64,000 bases of DNA, from NCBI RefSeq assembly GCF_003850345.1, contig NZ_CP027707.1:4154001-4218000 (forward strand), written 5' to 3'. Under the pieces are notes generated by a model. It searched no databases. It saw only the letters and a program-made list of their open reading frames with translations, and was not told the DNA's origin. A program made the translations under genes and the position numbers. Origin of the DNA: Pseudomonas chlororaphis subsp. piscium. GTDB lineage: Bacteria; Pseudomonadota; Gammaproteobacteria; Pseudomonadales; Pseudomonadaceae. Below are positions 1 through 64,000 of the stretch, piece after piece. Every line of letters begins with the position of its first letter. Within the stretch, counting starts at the first letter, position 1.

Positions 1-1
1 A

Positions 2-691
2 GGTTGCAAGGTCATTGCCGGGCAGGGGCTTGGCCGCAAGGAAATTCAGCATGCCTATCGCATGGCGATCGCCAGCGGGTATGCCGACGAATTCGATCAC
101 TGGAACCTGTGGACGGACGCGGAGCTGGCGGGCCAGGAACTCGCCCACAAGCGCCAGCGCAAGAACGTGCTGATCTCCGTTCCCGAGAAGCATGATGAAG
201 GTCTCTATACCGCCAGCCTCCTGCTCCATGCCGAAAACGAGCTGATGCTCGACCACCTGACGGGACAGCATGTGCAAGGCATGGTGCTGCTCGAAGCGTG
301 CCGCCAGATGTTCCTGGCGGTAACGGAGCGCTTCCACCTGGACGACTACAAACCGCATAAACGCTACTTCGTCCTCAACGAGATGAATGTCCGCTACACC
401 GCCTTCGCCTTCCCGCTGCCGGCGCAGATCCGCTATCGCTTGATCGACCTGAAGCAACCACGCCCCGACCGCGTCGAAGTGCAGGCAATGATGGAGGTCT
501 GGCAGGGCGAACAGCCCGTCACTGGCGTGGAGGTCAAGTTCTGCGTCATGGATGCCGAGCGACTCGGTCTGCGCGAGGCCACCCTCGCCTCTCGCGCCCT
601 GTCCTCGCAAGTCAGCACCTTGCGCCGCCGCTTGCGCATGACCCCGTGCACCGATGCGCAGTTGATGACCGAGCCAATTCCCACCCTCTGA
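2..691 (+). CDS. AfsA-type A-factor (gamma-butyrolactone) biosynthesis hotdog protein, 5' end outside window
   Basis: The reading frame is open from the window edge, so the gene is partial at its N terminus. About 230 residues are visible. An internal ATG at 62 is not a convincing start, because protein-like sequence continues upstream of it. The visible part looks like the C-terminal hotdog unit of the AfsA/ScbA family, with the characteristic GMVLLEACRQM stretch at roughly residues 93-103 of the part from 62. Family members join a beta-ketoacyl chain to a glycerol-derived C3 unit to make butenolide or butyrolactone signals. Family membership comes from overall resemblance; the product is inferred. 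It is followed at 50 bp by a phosphatase gene, and dephosphorylation is a step of the A-factor route, so the two may work together. Confidence 0.72.
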   Translation, partial: GCKVIAGQGLGRKEIQHAYRMAIASGYADEFDHWNLWTDAELAGQELAHKRQRKNVLISVPEKHDEGLYTASLLLHAENELMLDHLTGQHVQGMVLLEACRQMFLAVTERFHLDDYKPHKRYFVLNEMNVRYTAFAFPLPAQIRYRLIDLKQPRPDRVEVQAMMEVWQGEQPVTGVEVKFCVMDAERLGLREATLASRALSSQVSTLRRRLRMTPCTDAQLMTEPIPTL

Positions 692-741
692 TCCAATCGT
701 CCGCTTGCACCCAGGTGCAAGCGGCCTTTCGAGTAATCCCA

Positions 742-1440
742 ATGAAAGCACGAAGAATCGCGTTCTTCGACGTCGATGAAACCCTCATCGACCTCAAGAG
801 CATGTTCAGTTTCCGAGCCTTCTACTTCCGCCGGCTATGGGGAGAGGAACGGGGCAATGAGGCGGAAGCTGCCTGCGCCAAACGCATCAATGAGTACGTC
901 AGAAAAGGTTTCGATCGCTGCGCCATCAACACGCTGTTCTACGAAGACTTCCGCGACCACCAGCCGGACCTGGTGGCCGATGCGGCCCTGGCCTGGTACG
1001 TCCAGGAAAGGACACGCTCGGGATTCTTCATCCTTCCAGTCCTGCAGGCACTTCAGAAGCACCAGAGCAACGCAGACATAGTCGCCTTCGTCTCGGGCTC
1101 GGCCGTGGAGTTTCTGGCTCCCCTGGCGGCAGAGCTTGGTGTGACCCACGTTCTGGCAAATCGAATGGAGACGCGCGACGGGCGTTTCACCGGCCAGCTC
1201 ATCCCACCGCAAACCATTGGGCTGGGCAAACAGCAAGCGGCCTTGCGCCTGATGGACAGGCTCAACGTCGATCCGGCCGACTGCTACGGATACGGCGATC
1301 ACCTGACGGACCTCCCCCTCCTGATGAGCATCGGCAACCCCACCGTGGTGGCAGGCGACCCGGCCCTGCTCAGGCATGCAGCGCAACTTGACTGGCCAAT
1401 CCTCTACCCCGACGCCGCCCTGCATCGAGGAGCACCATGA
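742..1440 (+). CDS. HAD-superfamily (IB, SerB-like) phosphatase
   Basis: A 232-aa protein. ATG 742 is chosen over the upstream in-frame start at 646, which would lie inside the preceding gene. Motif I is FFDVDETLID near residues 7-16 (catalytic DxDxT). Motif II is SGSA around residue 118. The acidic motif is GYGDHLTDLPLL near residue 184. There is no signal peptide, so it is cytosolic. Family members remove phosphate from small molecules. Next to an AfsA-type gene, a butenolide phosphate or related intermediate is a reasonable substrate, but that is inference. Its stop overlaps the start of the next gene by four bases (ATGA), implying translational coupling. Confidence 0.8.
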   Translation: MKARRIAFFDVDETLIDLKSMFSFRAFYFRRLWGEERGNEAEAACAKRINEYVRKGFDRCAINTLFYEDFRDHQPDLVADAALAWYVQERTRSGFFILPVLQALQKHQSNADIVAFVSGSAVEFLAPLAAELGVTHVLANRMETRDGRFTGQLIPPQTIGLGKQQAALRLMDRLNVDPADCYGYGDHLTDLPLLMSIGNPTVVAGDPALLRHAAQLDWPILYPDAALHRGAP

Positions 1441-2006
1441 TGTCGTTTCACGTGTTCGCCTTCAGCCGTCTGGCGGTAATGGCCAGCCTAGCCCTCTGGT
1501 TGAGCATCGCCGTCCTCAACAACCTCACCGACCCGGAAACCAACCGCTTCCATATCGGCAACACGCTTTCCATGGTGTTGCTGGAAGAAGAGGAACTGCT
1601 GGGCGTGGCTCTGCGTTGGCGTGCCTGGCCGGCGCACTGGGCCGAAGCAACGCTGTACGCGGTGGCAGGCATTCAGGTCGCCGTTTCGGCATTGCTCTGG
1701 TATGCGGCATTCGGCTACGTCAAGGCCTGGCGCCTGGGCAGTCGTGCCGTTCTGGACAGCGCACGCAACCGCGCCGTCGTCGCCCTGACCTGCTTCCTGT
1801 TGCTGTGGTTCGGCTTCATCTGTGGCGGCCTGTGGTTCGGCTACTGGCTGAAGCAGGGGGCCATTCAATCCGTCCACATGACCCTGATCCTGATTGGCCT
1901 GGTCGCCCTGCTCTTCGTCCAGGGCGAGCCTCAGTCACGGCCAGGGGTACAGCCCTCCGCCCCTGGCACGCCAGGCAGTCAACCGCTCGAAAGGAGCCTT
2001 CCATGA
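1437..2006 (+). CDS. DUF2165-family small integral membrane protein
   Basis: A 189-aa protein with about four hydrophobic helices (roughly residues 9-27, 70-95, 117-140 and 147-164) and a proline-rich tail of about 25 residues. The AVLNNLTDPETN segment after the first helix, followed by a short LSM-containing segment, is typical of DUF2165, whose function is unknown. The gene overlaps the phosphatase upstream (1437-1440) and the secreted protein downstream (2003-2006) by ATGA junctions, so the three are probably one transcription and translation unit. The long tail is unusual for the family and contains no recognisable motif. Confidence 0.75.
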   Translation: MMSFHVFAFSRLAVMASLALWLSIAVLNNLTDPETNRFHIGNTLSMVLLEEEELLGVALRWRAWPAHWAEATLYAVAGIQVAVSALLWYAAFGYVKAWRLGSRAVLDSARNRAVVALTCFLLLWFGFICGGLWFGYWLKQGAIQSVHMTLILIGLVALLFVQGEPQSRPGVQPSAPGTPGSQPLERSLP

Positions 2007-2671
2007 TCTCGTCAGTTCGCACCGCAAGCGTTGCCCTCGCCCTTGCCCTGGCAACGACCACCGCCATCGCCAACACCGACTCGCCCAAGGAGAAACCTGC
2101 CATGAACCAGCCCGCCACCCGCCCGATCGCAGTGCCTTCTGGCTACCAGGAGTCCGATCGCCGCCAGGTGACGGTCGATGACGAGCAAGGGGTACTCACA
2201 AGGTACGTCCGCACCGATGGCCGCAACGCGCGGCTGGGTGGCGAACACTTCAGCACCCTGGTTTCGGACACCGGCGTGCTCAAGGGTTTCGCCAATATGT
2301 CGCTGGACCTGATCGGCAAGCCCCTGCCGTCGCGCGAACGCGCCGAGGAAGTAGCCAGGCTGTTTCTCCAGCAGCATGCCCCCGACCTGATCGAGCGCAT
2401 GAAGATCAGTTGGATCGAATCCCACGACGAGCCGTTGAAGGTCACGCACGAGGGTCGCGAGGAGGTCGTCACCTTGAGCGGCATGAAAGTCAAGGCACGC
2501 AACCTGGCTGACGGTCGGTGGTTCTGGATCATCGTCGGCAGCGACGGGAAACCCATGGTGTTCGAACGCGACATCGTCTGGATCACCTTCCCCGGCAAGC
2601 GCAAGACCGAGAAATGGCTGCATGACAGTTGGCTGGCAACCCAGCCTGCCCCTTTGGCCCAGCCACTCTGA
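2003..2671 (+). CDS. secreted protein of unknown function
   Basis: A 222-aa protein with an N-terminal signal peptide (hydrophobic stretch at residues 6-22, cleavage likely after an Ala-Ile-Ala type site). ATG 2003 overlaps the preceding stop and is preceded by AAAGGAG, which supports this start. The mature part is soluble and charged, rich in beta-type segments. It ends in a region with WFWIIVGSDGKP, faintly like PepSY-type periplasmic domains, but I do not recognise the family. It is the last gene before the efflux operon, separated by about 40 bp, so it may be co-transcribed with the pump. Confidence 0.7.
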   Translation: MISSVRTASVALALALATTTAIANTDSPKEKPAMNQPATRPIAVPSGYQESDRRQVTVDDEQGVLTRYVRTDGRNARLGGEHFSTLVSDTGVLKGFANMSLDLIGKPLPSRERAEEVARLFLQQHAPDLIERMKISWIESHDEPLKVTHEGREEVVTLSGMKVKARNLADGRWFWIIVGSDGKPMVFERDIVWITFPGKRKTEKWLHDSWLATQPAPLAQPL

Positions 2672-2713
2672 CGCCGCCGTCAGGGCCAGGTGAACCATCT
2701 TTGGGAGTCAATC

Positions 2714-3973
2714 ATGCGTATCTGCAGTTCCAACAGCATCAAGCACGCCTTGGCGCTGGTCGCCGTCAGCACGCTGAGCGCTTGCGGCCAGTCCGAACAG
2801 GGAGCGACTGCTGAACAATCGCCCCCCGTGGTCAGCGTCGCGGATGTCGTCGTCCAGCCTCTCGCCGATTGGGACGAATTCTCAGGCCGGCTTCAAGCCC
2901 CAGAGTCAGTCGAGCTACGGCCACGGGTCTCCGGGCATATCGACCGCGTTCTGTTTCGCGACGGCTCGCTCGTCAAGAAGGGCGATCTGTTGTTCCAGAT
3001 CGACCCCAGGCCCTTTCAGGCCGAGGTCGATCGCCTGGACGCACAGCTGCAACAGGCCCGCGCCAGGCAGACCCGCGCCGCCAGTGAAGCCCAGCGCGGC
3101 GAGAAGCTGCGGGCCAACCAGGCGATTTCCGCCGAGCTGGCTGACGCGCGCAAGACGGCGTACCAGGAAGCCAGTTCCGCCGTTGCGGCGACCCGTGCCC
3201 AACTCGAAGCCGCACGCCTGAACCTGAGCTTCACCCGCATCACGGCCCCCATAGACGGCCGCATCAGTCGAGCCCAGGTGACCGCCGGGAATCTGGTCAA
3301 TGAGGGGGCGACACTGCTCACCACGATAGTGGGCACCAAGGAGCTCCATGCGTACTTCGATATCGATGAAGCCACCTACCTGAAGCAGGTTCGTCGCATA
3401 CCCAGCGAAAAAGCCCTCGCCCACTCGCGCGTGCCGGTGCATCTGGCACTGAGTACCGATGAACGACCGGCGTACGAAGGTCGCCTGGACTTCCTCGACA
3501 ACCAGGTCAATCCGCGTACCGGTACCCTGCAGGCACGCGCTGTCGTCGACAACGGCGCAAACGAGCTGACACCCGGGCTCTACGTTCGCCTGCAATTACC
3601 CGCCAGCGACCTCTACCCCGCCACGCTGGTCCGGGACGAAGCGATTGGCACCGACCTTGGCAATCGCTTCGTACTGGTGCTGGGCAAGGACGCGGTGGTG
3701 AGCTATCGCGCCGTCCGGCTCGGCCCCAAGGTCGAAGGCCTGCGCGTGATCCGCGAGGGTCTGCAGGAGGGCGAGCGCATCCTGGTCAATGGCCTGCAGC
3801 GCGCCCGTCCTGGCGCCAGGGTTACGCCGGAACAGGTGGCAATGGCGACCGATGAGGTGCTGGCTCGCCTGACGCGGCTGAATACCTCAATAGAACCGAC
3901 GCCCGTCGCCCTCCAGGACTACGAACCAACGCCTGTCGCACAGCAAGGCCGAGAGCGGAGGACATCGCCATGA
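2714..3973 (+). CDS. RND efflux periplasmic adaptor, MexE-like lipoprotein
   Basis: A 419-aa membrane fusion protein. ATG 2714 is chosen over 2690 because GGGAG lies about 8 bases upstream and the signal peptide begins there. A lipobox (LSAC) places the lipid anchor near residue 25. The lipoyl/hairpin/beta-barrel order of MexA/MexE adaptors is clear, with RPRVSGHIDRV and LFQIDPRPFQ around residues 75-110 and a coiled-coil hairpin at about 110-175. It bridges the inner-membrane pump and an outer-membrane channel. It overlaps the pump gene by four bases. The C-terminal 30 residues hold an imperfect repeat (PTPVALQDYE, PTPVAQQGRE). Confidence 0.9.
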   Translation: MRICSSNSIKHALALVAVSTLSACGQSEQGATAEQSPPVVSVADVVVQPLADWDEFSGRLQAPESVELRPRVSGHIDRVLFRDGSLVKKGDLLFQIDPRPFQAEVDRLDAQLQQARARQTRAASEAQRGEKLRANQAISAELADARKTAYQEASSAVAATRAQLEAARLNLSFTRITAPIDGRISRAQVTAGNLVNEGATLLTTIVGTKELHAYFDIDEATYLKQVRRIPSEKALAHSRVPVHLALSTDERPAYEGRLDFLDNQVNPRTGTLQARAVVDNGANELTPGLYVRLQLPASDLYPATLVRDEAIGTDLGNRFVLVLGKDAVVSYRAVRLGPKVEGLRVIREGLQEGERILVNGLQRARPGARVTPEQVAMATDEVLARLTRLNTSIEPTPVALQDYEPTPVAQQGRERRTSP

Positions 3974-6900
3974 ACTTCTCGCAGTTCTTTGTGCGACGTC
4001 CGATCTTCGCCATTGTCCTGTCGCTGCTCATCCTGATCGGTGGGATCGTCTCCCTGTTCCAGTTGCCGGTCAGCGAGTATCCGGAAGTCGTGCCGCCCAC
4101 CATTGTGGTGCGGGCGCAATTTCCGGGCGCGAACCCCGACGTGCTCGGCAAGACCCTAGCCTCGCCGCTGGAGCAGGCCATCACCGGCGTGGAGAACATG
4201 CTCTACATGTCCTCCCAGTCGACCTCGGACGGCTCGATGACCCTGACCCTGACCTTCGCGCTGGGGACGGACCTCAACGCCGCGCTGGTCCAGGTGCAGA
4301 GCCGGGTCACCCGCGCCACCACCCAGCTGCCTCCCGATGTCCAGCGGCTGGGCGTGACCGTGGACAAGACGTCGCCGGCGCTGGCCCAGGTCGTTCACCT
4401 GTATTCGCCGAACGGCCAGTACGACCCGACCTATCTTGCCAACTACATGACCATTCACGTCATCGACGAGCTGTACAAGATTAAGGGGGTCAGCGACATC
4501 CGCCTGCTGGGGATGGGCGACTATGCCCTGCGGGTCTGGCTGGATCCGGACAAGGTGGCTTCCTACAACCTGGCCGCGACGGATGTGATACGCGCCATCC
4601 GCGAGCAGAACCGGGAGGTCGCCGTAGGCTCTCTCGGCACACCGCCCAACGCGAGCGACAACGCCTTCCAGTTGCTCATCAACGCCCGAGGCCGGCTGGT
4701 CGACGAGGACGAGTTCGAACGCATAATCGTGCATGCCGGCGAGCGCGGCGAGATCGTCCGCCTGCGCGACGTCGCACGCATCGAACTGGGCTCGAGCCAG
4801 TATGCGCTGCGCGCGCACCTGGACGGTCGCCCTTCCGCCGCCTTGCAGATTTTCCAGGACGCGGATGCCAATTCCATCGAATTGTCCGACCGGCTTCGCA
4901 AGCGGATGAGTGAGCTCGCTCAAGACTTCCCACCGGGCGTCGAACACTCGATCGGCTACGACCCCACCATCTTCGTGCGCAGCTCCATCACCGCGGTGGT
5001 GTATACCTTGCTGGAGGCCGTCGCGCTCGTGGTGCTGGTGGTCATCCTCTTTCTGCAGACCTGGCGCGCGTCGATCATTCCCCTGGCCGCAGTGCCTGTG
5101 TCCCTGATTGGCACGCTCGCGGTCATGCAGCTGCTGGGCTTTTCCATCAACGCGCTATCGCTGTTCGGCCTGGTGCTGGCTATCGGTATCGTGGTCGACG
5201 ACGCCATCGTCGTGGTGGAGAACGTCGAGCGCAACATCGGCCTGGGCAAGTCACCCGTAGAGGCAACCCGCCAGGCCATGAAGGAAGTCACCGGCCCGGT
5301 CATCGCCACCGCCCTGGTGCTGTGCGCGGTGTTCATTCCGACCGCTTTCATCACCGGCCTCACCGGGCAGTTCTACCGGCAGTTCGCGCTCACCATCGCG
5401 ATATCGACGGTGATCTCGGCGTTCAACTCGTTGACCTTGTCGCCGGCCCTGGCGGCGATACTGCTCAAAGGCAAGGACGTGCCCAAGGATCGTCTGTCGA
5501 AGCTGATCGACCGCCTGTTCGGGGGTTGGCTGTTCCGTCCGTTCAATCGACTGTTCCAGCGGGCAAGCGCGGGTTACGTCAACCTCGCCACGCGACTGCT
5601 GCGCGCTGGTTCCATCGTCCTGATGCTGTATGTCGGCCTGCTGGGGCTGGCCTATCTGGGGCTGGAGAAAACCCCTACAGGCTTTATCCCTCAGCAGGAC
5701 AAACAGTACCTGGTCGCCTTTGCCCAGTTACCCGAAGGCGCCAGCCTGGACCGTACCGAGGCCGTCATCCTGAGGATGTCCGAGCTTGCCCTGAAGCATC
5801 CGGGGGTGGCCAATACCGTGAGTTTCAGCGGCCTGTCCATCAACGGCTTCGTCAACAGCGCGAGCGCGGGGCTCATGTTCATCCCGCTTGAATCCTTCGA
5901 TGAACGCAAGGACGCCTCGATGTCCGACACCGCCATCGCCCAGGCCTTGGCCGCCGAGTATGGGCGGATCCAGGAGGCCTTCGTGATGGTGGTTCCCCCA
6001 CCGCCCGTGGAAAGCCTGGGCTCTATCGGGGGCTTCCGGGTGCAGATCGAGGACCGCGGCAGCCTGGGGCATGAAGCGCTCTACCGGCAGATTCAGTCGC
6101 TGGTGGACAAAGCCCGGGCGCTGCCCGAACTGGCCGGCGTCTTCTCCAGCTACCAGGTGAACGTCCCGCAGATCGACGCGGATATCGATCGGGACAAGGC
6201 CAAGGCCCATGGGGTGGCGATCGACGAAATCTTCGACACCCTGCAGGTCTACCTGGGCTCGATGTACGCCAATGACTTCAACCGCTTCGGGCGGACCTAC
6301 CACGTCAATGTGCAGGCTGAGCAGGCATACCGCATGGCGCCGGAGCAGATCGGCAGGCTGAAAGTGCGCAACCGGCAGGGCGACCTCATTCCGTTGTCAT
6401 CCTTCGTCCGGATACGGGAATCGGCCGGTCCTGACCGTGTGATGCATTACAACGGTTTCCTCTCCGCCGAGATCAACGGCAGCCCGGCTCCTGGGTACAG
6501 CTCCGGCCAGTCCCAGGCGGCCATGGAACGGCTGTTGCAGCAGGAGTTGCCCAACGGCATGGCCTATGAGTGGACCGAACTGACCTACCAGCAGATTCTC
6601 GCCGGCAATACCGCCCTGCTGGTTTTCCCCTTGTGCGTGCTGCTGGCGTTCCTGGTGCTGGCCGCGCAGTACGAGAGCTGGAGCCTGCCGCTGGCAGTGG
6701 TGCTGATCGTTCCTATGACCCTGCTATCAGCCATTGCCGGGGTGCTGCTCACCGGCGGCGACAACAACATCTTCACCCAGATCAGCCTGATCGTGCTGGC
6801 GGGGCTCGCGTGCAAGAACGCCATCCTGCTGGTGGAGTTTGCCCGGGAGAAACAGCAGCAGGGCCTGGACTGCGTCAGCGCAGTGCTAAAGGCCTGCCAT

Positions 6901-7152
6901 CTGCGCTTACGCCCGATTCTGATGACGTCCATCGCCTTCATCATGGGCGTGGTGCCTTTGGTGCTGTCCTCCGGTGCCGGCGCCGAGATGCGGCGGGCCA
7001 TGGGCATCGCGGTGTTCTCGGGGATGGTCGGTGTCACCTTCTTCGGCCTGCTCCTGACGCCGGTCTTCTACGTGTGGCTGCGTCGCCTGGTGGAAAGACG
7101 CAGCCAACGGCGCGCCGCCATGAAGAAGATGCTTTGGGAGGACAAGGCATGA
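3970..7152 (+). CDS. RND multidrug efflux transporter, MexF-like
   Basis: A 1,060-aa proton-driven inner-membrane pump of normal HAE1 length. The N terminus MNFSQFFVRRPIFA and the segment ITGVENMLYMSSQ match the MexF branch closely. The intramembrane proton-relay segment GIVVDDAIVVVENVER is at about residues 404-420. The twelve-helix, two-large-loop arrangement is complete, so the pump looks functional. Known MexF relatives export chloramphenicol, quinolones and quinolone-type signals; the substrate here is unknown. Because the operon begins with an AfsA-type gene, export of a self-made signal or metabolite is possible. Only a stub of the partner outer-membrane gene follows. Confidence 0.93.
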   Translation: MNFSQFFVRRPIFAIVLSLLILIGGIVSLFQLPVSEYPEVVPPTIVVRAQFPGANPDVLGKTLASPLEQAITGVENMLYMSSQSTSDGSMTLTLTFALGTDLNAALVQVQSRVTRATTQLPPDVQRLGVTVDKTSPALAQVVHLYSPNGQYDPTYLANYMTIHVIDELYKIKGVSDIRLLGMGDYALRVWLDPDKVASYNLAATDVIRAIREQNREVAVGSLGTPPNASDNAFQLLINARGRLVDEDEFERIIVHAGERGEIVRLRDVARIELGSSQYALRAHLDGRPSAALQIFQDADANSIELSDRLRKRMSELAQDFPPGVEHSIGYDPTIFVRSSITAVVYTLLEAVALVVLVVILFLQTWRASIIPLAAVPVSLIGTLAVMQLLGFSINALSLFGLVLAIGIVVDDAIVVVENVERNIGLGKSPVEATRQAMKEVTGPVIATALVLCAVFIPTAFITGLTGQFYRQFALTIAISTVISAFNSLTLSPALAAILLKGKDVPKDRLSKLIDRLFGGWLFRPFNRLFQRASAGYVNLATRLLRAGSIVLMLYVGLLGLAYLGLEKTPTGFIPQQDKQYLVAFAQLPEGASLDRTEAVILRMSELALKHPGVANTVSFSGLSINGFVNSASAGLMFIPLESFDERKDASMSDTAIAQALAAEYGRIQEAFVMVVPPPPVESLGSIGGFRVQIEDRGSLGHEALYRQIQSLVDKARALPELAGVFSSYQVNVPQIDADIDRDKAKAHGVAIDEIFDTLQVYLGSMYANDFNRFGRTYHVNVQAEQAYRMAPEQIGRLKVRNRQGDLIPLSSFVRIRESAGPDRVMHYNGFLSAEINGSPAPGYSSGQSQAAMERLLQQELPNGMAYEWTELTYQQILAGNTALLVFPLCVLLAFLVLAAQYESWSLPLAVVLIVPMTLLSAIAGVLLTGGDNNIFTQISLIVLAGLACKNAILLVEFAREKQQQGLDCVSAVLKACHLRLRPILMTSIAFIMGVVPLVLSSGAGAEMRRAMGIAVFSGMVGVTFFGLLLTPVFYVWLRRLVERRSQRRAAMKKMLWEDKA

Positions 7153-7313
7153 GTCGCCTGTCATCCCCCGTCCACATCGGCCTGGCCGCGCTCCTGCTGA
7201 CGGGATGCACCGTTGGACCGCAGTACAGCCGCCCAGCACAGTTGCCCGCTATCGGGCCCTGGGAGGCGGCTGGCAGCCCAGTTGAAGCAGCATTTTTGTC
7301 GAAGGAGAAGTAG
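7149..7313 (+). pseudogene. truncated outer-membrane efflux lipoprotein (OprN/OprM-type), N-terminal stub only
   Basis: A 54-aa open frame overlaps the pump stop by ATGA, where mexEF-oprN operons carry the outer-membrane factor. It has a lipoprotein signal (LLLTGC) followed by VGPQYSRP, the standard start of OprM/NodT proteins (normally about 470 aa). After about 35 matching residues the sequence loses similarity and ends at the ribosome-binding site of the next gene. I read this as a large deletion that removed the channel. The pump would have to borrow another outer-membrane channel. Confidence 0.75.
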
Positions 7314-7317
7314 CGTT

Positions 7318-7794
7318 ATGAAAGCTCTCGCAGTTGCCTGTGTTCTGACAGGCCTGGTCAATGCTCTGCCCGCATCGGCGGCAGATACCCCCATTTCCGC
7401 TAATGGAGAAACCTCGATGGTCATCAGAAAGAACTATCCCACCCTGCCTGAACCGGCCGGCCCCTACTCCGTTTCGGTTCGTCACAACGACACCCTGTAC
7501 CTGTCCGGCATGACCGCATTCGGTACGCCGGCCCAGGGCAAAGACATCACCAAGCAGGCCGAAGCCATATTCGAACAGGTCAAACGCGTTACCCAGGCCG
7601 AGGGGATCGCTATGCGCGACCTCATCAAGGTGACCATCTTCGTGACCTCCATGGACGAAGTCGGCGCGTTACGTGAAGTCCTGTCGAAACACTATGAGGG
7701 TGCCTACCCGGCCAGTTCGCTGGTGAGGGTGGCCGGTTTGTTCTCGCCAGAGGTCAATATCGAGGTCGAAGCGGTATTCGCAATACTTGGCTGA
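7318..7794 (+). CDS. RidA/YjgF-family protein with signal peptide
   Basis: A 158-aa protein. GAAGGAG about 10 bases before ATG 7318 supports this start, which adds a clear signal peptide (LPASAA near residue 22). The RidA core runs from about residue 34 to the end, with GPYSVSVRHNDTLYLSG and a C-terminal VEVEAVF-like strand. The usual RidA arginine near the C terminus appears as SLVRVAGLF. Cytosolic RidA hydrolyses reactive enamines and imines; exported members are less well understood. A start at Met 417 of the next segment (7417) would give a cytosolic form of about 125 aa. It sits just behind the broken outer-membrane gene, so the deletion may have fused it to the efflux operon. Confidence 0.82.
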   Translation: MKALAVACVLTGLVNALPASAADTPISANGETSMVIRKNYPTLPEPAGPYSVSVRHNDTLYLSGMTAFGTPAQGKDITKQAEAIFEQVKRVTQAEGIAMRDLIKVTIFVTSMDEVGALREVLSKHYEGAYPASSLVRVAGLFSPEVNIEVEAVFAILG

Positions 7795-8090
7795 GTTCGG
7801 CCACGGAACCTGTGGATGGCCCTCATCGAAGAAGAGGCGCCATCCCGGTAGCGCCAGCGGTTTTGTGCCAGCAATTGGCATGCCCCGCGTTCAGGCTCGA
7901 CTCCAGGCAGAACACCGAGTACAGCGAAAAGTCATAAGACGCCCTCTTGCCAAACCAGAATACCCAACTAATGTTCCCCCCAATCAATCCATACCTGAAC
8001 ACACCGGCTTGTGAGTCGACAACCATCTCCCACAAGCCTCGATACAACGCCATTTAACCTAGACACCGACCAGGGAGTTTCGGAACCCTC

Positions 8091-8648
8091 ATGGAAGAAA
8101 CCCTTATCCTGGTGGATCAGGATGATCGCCCGACGGGCTTTGCGGAGAAACTCTTGGTCCATCAAAAGGGGCTCTTGCACCGGGCATTCTCGATTTTCAT
8201 CTTTGATCAACAGGGCCGTTTGCTGTTGCAGCAGCGAGCACTCACCAAGTACCACTCTCAAGGTTTATGGACCAATACCTGCTGCGGCCATCCCCGCCAA
8301 GGCGAGGAAACCTGCAGCGCCGCCAAACGCCGGTTACGTGAGGAAATGGGCATAGAGTGCGAGCTCCACGCCGTGGCGCATCTGCTCTATCGCGAGCAGG
8401 TTTCCAATCAATTGATCGAACATGAATATGACCATGTGTTTGCCGGTATCTATTCCCAAGACCCGATCGCCAATCCCGATGAGGCCCAGGCCTGGCAATG
8501 GCTGAGCCTGGCCGAACTGTCACAGCGCATCAGCGTTGCCCCAGAGACGTTCAGTGTCTGGTTTCGCAAGATCTTCGAGCGTCACGCAATCGCCGGCCTG
8601 CAAGATTGGCAGGCCCAGGCGCAGGCAAGCTCTTCTAGTCATGGATGA
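8091..8648 (+). CDS. idi: type 1 isopentenyl-diphosphate delta-isomerase
   Basis: A 185-aa Nudix-fold enzyme that interconverts IPP and DMAPP in the cytosol. Diagnostic features are TNTCCGHPR near residues 63-71 (catalytic Cys), the Nudix-like segment AAKRRLREEMG at about 78-88, and HEYDHVFAG around 117 (metal-binding Glu). Length and order match E. coli Idi. No carotenoid or other isoprenoid gene is visible nearby, so this is an orphan gene; Pseudomonas makes IPP and DMAPP by the MEP route and does not strictly need it. It is convergent with the sensor kinase downstream. The 296 bases before it hold no recognisable gene. Confidence 0.92.
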   Translation: MEETLILVDQDDRPTGFAEKLLVHQKGLLHRAFSIFIFDQQGRLLLQQRALTKYHSQGLWTNTCCGHPRQGEETCSAAKRRLREEMGIECELHAVAHLLYREQVSNQLIEHEYDHVFAGIYSQDPIANPDEAQAWQWLSLAELSQRISVAPETFSVWFRKIFERHAIAGLQDWQAQAQASSSSHG

Positions 8649-8805
8649 GAGCATCCGTACGACAGACCGAATGGATACTGGAGCAACAACTCCCCTCCCC
8701 TGATACCAGGCCTCCTGCGCCATGCATCAAGAGTTCCCGCTCATTCGAAACGGGCCTATATGGGCACAATCCACCTGCCGTTTTCTTACACCTGTATAAG
8801 GTGCC

Positions 8806-10194
8806 TCAGGCCTGTTTTGCCTCCGCGCAAGGCAGCGCTATATGAAAGGCTGTTTTGCCATTTGACGACGTGCACCATATCTTGCCGTCATGCGCTTCGA
8901 TGATCGATCGGGTGATCGATAAACCCAGCCCGGCGTTGCTTGGGCTTCCTTCTCGTCGCGCCGAATCGACGCGATAAAATCGATCGAACAGCTTTTCAAG
9001 GTGCTCGGGTGCGATGGGCTCGCCAGGGTTCTCCACCACGACCGATATTGAAGTTCCTTTCTGTTGGATATCGACACGAATGCACTTCCCTTCCGGGGTG
9101 TAGCGAAGCGCATTCGAGAGCAGATTGGAGATGGCCCTGTGGAGCATGAGGACGTCGCCTCGGACACTGCCGCGCCCTGAAACCTCAAGGTCGATCCCTC
9201 GCTCATCCGCCAGCAGGCGGTAGTACTCCAGTAGTTTCTCTACGACCTCTACCAGGTCTATCGATTTGTTTTCGTGCGTGATCAGGCCATTGTCGGACTT
9301 CGCCAGGAAAAGCATGTCATCGATCATCCGCCCCATGCGTTTCAAGTCATCAAGATTGGAGTGCAGATTGTCTTCGTAGTCCTCGATATTCCTTTTTCGG
9401 GAAAGCACCACTTCGGTGTGAGTCATCAAATTGCTGACGGGGGTTCGCAGTTCGTGAGCGATGTCCGCGGAGAAGTTCGACAGACGAACGAACGCGTCGT
9501 CCAACCTGGATAACATTGCATTGAACGACAACACCATCTGCTGCAGCTCTTTGGGAACGGGCGCCAGTGGAATACGCTCCTGGAGCGATTTAGCCGACAT
9601 TGAAGCCGCGACCTGGGTGACTTGGCGAATAGGTCGCAGGCCACTGCTCGCGACCATCCAGCCCAGTGCCGCACTGACCAGCGCGCTGATCATCAGCCCC
9701 ATCCAGAACCAGCGTTCAAGCATCTCAAAGAACGACATGTGCTGGGTAACATCGAAGATCACCATTATGGTCAATGGTTTGTCCTGCCCCGTCACCCTGG
9801 CTTGTGCCGTCACTCCACGGTACATCTGCCCTTGATCTCGCCACTCCCAGAGGTTGTTGTTCGAGGCCCTGCGAAATGCCTGCGGCACCTCGACCCAAGC
9901 TGGCTCGGCAAACAGTAGCCTGCCGTCACCGTCGATGATCAGGGCGATCAAATCACGGTGCTCCCCCAGCAGCACCTTCAACTCGGGCTTGATATCGCTG
10001 AATTGATCCAGGCTGTTCAACCCAGTCAGGATTCTTTGGGTCGATTGAAGTTTTTCGTTCAATGCCTGCTGATCCAGCATCTTGAAGTGGTGCCGGCTGA
10101 GGTTGTTAAAACTGAGTCCGGCGACGGTGAGCACAGCCGTTACAGCGAGCATGAACATCAGGCTCATACGGGTAGTCAGGGACATTCGCTTCAC
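8806..10194 (-). CDS. heavy-metal sensor histidine kinase (CopS/CusS/IrlS type)
   Basis: A 462-aa inner-membrane sensor with an N-terminal helix (about residues 9-29), a periplasmic domain of about 130 residues, and a second helix near 167-187. Then come HAMP, a dimerisation domain with the phospho-acceptor His in [10 protein letters not shown] (about residue 249), and an ATPase domain with N, G1 (LFDRFYRVD) and G2 (GLGLSI) boxes. This is the layout of copper and silver sensors. Its start overlaps the stop of the response-regulator gene by four bases, so the pair is one operon. It is transcribed away from the copper-handling genes at 11.1-14.8 kb, which are the probable targets. Confidence 0.88.
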
Positions 10195-10883
10195 TCCGAT
10201 TCCGGGTCAGGCACATCGAGCCGGTAACCCATCCCCCTGGAGGTATGGATCAGCTTGACCTCGAAGTCGTCATCGATCTTTGCCCTCAGTCGCCTGATCG
10301 CGACCTCGATAACGTTGGTGTCGCTGTCGAAATTCATGTCCCAGACCTGGGAAGCGATAAGCGACTTGGGCAGCACCTCGCCTCGACGACGGAGCAAAAA
10401 CTCAAGCAACGCAAACTCTTTGGCGGTCAGGTCTATGCGCTTGCCTCCCCGAATCGCCCGGCGCTTGAGCAGGTCTACTTCCATATCGGCCAGTTGCAAA
10501 TACGTTTGCGAGGGAGTGCCGCTACCACGGCGCAACAATGTCCTGACGCGAGCCAGCAGTTCAGAAAATACAAAGGGCTTGATCAGGTAATCGTCCGCTC
10601 CGAGTTCAAGCCCTTTCACTCGATCCTCGACCCGGTCCCGCGCCGAGAGAAAGAGCACCGGAACATCTTTTTTCCCGGAGGCGCGGACCCGCTGAAGGAC
10701 TTCCCAGCCGTCCAGACCGGGCATCATGACGTCGAGAATCAGCAGGTCATAGGCTTCGCTCAACGCGTACTGAAGCGCCTCGGTGCCATTGGTAAAACGA
10801 TCGACATTGAACCCCGCCTCGATGAGTCCTTGCTGCAAATAGATACCTAGCTTGGGTTCGTCTTCCGCAACGAGAAGTCTCAT
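10191..10883 (-). CDS. OmpR/PhoB-type response regulator (CopR/CusR-like)
   Basis: A 230-aa DNA-binding regulator. The start at 10883 gives the typical [13 protein letters not shown] opening; an upstream start at 10940 would add 19 residues not expected for the family. The receiver domain covers residues 1-115 with the phosphorylated Asp in [14 protein letters not shown]. The winged-helix domain covers about 125-225, ending [15 protein letters not shown]. With the adjacent kinase it would activate copper-efflux genes by binding the 208-bp divergent intergenic region at 10884-11091. Confidence 0.9.
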
Positions 10884-10947
10884 GAGGGTGGCTCTCAAAT
10901 AAATTGTGAGGCCGAGTCTGCAACGAAACACTTCCACCAACCAGCAA

Positions 10948-10985
10948 CTGACATAAAAGTAACGCTGGCTTCAGGTTGGTGTCAG
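10948..10985. promoter_or_regulatory. inverted repeat in divergent copper promoter region
   Basis: CTGACA (10948-10953) and TGTCAG (10980-10985) form inverted arms 26 bases apart, between the divergent regulator gene and the PtrA-like gene. Heavy-metal response regulators often bind TGACA/TGTCA-type boxes, so this may be an operator. The wide spacer makes the call weak. Confidence 0.3.
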
Positions 10986-11091
10986 CGGGGGCTGTCTAGT
11001 GTTCAGACACGAGCACTTCCCAGTGCTCGACCGACTCTTCAGCAGAAGACCTGAGGGGAGCCGGAAACCCATTCCATAAGGAGCCGCCCCC

Positions 11092-11448
11092 ATGAATCGC
11101 CTGAAAATCCTGGTCCTTGTGAGCTCGATACTGGTTTCGGCCTCCGCGCTGGCTGAAGGTGGCGGAGACCGGGTCTTCGAGCGCATGGAACGCCTGCGCG
11201 ACAAGGCCACAGCCGTATTGATCCAGGCTGAAAAAGCGCCCGACAAGAAGCAGCGCCATGTACATATGGCCGAACATATGAAAATGCTCGGTGAAATCAT
11301 GAGCCAGCTCCATCAGGATCATCCAAGCCCGTCGATGTCACCTGAAGAGCACCTCGCCTGGATGGAAAAGCACGACAAAATCGTCGATGACGTTTTGAGC
11401 CAAATGCAACGGGAGCACAAACTGATGCTGTCCGAAGACCATCAGTGA
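11092..11448 (+). CDS. small secreted PtrA-like protein
   Basis: A 118-aa protein with a signal peptide ending ALA near residue 21, followed by the motif EGGGDRVFERM. This N-terminal signature occurs in the Pseudomonas PtrA-type co-regulatory proteins, which are copper-induced; it recurs in two DUF2790 proteins further along this window. The remainder is helical, with several His and Met residues (HMAEHMKMLGE, MEKHDK, HKLMLSEDHQ) that could bind copper in the periplasm. It has no Cys. It lies directly downstream of the divergent copper promoter region and is probably its first induced gene. Metal binding is inference. Confidence 0.65.
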   Translation: MNRLKILVLVSSILVSASALAEGGGDRVFERMERLRDKATAVLIQAEKAPDKKQRHVHMAEHMKMLGEIMSQLHQDHPSPSMSPEEHLAWMEKHDKIVDDVLSQMQREHKLMLSEDHQ

Positions 11449-11589
11449 CCCACAGGTTTGCAGCGAACTTCTTGACGCGTTTCGCGGAGCACGGCGTCAT
11501 CTGGCCGCCGTGTTTTCCTGGCTCCGTCAACGAGCAGTTTCGCGTCTTCAGCATGGCTCAGTGTTCCCCTCTTAACTCTCGAGGCCACC

Positions 11590-12111
11590 ATGAAAGCTAA
11601 GCTCGTTACCCCAGGCATCGCAGCGGTCACCCTGCTCTTCGGCGCTACGACCATGGGCAGCGCAGGGCATGGCAAAGCGGACATCGGCCAGCCTGGAGTC
11701 GCCTCTGAAGTGACCCGCACGGTGGACGTGGAGATGGGCGATATCTTCTTCAAGCCCAAAAGCATCGACGTAAAGCCTGGTGAAACCCTTCGATTCATTC
11801 TTCGCAATGAGGGTTCGCTGGTGCACGAATTTAATATCGACCAAGCCGCAGCCCATGCGGCACACCAGGCTGCCTATGCAGCACGCCAGAAAGAAAAGGC
11901 GAGCCTGTTCCAGAGCGGGGCGCGGGCTCCCACCAGTGCCGGGAAGATGACTAACGACATGGGCCACAGCGCCCCGAACAGCGTGCTGATCGAGCCAGGC
12001 GCGACCAAGGAGCTGATCTGGACCTTCAACACCAGCACCGGGCTTCAATTTGCCTGCAACAGGCCAGGTCATTACCAGTTTGGAATGGTGGGGCAATTCG
12101 ACCTGAAGTAA
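11590..12111 (+). CDS. periplasmic cupredoxin (plastocyanin/azurin fold)
   Basis: A 173-aa protein with an N-terminal signal peptide (about residues 1-24). Type 1 copper ligands are visible: His in LVHEF near residue 79, and Cys, His and Met in the C-terminal FACNRPGHYQFGM loop at about 155-167. A long insertion (about 84-128, rich in Ala, His and Gln) separates the first ligand from the rest and is unusual compared with azurin. CopI-like proteins of this kind help copper tolerance in the periplasm. It is on the same strand as the P-type ATPase and within the same block, which supports a role in copper handling. Confidence 0.82.
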   Translation: MKAKLVTPGIAAVTLLFGATTMGSAGHGKADIGQPGVASEVTRTVDVEMGDIFFKPKSIDVKPGETLRFILRNEGSLVHEFNIDQAAAHAAHQAAYAARQKEKASLFQSGARAPTSAGKMTNDMGHSAPNSVLIEPGATKELIWTFNTSTGLQFACNRPGHYQFGMVGQFDLK

Positions 12112-12206
12112 GCCTGAGCCGCCGGCCAAAACCGCATCGACGCCAGGGTTGGCCGGGCTCCGCCTGCGAGATCAAGACAACTCAATCACACACCGGGGTT
12201 CAGATC

Positions 12207-12458
12207 TTGAATAACCATCAGCATCCGGTTCGAAGCACCACCTCGCCCTTCTGGAAGCGCAAGACAGGCGTTGTACTGATCATGCTCATTGCGATCGCTG
12301 CTTTCTATGGGGTGCGGGAGCATTTCAGCCACCTTTATCCGTATTGGCCCTATCTCATTCTGTTGATCTGTCCATTGATGCACTTTTTTGCCCATGGGCA
12401 TGGCGGACATAGCCATGGCGATCAGGCGAAAACCAACAAGGACACAAACGGGAAATAG
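12207..12458 (+). CDS. DUF2933 small membrane protein
   Basis: An 83-aa protein with two short hydrophobic segments (about residues 23-36 and 44-59) and a His/Gly-rich tail ([14 protein letters not shown]). This is the usual form of DUF2933 proteins, which commonly accompany copper and silver ATPases and whose exact role is unknown. The His-rich tail could hold metal. It ends two bases before the ATPase start, so the two are very probably translated from one message. Confidence 0.72.
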
Positions 12459-12460
12459 TC

Positions 12461-14815
12461 ATGCCCACTACACCGAGCCAGCACCACCACCGTCACGCCC
12501 ATGCTGCCCCGCCCCATGACGATCATCCTCGTGACCCGGTGTGCGGCATGACGGTCACGCCTCCCAGCCGATTCGGCGAGTCTTATCAGGGACAGACGTA
12601 TCAATTTTGCAGCCGGAAATGCCAAGAGAAGTTTCGCGCAGATCCTGAACGTTATGGCGGCAATCACGTCACGGCCACTGAGCCTGCGGTACCAGCAGGC
12701 GCTGAGTTCACCTGCCCCATGCACCCGGAAATACGCCAGCCCGGGCCCGGCAACTGCCCTAAATGCGGCATGACATTGGAACCGGTCATGCCGGCGCTCG
12801 ATGAAGATGAAAACCCCGAACTCCGGGATTTCACCCGCCGCTTCTGGTGGACGCTGCCATTGACCCTGATAGTGACCGTGCTTGCCATGGCGGGACACTC
12901 GCTGGAGATCTTCCACTCTCACCCGATCAGCAGCTCGATCCAGAACTGGATCGAGCTGGTCCTGGCGACACCGGTGACCCTATGGGCAGGCTGGCCCTTT
13001 TTTGTGAGGGGCGTGGCATCCGTCAGGGATCGCAGTCCAAACATGTGGACCCTGATTGGCCTGGGTACCGCCGCGGCCTATCTTTACAGCGTCGCGGCAA
13101 CGCTGTTTCCCCAAGGCTTTCCCGCCATCTTCATGCAAGACGGACGCATCGGCGTCTACTTCGAAGCCGCCGCGGTCATCATCTCGCTCACCTTGCTTGG
13201 GCAGATGCTTGAACTCAAGGCCCGATCGCAAACCTCCGCCGCCATCAAGTCCCTGCTCGGCCTGTCTCCCAAGACCGCACGCAGGATCAACGCCGATGGC
13301 CAGGAGGAAGACATTCCTCTGTCCCATGTGCACCCAGGAGACCACCTGCGGGTCAGGCCCGGTGAGAAGGTGCCGGTCGATGGCTCGGTACTGGAGGGTG
13401 AAAGTGCGGTGGATGAGTCCATGCTCACGGGCGAGCCGGTGCCGGTCATGAAAAGAGCGGGAGACCGCTTGATCGGCGCCACGCTCAATACCCATGGCAG
13501 CCTGGTAATGGAGGCGCAGAAGGTCGGTGCCGAGACCATGCTGTCACAGATCGTACAGATGGTCGCCCGGGCCCAGCGCTCCAAAGCCCCCATGCAACGA
13601 ATGGCCGATTCGATTGCCGGCTACTTCGTGATGGCCGTCATTGCGATTGCCGTGCTGACATTCCTAGGCTGGGGACTCTTCGGCCCGGAGCCCGGTTGGG
13701 TCTTTGGCCTTATCAACGCGGTCGCCGTGTTGATCATCGCTTGCCCCTGCGCGCTGGGTCTCGCAACGCCCATGTCGATCATGGCTTCGACGGGTAAAGC
13801 CGCCAGCATGGGGGTGTTGTTCAGAGATGCCAGCGCCATTGAAAACCTGTGCAAGATCGACACCCTGATTGTCGATAAGACAGGGACTCTGACAGAGGGG
13901 CGGCCGGTGTTCCACAGCGTGGAGGCCACGGCCGATTTCAGCCCCCAGGCTGTTCTGCAACTGGCCGCGAGCCTTGACCAGGGCAGCGAACATCCCCTGG
14001 CTCATGCCATAGTCAATCACGCCCGCGCCGAGAACATTGCGCTCACCAAGCCTGAATCCTTCGAGTCCGGCTCAGGTATCGGGGTCAGTGGCCTGGTAGA
14101 TGGCAAGAAGCTCCAGCTGGGCAACACCGCGTTGATGGAGGCCGCAGGGGTGAGCACCAAGCCCCTGCAAGAGCGCGCGGAGCTGTTGCGCCTTGAAGGC
14201 ATCAGCATCATCTACCTCGCAGTTGACGGGGTATTGGCAGGGCTGCTGGCGGTGTCGGATCCCGTCAAGCCGACCTCCAAAGAAGCCGTCACCAGGCTCA
14301 GGGCCGATGACATCAACATCATCATGGCGACTGGAGATGGCCTCACCACCGCTCGGGCTGTCGCCAGGGAAATGGGGATTGCAGAGGTTCACGGTGAGGT
14401 GAAACCTCAAGACAAGGAACGTCTGGTCGCGGACCTTCAGCAATACGGCCGGAAGGTCGCCATGGCGGGTGATGGCATCAACGACGCGCCGGCCCTGGCG
14501 CGAGCGGATGTGGGCATCGCCATGGGCACAGGGACTGACGTTGCCATGAACAGCGCACAACTCACGCTGGTCAAAGGCGACCTGATGGGGATTCTACGAG
14601 CACGGGCGCTTTCGGTTGCCACAGTAAAAAACATGCGGCAAAACCTGGGTTTCGCCTTTCTCTATAACTCGCTGGGCATCCCCCTGGCTGCAGGCCTGCT
14701 CTACCCACTGACGGGACACCTCCTGTCGCCGATGATCGCTGCGCTCGCCATGAGCGTCAGCTCCGCGTCTGTGGTTTTCAACGCATTGAGGCTGAGGAAC
14801 AGCCGAATCGACTGA
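12461..14815 (+). CDS. copper/silver-exporting P1B-type ATPase with YHS and CPMHP metal-binding domains
   Basis: A 784-aa inner-membrane pump. A His-rich N terminus is followed by a YHS domain (DPVCGM, residues about 26-62) and a second Cys-rich metal motif (FTCPMHPE to CPKCGM, about 84-108) in place of the usual heavy-metal-associated fold. Catalytic features are complete: TGEP (about 326), the transmembrane CPC in IACPCALG (about 427-430), DKTGTLTEG with the phosphorylated Asp near 472, SEHPLAHA (about 508) and [10 protein letters not shown] (about 668). This is the SilP/CopA-like class that expels Cu(I) or Ag(I). A hairpin follows 16 bases after the stop. Confidence 0.93.
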
Positions 14816-14831
14816 GCGTCACGGACAGGTC

Positions 14832-14853
14832 GGAGCCCCTGTGCAGGGGCTCC
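14832..14853 (+). terminator. hairpin after the copper ATPase gene
   Basis: GGAGCCCCT (14832-14840) and AGGGGCTCC (14845-14853) form a perfect 9-bp stem with a 4-base loop just after the ATPase stop. There is no long T run, so it may be a weak or assisted terminator. Confidence 0.6.
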
Positions 14854-14924
14854 CCTTGGTTCACCCTCGGCGAGCACCGAAGCAGCCGCGTCGGCCCAAT
14901 CACCGCCAGCAAGCCCATGGGCGA

Positions 14925-15338
14925 CTAATCACCTCGCAGCGCCCTGAGCAAACCTTTGAATGCTCCATTCAACCTGGTAAAAGCGGCCTCGAAACCCATT
15001 TTATTTTCTGTGTACTTTGCGATCTCGACCTGCTGATCGACAGTGTTTTGATCAAGGGCAGGTTGATTCGGTGTGCGGTAAAGCAAGGCACCTGCGTAAC
15101 TGTCACTGGCTGATTCTTTTCCGGCAATGTGCTTTGCATGTGTTGTTTTGAAAGCGAAGGGAACAGCAAGACTTTCTTTTGTCTGGCTGGCAAGCACGGC
15201 AGAAAAATCCAGGTCCCGGGCCTTGAAGTTCGGCGTATCGGCGTTTGCGATATTGTTACTCAGTAACTCAGCTCTTTGGCTACGGTAAATCAATGCTCTT
15301 TCTGCGGAGCCAAGCGCTTTCTCGAAGTTAATACTCAC
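14925..15338 (-). CDS. flgB: FlgB-like flagellar basal-body rod protein, orphan copy
   Basis: About 137 residues, complete and close to the usual FlgB length of about 135. The hallmark N-terminal segment NNIANADTPNFKARD (about residues 28-43) and the C-terminal helix ending FKGLLRALRGD are intact. FlgB forms the proximal rod of the flagellum. No other flagellar gene is present here, whereas flgB normally heads the flgBCDE operon, so this is probably a second, dispersed copy. GTG at 15338 is favoured because AAGG lies about 8 bases upstream; a TTG at 15344 is also possible. Confidence 0.8.
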   Translation of the reverse strand: MSINFEKALGSAERALIYRSQRAELLSNNIANADTPNFKARDLDFSAVLASQTKESLAVPFAFKTTHAKHIAGKESASDSYAGALLYRTPNQPALDQNTVDQQVEIAKYTENKMGFEAAFTRLNGAFKGLLRALRGD

Positions 15339-15501
15339 ACTCAATCACCTTCAGTAGCACGGCTATTTCCCGTCTGAAACTCATGTTCGGCAAATAGCGG
15401 CATGGGATATTGGGAGGTCACGGCTTTACGGGTTGAATGGTTGATCAAACGGGGTTAGCGCGTATCCGCTTCATGCCTTGGGCAGCTCAGATAAGCGATG
15501 G

Positions 15502-16164
15502 TCATGGGGATTTGCGCAGGACATAAACACGCCACATCTGCAGCAACGGCACATGGTCGATATGTTGTTGGACCGAAAAGCCGGCTTGGGCGAACTCGGC
15601 CTCTATCTCTTTGACCGGCATGACAAATCGATTCTGATAGGCCCGTCTGGATCGAGTCGCTTCGGTCCGTTTTCGCCGCAGGGCCTTCAAGTTGCCATCG
15701 ACCCAGAGCGAAATAATCACACTGTCACGAGTGACCCGATGGAACTCCTTGAGCAAGGCCAAACGATTCGTTCGATCACCAATGTGGTGCAACAATCGCA
15801 TCGAGAAAATGCTGTCCACCGCGTTGTCAGGAAGATCGATGGCAAAGGCCGAGGTGTACAGCAGGCGCACACGTTTGATGACATCCAGGGGTTGGGCATT
15901 CCAAGCCACCGTCAACATATCGGCAGAGCTATCCGCCGCGATGATTTTACGCCCCGCCTGTTCCGCCAGTAGCGGCCAGAACCGCCCCGCCCCACAAGGC
16001 AGGTCAAGCACACTGTCGGGCTCATCGGCCAATAAAAGAGCCTTGCGAGCAACCTGCATGTCACGCCAGTTGGAGACTCTTCGAACGAATCCTGCCTGAT
16101 GTTTGCGCAAGTAGCGCTCAGCCTGTTCACGGTCATACTTGCAAGAGAATTCAAGGTCAGCCAT
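15502..16164 (-). CDS. class I SAM-dependent methyltransferase
   Basis: A 220-aa cytosolic protein. Motif I is VLDLPCGAGRF at about residues 51-61, which binds S-adenosylmethionine; acidic residues near IIAADSS (about 74) and IFSMRLLHHIGD (about 118) follow in the usual order. The substrate is not evident. The protein has the length of the Methyltransf_11/25 class. It stands alone, with no obvious operon partner: the next gene upstream on the same strand is 96 bp away. Confidence 0.8.
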   Translation of the reverse strand: MADLEFSCKYDREQAERYLRKHQAGFVRRVSNWRDMQVARKALLLADEPDSVLDLPCGAGRFWPLLAEQAGRKIIAADSSADMLTVAWNAQPLDVIKRVRLLYTSAFAIDLPDNAVDSIFSMRLLHHIGDRTNRLALLKEFHRVTRDSVIISLWVDGNLKALRRKRTEATRSRRAYQNRFVMPVKEIEAEFAQAGFSVQQHIDHVPLLQMWRVYVLRKSP

Positions 16165-16260
16165 AGGGCACCTATCTCATTATAATTCTATGTATTTTCC
16201 AGGCAGCGCTAACACGGCATTGAAGTTCAAGCGCGAACGCAACAGCTGCAAAACAGACAC

Positions 16261-16542
16261 TTACAGATTCACAACCCGCACATTGATCGGGTTGATTTCT
16301 ATGTATTTCCAGAGATTTGCCTTATTGAAAGGGTCGTTCAAAGAGAACGCCCTTACTTGCTCAAGGCTTTGCGCACGCATCACAAAAAAACTCCCCACCA
16401 GGGTGACGCCATCTGCGGCAAACAACTGGCTGGACATCAGCGTACATACCGAGGCGTCCCAGTAAGCTCGATGTTCAGTAAAACACGGTTCTGCGAAGGC
16501 GTTGGGAAGGTGTTCAGCAAAACAATGAACCGCATACAACAT
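16261..16542 (-). CDS. YciI-family protein
   Basis: A 93-aa single-domain protein of the YCII dimeric alpha/beta-barrel fold. It has the family's conserved R/H near the N terminus (EHRAYWDASV), a central GSFFVMRAQSLEQVRAF segment and the DPF turn. Members are small-molecule-binding or dehydrochlorinase-like enzymes, mostly uncharacterised. GGAGGGG lies a few bases upstream of the ATG, a strong ribosome-binding site. It precedes the methyltransferase gene on the same strand and may share its transcript. Confidence 0.75.
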   Translation of the reverse strand: MLYAVHCFAEHLPNAFAEPCFTEHRAYWDASVCTLMSSQLFAADGVTLVGSFFVMRAQSLEQVRAFSLNDPFNKANLWKYIEINPINVRVVNL

Positions 16543-16674
16543 GAGCCCCTCCCGATAAGCGCCCAGGTATAACCTATGAAGTTGCTTTGATATCAGCTGA
16601 AGCGCAGCACTTCATGAGTGCGTACTGCAAGACCAGCCTGAGACCGCTCGAATCATCTGACTAACGCCTTCGAA

Positions 16675-17007
16675 CTAGCCTCCGTCCTGGCAGTAAGTCC
16701 CCCAAACCTTGTATTCCAAGGTGTTGAGCTTGCCAGCCGAGTCTTCATAGGTCATGCGCGCAGGCGCGACACTGCAGGTTTTGTTGGCTTGAGTGATACT
16801 CACCACCTTCTGAATATCCAGGTTCATTCCATATTTGTAATGAACGATTTCAGGATTGGCCTTGCCATTCTTCAAGGCGTATTGCTCCATCGCCCGTTGG
16901 TTCTCTTGCATCATCCGGCCATAAACGCGGTCACTGCCTCCTTCGGCCATGACCAAAGAAGACAGGGTCAAGATAGAAACGGCGAAAGATACTTTTAATA
17001 CTTTCAT
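16675..17007 (-). CDS. DUF2790 secreted protein with PtrA-type N terminus
   Basis: A 110-aa protein with a signal peptide (cleavage near residue 21, VMA/EGG), then EGGSDRVYGRMMQ. The DUF2790 part runs from about residue 50 to the end: YKYGMNLDIQKVVSIT, a Cys in the middle (KTCSVAPARMTYEDS) and a Cys near the C terminus, which probably pair in the periplasm. Function is unknown; DUF2790 proteins are common in Pseudomonas. GGAGAA lies just before the start. A paralogue of very similar layout is encoded at 19844-20176. Confidence 0.78.
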   Translation of the reverse strand: MKVLKVSFAVSILTLSSLVMAEGGSDRVYGRMMQENQRAMEQYALKNGKANPEIVHYKYGMNLDIQKVVSITQANKTCSVAPARMTYEDSAGKLNTLEYKVWGTYCQDGG

Positions 17008-17205
17008 GGTTTTCTCCTGGCACTTGCAGAATCTTGGCTAGAGAGTAACCAGCGATGCCTTTCAGAAAGCTGCCGCGAATATTACTTATAGGTAAGGCCA
17101 CGCCTATGCATCCTGAATGCAGATCCTGGATGTCTGGTTTTGGGCGGGCTGCATTGCATGTATCAGACAAGCGTCAGGACGACGCTCGAATCTTTTGCCG
17201 ATTCG

Positions 17206-17243
17206 GGCAACGCCCTCGCGAGAAATCCCGCGAAGGCGTTGCC
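17206..17243 (-). terminator. strong hairpin downstream of the OprO/P porin
   Basis: GGCAACGCC (17206-17214) pairs with GGCGTTGCC (17235-17243), and inner arms TCGCG/CGCGA extend the stem with one mismatch around an 8-base loop. It lies about 28 bases after the porin stop, so it probably ends that transcript. No T run is visible on the minus strand. Confidence 0.55.
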
Positions 17244-17270
17244 TTTCAGCAAAGGTGACAGGCCAGGGCT

Positions 17271-18593
17271 CTAGAACTGGTATTGCGCACGCATGACCAT
17301 ACCGCTGCCGGTGTCATCACCCACGGCATTGCTGATGTTGTCGGTACGTGCCTTGACGTAGTTGGCGCTGAGTTTCAACGCCTCGTTGGCGTACCAGTTG
17401 ACCCCTAGGGTATGGGCCTTGCCCTCGGTATCGCCGACCTGGCGGGTGGCGGTGCTGACGACCACATTGTCATCCTCGACCTTGATCGAGTCGTAGCGGT
17501 AGAACAGCTCCCAGGCGCCCCACTGTTTGTTCTGCGGCTTGATCGTATCGAACCGGGCACCGTCCAGCCTGTAGATCCGCGGCTCCCCGGTCAGGGTATA
17601 GGCCAGTTGCGCGTAATAACCCGAGGCCTTGATGTCGCTTTGCGCCGCGTCGGCCTTGAGCGTCCGGCGCAGATATTCGCCCTGGACGGAAAAAGCGTCC
17701 ATGGCCCAGGCGCCCTCGACGCCCCAGACCGAGTCGTCCGCCCACAAACCCTGCTGCGCCGTAGTGCCACCAAATACCGCGCGATTGCCATTGCTACCGG
17801 CGTTGTTGCCGCCGTTGGTCTCCACCCCGCGCATGCCCATGCGCGAACGGATACGGGTATCGACGGCGCTGTCCTTGAGGTCGCGATAAGCGAACTGGGC
17901 ACCGAGGTGCAGCACATTGCCGGACTCATGCAGCGGCGCGAACACGCCCCGCAGATTGTAACGCTTGACGCTGTCGCCATCGGTGTCGTTGTTGTTCTCG
18001 CTGTACACACTGCCGGACAGATAGGCCATGCCCCCCACCACAGCGTTAGCCTGTAGCCCCATGCCGTTGTTGTCGTTGACCCACTCCGCCAGGTCATAGG
18101 ACAAATTGCGTTCCATGGCAGTGACCCACTTGGAACTGTTGGCCCTTTCCATGCCGAAGTCGGTGTAGAAGCGCCCCACTTTCAGGTTCAGCGGATTGAA
18201 GCCGGTATAAGTCAGGTTGCCCTCATCGAAGTAACCCGTGCTGTCGTTGCCCACGTTACGGGAAAAATCGTAGTTGACCTGATACTTCCAGTCCCGGTAG
18301 AGCGTGCCGCCCCACTCCAGGTAGGCTCGACGAAAGTACGCGGCATCGGCGGTGTTACCGTTCTTGGTGTAGTAACCGTCAAAGGTCCCGTAGTCCATCT
18401 GTACCCGACCGCCTAACTTGAAACTGAACTCCTTGTCAGTGGTTGCCAGCTCCAGACCGCCCTTGGTCTTCAGTACAATGTCGGCCCCATCAGTGGTCAC
18501 GGTGCCGGCCTGGACCGTCGCTGACAGCGATGCGCCGATCAGACTCCAGGCAATACTGTTCCCCAACCCCATATAGAGCTTTTTAATAAACAT
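17271..18593 (-). CDS. OprO/OprP-family phosphate or polyphosphate-selective porin
   Basis: A 440-aa outer-membrane beta-barrel with a signal peptide (about residues 1-29, VQA/GTV). The opening [20 protein letters not shown], the repeated beta-strand pattern and the C-terminal Phe (RAQYQF) are typical of the OprO/P family, which forms anion-selective trimers in P. aeruginosa. The ion preference cannot be read from sequence. The promoter region is the 318-bp gap upstream; there is no Pho-specific gene beside it. Confidence 0.87.
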
Positions 18594-18911
18594 TCGAGAC
18601 TCCCGATTTGGCTTTTAGTGTGGCGGCAACCTGTAACAAACAAATTCAATAACTGAATCAGGTTGACCCTGGGCGATCCTGGGAATCTCACATGACACTT
18701 TTTGTTTATTAAAAAGATATTTCAATGACAACTAAGCAGACGCAATATTGTTCTTCCTCGCCCCCTTGGAAACACCTGCATCTCACAAAAAAAACGCCTT
18801 GCCGTTACCCGGCACCGATATGTCAGAAACATTGCACTTTTAAAAAAGTTCGAACAGGCACTGAAAGCGCCCCCCTGGCATCGTCGCCGAAAAATGCTCT
18901 CCCAGGTCGAC
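18594..18911. other. intergenic region, no gene seen
   Basis: A stretch of 318 bases between the OprO/P porin start and the LysR stop. It must hold the porin promoter. It contains A/T-rich tracts near 18695-18725 and 18786-18795. I see no RNA gene, repeat or coding signal. Confidence 0.5.
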
Positions 18912-19865
18912 TCAAAACCACTCCTGCCGATCGTTGAATGTCTGGCGAATCAGCGCCACGAGCGCCTGGACTTCCCCCCGCTTGGCCGACTGCGCATGGG
19001 TGCTCAGCCAGGCGCTGCGCTCCATCTTCTGTTGGAACAGCTCGGGGAGCGCGACCAGGTTGTTATCGAGGGCGGTGATGTAGGCAGGCAGTACACCGAC
19101 ACAGGCACCGCGCCTGATCAGTTCCAGGGCCAGCTCATGGCTGGGCACCTGCGCCACTCCCGCGGGTCGCTGGCGGACCATCCGGTTCCAGGGTTCGAGT
19201 GCCGCCACGCTCTGGTACTCACGGACCTGTACCAGCAGGTAATCATCCAGATGCCTGGCCTGGCTGGGTAATGCCGCCTCTCGCGAATAACGCTTGGCGA
19301 CGCAGGCCTGATAGCCGATCCGGGCCAGGACGACGGGCGTGGTGGTCGCGAACCCGGGGTCGGGTCGCGGGCTTCCCGGCTCGGCGAGCCAGAGCATGAT
19401 GTCGACCGGACGCCCCGGATCGCAGGGGCTGGAAGAAACATCCAGGTCCAGGCGCACAGCAGCGTTACGCCGCAGGAATGCCAGCAGATCACGCAGGACC
19501 AGGTCATGCAGCAAGGCGTCTGCCACTGCCAGGCGCACCACGGGCACAGGCGCGCGGCTGGCCTTGGGCAAGGACTCATCGAGCTGCGCCGACAACGACG
19601 CCTGCAGCCTCTGCCCCTTGAGGGTCAGGCTCAGGATGTTTTGCCGGTAGACGAACAGTGGACCGCCGAGGCGTTCCTCCAGCTGTCGCAGCTGCCTGCG
19701 CAACACCGTCGGACTGATATTCAGGCTGCGTGCAGCCTGCTTGAAACACGCACAGCGAGCACTGGTCAGGAAATACTCGGCCACATGCCGGTCAATCAAT
19801 GCAGTCTCCAATGCTCGCGATTCATCGCACATAGGCTGCACATTCAGCTGCCGTTGGTACGGCAT
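18912..19865 (-). CDS. LysR-type transcriptional regulator
   Basis: Up to 317 aa. The N-terminal winged-helix domain is recognisable at residues 27-85 (CFKQAARSLNISPTVLRRQL, then LEERLGGPLFVYR), followed by a substrate-binding domain of about 200 residues. The 19865 start would overlap the upstream DUF2790 gene by 22 bases; an internal ATG at 19832 would leave a 12-base gap and loses nothing conserved, so either may be used. Its location between two porin genes suggests control of an uptake function. The effector is unknown. Confidence 0.82.
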   Translation of the reverse strand: MPYQRQLNVQPMCDESRALETALIDRHVAEYFLTSARCACFKQAARSLNISPTVLRRQLRQLEERLGGPLFVYRQNILSLTLKGQRLQASLSAQLDESLPKASRAPVPVVRLAVADALLHDLVLRDLLAFLRRNAAVRLDLDVSSSPCDPGRPVDIMLWLAEPGSPRPDPGFATTTPVVLARIGYQACVAKRYSREAALPSQARHLDDYLLVQVREYQSVAALEPWNRMVRQRPAGVAQVPSHELALELIRRGACVGVLPAYITALDNNLVALPELFQQKMERSAWLSTHAQSAKRGEVQALVALIRQTFNDRQEWF

Positions 19866-20176
19866 TCCCCGAGCACCTTGTACTCGATGGTGATGAGCTT
19901 GCCCGCCGAGTCCTCATAGGTCATGCGCGAAGGCACGACATTGCAGGACTTGATCGGCGGGGTGACGTTGACCACCTTCTTGATGTCCAGCTCCGTCTCG
20001 TAGGTGTAGTTCTTGACGACCGGCGCCTCCTTGCCCTGTTTCGCCGCATAGGCCGCCATGGCCCGCTCGTTCGCCTGCATGGCACGCTCGAAAGTGCGGT
20101 CGCCGCCGCCTTCGGCCATGGCCAGGGACGACAGGGAAAGTACCAGGGCGGCCATACTCAATTTAAATAACTTCAT
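19844..20176 (-). CDS. DUF2790 secreted protein with PtrA-type N terminus (second copy)
   Basis: A 110-aa protein, same length and layout as the DUF2790 protein at 16675-17007. It has a signal peptide ending near residue 21, EGGGDRTFERAMQ, then YTYETELDIKKVVNVT and two Cys residues (KSCNVVPSRMTYEDS and GECRTNGS). The first 40 residues also resemble the copper-region protein at 11092. It is transcribed just ahead of the LysR gene and away from the OprD porin gene. Function unknown. Confidence 0.78.
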   Translation of the reverse strand: MKLFKLSMAALVLSLSSLAMAEGGGDRTFERAMQANERAMAAYAAKQGKEAPVVKNYTYETELDIKKVVNVTPPIKSCNVVPSRMTYEDSAGKLITIEYKVLGECRTNGS

Positions 20177-20507
20177 GACTGCTTCCTCGTTCCGGTTAGT
20201 TATGCCGAGGATAATCAGCCGCCGCTGTCAGGAAGATCACGTGCAAATTACTTATATGTAATGAACCTCAAGTCGCCTCTTTCCCAAGTGCAAAACCCAT
20301 ACAAAACAAGACTTCCAGCCGCCACGAAAAACAAATTCCAACCTTCAACCTTACTGATTTGTAATAACCGGGTCATCTCAGCGTTATCTGTTGTTTGCAA
20401 CTATCGGCCTTGACTCCAGCCGTTAACCAGACGGTTCGCGAGTACAACTAACAAGAACGCCTCAGGCGACATCAGCTGATAGCTGCCCATATCCAGGAGC
20501 AAACAAC
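20177..20507. other. divergent promoter region
   Basis: A region of 331 bases between the divergently read DUF2790 and OprD genes. Ribosome-binding sites are visible at both edges (CAGGAG before 20508; GAGGAAG before 20176). It is more A/T-rich than the genes. No defined operator is recognised. Confidence 0.45.
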
Positions 20508-21836
20508 ATGCGCATTCAAACCCGTTGGTCCCTGTCCGTGTTTTCCGCGGTACTGGGGCTCGGCCCATTGGCCGTGAACGCGGCGCAGGAGCAGCCCGAA
20601 GGTTTTATCGAAGGCAGCAGCCTCGACGTGCTGGCCCGCAACTTTTACTTCAATCGCGACGATCGCAAGGGCCAGTCCAGCCCCTCCGGCAACAGCTATT
20701 CGGAAGCCTGGACCCAGGGATTGATCGGCAAGTTCGAATCCGGCTTCACCCAGGGCAGCGTCGGTTTCGGCCTCGATGCCTTTGCCATGTACGGCCTCAA
20801 GCTCGACTCCGGCCGCGGCCGCAGCGGTGGTGGCGGATCCTTCGGCGTATTGCCGGAAGACAGCGACAACACGCCCGTTGGCAACTACAGCAAGATCGGC
20901 GGCGCGGCGAAAATGCGCCTGCTCGATACGGTGATCAAGGTCGGCGACGTCTTCCCGAAAACCCCGGTGGTGCACTACGGCGACTCGCGCTTACTGCCGG
21001 AAAGCTTTCGCGGAGCCATCTTCGAGAACACCAGCATCGACGGCCTGAGCCTGCAGGGCGGACGCCTGCACAGCATGAGCCAGCCCGACAGCAGTAGCCT
21101 GCGCGATGGCTTTGCCACCTTCTATGCCGGCAAGGTCGACTCGCCCTGGGTCGCCTACTTCGGCGGCGACTACAGCCTGAACAAGCACCTCAGCTTCAGC
21201 CTCTACAGCAGCCGCCTGAAGGACGCCTGGGACCAGTACTACTTCGGCACCGCGGCCACCTGGCCGATCTCGGACCAGCTCTCGCTGTTCGCCGGGTTCA
21301 ACTATTACAAGGCGGTGGACGAGGGCAAGAAACTGCTCGGCGAATTGAACAACAACATCTGGAGCGCCAAGGTCGGCGCCACTTACGGCGCCCACACCCT
21401 GTCGCTGTCGCACCAACGCAACAACGGCGACGACGACTTCGATTACCTGCGCCAGTCGGATTCGATCTTTCTCGACAACTCGATCCAGTACAACGACTTC
21501 AACTCGCCGAAGGAACGCTCGTGGATGGTCCGCTACGACCTCGACATGCAGCCCCTGGGCATCCCCGGCCTGTCGTTCATGACCCGCTACGGCAAAGGCA
21601 GCAACGCCAATTACAGCAATGCCAACGAGGTGTACATGCGCCGCGACGCGGACGGCAATCCGCTGACCGACCAGCGCCGCTGGGAGCGTGATATCGAAGC
21701 CAAGTACGTGGTGCAGAGCGGCAGCCTCAAGGACCTGTCGCTGCGCATCCGCCAGGCGACCATACGCTCCAGCAGCTTCGAGTCGGACCTGGAGGAGTTT
21801 CGCCTGATCGTCGAATACCCGCTGAGCATTCTTTAA
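20508..21836 (+). CDS. OprD-family outer-membrane porin
   Basis: A 442-aa protein with a signal peptide (residues about 1-26, VNA/AQE). The OprD family is shown by the opening FIEGSSLDVLARNFYFNRD, by EAWTQGLIGKFESGFTQG near residue 65, and by KVGDVFPKTPVV at about 145-157. OprD-type porins let in basic amino acids, peptides, carboxylates or aromatic acids; the substrate class is not clear here. The divergent LysR regulator two genes away could control it. A hairpin follows the stop. Confidence 0.9.
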   Translation: MRIQTRWSLSVFSAVLGLGPLAVNAAQEQPEGFIEGSSLDVLARNFYFNRDDRKGQSSPSGNSYSEAWTQGLIGKFESGFTQGSVGFGLDAFAMYGLKLDSGRGRSGGGGSFGVLPEDSDNTPVGNYSKIGGAAKMRLLDTVIKVGDVFPKTPVVHYGDSRLLPESFRGAIFENTSIDGLSLQGGRLHSMSQPDSSSLRDGFATFYAGKVDSPWVAYFGGDYSLNKHLSFSLYSSRLKDAWDQYYFGTAATWPISDQLSLFAGFNYYKAVDEGKKLLGELNNNIWSAKVGATYGAHTLSLSHQRNNGDDDFDYLRQSDSIFLDNSIQYNDFNSPKERSWMVRYDLDMQPLGIPGLSFMTRYGKGSNANYSNANEVYMRRDADGNPLTDQRRWERDIEAKYVVQSGSLKDLSLRIRQATIRSSSFESDLEEFRLIVEYPLSIL

Positions 21837-21844
21837 GCCCGCGC

Positions 21845-21867
21845 CGGGCGGGTGCGAGGCCCGCCCG
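21845..21867 (+). terminator. hairpin after the OprD porin gene
   Basis: CGGGCGGG (21845-21852) pairs with CCCGCCCG (21860-21867) around a 7-base loop, nine bases after the porin stop. It is G/C-rich without a T tract. Confidence 0.6.
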
Positions 21868-21921
21868 ACGCTAAGACGCTTATGCTCACATCAGCGAGCC
21901 AGACGACCCCATGGAGCAGTC

Positions 21922-22038
21922 AAATACCCACGCCATATCGTGCTCTATCGCGTGGCAAACGACAGTGTGATCGAGATCTTCAAGCTCCCCCATAACGCCA
22001 TGGAGGTGCAGTTGCACTCCTCCCTTCGATACCGGTGA
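21922..22038 (+). pseudogene. C-terminal remnant of a ParE/RelE-type toxin
   Basis: The plus frame through 21931 reads RHIVLYRVANDSVIEI then HNAMEVQLH and stops at 22036-22038. This resembles the last 35 residues of ParE toxins (RHVVFYR...V.I.RVLH..MD...H). No start, upstream part or antitoxin gene is visible, so it is a fragment. It lies between the OprD terminator and the edge of the biosynthetic cluster. Confidence 0.5.
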
Positions 22039-22107
22039 TTCACTTGTCACTCGAGGAACTCCGGATCGGTGGGTACAACGTATAGGTATCTATAGGACGA
22101 AGACCGC

Positions 22108-22468
22108 TTAATGCCCCCGACTCAATCTCACACTGGTTTCGGTCTCGTCCCCAGAAGTCAGATTTACGGGGGCTGTCAGCAGCTCACCACCAGGCTCACC
22201 CTGGATCAACGGCGCGTAACGATTGTAGAACGCCTAGTTGTAGCAAACACTCTCGCGGCTAACGCCATCATCCCAGTTGATCGACCAGGTCATCAGTCCC
22301 TTGATGGAGTGGTCCGCGGCATCGAGACGCTTGAACGCACTTACTGCCGCAGCAGGATCAATCACATAGCCAGTGGCCGCAGCGACAAGGTCGCCCATCG
22401 CCAGCGTCGCGCCTGATTTTTCCAGACTGTCCTCAATGGAAGCAAAGGTTCCTGCTTTGTGTTCATGA
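22108..22468 (-). pseudogene. C-terminal remnant of a GH18-type chitinase
   Basis: Directly after the giant NRPS stop, the minus strand has an open frame reading SLEKSGATLAMGDLVAAATG, then FKRLDAADHSIKGLM, then TWSINWDDGVSRESV. This ends like family-18 chitinases, in which the last strand carries a conserved Trp in TWSINWD. A TAG at 22234-22236 interrupts it, and the same frame continues AFYNRYAPLIQ to a TAA at 22108. No catalytic DxxDxDxE motif is present because the N-terminal part is missing. I read it as the surviving end of a gene cut when the cluster arrived. Confidence 0.5.
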
Positions 22469-25400
22469 TCATTCTCCCTGATCTTTTTGCGCTGAAACGA
22501 CACGAATGGCATTGTCCCCAGTGGGCTGCTGTTGCAGATTGCGCAGCACCTCCGTAAGTCTGCGTACAAACGGATAGCGCATGATGCCAATGTGGTCTCC
22601 TGGTAGACGGATCACCGCTATATCGCCCGCAACAGCCTTACGCCATCCATTAATGAGTTCGTCTCTGTCAATACCGTCTTTGTCGTCGTTGGCAACAATG
22701 AGACTCATTGGGCCTGGGTAAAGCGTCGTAAGATGGTAATCGGCAAGTGAATGGGCGATGAATGCGCGCACGCGGTTTGCGAACTCGGAAAGTTCCAACT
22801 CTTCCGGCACGGCGCCAGCAGCAACCAGACGAGTGTGCAGAAGTTCAACTTGCCGCACGTCGTCAAGCCGGTGGAATTCGCTTTCTTCGAACGCCAGATC
22901 AGCCCCGGTAAGTTGTGCAAAACTGTTGCCGATCTCTGCGGCCCAGCGGCTGTTTGGCCAACTCCGCTTCATTGTTGTTTGCTGCTCCGTTTGGCCCGGC
23001 GGAATGCTATCGACCACTGCGAGCAGCGTGACCTGCTCATCTTGGCTAGCTAGTCGTCGCGCGATCTCGAAGGCAATCAGGCCACCGAAAGAGTGACCGC
23101 CCAGTCGGTATGGGCCATGAGGCTGGACACGGCGGATATCGACGATCAGTTCGCTGGCAATCGCTTCAACGCGTGTCGTATCGTCAGTTACTTCATCAGC
23201 TCCCGTCAGATGCATCCCCCAGACCCTAAACGTGCCGGCCAACTCGCCGGCAAGGGCGTGCAGATACGGCACATGCCCGCCGGCACCAGGTGCGAAGAAC
23301 AGCGGTGGCGCGTCGGATGGCGTAGACAGTGCAAACAGGGCCCCCACTTGAGTAATAACGTCCTCATCGCTGGCGTTGACGAGCCGGGCCTGTTCGCCAA
23401 TCGTCATCGCCATCAGAAGGCGCGCAGCCATGCCCTGATCAAGCCCAAATACCTGACCCGCACGCGAACAGACCCTCAACATCAGCAGCGAATCGCCTCC
23501 TAGTTCGAAGAAGTGGTCGTTACGGCCGACACGCGCCAGCCCCAGTAGATCCTGCCAGATCTGTGCCAGGGTGGTTTCCATCTCGCCCGCCGGCGCCTGA
23601 TAACCGCGAGTTGCCACCGCTGTCAGATCCGGTGCCGGCAGCGCCTGGCGGTCAAGTTTGCCATTGGGGGTGAGCGGGAAAGCCTCCAGCGTCACGAAGG
23701 CGCTGGGCAACATGTACTCGGCCAGTTGCCGAGCAAGCTGCTGACGCAGTTCGGCGGGAGCAATCTCAACACCGGTTTGCGGCAGTACATAAGCCACCAG
23801 ACGCTTGTCGCCCGGTACGTCCTCGCGGGGAATAACCACGGCGTCGCGTACGCCCTCGCAGCGCGCCAGTGCTGCTTCAATTTCCCCCAGCTCGATACGG
23901 AAGCCGCGCAGCTTGACCTGGAAGTCGTTGCGACCGAGGTACTCGATGGTGCCGTCAGGTAGCCAGCGGCCGAGGTCACCAGTCTTGTACATGCGGGCGT
24001 GCGGGTCAGCGCAGAACGGGTCGTCAATAAAGCGTTCGGCGGTCAGCTCCGGACGGTTGAGATAACCGCGCGCAACCCCAGCGCCGGCAATATGAAGCTC
24101 ACCGGCCACGCCGAGTGGTGTAGGTTGTCCGTGCTGGTCGAGTAGGTATGCGCGCAGGTCAGGCAGCGGTTTACCGATCAGACTGCCGTGTCCTGCGGCG
24201 ATGTCGGCGTCTGTCAGTTCTCGATAGGTAGCATGGATGGTTATCTCGGTTATGCCATACATATTGACCAGACGTGTCTGCTGGGTTGCATTGCGCGCAA
24301 CCCAAGGAGCCAATATAGGAAATTCCAACGCTTCCCCACCGAAGATAATGCAGCGTAGCGCATGCGGTGTCGCATCTTGTGCAGGAATCAACTGGCGGAA
24401 AGCACTAGGCGTTTGATTTAGCACTGTCACCTGTTCTCGACACAGCAGCGCATAGAAATCCAGCGGTGAACGGGCACATGCCGTTGACACGATAACGAGT
24501 CTCCCCCCATAGGATAGGGCTGCCCACAGCTCCCACACTGAGAAATCGAATGCGAAAGAATGGAATAGGGTCAACACATCGTTATCATCAAACTGGAAAT
24601 CTACTTGCGTGGCGGCTAACAGACGAGTCACATTCCGATGCTCAACCATAACGCCCTTGGGCTGCCCGGTGGAGCCCGAGGTGTAGATCACATACGCCAG
24701 GTGGCGCGCAGTCAGCCCCATCGCCCCAGCATCGGGGTTGCTGTCCGCCAGCTCCTCGATAGCCGGGTTTTGAACATCAAGCAGCACCGTAGGCAATGTG
24801 GGGCCCGACTCATCGATCAACGAGCGCTGGGTTAACAGCGCCACCGGCGCCGCATCGGCCAGCATGTATGCCCGTCGTTCGGCCGGGTAGTCCGGATCCA
24901 GCGGCACATAGGCCCCGCCAGCCTTGAGGATAGCGAGCAGGCCCACGACCATTTCCGGGCTGCGCTCGACGCACAGGGCCACCCGGTCGTCGGGACGTAC
25001 CCCCAGGGCGATCAGGTGATGGGCCAGGCGGTTGGCGCGACGATTGAGCTCACCATAGCTCAGGGTCTGCTGCTCGAATACCAGCGCGGTCGCGGTGGGA
25101 TTGCGTTGCGCCTGGGCCTCGAACAGTTGATGGATCAACGCGTCCTGCGGGAAATCGCTCTGGGTAGCGTTGAAGCCGTACAGCAGTTGCTGACGTTCTT
25201 CTGGCGGTACGACTGGCAGGCTCAGGGCGGCCCGTTCTGGCTCGTTAGCCAAGGCATCAACCAGTCCCGTGATCGCGGTGGCCAGGTAGGCAGCCATCCG
25301 TGCCGGATCGACGCCCTCCACCGTTTGAGCCGTCAGGCTGAAGCCCTCCCCCAGATCGTCCACCGAGACGGTAAACGGGTAGTTGGTGCGCTCCTCCGAG

Positions 25401-28400
25401 CTCAACAGGCGGATGCCTTCCCAGTTCATATCCGAACCGCCGGCGACACTGTGGCGGTAGTTGAGCAAGGCGCTGAACAATGGCAGCGGCAGGGCCACGC
25501 CGCTGCAGCGCTGGGCCAGCGCCAGGGGGGCCTGTTCGTGTTCGAGCAGCGCCATCAGCTCACGGTAAGTGGCCAGCACCACATCCTGTACGCCACGCCC
25601 GGCAAGGGCAATGCGCAGCGGCAGGGTGTTGATGAACAACCCCATCGCCCGCTCGGCGCCGGCATAACCCTGCAGACGACCCAGCAATACCGTGCCAAAG
25701 ACCACGTCGTCACGGCCGCTGGTCTGGGCCAGCACCTGCGCCCAGGCGACATGGAACAGCACCCCCGGGCTGACCCCGAGCCGGCGCGCCTGGCTACGGA
25801 TCGCCTGTGCCAACTCGGCCGGCAGCGGCAGCTGGGCTTCGGTCACTGCCTGGCCGTCGCCCTGGACCTCGAGCCTGCCGAAGGGAGCGGTCGGCTCGTC
25901 AACATCAGCCAGCCGCTCGCGGAAGTAAGTCTCGTGCACCGCGTCCGGCACGCTCCGGGTCTGAGCGATGAAGTTGCGGTAAGGCAATGCCGCCGGCAAC
26001 GCCTCGCCGCGCCCCTGCAGGACCTCGGTCACTTCGCTCACGATCTGCTCCAGCGTCAGATGGTCGCCCACCAGGTGGTGGAAGCTCAGCGCCAGCAGCC
26101 ATTCGTCTTGCGTCGGATCCTGGGCGATGTCCAGGGCGAACAGCGGCGCGCGGTTCAGCTCGAGGCGCCGCCGACGCGGGTCGGTGTGCGCCGCCAGTTG
26201 CGCAGGCACATCGCCGGGCTGTATGGGGTAGAAGGTCTCGATGTGCAGGTGCGCCTGTCGCCAGACCACCTGCACCGGCTGCGCCAAGCCCTGCCAGCAG
26301 GCGGCGGTACGCAGGATGTCGTGACGGTTGATGACCTGTTGCAGGGCGCAGAGGAAGGCATCAAGACGCGCACGGCTGTCGAAGGCCATCAGGCTGCGCA
26401 GCAGATAGGCGTCGCCGCGCTGTTGCAGCAGATGATGGAACAGAATGCCTTCCTGCAACGGCGCCAGCGGATAGATGTCCTGCACATTGGCCGCGCCACC
26501 GGGGACTGCGCCGACGATAACGTCGATCTCGTCCTCTGTCAGGGTCACCAGCGGCAGCATGTCCGGGGTGATGGCGCTGCAGCCCACGGGGATAAGGTTG
26601 TCGGGGACCACGAACGCGGAAGCATGGTCCTGGTGGGCGCTGATGGCCTGGGCCATATCAGCGAGGGCCGGCGAAGAAAACACCGTACGGACCGCCAGCG
26701 TCAAGCCGAGCTCGCGCAGCCGTTCGATCAGGCTGACGCCGAGCAGGGAATGGCCGCCGAGTTCGAAGAAGTTGTCGTAGCGGCCGACACGCGCCAGCCC
26801 CAGCAGGTCTTGCCAGATCTGCGCCAGGGTGGTCTCTGTCTCGCCCACCGGGGCTTCATAATGGCGGGTGACCAGCGCCGACAAATCCGGTGCCGGCAAT
26901 GCCTTGCGGTCAACTTTTCCGTTTGAAGTTAAAGGCACACGGTCAAGCGACATAATTGATGCAGGCAGCATGTAGGGCGGTAGCCGAAGTGCCAGCGCTT
27001 CGCGGATTGCGGGAATGTTCAATACCCTGTCAGCGAGGGGCACAACATAGGCTGCGATCGTCTGGCGTTCACAGTGCTCGGCAATCATCACTACACCGCG
27101 TTCGACACCGGGTGCCGCCGCCAGCGCAGCTTCTATCTCCCCCAACTCGATGCGGAAACCGCCAATCTTGACCTGATCGTCCACTCGCCCCAGGAATTCA
27201 AGGTTACCATCGGTGAGTACGCGCGCGCTGTCACCGGTGCGGTACATCTGTTCGCCAGGCTTGTATGGATCGTCAAGGAAGCGGTAAGCAGTCAGGTCTG
27301 GCTGAGCAAGGTAGCCACGAGCGACGCCAGTACCGGCGATCCAAAGATCGCCAGGCACACCGATAGGCAATGCTTGCAACGAGGATGACAGCACGTAGAG
27401 GCGCTGGCCTGGAAGATGCCGGCCATAGGGTACGAAGATGGCGTCAGGCTTAAGGTGGCTTGTGTCGTAGTAGCACGACCAGATCGCTGCCTCAGTCGCA
27501 CCACCGAGAGCGATCACATGAAGATCGGAAGTTGAAGCCTCGCGGATACGCGTGGGCAGGTTGATCGGAACGCGGTCGCCGCTCAGCATCACCAGTTTCA
27601 GTGACGGTGGTAATTTCCGTCCACTTTGTTGGCATTCGAGCAGCAGTAGCTCCATCACCGCCGGAACAGACTCCCAGACCGTTGCCTGTTCACGCTCCAT
27701 CATATCTAGCCAGACGCACGGCTCGACGTCCGCGGATTCAGGCGCAAGCACGACTGCAGCACCGGCCGCGAATGCGCCGAAGAAATCAAATACCGACAGA
27801 TCGAATCCCGCTGACGATACACATAACAACCGGTCGGAAGGGCCTATCCTGTAAAGCCGGAGAATGGCCTCGATGGTCAGTGAGGCCGCGCGATGACTGA
27901 CCATCACACCCTTTGGCTTGCCAGTGGAACCGGAGGTGAACATCACATAGGCGAGATCGTCGGGCACAACCGCTGGCAGCATGGCGTCGGCAGTTTGGTC
28001 GATAAGAATCACTCGTGCGCAAACGCCGTCGATCGAAGCTGCCAGTTCGCGAGTGGTTAGCACATAATCGACAATAACCAGCAGATCACGCATGCGTTCC
28101 GGTGGCATTGCCGGATCGACAGGTACATAGGCGCAACCCGCTAACATCACGCCCGAGTAAGCGGCGATTGCACACACCGAGCGCGGCAGCAGTACCGCAA
28201 CCGGCACGCGATGCGCGTCTGCCGCTGCGATCGCGCCAGCGATGCGGCGTGTTTCTGCGGCCAGCTCGCCATAATTCATACTGCCCTCAACGCCGATGAT
28301 CGCAGGCGCGAGTGGGGAGAGTGTCGCGTGACGCTCTATACCGGTGTGCAGTAGATAACCGTCACCGGCCGGCGGCGTAGCGTTCCAGTCGTAGATTAGA

Positions 28401-31400
28401 CGCTGCGCCTCTTCTGGCGGCAGAACCGACAGGCTCAGGGCGGCCCGTTCTGGCTCGTTAGCCAGGGCATCAACCAGTCCCGTGATCGCGGTGGCCAGGT
28501 AGGCAGCCATCCGTGCCGGATCGACGCCCTCCACCGTTTGAGCCGTCAGGCTGAAGCCCTCCCCCAGATCGTCCACCGAGACGGTAAACGGGTAGTTGGT
28601 GCGCTCCTCCGAGCTCAGCAGGCGGATACCTTCCCAGTTCATATCCGAACCGCCGGCGACACTGTGGCGGTAGTTGAGCAAGGCGCTGAACAATGGCAGC
28701 GGCAGGGCCACACCGCTGCAGCGCTGGGCCAGCGCCAGGGGGGCCTGTTCGTGTTCGAGCAGCGCCATCAGCTCACGGTAAGTGGCCAGCACCACATCCT
28801 GTACGCCACGCCCGGCAAGGGCAATGCGCAGCGGCAGGGTGTTGATGAACAACCCCATCGCCCGCTCGGCGCCGGCATAACCCTGCAGACGACCCAGCAA
28901 TACCGTGCCAAAGACCACGTCGTCACGGCCGCTGGTCTGGGCCAGCACCTGTGCCCAGGCGACATGGAACAGCACCCCCGGGCTGACCCCGAGCCGGCGC
29001 GCCTGGCTACGGATCGCCTGTGCCAACTCGGCCGGTAGCGGCAGCTGGGCTTCGGTCACTGCCTGGCCGTCGCCCTGGACCTCGAGCCTGCCGAAGGGAG
29101 CGGTCGGCTCGTCAACATCAGCCAGCCGCTCGCGGAAGTAAGTCTCGTGCACCGCGTCCGGCACGCTCCGGGTCTGAGCGATGAAGTTGCGGTAAGGCAA
29201 TGCCGCCGGCAACGCCTCGCCGCGCCCCTGCAGGACCTCGGTCACTTCGCTCACGATCTGCTCCAGCGTCAGATGGTCGCCCACCAGGTGGTGGAAGCTC
29301 AGCGCCAGCAGCCATTCGTCTTGCGTCGGATCCTGGGCGATGTCCAGGGCGAACAGCGGCGCGCGGTTCAGCTCGAGGCGCCGCCGACGCGGGTCGGTGT
29401 GCGCCGCCAGTTGCGCAGGCACATCGCCGGGCTGTATGGGGTAGAAGGTCTCGACGTGCAGGTGCGCCTGTCGCCAGACCACCTGCACCGGCTGCGCCAA
29501 GCCCTGCCAGCAGGCGGCGGTGCGCAGGATGTCGTGACGGTTGATGACCTGTTGCAGGGCGCAGAGGAAGGCATCAAGACGCGCACGGCTGTCGAAGGCC
29601 ATCAGGCTGCGCAGCAGATAGGCGTCGCCGCGCTGTTGCAGCAGATGATGGAACAGAATGCCTTCCTGCAACGGCGCCAGCGGATAGATGTCCTGCACAT
29701 TGGCCGCGCCACCGGGGACTGCGCCGACGATAACGTCGATCTCGTCCTGCGTCAGGGTCACCAGCGGCAGCATGTCCGGGGTGATGGCGCTGCAGCCCAT
29801 GGGGATAAGGTTGTCGGGGACCACGAACGCGGAAGCATGGTCCTGGTGGGCGCTGATGGCCTGGGCCATATCAGCGAGGGCCGGCGAGGCAAACACCGTA
29901 CGGACCGCCAGCGTCAAGCCGAGCTCGCGCAGCCGTTCGATCAGGCTGACGCCGAGCAGGGAATGGCCGCCGAGCTCGAAGAAGTTGTCGTAGCGGCCGA
30001 CGCGCGCCAGCCCCAGCAGGTCTTGCCAGATCTGCGCCAGGGTGGTTTCCATCTCGCCCACCGGCGCCTGATAACCACGAGTTGCCAGCGCTGTCAGATC
30101 CGGTACCGGCAGCGCCTGGCGGTCGAGTTTGCCATTGGGGGTGAGCGGGAAGGTATCCAGCGTCACGAAGGCGCCGGGCAACATGTACTCGGCCAGTTGC
30201 CGGGCAAGCTGCTGGCGCAGTTCGGCGGGAGCAATCTCAACACCGGTTTGCGGCAGTACATAAGCCACCAGACGCTTGTCGCCCGGTACGTCCTCGCGGG
30301 GAATAACCACGGCGTCGCGTACGCCCTCGCAGCGCGCCAGTGCCGCTTCAATTTCCCCCAGCTCGATACGGAATCCGCGCAGCTTGACCTGGAAGTCGTT
30401 GCGACCGAGGTACTCGATGGTGCCGTCAGGTAGCCAGCGGCCGAGGTCACCAGTCTTGTACATGCGGGCGTGCGGGTCAGCGCAGAACGGGTCGTTAATA
30501 AAGCGTTCGGCGGTCAGCTCCGGACGGTTGAGATAACCGCGCGCAACCCCGGCGCCGGCAATATGAAGCTCACCAGCCACGCCGAGCGGTGCCGGCTGGC
30601 CGTGGCTATCCAGGATGTAAATGCGGGTGTTGGCAATCGGGCGACCAATGGGGATGGAGCGCGTCACATCGAGCGGGGCGGTGATGGCGTGCGTGGCGGC
30701 AAAGGTGGTGGTTTCTGTCGGGCCATAGCCATTGAGCAGATGCTCAGGCTGGCTTTCAGCAGCCAGCAACTGCCCGATCTTTCTTGCGTCGAGCACGTCC
30801 CCGCCCACCAGGAGGTAGCGCAGCTGCCCGAATACAGGGATGAGCCCATCGACGTATTGGTTAAACAGACCGGCAGTCAACCAGAGGGCAGTCACCTGCC
30901 CGTGGATTAGCGCGTCACGGAAGCGCTGGGGGTCAAGCAACACGGATTGGCTGATCAGATAAAGGCGGCCGCCGTTGAGGAGTGCAGACCAGATTTCCCA
31001 CGTTGAAGCGTCGAAGGCAATATTCGCACAATGTGCAACGCAGTCGTTTGGGCCAATGTCGGCATAAGTATTGTTAATCACCAGACGGTTGACATTGAGA
31101 TGCTCAACCATAACGCCCTTGGGCTGCCCGGTGGAGCCCGAGGTGTAGATCACATACGCCAGGTGGCGCGCAGTCAGCCCCATCGCCCCAGCATCGGGGT
31201 TGCTGTCCGCCAGCTCCTCGATAGCCGGGTTTTGAACATCAAGCAGCACCGTAGGCAATGTGGGGCCCGACTCATCGATCAACGAGCGCTGGGTTAACAG
31301 CGCCACCGGCGCCGCATCGGCCAGCATGTATGCCCGTCGTTCGGCCGGGTAGTCCGGATCCAGCGGCACATAGGCCCCGCCAGCCTTGAGGATAGCGAGC

Positions 31401-34400
31401 AGGCCCACGACCATTTCCGGGCTGCGCTCGACGCACAGGGCCACCCGGTCGTCGGGACGCACCCCCAGGGCGATCAGGTGATGGGCCAGGCGGTTGGCGC
31501 GACGATTGAGCTCACCATAGCTCAGGGTCTGCTGCTCGAATACCAGCGCGGTCGCGGTGGGATTGCGTTGCGCCTGGGCCTCGAACAGTTGATGGATCAA
31601 CGCGTCCTGCGGGAAATCGCTCTGGGTAGCGTTGAAGCCGTACAGCAGTTGCTGACGTTCTTCTGGCGGTACGACTGGCAGGCTCAGGGCGGCCCGTTCT
31701 GGCTCGTTAGCCAAGGCATCAACCAGTCCCGTGATCGCGGTGGCCAGGTAGGCAGCCATCCGTGCCGGATCGACGCCCTCCACCGTTTGAGCCGTCAGGC
31801 TGAAGCCCTCCCCCAGATCGTCCACCGAGACGGTAAACGGGTAGTTGGTGCGCTCCTCCGAGCTCAACAGGCGGATACCTTCCCAGTTCATATCCGAACC
31901 GCCGGCGACACTGTGGCGGTAGTTGAGCAAGGCGCTGAACAATGGCAGCGGCAGGGCCACACCGCTGCAGCGCTGGGCCAGCGCCAGGGGGGCCTGTTCG
32001 TGTTCGAGCAGCGCCATCAGCTCACGGTAAGTGGCCAGCACCACATCCTGTACGCCACGCCCGGCAAGGGCAATGCGCAGCGGCAGGGTGTTGATGAACA
32101 ACCCCATCGCCCGCTCGGCGCCGGCATAACCCTGCAGACGACCCAGCAATACCGTGCCAAAGACCACGTCGTCACGGCCGCTGGTCTGGGCCAGCACCTG
32201 TGCCCAGGCGACATGGAACAGCACCCCCGGGCTGACCCCGAGCCGGCGCGCCTGGCTACGGATCGCCTGTGCCAACTCGGCCGGTAGCGGCAGCTGGGCT
32301 TCGGTCACTGCCTGGCCGTCGCCCTGGACCTCGAGCCTGCCGAAGGGAGCGGTCGGCTCGTCAACATCAGCCAGCCGCTCGCGGAAGTAAGTCTCGTGCA
32401 CCGCGTCCGGCACGCTCCGGGTCTGAGCGATGAAGTTGCGGTAAGGCAATGCCGCCGGCAACGCCTCGCCGCGCCCCTGCAGGACCTCGGTCACTTCGCT
32501 CACGATCTGCTCCAGCGTCAGATGGTCGCCCACCAGGTGGTGGAAGCTCAGCGCCAGCAGCCATTCGTCTTGCGTCGGATCCTGGGCGATGTCCAGGGCG
32601 AACAGCGGCGCGCGGTTCAGCTCGAGGCGCCGCCGACGCGGGTCGGTGTGCGCCGCCAGTTGCGCAGGCACATCGCCGGGCTGTATGGGGTAGAAGGTCT
32701 CGACGTGCAGGTGCGCCTGTCGCCAGACCACCTGCACCGGCTGCGCCAAGCCCTGCCAGCAGGCGGCGGTGCGCAGGATGTCGTGACGGTTGATGACCTG
32801 TTGCAGGGCGCAGAGGAAGGCATCAAGACGCGCACGGCTGTCGAAGGCCATCAGGCTGCGCAGCAGATAGGCGTCGCCGCGCTGTTGCAGCAGATGATGG
32901 AACAGAATGCCTTCCTGCAACGGCGCCAGCGGATAGATGTCCTGCACATTGGCCGCGCCACCGGGGACTGCGCCGACGATAACGTCGATCTCGTCCTGCG
33001 TCAGGGTCACCAGCGGCAGCATGTCCGGGGTGATGGCGCTGCAGCCCATGGGGATAAGGTTGTCGGGGACCACGAACGCGGAAGCATGGTCCTGGTGGGC
33101 GCTGATGGCCTGGGCCATATCAGCGAGGGCCGGCGAGGCAAACACCGTACGGACCGCCAGCGTCAAGCCGAGCTCGCGCAGCCGTTCGATCAGGCTGACG
33201 CCGAGCAGGGAATGGCCGCCGAGCTCGAAGAAGTTGTCGTAGCGGCCGACGCGCGCCAGCCCCAGCAGGTCTTGCCAGATCTGCGCCAGGGTGGTTTCCA
33301 TCTCGCCCACCGGCGCCTGATAACCACGAGTTGCCAGCGCTGTCAGATCCGGTACCGGCAGCGCCTGGCGGTCGAGTTTGCCATTGGGGGTGAGCGGGAA
33401 GGTATCCAGCGTCACGAAGGCGCCGGGCAACATGTACTCGGCCAGTTGCCGGGCAAGCTGCTGGCGCAGTTCGGCGGGAGCAATCTCAACACCGGTTTGC
33501 GGCAGTACATAAGCCACCAGACGCTTGTCGCCCGGTACGTCCTCGCGGGGAATAACCACGGCGTCGCGTACGCCCTCGCAGCGCGCCAGTGCCGCTTCAA
33601 TTTCCCCCAGCTCGATACGGAATCCGCGCAGCTTGACCTGGAAGTCGTTGCGACCGAGGTACTCGATGGTGCCGTCAGGTAGCCAGCGGCCGAGGTCACC
33701 AGTCTTGTACATGCGGGCGTGCGGGTCAGCGCAGAACGGGTCGTTAATAAAGCGTTCGGCGGTCAGCTCCGGACGGTTGAGATAACCGCGCGCAACCCCG
33801 GCGCCGGCAATATGAAGCTCACCAGCCACGCCGAGCGGTGCCGGCTGGCCGTGGCTATCCAGGATGTAAATGCGGGTGTTGGCAATCGGGCGACCAATGG
33901 GGATGGAGCGCGTCACATCGAGCGGGGCGGTGATGGCGTGCGTGGCGGCAAAGGTGGTGGTTTCTGTCGGGCCATAGCCATTGAGCAGATGCTCAGGCTG
34001 GCTTTCAGCAGCCAGCAACTGCCCGATCTTTCTTGCGTCGAGCACGTCCCCGCCCACCAGGAGGTAGCGCAGCTGCCCGAATACAGGGATGAGCCCATCG
34101 ACGTATTGGTTAAACAGACCGGCAGTCAACCAGAGGGCAGTCACCTGCCCGTGGATTAGCGCGTCACGGAAGCGCTGGGGGTCAAGCAACACGGATTGGC
34201 TGATCAGATAAAGGCGGCCGCCGTTGAGGAGTGCAGACCAGATTTCCCACGTTGAAGCGTCGAAGGCAATATTCGCACAATGTGCAACGCAGTCGTTTGG
34301 GCCAATGTCGGCATAGGTATTGTTAATCACCAGGCGGTTGACATTGAGGTGCTCAACCATAACGCCCTTGGGTTGCCCGGTGGAGCCCGAGGTGTAGATC

Positions 34401-36403
34401 ACATACGCCAGGTGGCGCGCAGTCAGCCCCATCGCCCCAGCATCGGGGTTGCTGTCCGCCAGCTCCTCGATAGCCGGGTTTTGAACATCAAGCAGCACCG
34501 TAGGCAATGTGGGGCCCGACTCATCGATCAACGAGCGCTGGGTTAACAGCGCCACCGGCGCCGCATCGGCCAGCATGTATGCCCGTCGTTCGGCCGGGTA
34601 GTCCGGATCCAGCGGCACATAGGCCCCGCCAGCCTTGAGGATAGCGAGCAGGCCCACGACCATTTCCGGGCTGCGCTCGACGCACAGGGCCACCCGGTCG
34701 TCGGGACGCACCCCCAGGGCGATCAGGTGATGGGCCAGGCGGTTGGCGCGACGATTGAGCTCACCATAGCTCAGGGTCTGCTGTCCGAATACCAGCGCGG
34801 TCGCGGTGGGACTGCGTTGCGCCTGGGCCTCGAACAGTTGATGGATCAACGCGTCCTGCGGGAAATCGCTCTGGGTAGCGTTGAAGCCGTACAGCAGTTG
34901 CGCCTGCTCCGTGTCGGAAAGCACAGGCAGCATGCGCACATCTGTTTCGGGAGAGGCCAGCGCCGCGCTCAGTAAGGCCACATAGTGAACACCGAGGCGG
35001 CAGATAGTGCTCGCGTCGAAAAGGTCGGTACTGTATTGCCAGACTGCAAATGTCCCACGCTCGTCGTTCTCGATCGATAAATACAGGTCGAAACGCGCAA
35101 AAGGGCTGTCCAGATCGAAGGGTTTCGCACGGCCTCCCGCTATATGCACAGTCGGCAACTGAACGTTCTGAAATGCGAACACCGTTTGTGCCAGTTGGCT
35201 CAGCGGTGGGCCGCCGCGCGAACGCAGGCGCTCAGCAATAGACTCAATCGGTACGCCTTGATGCGCGAACGAACGCGCCGTTACTCCGCGCATGCGTTCG
35301 ACGAAAGAGGTGAAATTGTCGTTGTCGCGCACATCAGCGACAAGTGGGACCAAATTGACGAAATAGCCGGCGATATCCTCGGCCGCCTGGAATGGTCGGT
35401 TGGCTGCTGGCGTCAGTGTCAGCGTTCTTGCCTCTCCGGTGTAACGCTGTAGCAGTAACGCGAAGACGCTGAACAGCGTCGTGAATAATGTGGTGTTGCG
35501 CTCGCGGGCGAACGTGGACGCTGCAGTGATGCAATCAGCCGGAATGGCGATACGCTCGGTGCCGCCGTGTCTGCTGCGCACCGCAGGGCGCGTGTAGTCG
35601 CTACGAATCGTCGGCACTTCGTCGATGTCAGCCAGCATCTCCACCCAGGAGTCCAACTGCGAGGTGTAGTCAGACGTATTCATCCAACGGCGCTGCCAGG
35701 CGGCGAAGTCACGATAGTTGAGGTGGGGTAATGGAGCCTCCTCCGGGACTGGCGCATCAAGATAGGTGTTGAGGTCTCGGATGAGTACACCCATCGACCA
35801 GCGGTCAAAGATGGCATGGTGGATAGTCAATACCAGTACAGCCGGCCGTTCGAACGTAGAGAACAAATCGACGCGCCACAATGGCTGCTGTGGTGCAAAC
35901 GGTAGTTTCGCAATGTCTGCGGCCAACGCACGCAACGAATTGTCGTTATCGACCGCCGTCACCGCGAACTGGACAACGGGAGTTGGCAATACGGTTTGCT
36001 GCATAGGATCGCCGTCGACGAATACCGTACGCAGAATGTCGTGCTTACGCGCGAGCATGGCAAACGCACCTTCAATGACTTGCGCGTTAACAGGACCCGC
36101 CAGTTCGATCGCCGCCTGTTCGTTATACATCGCCGGATCGCCCAGGCGGGTGGCAAGCACCAGGCTTGCCTGGCCCGGAGACAGGGCACATGTGTTCCCG
36201 CCCTCACCCGGTGAGGGCAGCGGCACCGCATGCGGTGTGTTGTCATCGAGCATCTGCAACAATGTTTCTTTTGCCTGACGGAGCCGTTCAACAAGTTCGC
36301 TATTGAGTGCACCTGGAGGCGCTTTCACCTGAAGCATGTCGCCGTTACGGCACAGCGTGGCTCCGGCGTCGACAAGATCGGTCATGAGCCGCTCGATATT
36401 CAT
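22469..36403 (-). CDS. four-module NRPS with terminal thioesterase (Val-Val-Cys-Thr), FK228/FR901375-type assembly line
   Basis: A 4,644-aa megasynthase. Layout by residue: TubC-type docking domain 1-60; C1 about 67-490 (HHAIFDR); A1 514-1016; T1 about 1060; C2 1151-1571; A2 1596-2099; T2 about 2138; C3 2234-2654; A3 2684-3168; T3 about 3214; C4 3304-3728; A4 3754-4254; T4 about 4304; TE 4358-4621 (GHSFGG, VDS, GDHIG). Binding-pocket codes read by eye against GrsA: A1 and A2 DAWWLGGTFK (near Val codes), A3 DLFEMSLIWK (Cys family, with E for N), A4 DFWNIGMIHK (Thr). C2-C4 all carry HHLLQQRGD, the dual condensation/epimerisation signature, so residues 1-3 should be D and the last L. No separate E domain is present. 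The TE should release the lactone. Modules 1 and 2 are near-identical copies. Confidence 0.93.
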   Translation of the reverse strand: MNIERLMTDLVDAGATLCRNGDMLQVKAPPGALNSELVERLRQAKETLLQMLDDNTPHAVPLPSPGEGGNTCALSPGQASLVLATRLGDPAMYNEQAAIELAGPVNAQVIEGAFAMLARKHDILRTVFVDGDPMQQTVLPTPVVQFAVTAVDNDNSLRALAADIAKLPFAPQQPLWRVDLFSTFERPAVLVLTIHHAIFDRWSMGVLIRDLNTYLDAPVPEEAPLPHLNYRDFAAWQRRWMNTSDYTSQLDSWVEMLADIDEVPTIRSDYTRPAVRSRHGGTERIAIPADCITAASTFARERNTTLFTTLFSVFALLLQRYTGEARTLTLTPAANRPFQAAEDIAGYFVNLVPLVADVRDNDNFTSFVERMRGVTARSFAHQGVPIESIAERLRSRGGPPLSQLAQTVFAFQNVQLPTVHIAGGRAKPFDLDSPFARFDLYLSIENDERGTFAVWQYSTDLFDASTICRLGVHYVALLSAALASPETDVRMLPVLSDTEQAQLLYGFNATQSDFPQDALIHQLFEAQAQRSPTATALVFGQQTLSYGELNRRANRLAHHLIALGVRPDDRVALCVERSPEMVVGLLAILKAGGAYVPLDPDYPAERRAYMLADAAPVALLTQRSLIDESGPTLPTVLLDVQNPAIEELADSNPDAGAMGLTARHLAYVIYTSGSTGQPKGVMVEHLNVNRLVINNTYADIGPNDCVAHCANIAFDASTWEIWSALLNGGRLYLISQSVLLDPQRFRDALIHGQVTALWLTAGLFNQYVDGLIPVFGQLRYLLVGGDVLDARKIGQLLAAESQPEHLLNGYGPTETTTFAATHAITAPLDVTRSIPIGRPIANTRIYILDSHGQPAPLGVAGELHIAGAGVARGYLNRPELTAERFINDPFCADPHARMYKTGDLGRWLPDGTIEYLGRNDFQVKLRGFRIELGEIEAALARCEGVRDAVVIPREDVPGDKRLVAYVLPQTGVEIAPAELRQQLARQLAEYMLPGAFVTLDTFPLTPNGKLDRQALPVPDLTALATRGYQAPVGEMETTLAQIWQDLLGLARVGRYDNFFELGGHSLLGVSLIERLRELGLTLAVRTVFASPALADMAQAISAHQDHASAFVVPDNLIPMGCSAITPDMLPLVTLTQDEIDVIVGAVPGGAANVQDIYPLAPLQEGILFHHLLQQRGDAYLLRSLMAFDSRARLDAFLCALQQVINRHDILRTAACWQGLAQPVQVVWRQAHLHVETFYPIQPGDVPAQLAAHTDPRRRRLELNRAPLFALDIAQDPTQDEWLLALSFHHLVGDHLTLEQIVSEVTEVLQGRGEALPAALPYRNFIAQTRSVPDAVHETYFRERLADVDEPTAPFGRLEVQGDGQAVTEAQLPLPAELAQAIRSQARRLGVSPGVLFHVAWAQVLAQTSGRDDVVFGTVLLGRLQGYAGAERAMGLFINTLPLRIALAGRGVQDVVLATYRELMALLEHEQAPLALAQRCSGVALPLPLFSALLNYRHSVAGGSDMNWEGIRLLSSEERTNYPFTVSVDDLGEGFSLTAQTVEGVDPARMAAYLATAITGLVDALANEPERAALSLPVVPPEERQQLLYGFNATQSDFPQDALIHQLFEAQAQRNPTATALVFEQQTLSYGELNRRANRLAHHLIALGVRPDDRVALCVERSPEMVVGLLAILKAGGAYVPLDPDYPAERRAYMLADAAPVALLTQRSLIDESGPTLPTVLLDVQNPAIEELADSNPDAGAMGLTARHLAYVIYTSGSTGQPKGVMVEHLNVNRLVINNTYADIGPNDCVAHCANIAFDASTWEIWSALLNGGRLYLISQSVLLDPQRFRDALIHGQVTALWLTAGLFNQYVDGLIPVFGQLRYLLVGGDVLDARKIGQLLAAESQPEHLLNGYGPTETTTFAATHAITAPLDVTRSIPIGRPIANTRIYILDSHGQPAPLGVAGELHIAGAGVARGYLNRPELTAERFINDPFCADPHARMYKTGDLGRWLPDGTIEYLGRNDFQVKLRGFRIELGEIEAALARCEGVRDAVVIPREDVPGDKRLVAYVLPQTGVEIAPAELRQQLARQLAEYMLPGAFVTLDTFPLTPNGKLDRQALPVPDLTALATRGYQAPVGEMETTLAQIWQDLLGLARVGRYDNFFELGGHSLLGVSLIERLRELGLTLAVRTVFASPALADMAQAISAHQDHASAFVVPDNLIPMGCSAITPDMLPLVTLTQDEIDVIVGAVPGGAANVQDIYPLAPLQEGILFHHLLQQRGDAYLLRSLMAFDSRARLDAFLCALQQVINRHDILRTAACWQGLAQPVQVVWRQAHLHVETFYPIQPGDVPAQLAAHTDPRRRRLELNRAPLFALDIAQDPTQDEWLLALSFHHLVGDHLTLEQIVSEVTEVLQGRGEALPAALPYRNFIAQTRSVPDAVHETYFRERLADVDEPTAPFGRLEVQGDGQAVTEAQLPLPAELAQAIRSQARRLGVSPGVLFHVAWAQVLAQTSGRDDVVFGTVLLGRLQGYAGAERAMGLFINTLPLRIALAGRGVQDVVLATYRELMALLEHEQAPLALAQRCSGVALPLPLFSALLNYRHSVAGGSDMNWEGIRLLSSEERTNYPFTVSVDDLGEGFSLTAQTVEGVDPARMAAYLATAITGLVDALANEPERAALSLSVLPPEEAQRLIYDWNATPPAGDGYLLHTGIERHATLSPLAPAIIGVEGSMNYGELAAETRRIAGAIAAADAHRVPVAVLLPRSVCAIAAYSGVMLAGCAYVPVDPAMPPERMRDLLVIVDYVLTTRELAASIDGVCARVILIDQTADAMLPAVVPDDLAYVMFTSGSTGKPKGVMVSHRAASLTIEAILRLYRIGPSDRLLCVSSAGFDLSVFDFFGAFAAGAAVVLAPESADVEPCVWLDMMEREQATVWESVPAVMELLLLECQQSGRKLPPSLKLVMLSGDRVPINLPTRIREASTSDLHVIALGGATEAAIWSCYYDTSHLKPDAIFVPYGRHLPGQRLYVLSSSLQALPIGVPGDLWIAGTGVARGYLAQPDLTAYRFLDDPYKPGEQMYRTGDSARVLTDGNLEFLGRVDDQVKIGGFRIELGEIEAALAAAPGVERGVVMIAEHCERQTIAAYVVPLADRVLNIPAIREALALRLPPYMLPASIMSLDRVPLTSNGKVDRKALPAPDLSALVTRHYEAPVGETETTLAQIWQDLLGLARVGRYDNFFELGGHSLLGVSLIERLRELGLTLAVRTVFSSPALADMAQAISAHQDHASAFVVPDNLIPVGCSAITPDMLPLVTLTEDEIDVIVGAVPGGAANVQDIYPLAPLQEGILFHHLLQQRGDAYLLRSLMAFDSRARLDAFLCALQQVINRHDILRTAACWQGLAQPVQVVWRQAHLHIETFYPIQPGDVPAQLAAHTDPRRRRLELNRAPLFALDIAQDPTQDEWLLALSFHHLVGDHLTLEQIVSEVTEVLQGRGEALPAALPYRNFIAQTRSVPDAVHETYFRERLADVDEPTAPFGRLEVQGDGQAVTEAQLPLPAELAQAIRSQARRLGVSPGVLFHVAWAQVLAQTSGRDDVVFGTVLLGRLQGYAGAERAMGLFINTLPLRIALAGRGVQDVVLATYRELMALLEHEQAPLALAQRCSGVALPLPLFSALLNYRHSVAGGSDMNWEGIRLLSSEERTNYPFTVSVDDLGEGFSLTAQTVEGVDPARMAAYLATAITGLVDALANEPERAALSLPVVPPEERQQLLYGFNATQSDFPQDALIHQLFEAQAQRNPTATALVFEQQTLSYGELNRRANRLAHHLIALGVRPDDRVALCVERSPEMVVGLLAILKAGGAYVPLDPDYPAERRAYMLADAAPVALLTQRSLIDESGPTLPTVLLDVQNPAIEELADSNPDAGAMGLTARHLAYVIYTSGSTGQPKGVMVEHRNVTRLLAATQVDFQFDDNDVLTLFHSFAFDFSVWELWAALSYGGRLVIVSTACARSPLDFYALLCREQVTVLNQTPSAFRQLIPAQDATPHALRCIIFGGEALEFPILAPWVARNATQQTRLVNMYGITEITIHATYRELTDADIAAGHGSLIGKPLPDLRAYLLDQHGQPTPLGVAGELHIAGAGVARGYLNRPELTAERFIDDPFCADPHARMYKTGDLGRWLPDGTIEYLGRNDFQVKLRGFRIELGEIEAALARCEGVRDAVVIPREDVPGDKRLVAYVLPQTGVEIAPAELRQQLARQLAEYMLPSAFVTLEAFPLTPNGKLDRQALPAPDLTAVATRGYQAPAGEMETTLAQIWQDLLGLARVGRNDHFFELGGDSLLMLRVCSRAGQVFGLDQGMAARLLMAMTIGEQARLVNASDEDVITQVGALFALSTPSDAPPLFFAPGAGGHVPYLHALAGELAGTFRVWGMHLTGADEVTDDTTRVEAIASELIVDIRRVQPHGPYRLGGHSFGGLIAFEIARRLASQDEQVTLLAVVDSIPPGQTEQQTTMKRSWPNSRWAAEIGNSFAQLTGADLAFEESEFHRLDDVRQVELLHTRLVAAGAVPEELELSEFANRVRAFIAHSLADYHLTTLYPGPMSLIVANDDKDGIDRDELINGWRKAVAGDIAVIRLPGDHIGIMRYPFVRRLTEVLRNLQQQPTGDNAIRVVSAQKDQGE
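25218..26850. repeat. third copy of the T-C segment (T3-C4)
   Basis: Matches 28431-30060 at an offset of 3,213 bases with very few changes. The segment 24645-25218 (start of A4) in turn matches the start of A2 at an offset of 6,462. So three C domains and three adenylation N-terminal halves in one gene are nearly identical. Confidence 0.82.
28431..31660. repeat. tandem module repeat, copy 2 (A2-T2-C3)
   Basis: Near-perfect direct repeat of 31680-34909. Thousands of bases match at the fixed offset of 3,249, including third codon positions, which indicates a recent duplication or ongoing gene conversion. Confidence 0.88.
31680..34909. repeat. tandem module repeat, copy 1 (A1-T1-C2)
   Basis: A 3.2-kb segment inside the giant NRPS. 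It is almost identical to 28431-31660, with a period of 3,249 bases. A few differences are visible near 34310-34370 and 34780-34815, for example a Ser/Gly pair in place of Asn/Glu at the start of the adenylation domain. Confidence 0.88.
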
Positions 36404-36410
36404 AGGTTGA

Positions 36411-36674
36411 TATCTCCATCTGGGTATCGGTAGCGGATGTGTGTGGAGCGATAAGGTGGCGCTCCACCTGCGTAAAAACTATGTCGATCACCCTATCGAG
36501 CGACGATCCATCGACAAACAGATCCATCGGTACAGAAGCACCGGTAGTGCGCTCGACGGTATTTCGCAATTCCGCAGCAGTAAGCGAGTCAGTTCGTTCG
36601 GCACCATCAGGCCTGAGCTGCGACCATCGTGGTTGACGACCGAACAGGCCAGGGCCAGGCCTTGAAGGGCAACG
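36411..36674 (-). pseudogene. relic of a PKS gene: KS fragment joined out of frame to an ACP end
   Basis: Immediately after the acyltransferase stop the minus strand reads VVNHDGRSSGLMVPNE, the ketosynthase motif found as AVNHDGRSAGLTVPNE in the intact PKS at 44288-47818. At about 36592 the frame shifts and the sequence becomes DSLTAAELRNTVERTTG, then VPMDLFVDGS, matching the ACP end of the same PKS. Roughly 2.5-3 kb between the two parts is missing. The ACP frame stays open to 36345, overlapping the start of the giant NRPS. It is the residue of a PKS gene that once preceded the NRPS. Confidence 0.82.
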
Positions 36675-37835
36675 TCAGACAAGCGTCACTTCGTCTATAT
36701 CGAAGTAGCCGTTGTACCCTTTCATATAAACCACCGGTCTATGCCCGAACAGAACCATGGCTTCGGTACATGTTTCCAAAGAGGGATAATCGATCAAGAA
36801 TGACTTCACCTTCGTTCCGACCGGGCAGTTGAGGTTCCATGCCTCCACCTTTTCAAGCGCGCTTGAAGTCTGCCTATCTAAGGCGCGATGAACCTTCTGA
36901 ACAGTCGATAGACTCAGCTCGCAACGCTTATCCGGCGCATCGGCATCGGACGCCACCCGTTTGTTAGCAACTGGTGTCTGCCCACGGATGGTATGAACGA
37001 GGCGCGTGAGTACTTCTCCGTGCCCGAGCTCCTCGAACGAGATCTCTTGGCCGCTCCCAGCGGCAAGTTCAAGTAGATACTCCACACTTCCACACCAGCG
37101 CACGGGGCTGGCAATTTGCTTGGCAAGCCCATCGGCAATCCGTTTGTTCTCGTAGGGGCGTGCGGAGAAATTGGCAACCACTGGGATTGTCGGATTCACA
37201 AACTCGAATGCGTTCAGAAACGCTGCAAAAACATCTGCCGCTGGCTGCATTAATTCCGAATGGAAAGCACCACTGGTGTTGAGTCGCAGGTAACGCATCG
37301 GGGATTTCTGGAACAGTGCCTCGCTTGCCTCGACTTGCCCGACGGGACCAGAGATGACGAACTGTGAGGGCGTGTTGTAATTGGCGATACCAACGTCATT
37401 GAGTCCGCTGCGGGCAAGCGTGAGTTCAATCTCGTTCTTGTTGGCGTTCAAGATGGCAGCCATCGCTCCACCGGATATCTGGCCCATCAACTCACCTCTT
37501 TTTTTCACGAGCTGAAGTCCCGTCTCGAAATCAAAGCAGCCGGCCGCGAGCAGTGCATTGAACTCACCGAGACTGTGCCCCACCACAAAGTCCGCTGGCG
37601 TGGCGTCATCCTCGAGCCTGGCGTAATAGGTGAGTGCGTTAACCACGTACAGCGCAGGCTGTGTAAATTGCGTGTGACTCAGCCTTCCTCCTGGATCACC
37701 TAGACACAGCTCTTTAATCGAATAGCCCAACACACGGTCGGCCTGGGTACTCAGATCCTTGAATCGATCAAACAACCCTCCGCCCATCCCTTTCGCCTGC
37801 GAGCCCTGGCCCGGAAACATAAACGTTGTGATCAT
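36675..37835 (-). CDS. trans-acting malonyl-CoA acyltransferase with C-terminal extension
   Basis: A 386-aa protein. Residues 1-285 are a complete AT: FPGQGSQ at 7-13, the active Ser in GHSLGE (about 86-91), Arg in KRGELMG (about 112), and GAFHS (about 196-200), the malonyl-type motif. Because neither PKS in the cluster has a working AT, this enzyme presumably loads malonate on both ACPs. Residues about 290-386 form an extra region containing NCPVGTKVKS and FGHRPVVYMKGYNGYF, which is not part of FabD; I do not know its function. Published FK228-type clusters rely, as I recall, on FabD from primary metabolism, so an in-cluster AT is unusual. Confidence 0.87.
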   Translation of the reverse strand: MITTFMFPGQGSQAKGMGGGLFDRFKDLSTQADRVLGYSIKELCLGDPGGRLSHTQFTQPALYVVNALTYYARLEDDATPADFVVGHSLGEFNALLAAGCFDFETGLQLVKKRGELMGQISGGAMAAILNANKNEIELTLARSGLNDVGIANYNTPSQFVISGPVGQVEASEALFQKSPMRYLRLNTSGAFHSELMQPAADVFAAFLNAFEFVNPTIPVVANFSARPYENKRIADGLAKQIASPVRWCGSVEYLLELAAGSGQEISFEELGHGEVLTRLVHTIRGQTPVANKRVASDADAPDKRCELSLSTVQKVHRALDRQTSSALEKVEAWNLNCPVGTKVKSFLIDYPSLETCTEAMVLFGHRPVVYMKGYNGYFDIDEVTLV

Positions 37836-38013
37836 TACTCCTCCTTGACTGCATTAATCGGTCTCGCTCCGTATTGCTTCAAGCAATCGATGACAACGGA
37901 CCGGCGTTCCAGACACATCTCGTGTTGAACGAGCGGCTCTTGTGAGGCTGATACCTTGCATGATCCATTCAGCCCGGCGAATCAATGGCAATACCCTGTT
38001 GACCGGTTCGGGA

Positions 38014-38778
38014 CTAGAGCAACACAGACCGCAGTTCCTTGTTGATCAAGGCAAACATCTGTTCAGCGCTGCCATGCAGGAAAAAGTGATCGCCTGGAAG
38101 CATCTGATAATAAAAACTGTTCGTGGTATGGATGCCCCACGACGCCACCGCGTCGTTATCCATATCGGGATCGTTGTCACCTCCCAGCGCAACAATCCGA
38201 CAGGTAAGAGGTGGCTGTGGGGTCATACTGTAGGTTTCCACCGCCTCAAAGTCGGCACGCAGGATTGGCAGGATCAGCTCGACCACTTCAGGGTGTTTCA
38301 GTATTTCAGGTGGTGTGCCGTTCAAACGCATCACCTCATCGATGAACTCGTCATCGGGAAGCCCGTGTAGTAACGAGCGACTGGCTGGCAAATGCGGTGC
38401 ACCGTGGCCAGACACGATCAAACAAGCCGGCTCCGGCAGGCCACTGGTACGTAGGCGGCGCGCAACCTCAAAGGCTAGGCAGGCTCCCATGCTGTGACCG
38501 AACAGGACATAAGGCTTCTCAAGCAACGGCGCGATGGCCTCCGCCACCTGATTGGTGATCTCACCCAGGTCATGTAGCAATGCTTCATGCATGCGCTGCC
38601 CTCGCCCAGGCAGGTGCAAGGGAAGCACCTCGATATCCGATGCCAATCGTGCAGGCCAGTCGCGAAAGATAGCTGCGCTGCCCCCTGCGTAAGGCAGGCA
38701 GAACAATCTCACTCTAGCGTTGCCAGGCGATGTGCCAGGTACGACCCAGTGGTTAGAGCCAAGCGGTCCGATGGTCAT
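38014..38778 (-). CDS. type II thioesterase (DepJ-like editing enzyme)
   Basis: About 254 aa from the ATG at 38778 (an upstream start at 38799 adds seven residues). Alpha/beta hydrolase with LFCLPYAGG near the start, nucleophile Ser in FGHSMGA (about 98), Asp in GGDNDPDMD (about 192) and His in GDHFFLHG (about 222). Stand-alone thioesterases of this kind remove wrong or stalled acyl groups from carrier domains of NRPS/PKS lines. It is separated by about 180 bases from the AT gene downstream and about 280 bases from the esterase gene upstream; these gaps may hold an internal promoter, and I see no other gene in them. Confidence 0.88.
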   Translation of the reverse strand: MTIGPLGSNHWVVPGTSPGNARVRLFCLPYAGGSAAIFRDWPARLASDIEVLPLHLPGRGQRMHEALLHDLGEITNQVAEAIAPLLEKPYVLFGHSMGACLAFEVARRLRTSGLPEPACLIVSGHGAPHLPASRSLLHGLPDDEFIDEVMRLNGTPPEILKHPEVVELILPILRADFEAVETYSMTPQPPLTCRIVALGGDNDPDMDNDAVASWGIHTTNSFYYQMLPGDHFFLHGSAEQMFALINKELRSVLL

Positions 38779-39062
38779 TGCGTGTGACCTCGGCAGCACG
38801 ATGCAATCGCAGCGATTACACGAATCGTGTTTCGAGTCTGTTGTCCATCTGCCGCCACACTAGGCGTTGTGACCAGCAACAGCGCGTGATAGGTAGATTG
38901 CATCATCGTCATCATTGCTTACCCTTGAACAATAAAGGTTGTGATACACCGCACAACAGGTCGAGAGGTCTACGACCTGTCCAACCTCGTCCCTCTGTGA
39001 CTCATGAAGCAATTGAGGTCGATGCCGCAGCGTTGCTTCAATGACTGCGTCACCACACAACC

Positions 39063-39980
39063 TCACACCGTCACGCTCCGGATGAATTCAACTGCCTCCT
39101 TGACTGCCGCCTTCGCCTCCGGCAAGAAAGGGGTCATCGTCGGCCAGGCATGCGGGAGACGGGGCCAGACTTTGAAATTCACCGTAACCTGAGCCAGACG
39201 GGCTTTTTCGGCAACCCGCACCGCGTCATCCAGCAGCACCTCGGTGTCACTGGCTTGAATGAACAAGGGCGGCAAACCAGAAAACTGTGCATAGAGTGGC
39301 GAAGCAATGGGATGGTCCGCAGGCGTATCGTTCAGGTAATGCCGGGAAAACCTTGCTACGGCTGCGCCTGTCAGCATCACGTCGCTCTGGTTGTTCGTCG
39401 CCAATGAGGCTCCCGTTGCAGCCAGGTCTGTCCATGGCGAAAACAGCACCGCACCTGCTGGCATCGGTTCATCCGAATCACGCAATGACAACAGCATTGC
39501 CAGGGCCAGGCCCCCACCCGCGGAGTCACCACAAATGACCATGCGCGCAGGGCAGACACCTTCGGCAAGTAGCTGCCGGTAGGCGGCCAGGGCATCGTCG
39601 ACTGCGGCGGGGAATGGATGCTCCGGAGCTAGCCGGTAAGCCAACGAAAAGGTACGCGCCTCACCACCGCTAGCCAATGCGTACGCAATCCGACGATGGG
39701 TCTTCGGAGAGCAAAAGCAGTAACCACCACCATGCAGGTACATGACGACACGGTGGAGCCTGTCACGTTGAGCCGGGTCCTGCGGCTCGACCCACTCGCC
39801 GCGCAACGGTTGGCATGCCTCAGTGTTCTCGCGTATGCGCCAGCCCTTCGGGGGGTGTGCAACGCGAGCCCCTTTGTCGCTGTGGGTACGCATGTCCTGA
39901 ACCGACAATCCGGGCTTGGCAATCAAGGGTTTTGCCTTCAGCCGTAATAGCCAGGAGATACTCCAGTTTTGCCAACTCAC
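39063..39980 (-). CDS. alpha/beta hydrolase of the HSL esterase family (DepI-like)
   Basis: A 305-aa cytosolic esterase/lipase. The oxyanion-hole motif YLHGGGYCF is at about residues 79-87, the nucleophile Ser in CGDSAGGG (about 150), Asp in SDTEVLLDDA (about 246) and His in LPHAWP (about 278). It is the counterpart of the esterase/lipase gene in the FK228 cluster, whose role is not settled. Positions between the oxidoreductase and the thioesterase genes match that cluster's order. Possible roles are removal of an S-acyl or ester group from a pathway intermediate; this is inference. Confidence 0.85.
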   Translation of the reverse strand: MSWQNWSISWLLRLKAKPLIAKPGLSVQDMRTHSDKGARVAHPPKGWRIRENTEACQPLRGEWVEPQDPAQRDRLHRVVMYLHGGGYCFCSPKTHRRIAYALASGGEARTFSLAYRLAPEHPFPAAVDDALAAYRQLLAEGVCPARMVICGDSAGGGLALAMLLSLRDSDEPMPAGAVLFSPWTDLAATGASLATNNQSDVMLTGAAVARFSRHYLNDTPADHPIASPLYAQFSGLPPLFIQASDTEVLLDDAVRVAEKARLAQVTVNFKVWPRLPHAWPTMTPFLPEAKAAVKEAVEFIRSVTV

Positions 39981-40038
39981 GACGACGCTCCTTATGCCGC
40001 TACTTTAAACAGGGGTACTGAGCCGTTAACACACTGCG

Positions 40039-40944
40039 TCAACGTTGTGCTGACGCCCGGTGCGCGGCAAGTCCTGCCTGGGCACCTGAACCCACGGCCA
40101 GGGGGACGGTTCCGCCCAAGCGAACCATGTCACCGCAGGCAAACACTCCAGGGACCGAAGTTTCCATGGTTTCGCTGGTGCAAATGTAGGGGCCCATTGG
40201 CCCCTCTTCGAAGGCGCAGCCCAGTTGTACGGCAAGCGGGCTCGCCATACGGATGTGACTGGCACAGAACAAACCGTCCAAGACAATTTTTCGCCCATCA
40301 CCCAACTCGACAGTCGCTGTATCAACAATGCGTAACACCCGTTGCGACTCAATCAACACCCCATGTTCTGCCAAGGCCTCACGTTGAGCCTCATCGGGTT
40401 CGAACCTGCCGTCGGTCAGGAGGATTACTGTCCCCCAGTCAAGCAGCATCAATGCGTATTGATAGGCGACTTCGTCGACCGCGAGCACGCCGATGTAGCC
40501 CTGATTCAATTCGTAGCCATGGCAATAAGGGCAATGGAATACGCTACGACCCCAGCGCTGGGCCAATCCGTCCACAGGCGGCAAGTCATCCTCCACACCT
40601 GTGGCTAACACCACGTTCGGAGCAAAAAAACGTTGCCCCGACTGACCGCGAACGACAAATCCGGACTCGGTGCGCTCCGCGTTTGTGGCCTCCTCCTCCA
40701 ACCACTGCACATTCGGATAAGCGATGATTTGCGCCCGCCCCTCCTGCGCAATGACATCGGGTGAGCGCCCCTCCTGCCCAGGCAAACCGTGTAGCGTCCG
40801 GGAAAAACGGTTGCGGCGCACGCCGGCGTCCATCACCAGTACACGCCGGCGAGCCCTGGCCAGTTGCATTGCCGCCGACTGCCCGGCGTAGCTGCCACCG
40901 ATCACAATGAAATCGAAATCCACTAAAGAAAGTTCAGTACTCAT
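40039..40944 (-). CDS. FAD-dependent dithiol oxidase, thioredoxin-reductase fold (DepH-like)
   Basis: A 301-aa protein. The FAD-binding motif IVIGGSYAGQSAA is at about residues 13-25, and the redox-active CPYC motif (HCPYCHGYE, about 135) lies in the central part as in TrxB, GliT, HlmI and DepH. Enzymes of this kind form the disulfide of dithiol natural products, here the bridge between the Cys residue and the mercapto-heptenoyl side chain. It is the best single marker, together with the PKS pair, that the product carries an intramolecular disulfide. The usual NADPH motif is poorly conserved, consistent with an oxidase using oxygen. Confidence 0.9.
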   Translation of the reverse strand: MSTELSLVDFDFIVIGGSYAGQSAAMQLARARRRVLVMDAGVRRNRFSRTLHGLPGQEGRSPDVIAQEGRAQIIAYPNVQWLEEEATNAERTESGFVVRGQSGQRFFAPNVVLATGVEDDLPPVDGLAQRWGRSVFHCPYCHGYELNQGYIGVLAVDEVAYQYALMLLDWGTVILLTDGRFEPDEAQREALAEHGVLIESQRVLRIVDTATVELGDGRKIVLDGLFCASHIRMASPLAVQLGCAFEEGPMGPYICTSETMETSVPGVFACGDMVRLGGTVPLAVGSGAQAGLAAHRASAQR

Positions 40945-41025
40945 GGGGCAATACGTCCTGTGTTGTTAGGAGACTCACAGCTGAAATCGTAAACTCCAGC
41001 GGATAAGGGCCAGAAAATGCGTCCC

Positions 41026-41931
41026 TCAGCGATTTAGCTGATGCAGCCACCCCTCAATCCTGTGAGCCAATACTTCAGTTGCGGGGTCGGCCATTATCGA
41101 AAGATGGTCGCTCTCGATCGTGTCTACATGGAGCTGCTGGCAGAGTTCGCCCCAACCATAGTCGGGGGCGGTTTTATCCCTGGTGCCCGGCCGAGTCTCG
41201 GTAGCTCGAAGCAGCATCATTGGGAACCTGGCTTGCTCGGCAGGCGCATAGAGATGCTCGACTTCCGCCAGCAGCCCCTCGTCAGAGACATCGCATCGGG
41301 AAAGCAATCGATAGGGGGAGACGGTATCTAGCAGAATCACTACGGCCTCATGGCCACGCGCCTGTAAACGTAGCCCCATCTCGAAAGCCACCCATCCGCC
41401 AAAGGAGTGCCCGATGATCACTGTGGGGTTATCGTTCGCTGGAAGGTCTGCAAGGTGCTGCTCGGCAAACGCCTCGACCGTTGCAACCGACGGCTGTGAG
41501 CCATCGAACCTTGGCGCCTCAAGACCGTGCAAACGCCAATCCACCAGGTGCGCGGCCAACCGAGAAGCATTGAGGGCGCTTCCAGGATTGCCCGGGATAA
41601 ATAAGATTCTGGGGTGAAGGACGTCCACAACACCGGCCTGGCTTTCTCCCAAAGCCTTCGCCAGTGAGCCGAGGCAGTCATCCTGCAAGAACTGCGTAAT
41701 GGGCAGTTGCACCCCCGTCTCAAGGGCAATGCGTTGAATGAAGTGCACGGCGAGCAACGAATGCCCTCCCAGATCAATGAAGTTGTCATCAAGGGTGGCG
41801 TGCTCACCGAAAAGATCACGCGCAAGAGAAAGCACGAGGTGTTCTTCCCGATTTTGAGGCGAGCGCATAGGCCTGGGCTTTCCGTGCTGCAAGGGTGCGC
41901 GGGCGTGAATGTCCTGAATATTGGCTTTCAT
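41026..41931 (-). CDS. stand-alone carrier protein-thioesterase didomain
   Basis: About 301 aa from the ATG at 41931, which overlaps the kinase stop by ATGA with GGGAG upstream; a start at 41949 is less likely. Residues about 25-95 form a carrier domain with the phosphopantetheine Ser in DLGGHSLLAVHF. Residues about 105-300 form a thioesterase with GHSFGG, Asp in LLDTVSP and His in ESDHLSIM. It has no adenylation or condensation domain. I do not recall such a gene in the FK228 cluster. It may be the end piece of a lost synthetase, or a dedicated unloading partner acting in trans. Confidence 0.85.
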   Translation of the reverse strand: MKANIQDIHARAPLQHGKPRPMRSPQNREEHLVLSLARDLFGEHATLDDNFIDLGGHSLLAVHFIQRIALETGVQLPITQFLQDDCLGSLAKALGESQAGVVDVLHPRILFIPGNPGSALNASRLAAHLVDWRLHGLEAPRFDGSQPSVATVEAFAEQHLADLPANDNPTVIIGHSFGGWVAFEMGLRLQARGHEAVVILLDTVSPYRLLSRCDVSDEGLLAEVEHLYAPAEQARFPMMLLRATETRPGTRDKTAPDYGWGELCQQLHVDTIESDHLSIMADPATEVLAHRIEGWLHQLNR

Positions 41932-42896
41932 AGTCGTCCGCTCCCACAAGTGTTCAATGCATGAGCCAAGAGCGATCGTACGATGAGCTGGCCACGGGGA
42001 ACGGGTGGGCCACCGTCTTTATGACGCAACACCAGTTGCTGGGTGATAACAGCCAGCCGCAGTAATCCGTAGACATACCAATACGAGGCATTGGGTACCT
42101 CGCGACCGCTGGCCGCAGCATACAGCTCTACCAGTTCCTGACGGGTCGGTGCCCCCAAAGCACAACTTGGCCCCGGCGCATCGAGACGCAGCAACGAAGA
42201 GTCGCCGCGTTCAATCCAATAGGCCAAAGCGATCCCTAGATCGGCAAGAGGATGGCCAATGGTGGCCAACTCCCAGTCAACGACCCCGACCACCCGTGCA
42301 GGGTCGCCGGGATCGACCAGAATGTTGTCCAGCTTAAAATCATTGTGCACAAAAGCTGAAGCGACCTGGTCCGGCAGGTTATCCGTCAACCACCGCACCA
42401 CCGCATTGAAGTCATCGTGAGCACCTGCGGCCTCTTCTTCGCACCAGCGCCGCTCCCAATCGCCAATGCTGCGACGCAGATACTCCGGAGGCCTATCAAC
42501 AGGAGCAATCTCAATGGCATGCAATGACGCCAGCGCAGAAATAAACCCAACGCAGAGACGACGAACAGTGTCAGGCGTAAGCGAAACGCAGGTCGTCGGC
42601 AAAATCCCTGGGAGCCGCTCCATCACCAGTAATGACAGACCTTCATCGGAGACGTCCATCACAGCAAGCGGCTTTGGCGCTAGACGATAGTGTTCAGCAA
42701 TCCGCTCCAATACTGCGAAACGACGGTGTGCTTCCCGCCCACTGCCAGACGGCAAAACATAAGTGATGAGGTCGCGATCGTTCGCCTGCACCAAGTATGT
42801 CTCACTGGATCGACCTGCTCCGATGCGAGTCGCCAGAGCGGCTGCGCCGGGGTTACCCAGGGCGATCATCGTTCTGTGCGCGACCCGGAGGCTCAT
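41928..42896 (-). CDS. aminoglycoside phosphotransferase-like kinase (DepG-like)
   Basis: A 322-aa soluble protein of the APH/choline-kinase fold. The catalytic loop reads FVHNDFKLDNILVD at about residues 185-198 (Asp base and Asn metal ligand), followed by the metal Asp in VVDWELATIG (about 208). ACAD10-like kinases of this group often pair with acyl-CoA dehydrogenases, and this gene overlaps one by four bases. Such kinase/dehydrogenase pairs phosphorylate a hydroxy-acyl group and eliminate phosphate; if so, the pair may help shape the starter or the alkene. That reading is inference. The same pair occurs in the FK228 cluster. Confidence 0.87.
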   Translation of the reverse strand: MSLRVAHRTMIALGNPGAAALATRIGAGRSSETYLVQANDRDLITYVLPSGSGREAHRRFAVLERIAEHYRLAPKPLAVMDVSDEGLSLLVMERLPGILPTTCVSLTPDTVRRLCVGFISALASLHAIEIAPVDRPPEYLRRSIGDWERRWCEEEAAGAHDDFNAVVRWLTDNLPDQVASAFVHNDFKLDNILVDPGDPARVVGVVDWELATIGHPLADLGIALAYWIERGDSSLLRLDAPGPSCALGAPTRQELVELYAAASGREVPNASYWYVYGLLRLAVITQQLVLRHKDGGPPVPRGQLIVRSLLAHALNTCGSGRL

Positions 42897-44068
42897 CGAG
42901 GCTCACCACGAAACACGGCCAGCGCATGCCGCGCGACCAACGCCTTGTGTACTTCATCAGGCCCGTCATAAATGCGTCCTGCGCGCTCATGGCGCCAGAG
43001 GACGTTTACGATCGTGTCACCGCTGACACCTAGTGCACCTTGGATCTGCAGGGCGTGATCAAGGACGTTCTGGGTCACTCCGGCGACAAAAAATTTCGCT
43101 ATTGATATGTCAACTTGGGCTCGCTCATGGCGCTTCTGCAAGCGCGACGCGGCCTGAGCGACAAGGAGCCGGGCCGCGTCGATCGAAGCACGGCTTTCAG
43201 CAATCCAGTTCTGCACCGTCTGGCGCGACGACAAAAACTCCCCCGGTGCGAGTTCGCGGCGGCTGGCCCGTCGACACATAATTGCGAACGCGCGCTCGCA
43301 AACACCGATCCAGCGCGCGCAATGATGTAGCCGCCCCGTGGCAAGGCGGGCCTGCAGGACGACGAATCCAGCCCCAAGCTCGCCCAACAACGCGTCCGTC
43401 TCCACTCGACAGTCGTCCAGCTCGATTTCACCATGGCTGGCCCAGCCACACCCCTCATCGCCCATCACGCGAATATTGCGAACATGCCGATACCCGGGTG
43501 CATCAGTCGGTACGATAAAGGTGCTAGTTCGCGCGTGCAGCGGCGCAGTCTCATCGGTAACGGCGAGCACGATCGCAAATGCCGCACGGTCTGCACCCGA
43601 GGCGAACCACTTGCGGCCAGTGAGGTGCCATGCACCCTCCTTGAAAACAGCCTTGGTCGCCAGAGCAGAAGGGTTCGAGCCGGCCCTGTCCGGCTCAGTC
43701 GCCGCAAAGCAACTGCGGACCTTGCCCTGCAGTAAAGGATCAAGCCAGCGTCTTTTCTGCTCAGACGTGGCGTACTCGAGAAGGATGTCGATATTACCGG
43801 CATCAGGTGCCTGATAGTTAACCGCATAGTGACCCAGTGGCGACCTGCCAAGCACTTCCCCGACTTCGACCAGTTCGAGCAGGTCGAGCCCCGAGCCGCC
43901 ATTGACTCGAGAGAGCTGGGGAAGCCAAAGCCCCCTCGCCCGGTTTGCCCCACGGATGTCACTCATCAACTGCTCGACCGTAGCAAAATCACCACTCGCC
44001 AGTGCCGCCTCCGGCGCAGCCAGCGCCGCCTCAACCGCTAGAAATGCCGCGACTCGGTCATTCATCAT
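42893..44068 (-). CDS. acyl-CoA dehydrogenase, FadE2-like (DepF-like)
   Basis: About 391 aa from the ATG at 44068 (an upstream start at 44086 is possible). Flavoprotein with CFAATEPDRAGSNPSAL at about 125-141, the FAD/substrate segment GRKWFASGADRAAFA (about 157-171) and the C-terminal QIQGALGVSGDT motif (about 343). The family oxidises acyl thioesters at alpha and beta carbons. In FK228-type pathways the homologue is assigned to the starter or to alkene formation without firm proof. It overlaps the docking-domain ORF upstream and the kinase downstream, so it is made from the PKS message. Confidence 0.88.
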   Translation of the reverse strand: MMNDRVAAFLAVEAALAAPEAALASGDFATVEQLMSDIRGANRARGLWLPQLSRVNGGSGLDLLELVEVGEVLGRSPLGHYAVNYQAPDAGNIDILLEYATSEQKRRWLDPLLQGKVRSCFAATEPDRAGSNPSALATKAVFKEGAWHLTGRKWFASGADRAAFAIVLAVTDETAPLHARTSTFIVPTDAPGYRHVRNIRVMGDEGCGWASHGEIELDDCRVETDALLGELGAGFVVLQARLATGRLHHCARWIGVCERAFAIMCRRASRRELAPGEFLSSRQTVQNWIAESRASIDAARLLVAQAASRLQKRHERAQVDISIAKFFVAGVTQNVLDHALQIQGALGVSGDTIVNVLWRHERAGRIYDGPDEVHKALVARHALAVFRGEPR

Positions 44069-44291
44069 CCACCCCCGGCATGTCAAGCTGAGCCATGAGC
44101 GCGCTCATCTGGTCCCTTCCACCCGCCACCAGCTCCCGAAACCCCTGCATGTGCAACAGTGCTTGTTTCGATTGCCGCAGGCGCTCAAGCAAATCATGGC
44201 CCAGACTACCTGCAGGCCCCTCCACCTCAAGCCCGTCACCACAACGACACCGGGTAACGTCCGAATCCGCCAAGTGTTGTGCGATAGTCAT
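44058..44291 (-). CDS. orphan TubC-type docking-domain protein (N-terminal NRPS remnant)
   Basis: A 77-aa protein that starts on the stop of the second PKS (ATGA overlap 44288-44291). Residues 1-50 resemble the docking domain at the head of the giant NRPS: both have CRCGDGLEV / CRNGDMLQV, then a Gly-rich turn and LLERLRQSKQALL / LVERLRQAKETLL. In the NRPS this leads straight into a condensation domain; here the protein ends after about 27 further residues. It occupies the exact place where a PKS-to-NRPS handover would be encoded. It is either a relic of a deleted NRPS gene or a small docking partner kept on its own. Confidence 0.72.
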   Translation of the reverse strand: MTIAQHLADSDVTRCRCGDGLEVEGPAGSLGHDLLERLRQSKQALLHMQGFRELVAGGRDQMSALMAQLDMPGVDDE

Positions 44292-47200
44292 AGGGTAATT
44301 TTCTCTGTGCTAGTACCTGGGCTCACCGACTGGGTAGTCACGAGCCGGCGCTCAAGTTGGCCCACAATCACTTCAACCACGGTGTTCAACGGCGACCCAT
44401 CGATGAAGTGCTGCATAGGTACATAAACGCCAGTCGATCGTTCTATGGCGTTACGCAGTTCCGAGCCGGTAAGGGAGTCCATCCCCAGTTCAATCAGCGA
44501 CATGTCGTGCGACAACTCGACATCACTGGACAAGATAAACTGCAGCTCCCCCCCTAGGTACTCGGCGATCAATGCTCGGCGAGCATCAGCGCTGTGCCCA
44601 CGAAGTTGCTCGAAATCAAATACGGGTCTTCGCATCGGAGGGTGACCGCCAACCATCCCCTCAAGCAGTCGCGGAAGGTTCGGCTGTGAAGCTATCCGCT
44701 GGGTATCAATCGCCGCGATGATGAGGTGTGCATCGACATTGAATGCTTTTTCCAGCGCTCCAAAAGCCTCGGTTTCGGTCAATGCCTGCAGGCCGCTCGC
44801 ACGCATTCGCTCCAGTACTTTGGGGTCAGTAGTCCCCATGCCTGCCGCCCACAGTCCCCAGCCGACTGACAAGGCGGGACGTCCATGCAGGCAACGTTGT
44901 TGCGAAAGTGCGTCGAGGTAGGCATTTGCCGCCGCGTAGGCCGCCTGGCCATGGCGCCCAAGTGCGACCGAGATCGACGAGAAAAGAAGAAACAGATCGA
45001 CGGGCTGGTTAACTGTCAGCCGGTCAAGCAGGTCGGCCCCTCCCACCTTGGCGCGCAACACCCCGGCGAATGTTGCCGACGTCATGGTGACCAGGGAGGA
45101 GTCGTCAATCACACCGGCACAATGGATAACGCCACGAACGGGGCGGTCTGCCAGTGCCAACGCACTACGCAGTGATACCTCGTCCGCTACATCGGCACAG
45201 GCCACACGCACATCAACACCGTCGCTGCGCAGTTGATCGCAGCTCGCGCGCACGTCTTGTTCCTGTTCGCCCCGACGGCTGATTAACAAAAGATGGCGCG
45301 CCCCACGGCTCGCCAGCCAACACGCGGAAGCCAGGCCGAGGGCGCCTGTACCACCGGTGATGACATACACACCATCAGCCGCAATGTCAGGCATCACCTC
45401 ACAGGTCCCGGTACGGCGCAGTCGAGGTACGAGGATGACAGCCGCGCGAATAGCGACCTCCTCTTCGCCGTCTTCAACTGTACCCAGCATGGCCGCAAGC
45501 GTTGCAAGTGACTGTTGCGATCCATCGATGTCAACCGACCTGCCCCAAAGCGCCCCCTGCTCACGGCGTGCAACACGCACCGCTGCGTTGATGGCCGAGA
45601 CGACAGGGTCAACTTCCTCCGCCGGCCCGGTAAAGGTCGCCCCTCGTGTGACCACCACCACGGGGCCCAAGGATGGGTTCAGCGCGAGTGCTTGAGCCAA
45701 CTCGATGATAAGGGCACCGTATTGTGTGATTGCCTCCAGCGGTTCGGTGGTTGCCAGGCTGCCCGCGACTACAAGCATCACACCCAGGTTGGCATTTCCT
45801 GCCCCCAGGATTGTCTCGACCTCCGCACCCACTACGGTGCATTGCTCGCCCGCTGCTTCCAGTGCTGCGGCGATTTCACCGCACAGCTGCGGATCATTTC
45901 CAGCAATGATCCGTCTGCCTGAACGCAGCGCAGATGCAACCAACGGTATCGGCTTCCAGGCTATCCGATAGAGCGGCGGTGCTTGCGTTGCTCCGGACTG
46001 CTCGTCCAGCCAATATTTTTGCCGGTCGAATGCATAGGTCGGCAATGACACTATGCGGCATCGCTCAGGCGCAAGTCTGGTCAAATCAACTGGCGCGCCA
46101 AGAACGTAACCTTGAGCAATGGCCTCCAGCGTTTCGGGCAATGCTTCCCCAGCGACATCCCTTGCAGGTGACATTGCACGGGTCAGACCGGACACCACTG
46201 TCGTCTGTTCTCCCAGGGCAAATCGGCGCAGCTCATTGGCCATCTCCTGCGCACTCGATGCAACGACTGCCAGGCGGTGGGAAAAATGTGTCCGCGCCAC
46301 GCGGGACGAGAAGCAGACATCTTCGAGTTCGGTTTCGCTGATCCCAGAGAGGTGCTCGGCAAAACGAACCGCATTCATGAGAAGCGATGCCGCTGATTTA
46401 GCCGAAACTGTCAATAACTGTGGAAAGCGAACCTCCCCCCGTACAGCTTGGGAGACCGGTGCCGCCACGACGAGCGCATGGGCATTGGTCCCACTGAAAC
46501 CAAAGGAGCTGACACCTGCCACGCGCAGGGCTCCACTCATCTGCTCATTCTGCCGGGCAAGCCGAAGCGGCACTGAGCGCCAGTCAACACCACGATTGGG
46601 CTGCAGGACGTGAAGCGTCGCAGGCACTACGCCGTGACGTACGCAAAGAATAGCTTTGATCAATCCAGCAATCCCCGCGGCCCCCTCCAGATGCCCCAAA
46701 TTGCTTTTTATCGAACCAAGTAGCACAGGCGAACCTTTCGCACGGTTGGCAAAAACCGATGCCAGGGCCGCAGCTTCGATCGGATCGCCCAGTGATGTAC
46801 CCGTCCCATGGGCTTCAACATATTGCACCTGTTGAGCGTCGATGTTGGCGGCCCGCAATGCCGCTCGTATCAGTTCACGCTGGGCGTGTTCATTCGGTAC
46901 CGTCAACCCGGCGCTCCGACCGTCATGGTTGACGGCAGACCCCGCGATCAAGGCGTCGATCGAGCGACCGGCCGCTGTCGCATCACTCAGCCGTTGCAGC
47001 ACAACGACACCACATCCTTCGCCACGGACGAAGCCATCTGCGGAGTCGTCGAAGGGGCGGCACCGGCCACTGGCCGATAACATATGAGCACGACACTCTG
47101 CCGCTGTGGAAACTGGCGAAAGGACGACATTCACACCACCGACAATAGCGATGTCGCATTCGCCGGCGCGTAATGCAGCGCAAGCGAGATGAACAGCAAC

Positions 47201-47818
47201 CAGTGAAGATGAACAGGCTGTGTCAAGGGTGATCGACGGCCCGTGCAGCCCAAGCACATGGGATATACGTCCGGCCAGCACGCTGGCTGCGTTACCCGAA
47301 GCGCTGTACAAGTCCACATCAGCGGCGTTGCGAATTCGGTGGGCATAATCTTGATGCATAACACCGACAAATACGCCGGTGGCGCTGCCCTTCAGTGCCG
47401 AGGCAGGAATACCGGATCGCTCCACCGCTTCCCATACAACTTCCAGCAGGATTCGCTGTTGCGGATCAAGCATCGTCGCCTCTCGCGCCGAAATACCGAA
47501 AAACCCAGGATCAAAGGACGCGATATCGTCTAGAAAACTGCCCGTGCGGCAATAGATATGGCCTGCCGAATCCGGATCGGCGTCGAAGTAGCGCTCGCTA
47601 TCCCACCGGTCAGCCGGGACCGCTCGAACGCCGTCCGTACCGGCAAGTAGCAGTTGCCACAATTCCTCTGGCGAGTCTGCACCGGAAAATCGACACCCCA
47701 TGCCGAGCACCGCAACGGGTTCGTTCAACTGTTGCTCCAGTCCACCCAGTTTTCGCTGGAGCCGTTCAATCTCTATCAGCGCATCGTGCATCAGCCTAGT
47801 GGGATTGTTCGTACTCAT
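44288..47818 (-). CDS. trans-AT PKS module KS-KR-ACP (DepC-like)
   Basis: About 1,176 aa from the ATG at 47818 (a GTG at 47821 is in frame). A short coiled-coil-like N terminus is followed by KS (about 33-460) with Cys in TACSSS (about 200), His in EAHGTG (about 336) and NLGHLEGAAG. A linker then replaces the AT domain. KR spans about 810-990 with YVITGGTGALGLA and a Tyr in AAYAAANAYLD; the ACP has Ser in GMDSLTGSEL at about 1116. There is no DH, so the beta-hydroxyl is kept, as needed for the 3-hydroxyl of 3-hydroxy-7-mercapto-4-heptenoate. It overlaps the first PKS stop and the docking-domain start. Confidence 0.92.
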   Translation of the reverse strand: MSTNNPTRLMHDALIEIERLQRKLGGLEQQLNEPVAVLGMGCRFSGADSPEELWQLLLAGTDGVRAVPADRWDSERYFDADPDSAGHIYCRTGSFLDDIASFDPGFFGISAREATMLDPQQRILLEVVWEAVERSGIPASALKGSATGVFVGVMHQDYAHRIRNAADVDLYSASGNAASVLAGRISHVLGLHGPSITLDTACSSSLVAVHLACAALRAGECDIAIVGGVNVVLSPVSTAAECRAHMLSASGRCRPFDDSADGFVRGEGCGVVVLQRLSDATAAGRSIDALIAGSAVNHDGRSAGLTVPNEHAQRELIRAALRAANIDAQQVQYVEAHGTGTSLGDPIEAAALASVFANRAKGSPVLLGSIKSNLGHLEGAAGIAGLIKAILCVRHGVVPATLHVLQPNRGVDWRSVPLRLARQNEQMSGALRVAGVSSFGFSGTNAHALVVAAPVSQAVRGEVRFPQLLTVSAKSAASLLMNAVRFAEHLSGISETELEDVCFSSRVARTHFSHRLAVVASSAQEMANELRRFALGEQTTVVSGLTRAMSPARDVAGEALPETLEAIAQGYVLGAPVDLTRLAPERCRIVSLPTYAFDRQKYWLDEQSGATQAPPLYRIAWKPIPLVASALRSGRRIIAGNDPQLCGEIAAALEAAGEQCTVVGAEVETILGAGNANLGVMLVVAGSLATTEPLEAITQYGALIIELAQALALNPSLGPVVVVTRGATFTGPAEEVDPVVSAINAAVRVARREQGALWGRSVDIDGSQQSLATLAAMLGTVEDGEEEVAIRAAVILVPRLRRTGTCEVMPDIAADGVYVITGGTGALGLASACWLASRGARHLLLISRRGEQEQDVRASCDQLRSDGVDVRVACADVADEVSLRSALALADRPVRGVIHCAGVIDDSSLVTMTSATFAGVLRAKVGGADLLDRLTVNQPVDLFLLFSSISVALGRHGQAAYAAANAYLDALSQQRCLHGRPALSVGWGLWAAGMGTTDPKVLERMRASGLQALTETEAFGALEKAFNVDAHLIIAAIDTQRIASQPNLPRLLEGMVGGHPPMRRPVFDFEQLRGHSADARRALIAEYLGGELQFILSSDVELSHDMSLIELGMDSLTGSELRNAIERSTGVYVPMQHFIDGSPLNTVVEVIVGQLERRLVTTQSVSPGTSTEKITL

Positions 47819-50800
47819 CACATGCTCCCTCCGCGCAGCTCTTCGAGCTTCGCCGAAAGCATTTCGACCACATCTTCCTGTGAGAGATGTTCAGGTATTG
47901 AAGTCTCAGGCAAAGCGGACGCAGACACGGGCAGATGAGCCTGATCGGCTGCACTACGCAGTGCGTCAATGGCCGCCTCGCCAAAGACCGTCTGCGCCAT
48001 ATGGTCAGCCAGCGCAGCTACCGTGGGATTAGAGAAAATAACAGTCGCTGCAACCGGACGTCCGAATCGCCTTTCGAGCTTTAAACGCAGGTCCGTAATG
48101 AGCAACGAGTCGAGATCGTACTCAAACAACGAACGTTCGGGATCGAGCGTCGCCAGGTCTGTCCCCGTGACGGCCGACACATCCTCGGCGATGAGCTGGA
48201 ACAGCCGATGCCGTCGTTCATCGGCAGACAGTGGGAGCAGCTCATTGACCGAGGACGTTCTCGCAGAGCCGGGAATGTCGCTGACAATGTCGTCAAAGCG
48301 GCTGAATGGAACCTGGGGAGGCCACTGTCCGACCAGACGTTGCCAATCTACCGCAAGCAGGACGGCATGCGCTGGCAGATCGGCGAATAGGATGTTCTCG
48401 AACGTCGCACGACCGCACTCCTCCTCTATCTGGCCGATCCCCAACTGGCTCAATCGGCGTTTCGCGGTGACAGCAGTACGAGCAGCCATACCAATGTCTT
48501 GCCATGGGCCCCATGCGATCGACAGCGCCGGCATCCCCTGTGACCGACGATAGACCGCAAGCTCATCCAGGTAGGCGTTAGCCATCGCGTAAGTCGCCTG
48601 CCCTGGTGCACCAAACGCCGCAGCGGCAGATGAGAATAGAATGAAGTGTTTGAGTGGATAGCGCAGTGTCCGCTCGTGCAGCAACCATGCCCCCTGAGCT
48701 TTACCGGCAAAGGTCGCTTTCAGCGATGCGGGTGTGACATCGCCCATGAGCCGGTCCTCGACCACGCCTGCCAAATGACAAATTCCGCGCAAAGCCGGCA
48801 TCGTCGTATCTATCTTGTGCAACAGCGCCTCAATGTCTGCGTCGTTTGCCAAGTCAGCCTGAATCACTTGAACGTCGATACCTTCATGCTCAAATGCAGC
48901 CAGTGTTTCCTGAGCATCAGCATCAGGTGGGTGACGGCCAGTGAGCACCAGCGACCGAACCCCGAGCGCGCTGAGCCAGCTCGCAACACGCAACCCCAGT
49001 TCACCAAGGCCACCGGTAATGAGCCACGTTTCATCCCCCGAAAAACTGGCTTCAGTGCGCCGTGGAAGATCAAACCTATGAAAACGCGGCGCCGAAACGC
49101 CCTCCCCATCGACCATGACTTCTGTTTCTCGATCAAAAAAGTCGAGACCACGACGAATGGTTCGCGCATCGTTGGCGCGTACCGCCAATGTCCGAAGATA
49201 AGGGGTTTCCATAGCCGCCACCCGAGCAAGCGCCTGGAGCGGCGCCCCACTGGGTACATTCACTGGCAGGACGATTGCTACACAGCACGGGCGGTCATTT
49301 CTCGCGACTCTGCCGAGCAGGTCCAAAGCGCCCTCATACAGACTCAGATCGGGTCCCGTCGCTCGTGCATCTGCCCCACGACAATCGATAATAAAGTCGG
49401 TTGTCTCGAACGAGATATCGGAGGGGCTGTCGGCCACAAGGGGACGCTTACCCTCAGCCAGCAGGATATCCGCCAGCTCCTCGGCAACCCTACCCGCATC
49501 CCGAAGAACGACGACGGTCTGTGGTAATTCGAACGGGCGGTCGAGCGACTGGCTCCGCCATTCGATGGAGTAGCCATCGCGCAGCGGCTCGATACGCAGC
49601 AGTTCGTTCCGACTGACCTCGCGTGATTCCAGGCCCACCATCTCGGCCAAAACGCCGTGGTCGTCAAACAGCGTAGCGAGGCCACGATCGGCTGCAGCAT
49701 AACAACGGAGCTGCGATGCGGTATGGGCACGTATGGTCAACCGAGCAATACGGGTGGGAACAAACGCCTTATTCCCCTCCGGCCGGGCGGCAACCGCCAG
49801 CAGTTGCAGGGCCGAATCGAGGATCCCCGGATGGAGCAGCCACCCGTCGTCGCCAGCATCGGTCCGCATCGAACAGACGGCATCGTTATGACCTATAACA
49901 ATGTCCGATAGCCGACTGAACGAAGGGCCCATCACCACGCTGTGGTCGCGTAACCACGAGTCCAGCAAGACGGTTGGGGTTTCTTCTCCCTGTACCGTCT
50001 GCGATGGCACGACACTGACAGTTGTGGTCGTTTCGACCCTGGCCGTGGCATGGATTTCAAATGGTTCTTGAGTCAATACTGTCGCGTCAAAACCGTCATC
50101 ATCACGTACAAGTTGCAGTTGCACCCGACGCCCCATCCCCTGCGGAATCACCAGGGCAGCAGGAAAACGTAGATCGTGTAGAGCGAATTCGTGCGCTTTA
50201 CTCACCTCGCGCACCCCTTCAGCGATCATCACCGCCAGCGCCGCACCGGAGACGATGACCTTGCCGTAAATCATGTGATCACAGAGAAATGGCAGGGTCG
50301 CCACGCTCCATTGGGCATCAAAAAAGCTGGAACGCAGCATCGGCGCCTCTGTGCGCCGCCCAAGAAAAGTTGAAGTGCCGCTATCGGCGTAGCGTGGCGC
50401 AGGGTCGATCCAGAAACGCTTGCGCTGGAACGGATAGGTTGGAAGCGACACACGATTTGCGCCGCTGTAGATTTTCGTCAAGTCCAGATCTATACCGCCA
50501 GTCCAGAGTCCTGCAATCGCATTGAGCGACTCCTGGGCAAATGAGGCGACACCGGCTACGTCAGCACCTAGCGCGTTGTCGCCAAACTCGAGCACCAACG
50601 TCGCACCCGCTGCCGCCACAGCCGAGGCACCGTCCCCCCGACTATGCGCCAGTTGTGCAAGCTCCTTATGCACGGCCTCCACGCTATCAATTGCCATGCC
50701 CGAGAATGCACTGATCCAAAGCAGTGACGGTGCCACAACATTTTGCGCATTACAGTTGCGCGCATCATCAGCGCTCAAGGCTCCAGCCGCGAAAGCCGCG

Positions 50801-52503
50801 GCAAATAGGCCGGCTCCGGTACCGCAAACAATCGAGGGCACAACACCGCGCGTCTGCCAGACTAAAACGCCGTCGATAACCGCACCCAGATTATCTGTGT
50901 CACCAAAGGCGAACGTGACCTCAGGCCGACGCTCCTGCTCTTCGTTAAAAAATGCATTCTCATCTTGTTTACCGTCGGCAAACGCCTTCAGCGAGCTGAT
51001 CAGTTGACCACGCTGCTCAGAGCGAAAAGCTACACGTCGCTCCCTAGTTAGCCTGCCGATGGCTGCCGTAAAACACACATCTTCGATAGAGAGATCTGGG
51101 TCCGCCTCCAGGAACGCCGCATAGTTTGCGCACAACTCGCGTAGAGCGTCCTCACGTGCCGAAACCAGCAGCAGCGGTACAGTGCTCCGTACCTGCGCCA
51201 GACGACGAGGTGATGCTTCCAGGATCACGTGGGCATTGGTACCGCCAATACCGAACGAACTGACTCCCGCCCGCCGACCCGGGGTACTCCAGGGAGTCAG
51301 ATCAGTTGGCAGGTAATAGGGGGATCCTCCACGTAACTCGTCGATCGCATGCGCGGCCCCCACGGTCGGAGGAATCTGGGCATGCTGAACGGCGAGTGCG
51401 ACTTTGATCAAACCACACACGCCTGCTGCTGCATTCATATGTCCAACATTCGCCTTGACCGAGCCAATAGCACAACGCGGACCACCAAGCTGTCGGTCCC
51501 CTAATGCACTCGTCAACGCCGAAAGCTCCACCGCATCCCCAATGGCAGTCCCTGTACCATGAGTCTCAACATACTCAATCGAGGCACCGTCAACTTCACC
51601 GAGCGCAAGAGCTGTCCGGATTACATCGCCCTGCCCCCGGCCTCCAGGCGCGGTAAAACCTACTTTGGCAGCCCCGTCATTATTGATGGCTGCACCGCGA
51701 ATCACAGCCAGAATAGAATCCCCGTCGTCAAGCGCATCTTCCAGCCGCCGCAAGATCACTGCACCGGCACCGTTACCAAACACGGTGCCGCTACTTTGTG
51801 TAGTAAAGGGGCGACATGCGCCATCTGCGGCAAGAATACTGCCGTCCTCATGCACATACCCCTGCCGTTGTGGTAACCCAATGCTGGCACCTCCCGCCAC
51901 GGCAATGTCGCACTGGTAACTCAACAATCCCTGGACGGCGAGTACGACAGCAACCAGTGAAGTGGAACAGGCGGTCTGTACCGTGATTGCCGGGCCGCCA
52001 AAATCCATGCGGTAAGCCACTTGTGCAGCCAGGTAATCCTTGTCAACGCCTACCCATTGTTGCAGGTAGCGGTTCGGTGCTGAGCGATCCAGTTGGCCCA
52101 AGACATGGTCGGTCAAATAATCAAGGCTCGCAGAACCTGCCCAGATTCCGATGCGTGGGCCTCGAGCCGCACCGTGCCCAGCATGCTCTAGTGCGTCATG
52201 GACGCATTCAAGAAAAACCCGTTGTTGAGGGTCCATAAATGCTGCTTGAGAAGGGGCAATCCCAAACAACGCGGCATCGAACATATCAATATTTTCAATC
52301 GTGCCTCCCGCCCCGATAAAACCGGGTTGGGACAATACCGCCTCGGGCACACCTTCGCGTCGTGCTGCGTCTGCGGTGAAGCGCTCAATCGTCACCTGAC
52401 CGCCGGCTATAACTGACCAGAACTGTTCCAACGTGGTTGCCCCAGGAACCCGGCAGCCAGCGCCAATGATTGCTACGGCGTCAACAGGTATATCCTTGTC
52501 CAT
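47818..52503 (-). CDS. trans-AT PKS module KS-(AT relic)-DH-KR-ACP (DepB-like)
   Basis: A 1,561-aa protein. KS about 8-430: Cys in TACSTS (about 178), His in ETHGTG and NVGHMNAAAG. Residues about 530-600 look like a decayed AT: VCGTGAGLFAAAFAAGAL aligns with the GHSxGE region of ATs but lacks the Ser. DH about 725-1000 has HMIYGKVIVSG (His near 741) and Asp in HPGILDSALQL. KR about 1155-1340 has WLITGGLGELGL and Tyr in QATYAMANAYLD. The ACP has Ser in DLDSLLITDL (about 1466). KR plus DH gives an E-alkene, as expected at C4-C5 of the mercapto-heptenoyl unit. It overlaps its upstream neighbour by one base. Confidence 0.92.
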   Translation of the reverse strand: MDKDIPVDAVAIIGAGCRVPGATTLEQFWSVIAGGQVTIERFTADAARREGVPEAVLSQPGFIGAGGTIENIDMFDAALFGIAPSQAAFMDPQQRVFLECVHDALEHAGHGAARGPRIGIWAGSASLDYLTDHVLGQLDRSAPNRYLQQWVGVDKDYLAAQVAYRMDFGGPAITVQTACSTSLVAVVLAVQGLLSYQCDIAVAGGASIGLPQRQGYVHEDGSILAADGACRPFTTQSSGTVFGNGAGAVILRRLEDALDDGDSILAVIRGAAINNDGAAKVGFTAPGGRGQGDVIRTALALGEVDGASIEYVETHGTGTAIGDAVELSALTSALGDRQLGGPRCAIGSVKANVGHMNAAAGVCGLIKVALAVQHAQIPPTVGAAHAIDELRGGSPYYLPTDLTPWSTPGRRAGVSSFGIGGTNAHVILEASPRRLAQVRSTVPLLLVSAREDALRELCANYAAFLEADPDLSIEDVCFTAAIGRLTRERRVAFRSEQRGQLISSLKAFADGKQDENAFFNEEQERRPEVTFAFGDTDNLGAVIDGVLVWQTRGVVPSIVCGTGAGLFAAAFAAGALSADDARNCNAQNVVAPSLLWISAFSGMAIDSVEAVHKELAQLAHSRGDGASAVAAAGATLVLEFGDNALGADVAGVASFAQESLNAIAGLWTGGIDLDLTKIYSGANRVSLPTYPFQRKRFWIDPAPRYADSGTSTFLGRRTEAPMLRSSFFDAQWSVATLPFLCDHMIYGKVIVSGAALAVMIAEGVREVSKAHEFALHDLRFPAALVIPQGMGRRVQLQLVRDDDGFDATVLTQEPFEIHATARVETTTTVSVVPSQTVQGEETPTVLLDSWLRDHSVVMGPSFSRLSDIVIGHNDAVCSMRTDAGDDGWLLHPGILDSALQLLAVAARPEGNKAFVPTRIARLTIRAHTASQLRCYAAADRGLATLFDDHGVLAEMVGLESREVSRNELLRIEPLRDGYSIEWRSQSLDRPFELPQTVVVLRDAGRVAEELADILLAEGKRPLVADSPSDISFETTDFIIDCRGADARATGPDLSLYEGALDLLGRVARNDRPCCVAIVLPVNVPSGAPLQALARVAAMETPYLRTLAVRANDARTIRRGLDFFDRETEVMVDGEGVSAPRFHRFDLPRRTEASFSGDETWLITGGLGELGLRVASWLSALGVRSLVLTGRHPPDADAQETLAAFEHEGIDVQVIQADLANDADIEALLHKIDTTMPALRGICHLAGVVEDRLMGDVTPASLKATFAGKAQGAWLLHERTLRYPLKHFILFSSAAAAFGAPGQATYAMANAYLDELAVYRRSQGMPALSIAWGPWQDIGMAARTAVTAKRRLSQLGIGQIEEECGRATFENILFADLPAHAVLLAVDWQRLVGQWPPQVPFSRFDDIVSDIPGSARTSSVNELLPLSADERRHRLFQLIAEDVSAVTGTDLATLDPERSLFEYDLDSLLITDLRLKLERRFGRPVAATVIFSNPTVAALADHMAQTVFGEAAIDALRSAADQAHLPVSASALPETSIPEHLSQEDVVEMLSAKLEELRGGSM

Positions 52504-55500
52504 TACAACTCTCCCCTGCGCGCCCGCACGCGTTGCTTGTAAGCGCGTATGTAAGCAATATCGTTCTGATTGGAGTTGGCACCGGTACTCGTCGCTAAGG
52601 AGGAAGTGGCAACTGATCGAATAGTCGCAAGCGAGAAGAAATCAGCCAGCGACGGAACCGCTATCCCACGAGACTCCAGCAGTGCGCGCAAACGCACAAT
52701 GTGCAGTGAAGTCGCCCCCGCATCGAAGAATCGCTGTTGAGGGTCAATGCCAATACCCACCACTTCGACATAGGCCTGCATCATCATCGTTTCGAGCAAA
52801 ACATCGCCACGCACCGGCCGTACCGGCTTCGGCTCAGGTGGCGCGGGCAGCCGTGAGCGGTCCACCTTACCGTTCGCGGTCAAGGGCAGAACGTCGAGTA
52901 CCCCCACATGGTGCGGTTGCATATAGGTTGGTAGATGGAGAGCAAGAGCAGCACGCACTGAGGTCACTACCTCGCCGGGCACTTCCTGCGACGCAAGCAC
53001 ATGGAGCTGGATTACCGTCGCCCCGCTGCGTCGAACGACCGAGGCCACAGCCCGTGAAATACCACCTGCCTTCATCGCGACAGCTTCAATCTCACCCAGT
53101 TCGATGCGATAACCCTGAACCTTGACTTGATTGTCCATACGCCCAAGCAGTTCAAGTTCGCCAGTCGACATCCATCGTGCGAGATCACCAGTCCGATAGA
53201 GGCGATTGCCATCCTTATCGGTGAAAAAGCGCCGGTTGGTTTCTGCATCGTTACCGCAATAAGCCAGGGCCAAGCCTCTTCCACCCAGTAGCAATTCCCC
53301 GGCCACGCCGTCAGGGCGCTCACGTCCGTCAGGGGCACGCACAAAACATTGTTGATTTGAGAGCGGTGTCCCGTATGGAATTGAGAGCAGTACCGCGTCG
53401 CTAGGAACGATGGGGTGAATGACTGACCAGATTGAGACCTCTGTTGCGCCACCAAGGCTGATGGGCTGGGCTCCCGTAAACACCTGACGGATACGTGCCG
53501 TAAGAGCTGGTGCAATCCAATCGCCACTGAGCAAGACGAGTCGCAAACTGGACGAATGAGGCGCAGCGACATCAAGCAAGAGCTCAAGGACTGCAGGTAC
53601 CGAGTTCCAAATCGTTACTCCAGCAGTCGTCAATGCTTGCGCAATTGCGTCCGGATCGCGGGATCGCTCGGGAAACACTACGGCACCACCTACCGCGAGC
53701 AATCCGAAAATATCGTAGACGGAAAGGTCAAACGCCAGTGATGAGACGCACAGTGCTCGATCCCTCGGGCCGACCGAGAAGCGCTCGTTGATATCATCTA
53801 TGGTGTTCGCCGCAGCCTCATGGGTGATAACCACACCTTTGGGACGCCCCGTCGAGCCCGAGGTGAAAATCACATACGCGACATCGCTCGAGTCCCCATC
53901 CACCGGTTCAGGCCGGAGCCGACCCGGTTGCTGATCAAGCTGCAGCGTCGGTATCGACAGGTTCATGCTGTGTGTCAGCACCGCATACCCGGCCTTGGAT
54001 TCGTACAGGAGCTCTTCAATTCTCGTCAGCGGCCAGGACGGCTCAATGGGGAGATAGACCGCTCCAGCGATGCCGATCCCAATCAATGCTGCCACAGCCC
54101 TTGGACCAGGTTCGACAATGGCTGCAATCACATCCCCGCGCCTGACGCCTTTGCGTTGCAACCTGGCCGCAATGTCCTCGGCATCTTGCCGCAAGTCACC
54201 GTAGGTGGTGAGTAGATCACCGAAGACTACCGCGATCGCGTCCGGGCTTTCAGTTGCGTGGGTTATAAACGGCGTAGCCAATCGACGCGGGGACCTGTCG
54301 CAGCTCGTCGAATTCGCCTTCAGGTGCCGTGCTTGCTGACTGACTGGAATCTTGGCGAGTACCGGATATTCGACCGCAGAGGGCCTGGTGGCGATCGTCG
54401 TGAGCACCTCCACAAACGATGCAAACATCGTCTCGATCAACCCGGCAGGGAATAACTGCTCCACATACTCCCACATCATCAGCAAACGTCCATCGCGTCG
54501 CGCCAGGATGTTGTGCAGCGATACTTGCGGGGTCGGATTGGAGACGTCGACCATAGGCCCGATCGAGTCAAGAACCGAAAGGTCGTCAGCCTGATCGCCC
54601 GACAGAAGACTGGTCACGACTATAGGCATCAGAACCGGCGCACCATTGCGGCGACTGAGTTCACGGAGCATCGAAACACCTGTGGACCAGGGCTCGTCCA
54701 GGTCACGCCATATCTGTTGCTGGATCGCCTGGGCAAAGTCGGCGAAGGAGTCATGGGGTTCGCGCAAAGACAACAGGGTACTGCTCGTGAAGTCGCCAAT
54801 GGCCTGCTCGGCCTGTCCTGATCGTGTACTGCAAGTCACATTGATGGTGAGAGCTGGCGATGCAGACCATAAACGCAAGACGTCAACAAAGGCAGCCATA
54901 CAGATTGACGAGAGCGTGACCCCAAGCGCCTGTGCATTCAATGCCAAGGCTGTTGTCAGCTCTTCCGACAGCTCCTGTCGGCACATTACAAAGCGAGGGG
55001 CATCAATATCCGTGGCAGCCATCGCCTGCGGTAAATCAGGCGCAGGCGCGATTGACTCCACCTTCTTCAGCCAGGCTTCGCGACATTCAAACGGCACGCA
55101 GGAGGTAGCCGTCCCCACCCTCCTGAAACCCGATACCAAGGAAGGACCGTCAACCAACTCCCGAACAAGGAGCAACAAGCTCCGCAGGTCGCCAGCAAGC
55201 AACCCCAGACGCAAATGCAACACCGTCTTGGCATCCGTAAGGCGCGTGAAACAGACGCTCAGAGGATGACGATTGTCCTGGGCGAGCTCCTCGCGCGCCG
55301 CGCTCAATCCGGCGCTTATGGCTTGCTGTCCGAGACCCCGCAAGTCTCGATGAGCAATGACGGGGGCGTACCCGCGCGGATCGATGACCGCACAGCCATC
55401 CTCTTGCACGGACATCCGCAAAGCCGGATGGGCTGTCACCAGCGCAGCCAACCTCAGGCTCAGAGAGGAGACCTGGGAGTGATCAACTTCAAAATCAACA

Positions 55501-57530
55501 CGAATGTGTGGTTGAACACTGCCGAGGGGAACACCACTCTGTTGGCCGATCCAATAGGCTTGCTGCATTTCGGACAACTCAAACGGCTGCGCGCAATCTA
55601 TAGCGTGCGAAGCCAAAGGCTCTGCGACTGCAGCACTTTGCGCATTGGCAATGTCCCTGCACAGACTATCGGCCGATGCCGTATACAACGTCTCGAACTT
55701 GAGCCTTACACCGTAACGCGAGTAAATCGCCGCGGCTAGCCGAGCAGCTGAAAGCGAGTCGAGCCCAGCATCAATAAGCCTGCTGGTGCGCTCGCCCACA
55801 GCGCCCGGCACGAAGCGAGCAATCTCTAGAAGGATATCGTCGTCAGCTTCGACGGATTGACGATGGGAGTCAGCAACGACCTGCAACTCACCGCGAAACA
55901 GGGCATCACGTGTTGCAGCACGACGGGTTTTACCACTTGATGTGCGCAGGATACTCCCCCGCCGAAGCAGAACGATACGTAGCGCGCCTATGTCATGCCT
56001 GACCTTCAGCTCCGTGCGAATACGCGAGAGGATGTCTCGTGTATCACCCTCTTTACAGCTGCTACGCACCTCTGCACCGATGAGAACCGCTTCACCGTCC
56101 TCCCCTTCTATGGCTACTGCAAATACGCGGCCTTTACGAATATCGGGGTGGCACTCCGAGACCGAATCCTCAAGGTCGTGGCAGTAGATATTACGGCCGC
56201 CGACAATGATCAGATCCTTCAGTCGCCCCACGACAAAGAGCTCGTCTTGCTGAAGAAAACCAAGATCGCCCGTACGAAGCCATGGCCCTCCTCCGGTAGC
56301 CAGGCAAGCTTGGAATATTTCCCGTGTTTCGCTCTCACGGGACCAATAGCCATCTGCAACACTTTGCCCAGCAACCCAAATTTCGCCAACCACATCAGGT
56401 TTGCAAGGAACAAGCGTGGCGGGATCGACAATCACAATGCTTGTTCCTACCGAGCTGGTACCGCATGACGCCAGCTCAATGCCCTGGTGACAGGGAACAA
56501 CCCGTCCAGCGGCCAGCGCGGCGGGCTCGAAACAGCGACTGCGTGTGCCTTCGCCGCAACGTCCCGATGCCACTTTCAAGGTCGCCTCCGCCAACCCATA
56601 CCCAGGTATGACCACGGAAGCAGGCATTCCAAAGGGAGCAAAAGCTGTTACGAATCGGCGCACGCTGTCGCACCGAACCGGCTCTGCGCCATTGAGCGCA
56701 AATCGCATTGAAGAAAGGTCGGTTCCAGGTGCCAGATCAGCCGCCCGATCTGCACACAAGGCGTAGGCAAAATTGGGCGCTGCCGTATGAGTACCACGCA
56801 CCGATGCCATCGCTCGCAACCATGACAACGGCTGCGCAATGAAACTCTCCGGAGGCATCAAGTAAGCGGTGAAACCGCAATACAAGGGCGTAAGAATACC
56901 GTACACCAAGCCCATATCATGAAAGTACGGCAGCCAGCTCACCATCACACTCTGGGCATCGTGCAGAGCTGCGCGATCGAGATCTTCGATCGTCGTCCGT
57001 AGGCTCGCCTGAGTTACAGCAACGCCTCGCGGTGTTCGTGTGGAGCCCGAGGTGTACTGGAGCAGCGCTGGATTATTGTCGGCCGCCAGGCGCATAAAAG
57101 GAGAGCGCCGATCATTGTTGTCCGTTTGCAGCCAGTCAATCCCCGGAGGTCCCTCACGTCCTTGAGCAGTTAACGCAAGTGTCCCGCCACAATCTTGAAC
57201 AATGGCCGCTACAGTTTCGCCATTGGTTCGAGGAGCAACGGGTACGGCAATCGTGCCGGAGAAACAACAACCAAAAAATGCCGGAATAAACTCAAGGGGA
57301 TTGTCATAAGCCAGCAATACCCGGTCACCGGGTGAGGTTCTTTGCGCCAGACGATAAGCAATAGCCGCTGCACGCTCGCAAAGGTCCGCATTTGTCAGCG
57401 ATATGCCCTTCGATTGATCCAGCGAAGCAAAAGCCAGCAGATCTGGGAAGGTATCAGCACGCGACATTAATTGCTCTGCCAGGGAAAGACGAGGCAGAAC
57501 ACGAGGTTGTTCGCTGCAAGGAATGCTCAT
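52503..57530 (-). CDS. loading protein AL-ACP-Cy/C-A(Cys)-PCP (DepA-like)
   Basis: A 1,675-aa protein with five domains. A fatty-acyl-AMP-ligase-type domain (about 15-545) has QYTSGSTRTPRG and GRLKDLIIVGGRN. The ACP has Ser in DAGLDSLSAA (about 587). The condensation domain (about 650-1080) has cyclisation-type motifs LSEMQQAYWIG, GDFTSSTLL and IVVTSLLS, but its central motif reads GLLAGD where DxxxxD is usual. The adenylation domain (about 1083-1560) has pocket code DLYNLSLIWK, a textbook Cys code. The PCP has Ser in DAGATSLHIV (about 1610). It should bring in the Cys that becomes the mercaptopropionyl starter. GAGGGG lies about 8 bases before ATG. It is the first gene of the operon. Confidence 0.92.
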   Translation of the reverse strand: MSIPCSEQPRVLPRLSLAEQLMSRADTFPDLLAFASLDQSKGISLTNADLCERAAAIAYRLAQRTSPGDRVLLAYDNPLEFIPAFFGCCFSGTIAVPVAPRTNGETVAAIVQDCGGTLALTAQGREGPPGIDWLQTDNNDRRSPFMRLAADNNPALLQYTSGSTRTPRGVAVTQASLRTTIEDLDRAALHDAQSVMVSWLPYFHDMGLVYGILTPLYCGFTAYLMPPESFIAQPLSWLRAMASVRGTHTAAPNFAYALCADRAADLAPGTDLSSMRFALNGAEPVRCDSVRRFVTAFAPFGMPASVVIPGYGLAEATLKVASGRCGEGTRSRCFEPAALAAGRVVPCHQGIELASCGTSSVGTSIVIVDPATLVPCKPDVVGEIWVAGQSVADGYWSRESETREIFQACLATGGGPWLRTGDLGFLQQDELFVVGRLKDLIIVGGRNIYCHDLEDSVSECHPDIRKGRVFAVAIEGEDGEAVLIGAEVRSSCKEGDTRDILSRIRTELKVRHDIGALRIVLLRRGSILRTSSGKTRRAATRDALFRGELQVVADSHRQSVEADDDILLEIARFVPGAVGERTSRLIDAGLDSLSAARLAAAIYSRYGVRLKFETLYTASADSLCRDIANAQSAAVAEPLASHAIDCAQPFELSEMQQAYWIGQQSGVPLGSVQPHIRVDFEVDHSQVSSLSLRLAALVTAHPALRMSVQEDGCAVIDPRGYAPVIAHRDLRGLGQQAISAGLSAAREELAQDNRHPLSVCFTRLTDAKTVLHLRLGLLAGDLRSLLLLVRELVDGPSLVSGFRRVGTATSCVPFECREAWLKKVESIAPAPDLPQAMAATDIDAPRFVMCRQELSEELTTALALNAQALGVTLSSICMAAFVDVLRLWSASPALTINVTCSTRSGQAEQAIGDFTSSTLLSLREPHDSFADFAQAIQQQIWRDLDEPWSTGVSMLRELSRRNGAPVLMPIVVTSLLSGDQADDLSVLDSIGPMVDVSNPTPQVSLHNILARRDGRLLMMWEYVEQLFPAGLIETMFASFVEVLTTIATRPSAVEYPVLAKIPVSQQARHLKANSTSCDRSPRRLATPFITHATESPDAIAVVFGDLLTTYGDLRQDAEDIAARLQRKGVRRGDVIAAIVEPGPRAVAALIGIGIAGAVYLPIEPSWPLTRIEELLYESKAGYAVLTHSMNLSIPTLQLDQQPGRLRPEPVDGDSSDVAYVIFTSGSTGRPKGVVITHEAAANTIDDINERFSVGPRDRALCVSSLAFDLSVYDIFGLLAVGGAVVFPERSRDPDAIAQALTTAGVTIWNSVPAVLELLLDVAAPHSSSLRLVLLSGDWIAPALTARIRQVFTGAQPISLGGATEVSIWSVIHPIVPSDAVLLSIPYGTPLSNQQCFVRAPDGRERPDGVAGELLLGGRGLALAYCGNDAETNRRFFTDKDGNRLYRTGDLARWMSTGELELLGRMDNQVKVQGYRIELGEIEAVAMKAGGISRAVASVVRRSGATVIQLHVLASQEVPGEVVTSVRAALALHLPTYMQPHHVGVLDVLPLTANGKVDRSRLPAPPEPKPVRPVRGDVLLETMMMQAYVEVVGIGIDPQQRFFDAGATSLHIVRLRALLESRGIAVPSLADFFSLATIRSVATSSLATSTGANSNQNDIAYIRAYKQRVRARRGEL

Positions 57531-58395
57531 GACCGCCCCTCACACTTAGTTGTTTGCCTGGATAGCCAAAAAGCAGCTGTAAGGAACATCCTCCTCACTC
57601 TATTCAGGACAGTAGAAACGACTGTGACCTCGTTGACTTTTTTATTGATGCAGGAACCAGAGATAGATTTTCGAACGCTCAACTTCAAAGGGGTGAGATC
57701 AGCATCTCCAGTCCCCCGTACCAGACTGTTTTGACTCAAATTTATGGATTTTAACTTACTCACTTCAAACATTAAGAATGATCGCCTCCTTCCCCAAAGA
57801 GACGATAAACACTCCACAGACGTTGATACTCTCCCGCTCCCCCTCACCTGAACTGATTGCATGGTGGTAGCTCCATGAAAAACAAATCCATAACAGCTCT
57901 ACGAGTATTCATATAGAGCCCTCGAGCACAGCAGACAAACACCCCCCAAATGGCAGCACAACTAAACTCGATGCAAGGTAGCAGCAAAACCTTGGACAAC
58001 CCACCAAACCAAATTGAAAAAAACCGAATCCGTAATCCAACAACCCAAAAAAACAACCTAAAACTAAATCATTGATTTAAAAAAACGAAACAACATAAAA
58101 CCTATTAACAACCTGTACAAAAAAATTCACTCAAATCAATTATTCCCAGCAGAGCCAGAAAAGACTAACATTCGGTCCACCAATGACATTGACGCAAAAT
58201 TATATTCGCAGAGAGCGCTTGCCGCCCTGGACAGGGTAAACCGCGCGCGCAAGCATGGCCCACACACTGACCCGAAACAAGAAATTAGAATACTTAGTGA
58301 CTAACACAGAAAGTTTGCCACTCTGGCGACTTTCACCAGAACGGCGATGGGTCTGCTAACAACCCCGAACGGTATAGATACCCAACCTAACTGTA
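57531..58395. other. A/T-rich intergenic region upstream of the cluster operon
   Basis: A stretch of 865 bases between the first cluster gene and the LysR gene, both on the minus strand. It must contain the main cluster promoter, and it includes the lowest-G+C stretch I see in the window (about 57870-58200), with many A runs. Frames through 57527-57862 and 57844-58056 show no recognisable protein. No clear sigma-70 box or operator is assigned. Confidence 0.5.
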
Positions 58396-59262
58396 CTATG
58401 CCAAGCAAAAGCCTATTTTGGTAAAATGCTCATAAATAGCCTTGCGTAAGCACACCGCTGCCGGGTTCGCAGTACTCGTTAATAAACAGATGGAATGTTC
58501 AGCTAAATCGGGCAACTCAATCCCTTGAACACTCTTGGCGACCTGTTTGCCGATTAAACCATCCTCCATAACCCCGATGGCCAACCCGCTCATAACCGAA
58601 GCCTCAACGGCAGTAGGACTAGAGCTTTCCAAAAATATTCGAAACTTTATTCCTGCCGTCTTGAGTGCTCGAATCGTCGCCTCACGGTATGGACAACCAT
58701 GAAGATGGACAGAAATAGGTAGTGGCTGGTCTGGGTCGTATTTGAATGTTCTCGAAGCGATCCAGCGGGGTGATGTTGTGCAGAGAAACTCCCCATTTTG
58801 CGGACATTGAGAAGCAACCAACAGGGTGATATCAAGCATCTGCTGCGAGAAGAGATCAAACAACTCTCCACTTGAGCGAGCTTCGACCTCCAATTCCAAC
58901 ATAGGATTATTTAGAGTGAAAGCTGGAAGCAAATCACTCATAAGTTTTGCCACGTAGGTATCTGGCACACCCAGTCTCAATTTCGGCAGAAGAAACTGTG
59001 GAGACAAGGATGTTATTAGTCTGTCATGGGCAACCAAAAAATCGGTCGTATACCCGAGTAATCTGCGCCCAAACGGAGTCAGCTCAACGACATTATTGTT
59101 GCGATGAAATAGCCGGTACCCAACCTGCTCTTCAAGCTTGCGAATCTGAACGGTAACAGCTGAAGCGCTGCGATTAACATACCTAGCTGCTTCCTTGAAC
59201 CTGCCGAAGCGCGCCACAGCATGAAAGGTCTTCAGCACTGCTATATCAAATTTCCGACTCAT
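58396..59262 (-). CDS. LysR-type regulator at the cluster edge (probable pathway regulator)
   Basis: About 288 aa from the ATG at 59262, which gives the typical LysR opening MSRKFDIAVLKTFHAVA; the start at 59301 adds 13 residues. The helix-turn-helix reads FKEAARYVNRSASAVTVQIR (about residues 22-41) and the effector-binding domain has the usual length. It has scattered Cys residues, but I do not see a firm OxyR-type pair. As the gene nearest the cluster promoter and on the same strand, it is the best candidate for its regulator; the FK228 cluster also carries a LysR-type regulator. Its codon use is more A/T-rich than the biosynthetic genes. Confidence 0.82.
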   Translation of the reverse strand: MSRKFDIAVLKTFHAVARFGRFKEAARYVNRSASAVTVQIRKLEEQVGYRLFHRNNNVVELTPFGRRLLGYTTDFLVAHDRLITSLSPQFLLPKLRLGVPDTYVAKLMSDLLPAFTLNNPMLELEVEARSSGELFDLFSQQMLDITLLVASQCPQNGEFLCTTSPRWIASRTFKYDPDQPLPISVHLHGCPYREATIRALKTAGIKFRIFLESSSPTAVEASVMSGLAIGVMEDGLIGKQVAKSVQGIELPDLAEHSICLLTSTANPAAVCLRKAIYEHFTKIGFCLA

Positions 59263-59368
59263 AACATACTCTCTGTCGTATATCACTTTCGCCCCATTCA
59301 CTAAAACTTACTGCTCCCTTCACTCCTCTGTCCAAGCCAAGAGCCAAACATTAGTCCAACATACACCT

Positions 59369-59566
59369 CTAGGCACTGTAGGAGAAGTAATGTCGTAGAG
59401 ACCGCATGGCACAAGCCCATGAGAGCATCGCCGCATAACTTTTCGCCAGCCTGTCGAAATGCTGAACGATATGGCGATACTCCTTCAACCATCCGAACAT
59501 GCACTTATGCCTGGATAAAGCACCACGCCAAGCCACAAGAGAAGTCGATTGCAGGAGAATGGTCAA
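59369..59566 (-). mobile_element. IS5-family transposase C-terminal remnant
   Basis: A 65-aa frame reads CMFGWLKEYRHIVQHFDRLA, then KSYAAMLSWACAMRSLRHYF, and ends FSYSA. This matches the C-terminal end of IS5-type DDE transposases (ERMFGWLKE.RRI.TRFDKLAKSY). The catalytic Asp residues and the rest of the gene are absent, and no terminal inverted repeats are visible. Confidence 0.75.
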
Positions 59567-59649
59567 GACACAAGGCTCCCCATCTCCCCCCTTGTCGAGG
59601 GTCTATACCGGCAGACCTCTGCATATGTTTCGGCGCTCACTGTTAAATA

Positions 59650-59990
59650 TTACAATCCTGATATTTTCCTGCCTTCACGGAATGCTGGTGACTGAAGACA
59701 AGCGACTAGATCGGCAACCAAAACTCGTGCTTCAATCAAGTTTATCCTCGACTTGTCTTTGTCATAGACACCCGCGACGGGGAAAAGCCTTACCGCTTTA
59801 CCAGCCGTAAACGGCGATGAGAAGGTCACCAGCTTAGACTGGTAGTAGCGCTGATTCGAGAAGACAACCATCACCATCTCGCGCCATTACGCCAATGGCG
59901 CCCCAAACAGGAACCTGAGAGGCCTCATCGAAGATCACGAGGTCAAACGGACTGGAAGCGGAGGCAGGCTCACATTGCTTTTGTCGAGGA
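59650..59990 (-). pseudogene. fragments of a large superfamily I DNA helicase
   Basis: Two adjacent minus-strand pieces come from one kind of protein. Around 59890-59990 the strand reads SPFDLVIFDEASQVPVWGAI, a Walker B/DEAS helicase motif. At 59650-59870 it reads FSNQRYYQSKLVTFSSP then AGVYDKDKSRINLIEA, which in DUF4011/AAA-type helicases lies a few hundred residues further on. The intervening part is deleted and the frame is broken, so it is a non-functional remnant. Confidence 0.68.
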
Positions 59991-60128
59991 AAAGCTCACT
60001 GGCCAGAGACTGAATACGAACGGTTCTGCCTTTATCGCATGACCAAACACATACGTACCTGCATCGCTATCGAACATAGAGTAGCTCTACATCCCCCTGA
60101 TCCACGACCCACTGATTTTCTAGGCCCC

Positions 60129-61391
60129 CTAGAGCATTTTCAACCTGATCTCTGCTTCCACACGGCTGATCATCCTGGCAAACCGCGCCGGGATATGCGC
60201 CGTCACCAGCCCCGCCTTTACCACCCCAGGATAGCGACAGACCACGACCTCTTGCTCCGCTTGTTTGAGCAGCAATGTCCATTGCACCGGGGTGCCATCA
60301 GCCCATTCCGCCCGGGCCTTGAACAGTGGTGAACCTTCGGCATAGCCGACATGAAAATCGGCCGGCATGGGGCCGCCGGGGAAGGTCCGCGCCTGCATGA
60401 AACCGAACATCGAATCATGCTGCAGGAGGCTCTGCCGTGCATAAGGCCAGACGTACTGGCGCAGGAAATACTGATCCGCGAAGTGCTGCGACTCGACACC
60501 AGCGCTGAAGAACGATTGCGTCAACTGCTCCAATGGCGGTAGAGCACCGGCCACCACGCCCCACAGCCCCGCCAGCATCAGCTCGGTATGGGTGGCGCAA
60601 TCACGCATGCAGTGGAACCTGCAATCACTGTGCAACCACTCCTCGACCGCCTCGGCCTCCCGGGTTGAAACCACCGAGTCAGCGTCCCGGAACAGCACTC
60701 GGTGCAGGTGCAGGTCCTGCAACGCGAGAAACCGCCACATCGGGCCGGGCCAGCCGTGGGCCTGTTCATCGACCTGTATGACTTGCGCTCCCGCCGCGAG
60801 CAGTCTTTCGACCACGCTTGGTGGCACGCTGTCGTCGATGTAAAAGCGGCACGTCCAGTGCGGATAGATCTTCGGTTGCTCAATCACGTTGAGCACTGCC
60901 GTTTCGCAATACTTGGAGTCGGCGCCGAATAACGAGAACGCGATGACGTTCTTATCCCGGGTTTGTGTGGAAGGCAAAGGCGGCATTACCGGTGCCGCAT
61001 GGGGCGCCGCTGGCGCCACACCGAAACCTTGATCCCGCAGTTGCAGGGCCATCAAGCCGTACTTCCTGACGTCCTCCCATTGCCGCAAAGCGCCATGAGC
61101 ATGGGACAAGGCGTCGAACAAGGCAAAACTGCGGCCTCCACGCGCCAGAGCCTGTTCGGCATAACCCACTGCCTGCTGCCAGCGTTCAAGCTTCAAGCAG
61201 TTGACCGCTGCGTCAGTCCAGGCTTGCGTCAGCCCAGGAGTCATGCGGATTGCCTGCTGGCATACATTGAGCGCCTCTTCGTAGCGCCCCTGCTGATGCA
61301 GAGCCTTGGCGCGCTTGCCAGCGGTTTCGACCAGTAACTGCGCCGAATTGCGGATTGCCGGAATGCTGGGTTTTCGAGCTTTTCTAGCCAT
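60129..61391 (-). CDS. TPR protein with glycosyltransferase-like domain, linked to type I secretion
   Basis: A 420-aa protein without a signal peptide. Residues about 20-125 contain three tetratricopeptide-like repeats (ALHQQGRYEEALNVCQQAI is the clearest). Residues about 148-415 look like a nucleotide-sugar-type transferase: VIAFSLFGADSKYCETA opens the domain and LFRDADSVVS at about 235-244 could be the DxD metal motif. The acceptor is unknown. It lies 70 bases downstream of the HlyD adaptor gene on the same strand, so it may modify the exported adhesin. Confidence 0.7.
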   Translation of the reverse strand: MARKARKPSIPAIRNSAQLLVETAGKRAKALHQQGRYEEALNVCQQAIRMTPGLTQAWTDAAVNCLKLERWQQAVGYAEQALARGGRSFALFDALSHAHGALRQWEDVRKYGLMALQLRDQGFGVAPAAPHAAPVMPPLPSTQTRDKNVIAFSLFGADSKYCETAVLNVIEQPKIYPHWTCRFYIDDSVPPSVVERLLAAGAQVIQVDEQAHGWPGPMWRFLALQDLHLHRVLFRDADSVVSTREAEAVEEWLHSDCRFHCMRDCATHTELMLAGLWGVVAGALPPLEQLTQSFFSAGVESQHFADQYFLRQYVWPYARQSLLQHDSMFGFMQARTFPGGPMPADFHVGYAEGSPLFKARAEWADGTPVQWTLLLKQAEQEVVVCRYPGVVKAGLVTAHIPARFARMISRVEAEIRLKML

Positions 61392-61461
61392 GACAAAGTC
61401 CTCGCTGGGCCGCCCCGAAGGCCAACCCAGCGTGCAAATGGTGTCCTGTGGAAAGTGATGC

Positions 61462-62679
61462 TTAGCGTTCGCGCAAGGCTTCGCGAGCCCTGTTGAGCGG
61501 TTTGACCAGGTATTCCCAGACCGTTTTGCCGCCGGTGTGGATGTCCACGGTGGAGATCATCCCGGGAAAGATAGGGAAGGCTTCGCCACTTTTGTTGAAC
61601 AGCGAGTCGCTTTGGGTGCGGACAAAGACCCGGTAGTAATAGACATCGCGTTTGACATCGTCCTGGATGGTGTCTGGCGAGATGGTCACCACTTCACCTT
61701 CCAGGCCACCGTAAATGGCGTAGTCATAGGCGCTGATCTTCACCGTGGCCCGCTGGCCCGGATGCAGGAAGGCGACGTCCCGCGGCGAGATCCGCGCCTC
61801 CACCAGCAATTGATCCTCGATCGGCACGATCACCATCAGCCGGCCATTTGGCGGGACGACCCCCCCCACGGTGTTGACCTCGATGTCTTTCACCACGCCG
61901 CGCACCGGCGACACTACAGTCAGGCGCGACAGCATGTCGGCACGCCCGCGGGTCACCGATTGCTGGGCCTCGACTTCGCCGTTGGCCTTGGCCAGTTCTT
62001 CACGCGAACGCACCAGGTATTGGGTACGCGTATCGTTGGCCTTCATTTCCAGTTCGTTGGCCTGGCGCTTGAGGCGCAGGACTTCGACGTTGCTGGCCGC
62101 GCCCATCTTGGCCAGGCGCTCGGTCATCACCAGCTCACGCCTGACCAGGGTCAGGGCTTCCTGAATGCCCGCCAGGCTCTTGGCCAGGCTGTCTTTACGC
62201 GACTTGAACAGCGCCGTTTCCGAACGCACCAGGGCCGGGTCTTCCATGACATAGTCGGGAAACGCCAGGTCGCTCCCCTCGACTTCCGCACGCAAGCGGG
62301 TGGCCGTTGCCAGGGCGGCACGAGCCCGGGAGGAACTTTCGTCCACCGACGACTCGGAACGTGTGCGGTCCAGTTGCGCAAGCACTTGCCCGGCCTGAAC
62401 CATGTCGCCTTCCTTGACGTTGAGCTGCGCCACAATCCCGCCTTCGAGGGATTGAATGACCTGTTCTCGTGAGCTGGGAATCACTTTCCCGGTACCACTG
62501 GAGACCTCGTCGAGCGTAAAGCAGTACGCCCAGGCCAACAGCAAGGCAAGGCCGGCGAAGGTCAGCCAGATGAACCAGGACGCCCGCGGAAGCCGGCTGT
62601 GGGCTTCGAACAGGTCCGGACGGGTCAGGCTGAAATTGATCGGGTTCAAGCGATCGGATGCAGGTAATTTGATGTTCAT
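61462..62679 (-). CDS. type I secretion periplasmic adaptor, HlyD/LapC family
   Basis: A 405-aa protein with one transmembrane helix at about residues 36-54, a lipoyl-like segment (QSLEGGIVAQLNVKEGD, about 79-95), a long coiled coil (about 115-240) and a beta-barrel end. This is the normal HlyD order. It links the ABC transporter to a TolC-type outer-membrane channel for one-step export of RTX-type proteins. The ABC transporter gene ends 20 bases upstream of its start. LapC of the Pseudomonas adhesin system is the closest known kind, but the exported protein is not in this window. Confidence 0.88.
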   Translation of the reverse strand: MNIKLPASDRLNPINFSLTRPDLFEAHSRLPRASWFIWLTFAGLALLLAWAYCFTLDEVSSGTGKVIPSSREQVIQSLEGGIVAQLNVKEGDMVQAGQVLAQLDRTRSESSVDESSSRARAALATATRLRAEVEGSDLAFPDYVMEDPALVRSETALFKSRKDSLAKSLAGIQEALTLVRRELVMTERLAKMGAASNVEVLRLKRQANELEMKANDTRTQYLVRSREELAKANGEVEAQQSVTRGRADMLSRLTVVSPVRGVVKDIEVNTVGGVVPPNGRLMVIVPIEDQLLVEARISPRDVAFLHPGQRATVKISAYDYAIYGGLEGEVVTISPDTIQDDVKRDVYYYRVFVRTQSDSLFNKSGEAFPIFPGMISTVDIHTGGKTVWEYLVKPLNRAREALRER

Positions 62680-62698
62680 GATTTCTCCCGTTCGGCGA

Positions 62699-64000
62699 TC
62701 AGGCAGCGGATGCGCGCGGCTTGCTCATCTGGCTGATGACGATGTGTTTGGTGTCGTCCAGAACGACCCGGCCCTTGTCGACCGCGATGATCCGGTCCAC
62801 CCACTTCAGGACAGCCGGCCGGTGCGTGGCGACGATCAGCGTGCGGCCTTCGAGCCACGGCAGCAGCTTCTCAATCAGGTGCTGTTCGCTGAGTTCGTCG
62901 AGCCAGGCGGTCGGCTCGTCCAGCAGCAGCACGCGGGGGTTGCGGATCAGCGTACGAGCCAGCAAGAGCATTTGCCGCTGGCCGCCGGACAGGCCCTTGC
63001 CGCCTTCACGGATCAGGTGATCCAGGCCATCGGGCAACGACTGCACCAGGGACAGCGCGCCACTCAAGGTCAGTGCCTGAATGATCTCGTCGTCAGTGGC
63101 CATGGGTTTACCCATGATGATGTTGTCCCGCAGCGAGCCGAAGAACAGCGATGCCTGCTGGCTGAGAAAGCCCACATCACGGCGCACGTCATAGGGGTCG
63201 ATCATCGACAGGTTCAATGAGTCCAGCAGCACATTTCCTTCCTGGGGGGCTTGCAAGCCGGACAACAGATGCAGCAGGGTCGACTTGCCTGCGCCGTTGC
63301 GGCCCAGGATCGCCACTTTCTCGCCAGCCTTGATCGTCAAGCCCGGGATCTCCAGCGCTGGCTGCTTCTGCTCCTGCTCGTAGCGGAACTTCACGCCCTC
63401 CAAGCGGTAGTCGCCCTGGATCACCGGACGGTGCAGCATCTTGCTGTGCTGGGGCTGGTCGACCGGGCGCTTCATCAATTCATCCAGGCCTTCACGCGCG
63501 ACCTTGGCCTGCTGCCAGCGCGACATGACACCGGACAGCTGAGCCAGGGGCGCAATCATCCGCGACGACAGAATCGAGGTACCGATCAAGGCACCCGTGG
63601 TCAGGTCGCCACTGATGACCATGAAGCAGCCCACCAGAATCACCAGCACATAGACCAGCGATTGCAGCTCCTGGGTCCAAGTCATCAAGGCACCGGTGAT
63701 GAAGCGCTGGCGCATGCTGATGTCGGCCGACACCTGATTGAGGTGGTTCCACTGGGTCTGGAAGCGCTGCTCGGCGCGCAGTAGCTTGATGTCTTCGTTG
63801 CCTTGGACCGCCTCGATCAGGATCGCATTGCGCAACGACGCTTCGCGCATGCCTTCCTTGGAATATTTGGCCAACCAGCGCTGGGCCAGCAGGCCGGGAA
63901 TGATCAGCAACGGCAGGATCGCCAGCGGCACCAGGGCCATCATCCCACCGACGTACCACAGCACACCGAGGAACAGGAAGAAGAACGGCAGGTCCGCCAA
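62699..64000 (-). CDS. type I secretion ABC transporter, LapB-like, N-terminal part outside window
   Basis: The last 433 residues of a peptidase-type or LapB-type ABC exporter; the frame is open at the window edge. The visible part has the last four or so membrane helices (clearest near residues 9-45 and 105-150) and the nucleotide-binding domain: Walker A GRNGAGKST (about 227-235), signature LSGGQ (about 331), Walker B VLLLDEPTAWLD (about 353-364) and the H-loop His in VATHRPAVL. It uses ATP to push a substrate through the HlyD adaptor encoded next. Confidence 0.9.
   Translation of the reverse strand: MADLPFFFLFLGVLWYVGGMMALVPLAILPLLIIPGLLAQRWLAKYSKEGMREASLRNAILIEAVQGNEDIKLLRAEQRFQTQWNHLNQVSADISMRQRFITGALMTWTQELQSLVYVLVILVGCFMVISGDLTTGALIGTSILSSRMIAPLAQLSGVMSRWQQAKVAREGLDELMKRPVDQPQHSKMLHRPVIQGDYRLEGVKFRYEQEQKQPALEIPGLTIKAGEKVAILGRNGAGKSTLLHLLSGLQAPQEGNVLLDSLNLSMIDPYDVRRDVGFLSQQASLFFGSLRDNIIMGKPMATDDEIIQALTLSGALSLVQSLPDGLDHLIREGGKGLSGGQRQMLLLARTLIRNPRVLLLDEPTAWLDELSEQHLIEKLLPWLEGRTLIVATHRPAVLKWVDRIIAVDKGRVVLDDTKHIVISQMSKPRASAA

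What the first reader, a model, noticed from the sequence alone, without database searches (positions are those of the whole stretch)
22469..57530. Complete FK228-family depsipeptide cluster, predicted to make FR901375 or a close analogue
Gene content follows the FK228 cluster order (DepA-, B-, C-, F-, G-, H-, I-, J-like). The PKS pair (KS-DH-KR-ACP then KS-KR-ACP) builds 3-hydroxy-7-mercapto-4-heptenoate from a Cys-derived starter. The NRPS reads Val-Val-Cys-Thr with D, D, D, L stereochemistry, and a CxxC oxidase would form the disulfide. Composition and order agree with what I remember of FR901375, a P. chlororaphis HDAC inhibitor. The domain and motif reading is direct; the compound name is inference.
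Basis: partly seen in the sequence, partly recalled or inferred. Interest (0 to 1): 0.95.

Follow-up and report, generated by a model that had tools for sequence, protein, structure and literature searches.

The report
Known FR-901375 cluster with imported-gene scar
This stretch of a Pseudomonas chromosome carries the enzyme set that makes FR-901375, a relative of the cancer drug romidepsin; it is already published, but it also holds a scar suggesting where its last enzyme came from.

Summary
Window 22469-57530 (minus strand) encodes a full FK228-family assembly line: pcdA-B-C, accessory genes F, G, H, I, J, an in-cluster acyltransferase, and a 4644-aa four-module NRPS read as Val-Val-Cys-Thr. 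The compound guess is right too, but not new. Passmore et al. (Nat Commun 2026, PMC13324335) published this cluster from P. chlororaphis subsp. piscium DSM 21509, matched FR-901375 to a synthetic standard and lost it in a pcdK deletion. The window agrees with the published details I tested: docking residues (10 of 10), the 234-bp spiDE/spiC2 fusion pseudogene, module identities and m/z 559.2255.

What I add concerns origin. Between the acyltransferase gene and pcdK lies a fossil of a second pcdC-type gene (about 36652-36414), not mentioned in the main-text parts I read. It ends in a degraded form of the C-to-NRPS junction seen in related clusters. Its ACP tail groups with P0022, a JGI protein. 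P0192, reported on a contig of the same length, is a four-module PcdK relative that groups with PcdK in the first condensation and thioesterase domains. This suggests, without settling it, that pcdK arrived with its own C gene instead of evolving locally from bhcDE.

The parts
52503..57530 (-). pcdA: acyl-AMP ligase (FAAL)-ACP-condensation/cyclisation-A(Cys)-PCP starter subunit
   Evidence: Pfam, PDB sequence matches to FadD23-type ligases and BmdB, Cys-type code
47818..52503 (-). pcdB: KS-DH-KR-ACP. DH motif reads HMIYGKVIVS (P of HxxxGxxxxP replaced by S), so DH activity is uncertain
44288..47821 (-). pcdC: KS-KR-ACP with C-terminal docking tail; 88% to SpiC1
   Evidence: the four ACP residues named in the paper fit one offset only
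44058..44291 (-). 234-bp fusion pseudogene: start of a spiDE orthologue joined to the end of a spiC2 orthologue
   Evidence: length equals the 140+94 bases of the paper; residues 1-46 match a DE docking domain and 48-71 the stretch just before gene F in a bhc-type cluster, where C2 would end
42893..44086 (-). F: acyl-CoA dehydrogenase-like
   Evidence: 83-85% to counterparts in related clusters, one split piece 75%
41928..42896 (-). G: APH-family phosphotransferase
41026..41949 (-). spiE2 remnant: 307 aa, carrier domain plus thioesterase, left by in-frame deletions according to the paper
   Evidence: PMC13324335
40039..40944 (-). pcdH: DepH-like FAD disulfide oxidoreductase, CPYC motif
39063..39980 (-). 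I: alpha/beta hydrolase (esterase)
38014..38799 (-). J: type II thioesterase
36675..37835 (-). Free-standing malonyl-ACP acyltransferase (trans-AT), 86% over 99% of its length to an AT of Pseudomonas sp. Q71576, the spiruchostatin producer (its place in that genome not seen)
36414..36652 (-). Fossil of a second pcdC-type gene: KS scrap (about 36652-36590) then, in another frame, ACP tail (36590-36414) running up to the pcdK start
   Evidence: found genome-wide at E 3.4e-10 with PcdC; tblastn of 16 proteins against 9 intergenic stretches: ACP part E 6.7e-22 (P0022), 4e-15 (PcdC); KS part 8e-7 (PcdC); trees; junction
22469..36403 (-). pcdK: bHD-C-A(Val)-PCP-[E/C-A(Val)-PCP]-[E/C-A(Cys)-PCP]-[E/C-A(Thr)-PCP]-TE
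   Evidence: identical to database protein P0122
58396..59301 (-). LysR-type regulator upstream of pcdA; possible cluster regulator, not tested
   Evidence: Pfam only

Best explanation
This is the FR-901375 (pcd) gene cluster. Shown by others for DSM 21509: the strain makes FR-901375, and deleting pcdK or its docking-domain region abolishes it. Inferred here from anatomy: PcdA supplies a Cys-derived C3 thiol starter; PcdB and PcdC extend it twice with malonyl units loaded in trans by the cluster's own acyltransferase, giving the (E)-3-hydroxy-7-mercapto-4-heptenoyl pharmacophore. PcdC's ACP docks on PcdK's N-terminal bHD domain, PcdK adds D-Val, D-Val, D-Cys and L-Thr (epimerised by dual E/C domains), the TE closes the lactone, and PcdH forms the disulfide. 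Origin (inferred, less certain; see the section on the most novel reading): a spiruchostatin-type cluster lost its own cap genes (two remnants are left), and a complete cap NRPS, pcdK, sits behind the acyltransferase gene together with the decayed tail of a C gene that once preceded it. The confidence below is for the identity of the cluster, not for its origin.
For: Domain content. Published proof for the product. Agreement with the paper: 10 of 10 bHD residues, 4 ACP residues at a single offset, 234-bp pseudogene; tridomain 1 vs 2 1074/1083, 2 vs 3 740/1063, A-PCP 1 vs 4 446/595 on my boundaries (99.2, 69.6, 75.0%; paper 99, 68, 76%); calculated [M+H]+ 559.2255, as in the paper. Origin: fossil C gene grouping with P0022/P0015 at 98/98 and 99/98; degraded C-to-NRPS junction; PcdK with P0192 in the first condensation domain 97/99 and, in the TE, the two set apart from five dep-type TEs by a 100/100 branch; AU rejection of PcdK with bhc for the first condensation domain, p 0.0002 and 0.038 without P0192.
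Against: For the cluster identity, nothing found. For the origin: raw identities favour bhc over P0192 (first condensation 69% vs 60%, E/C 74% vs 69%). The Cys A domain is 80% to bhc, and a PcdK+bhc clade is not rejected there (p 0.149). The E/C tree is unresolved: PcdK+bhc is rejected only weakly (p 0.024), PcdK+P0192 is merely not rejected (p 0.35). Grouping the 59-residue fossil with the local PcdC/SpiC1 is not rejected (p 0.117). P0192 has a long branch and odd composition. P0022 and P0192 share only a reported contig length (122,370 bp); linkage and adjacency are not shown. Composition does not help: third-position GC of pcdK (0.73) differs from pcdA-C (0.58-0.60) but lies inside the range of the six non-cluster genes measured in the window (0.71-0.87).
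Confidence: 0.96

Rival explanations
1. The published origin: bhcDE moved from a burkholdac cluster to the edge of a spi cluster and was remodelled in place by A-domain swaps, three tridomain duplications and a TE taken from DepE.
For: bhc-type DE is among the closest fetched relatives by raw identity over bHD-C1 (69%; G421 and FERM 68-69%) and closest over Cys-A (80%). TE identity to Chromobacterium dep is 64-67% against 53% to P0192. Passmore et al. argue it from 69% over 1574 aa. A move of the bhcC tail with bhcDE would also leave a C-gene fossil.
Against: AU tests reject PcdK+bhc in the first condensation domain (p 0.0002; 0.038 without P0192), PcdK+Chromobacterium dep in the TE (p 6e-6) and fossil+BhcC/MSMB1498 in the ACP tail (p 0.0024). 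The E/C likeness to bhc (73.7%) is no greater than to a Xenorhabdus NRPS outside the family, P0136 (73.0%). A four-module TE-ending relative, P0192, exists elsewhere.
Confidence: 0.33
2. The fossil before pcdK is a scrap of the local spi-type C gene (a duplicate of pcdC), not an imported one.
For: AU test does not reject fossil with PcdC/Fl5BN2/SpiC1 (p 0.117).
Against: ACP part is 38/58 identical to P0022 but 27/59 to PcdC; P0022/P0015 grouping at 98/98 and 99/98.
Confidence: 0.13
3. The window's cluster makes a close analogue, not FR-901375 itself.
For: Substrate codes alone cannot fix the product; a near-identical NRPS (P0141) has a Cys-type second A domain.
Against: The window agrees with DSM 21509 at the fingerprints tested and its own second A domain is the Val type.
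Confidence: 0.04

Closest known systems
FR-901375 (pcd) cluster, P. chlororaphis subsp. piscium DSM 21509 (PMC13324335)
   Same: Genes named in the main text, both published remnants, pcdK architecture, docking residues, module identities, predicted mass
   Different: No difference found; the C-gene fossil before pcdK is not in the sections read or the term hits (supplement not readable)
Spiruchostatin (spi) cluster, Pseudomonas sp. Q71576
   Same: SpiC1 88% to PcdC; an 86% acyltransferase from the same strain
   Different: spiDE, spiC2 and spiE2 survive here only as remnants; the cap NRPS is PcdK
Burkholdac/thailandepsin (bhc) cluster
   Different: Here a four-module Val-Val-Cys-Thr NRPS ending in a TE
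FK228/romidepsin (dep) cluster
   Same: A-B-C pharmacophore genes and F-G-H-I-J order
   Different: NRPS genes lie between C and F; no match over 100 bits to the acyltransferase or the spiE2 remnant in the stretches fetched
P0192 and P0022, unnamed JGI record or records
   Same: 4628-aa bHD four-module TE-ending NRPS and a C-type PKS, each reported on a 122,370-bp contig
   Different: No Cys-type A domain: DAWLMG(V/A)TF and DAWWMGGTF alternate, so its product cannot be FR-901375

Membership tests
FK228-family depsipeptide clusters | A-B-C pharmacophore assembly genes | tested here: met
FK228-family depsipeptide clusters | Cap NRPS with N-terminal bHD docking domain | tested here: met
   TubC_N at residues 3-52; 10 of 10 residues
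FK228-family depsipeptide clusters | DepH-type CxxC oxidoreductase | tested here: met
   (59-60% in three dep-type clusters)
FR-901375 (pcd) cluster | Four modules Val-Val-Cys-Thr with TE | tested here: met
   code meanings recalled, same prediction in PMC13324335
FR-901375 (pcd) cluster | E/C domains in modules 2-4 (D, D, D, L cap) | tested here: inconclusive
   Only four condensation-type stretches, so no separate E domain, and HHLVGDHL in the three later ones; dual function itself not shown by sequence
FR-901375 (pcd) cluster | spiE2 remnant and 234-bp spiDE/spiC2 fusion pseudogene | tested here: met
FR-901375 (pcd) cluster | Produces FR-901375 | not testable with these tools
   Shown for DSM 21509 in PMC13324335; strain identity of the window inferred
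Romidepsin (dep) cluster | Cap NRPS genes between C and F | tested here: not met
   Only a 234-bp pseudogene lies there
Spiruchostatin (spi) cluster | Working spiDE, spiC2 and spiE2 cap genes | tested here: not met
   Remnants only

The most novel reading that the evidence does not exclude
FR-901375 arose by whole-cap replacement: a ready-made four-module cap NRPS from a P0022/P0192-type cluster was inserted, with the tail of its own C gene still attached, behind the acyltransferase gene of a spiruchostatin cluster and took over the resident pharmacophore machinery. This replaces the published in-place remodelling of bhcDE, and points to an undescribed depsipeptide branch whose cap has no cysteine. 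(Odds lowered from 0.5 on recheck, because the composition of pcdK turned out not to argue for foreign origin.)
Probability: 0.45. Interest if true: 0.5.

Novelty: already known. Interest (0 to 1): 0.35.

Why it matters
The cluster and its product are in print, so the finding itself is a confirmed rediscovery. The fossil and the P0192 relative matter because the published account proposes how nature swaps peptide caps onto one drug pharmacophore. A swap that carries the upstream C-gene tail along would be a simpler route than stepwise remodelling, and could be checked from one public contig.

Tried and rejected
Considered and dropped. (1) Cap genes of the DepD/DepE kind hidden between C and F: only the 234-bp pseudogene is there. 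(2) P0192 as a direct orthologue that makes FR-901375: it has no Cys-type A domain. (3) Further donor-gene fossils in 9 intergenic stretches, searched with 16 proteins only: 36404-36674 alone gave a convincing match; one weak APH match (E 0.008, near 22.1-22.3 kb) was not believed. (4) Finding a host of P0022: of 369 genomes of the class, 1 matched at E<=1e-250, the window's own. (5) The genome-contig scan with PcdH was a poor choice of query: 80 loci at 51-64% identity, of which I tested 7; 3 of those 7 genomes hold an FK228-type C gene.

Distribution: a full-length C orthologue was seen in 1 of 398 Pseudomonas genomes (own; next best by E-value 36% over residues 32-1027), in 1 of 293 relatives (own) and, with BhcC as query, in 5 of 65 genomes of the genus of G399, itself included. 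The first two sets share genomes. P0001 stands for 9 sequences on 6 contigs, one of 7,216,947 bp, so further genomes carry it; I could not read them.

Papers: 7 searches. PMC13324335: abstract, sections 4, 6, 7, 8, 10, 34 and term passages seen; supplement not readable. All other papers: search listing only. That the fossil is unreported rests on those sections and term hits alone.

Tree rows: the first TE tree held E2rem, dropped in the second for its extreme branch. TE rows are missing for bhc and TSV86 because no hit was returned. No SpiDE, Fl5BN2 NRPS or second P0192-type sequence was available. In the Cys-A tree the dep_Chaem row was not a Cys-type domain. P0023 was in the first tail tree and left out of the second. 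The script's fourth code letter for A3 (M) comes from a shifted gap; by eye it is E. AU groups were named after trees had been seen.

Full report
What is there. The window lies at 4154001-4218000 of a single 7,065,155-bp contig. On its minus strand, 57530-22469, is a complete FK228-family cluster: pcdA, pcdB, pcdC, an acyl-CoA dehydrogenase (F), an APH-type kinase (G), a PCP-TE remnant, pcdH, an esterase (I), a type II thioesterase (J), an acyltransferase, and the 4644-aa NRPS pcdK. The acyltransferase could load the PKS modules, in which Pfam finds no AT domain; an 86% relative is recorded from the spiruchostatin producer Q71576.

Product. Specificity columns read Val, Val, Cys, Thr in pcdK and Cys in pcdA (meanings recalled, and the paper predicts the same for pcdK). 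The composition gives [M+H]+ 559.2255, the value reported for FR-901375. Passmore et al. (PMC13324335) identified this cluster in P. chlororaphis subsp. piscium DSM 21509, matched the compound to a synthetic standard and abolished it by deleting pcdK or its bHD region. The window agrees with that report at 10 of 10 bHD residues, at the four ACP residues (one offset only) and at the 234-bp pseudogene length. Module identities also agree: 99.2%, 69.6% and 75.0% on my boundaries against 99%, 68% and 76%.

Remnants. As published, spiDE and spiC2 survive as a 77-codon fusion: residues 1-46 match a DE docking domain, and 48-71 weakly match (E 7e-4) the stretch just before gene F in a bhc-type cluster, where C2 would end. 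spiE2 survives as a 307-aa PCP-TE piece.

New: a second C fossil. A search of the window's own genome with PcdC hit 36420-36593, just before pcdK (E 3.4e-10). Translation shows a KS scrap and, in another frame, an ACP tail. In tblastn of 16 proteins against 9 intergenic stretches, the 271-bp gap gives E 6.7e-22 for P0022 (58 aa, 66%), 2e-16 for BhcC, 4e-15 for PcdC and 4e-14 for SpiC1. The end of the fossil, GGAGATATCAACCTATGAATATC, resembles the C-to-NRPS junctions of four fetched clusters (bhc-type G439, FERM, G421, Chromobacterium dep), where the C stop overlaps the NRPS start as ATGA; here the old C frame no longer meets that stop. The fossil begins within about 25 bases of the acyltransferase stop. 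So pcdK most likely once followed, and was coupled to, a C gene of its own.

Whose C gene? In the tail tree the fossil joins P0022 and P0015 (98/98; 99/98). Grouping it with BhcC and its neighbour is rejected (p 0.0024); grouping it with the local PcdC/SpiC1 is not (p 0.117). P0022 is reported on a 122,370-bp JGI contig, and so is P0192, a 4628-aa relative of PcdK over its full length (60%). The shared length makes it likely, not certain, that they are on one contig. P0192's modules are near-identical in alternation (A1 to A3 98.7%, A2 to A4 99.2%; E/C 99.8-100%) and none is Cys-type.

Trees of the NRPS. First condensation domain: PcdK with P0192 97/99; PcdK with bhc rejected, p 0.0002, and p 0.038 when P0192 is left out. 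TE: PcdK and P0192 are set apart from five dep-type thioesterases by a 100/100 branch, and PcdK with Chromobacterium dep is rejected, p 6e-6. Results the other way: bhc is closer than P0192 by raw identity in bHD-C1, E/C and Cys-A; E/C is unresolved, with PcdK+bhc p 0.024 and PcdK+P0192 p 0.35; the Cys-A domain is compatible with bhc (p 0.149). The E/C likeness to bhc (73.7%) is matched by a Xenorhabdus NRPS, P0136 (73.0%), so it says little. Third-position GC of pcdK (0.73) differs from pcdA-C (0.58-0.60) but sits within the six non-cluster genes measured (0.71-0.87), so it does not mark pcdK as foreign. I read PcdK as a member of the P0192 lineage whose repeats have been homogenised and which may have taken its Cys A domain from a bhc-like source.

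Recent recombination. Modules 1 and 2 agree at 3226 of 3249 bases. A second PcdK, P0141, on a 7,064,975-bp contig, is identical up to residue 1575 and over its last 1256 residues, but its second A domain equals the Cys domain A3 (516 of 516 residues). Either gene conversion changed the cap in another isolate or near-identical repeats were misassembled; I cannot tell which.

Verdict. Observation confirmed, product call right, cluster already known. What is left as new is the C-gene fossil and the P0192 branch, which challenge the published origin without settling it.

Noticed in passing
P0141 (4632 aa, contig 7,064,975 bp): A near-identical PcdK whose second A domain is an exact copy of the Cys domain (516/516), predicting Val-Cys-Cys-Thr; gene conversion or misassembly.
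   Followed up: partly
P0192 and P0022 (JGI, contig length 122,370 bp each): A four-module bHD NRPS without any Cys-type A domain, probably beside an FK228-type C protein: a likely undescribed branch of the family.
   Followed up: partly
P0012 (Rhizobium skierniewicense), P0004 (Burkholderia sp. TSV86), P0011 (FERM BP-3421 plasmid), P0023: FK228-type C proteins (53-70% to PcdC) in further hosts, including an alphaproteobacterium; products not looked into.
   Followed up: no
52503-47818 (pcdB): DH motif lacks the usual proline (HMIYGKVIVS), while the downstream DSALQ motif is present.
   Followed up: no
8806-14815: CusS-like sensor kinase, response regulator and a heavy-metal P-type ATPase beside the cluster.
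   Followed up: no
62-7152: AfsA-type hotdog protein, HAD phosphatase, HlyD and RND pump genes at the window edge.
   Followed up: no
60129-64000: TPR protein, HlyD-type adaptor and ABC transporter upstream of the LysR gene, possibly a type I export system.
   Followed up: no
L102/L103 and L101/L104: FK228-type C genes in B. multivorans WS-FJ9 and C. haemolyticum each appear as two separate matches in these assemblies; not mended.
   Followed up: no
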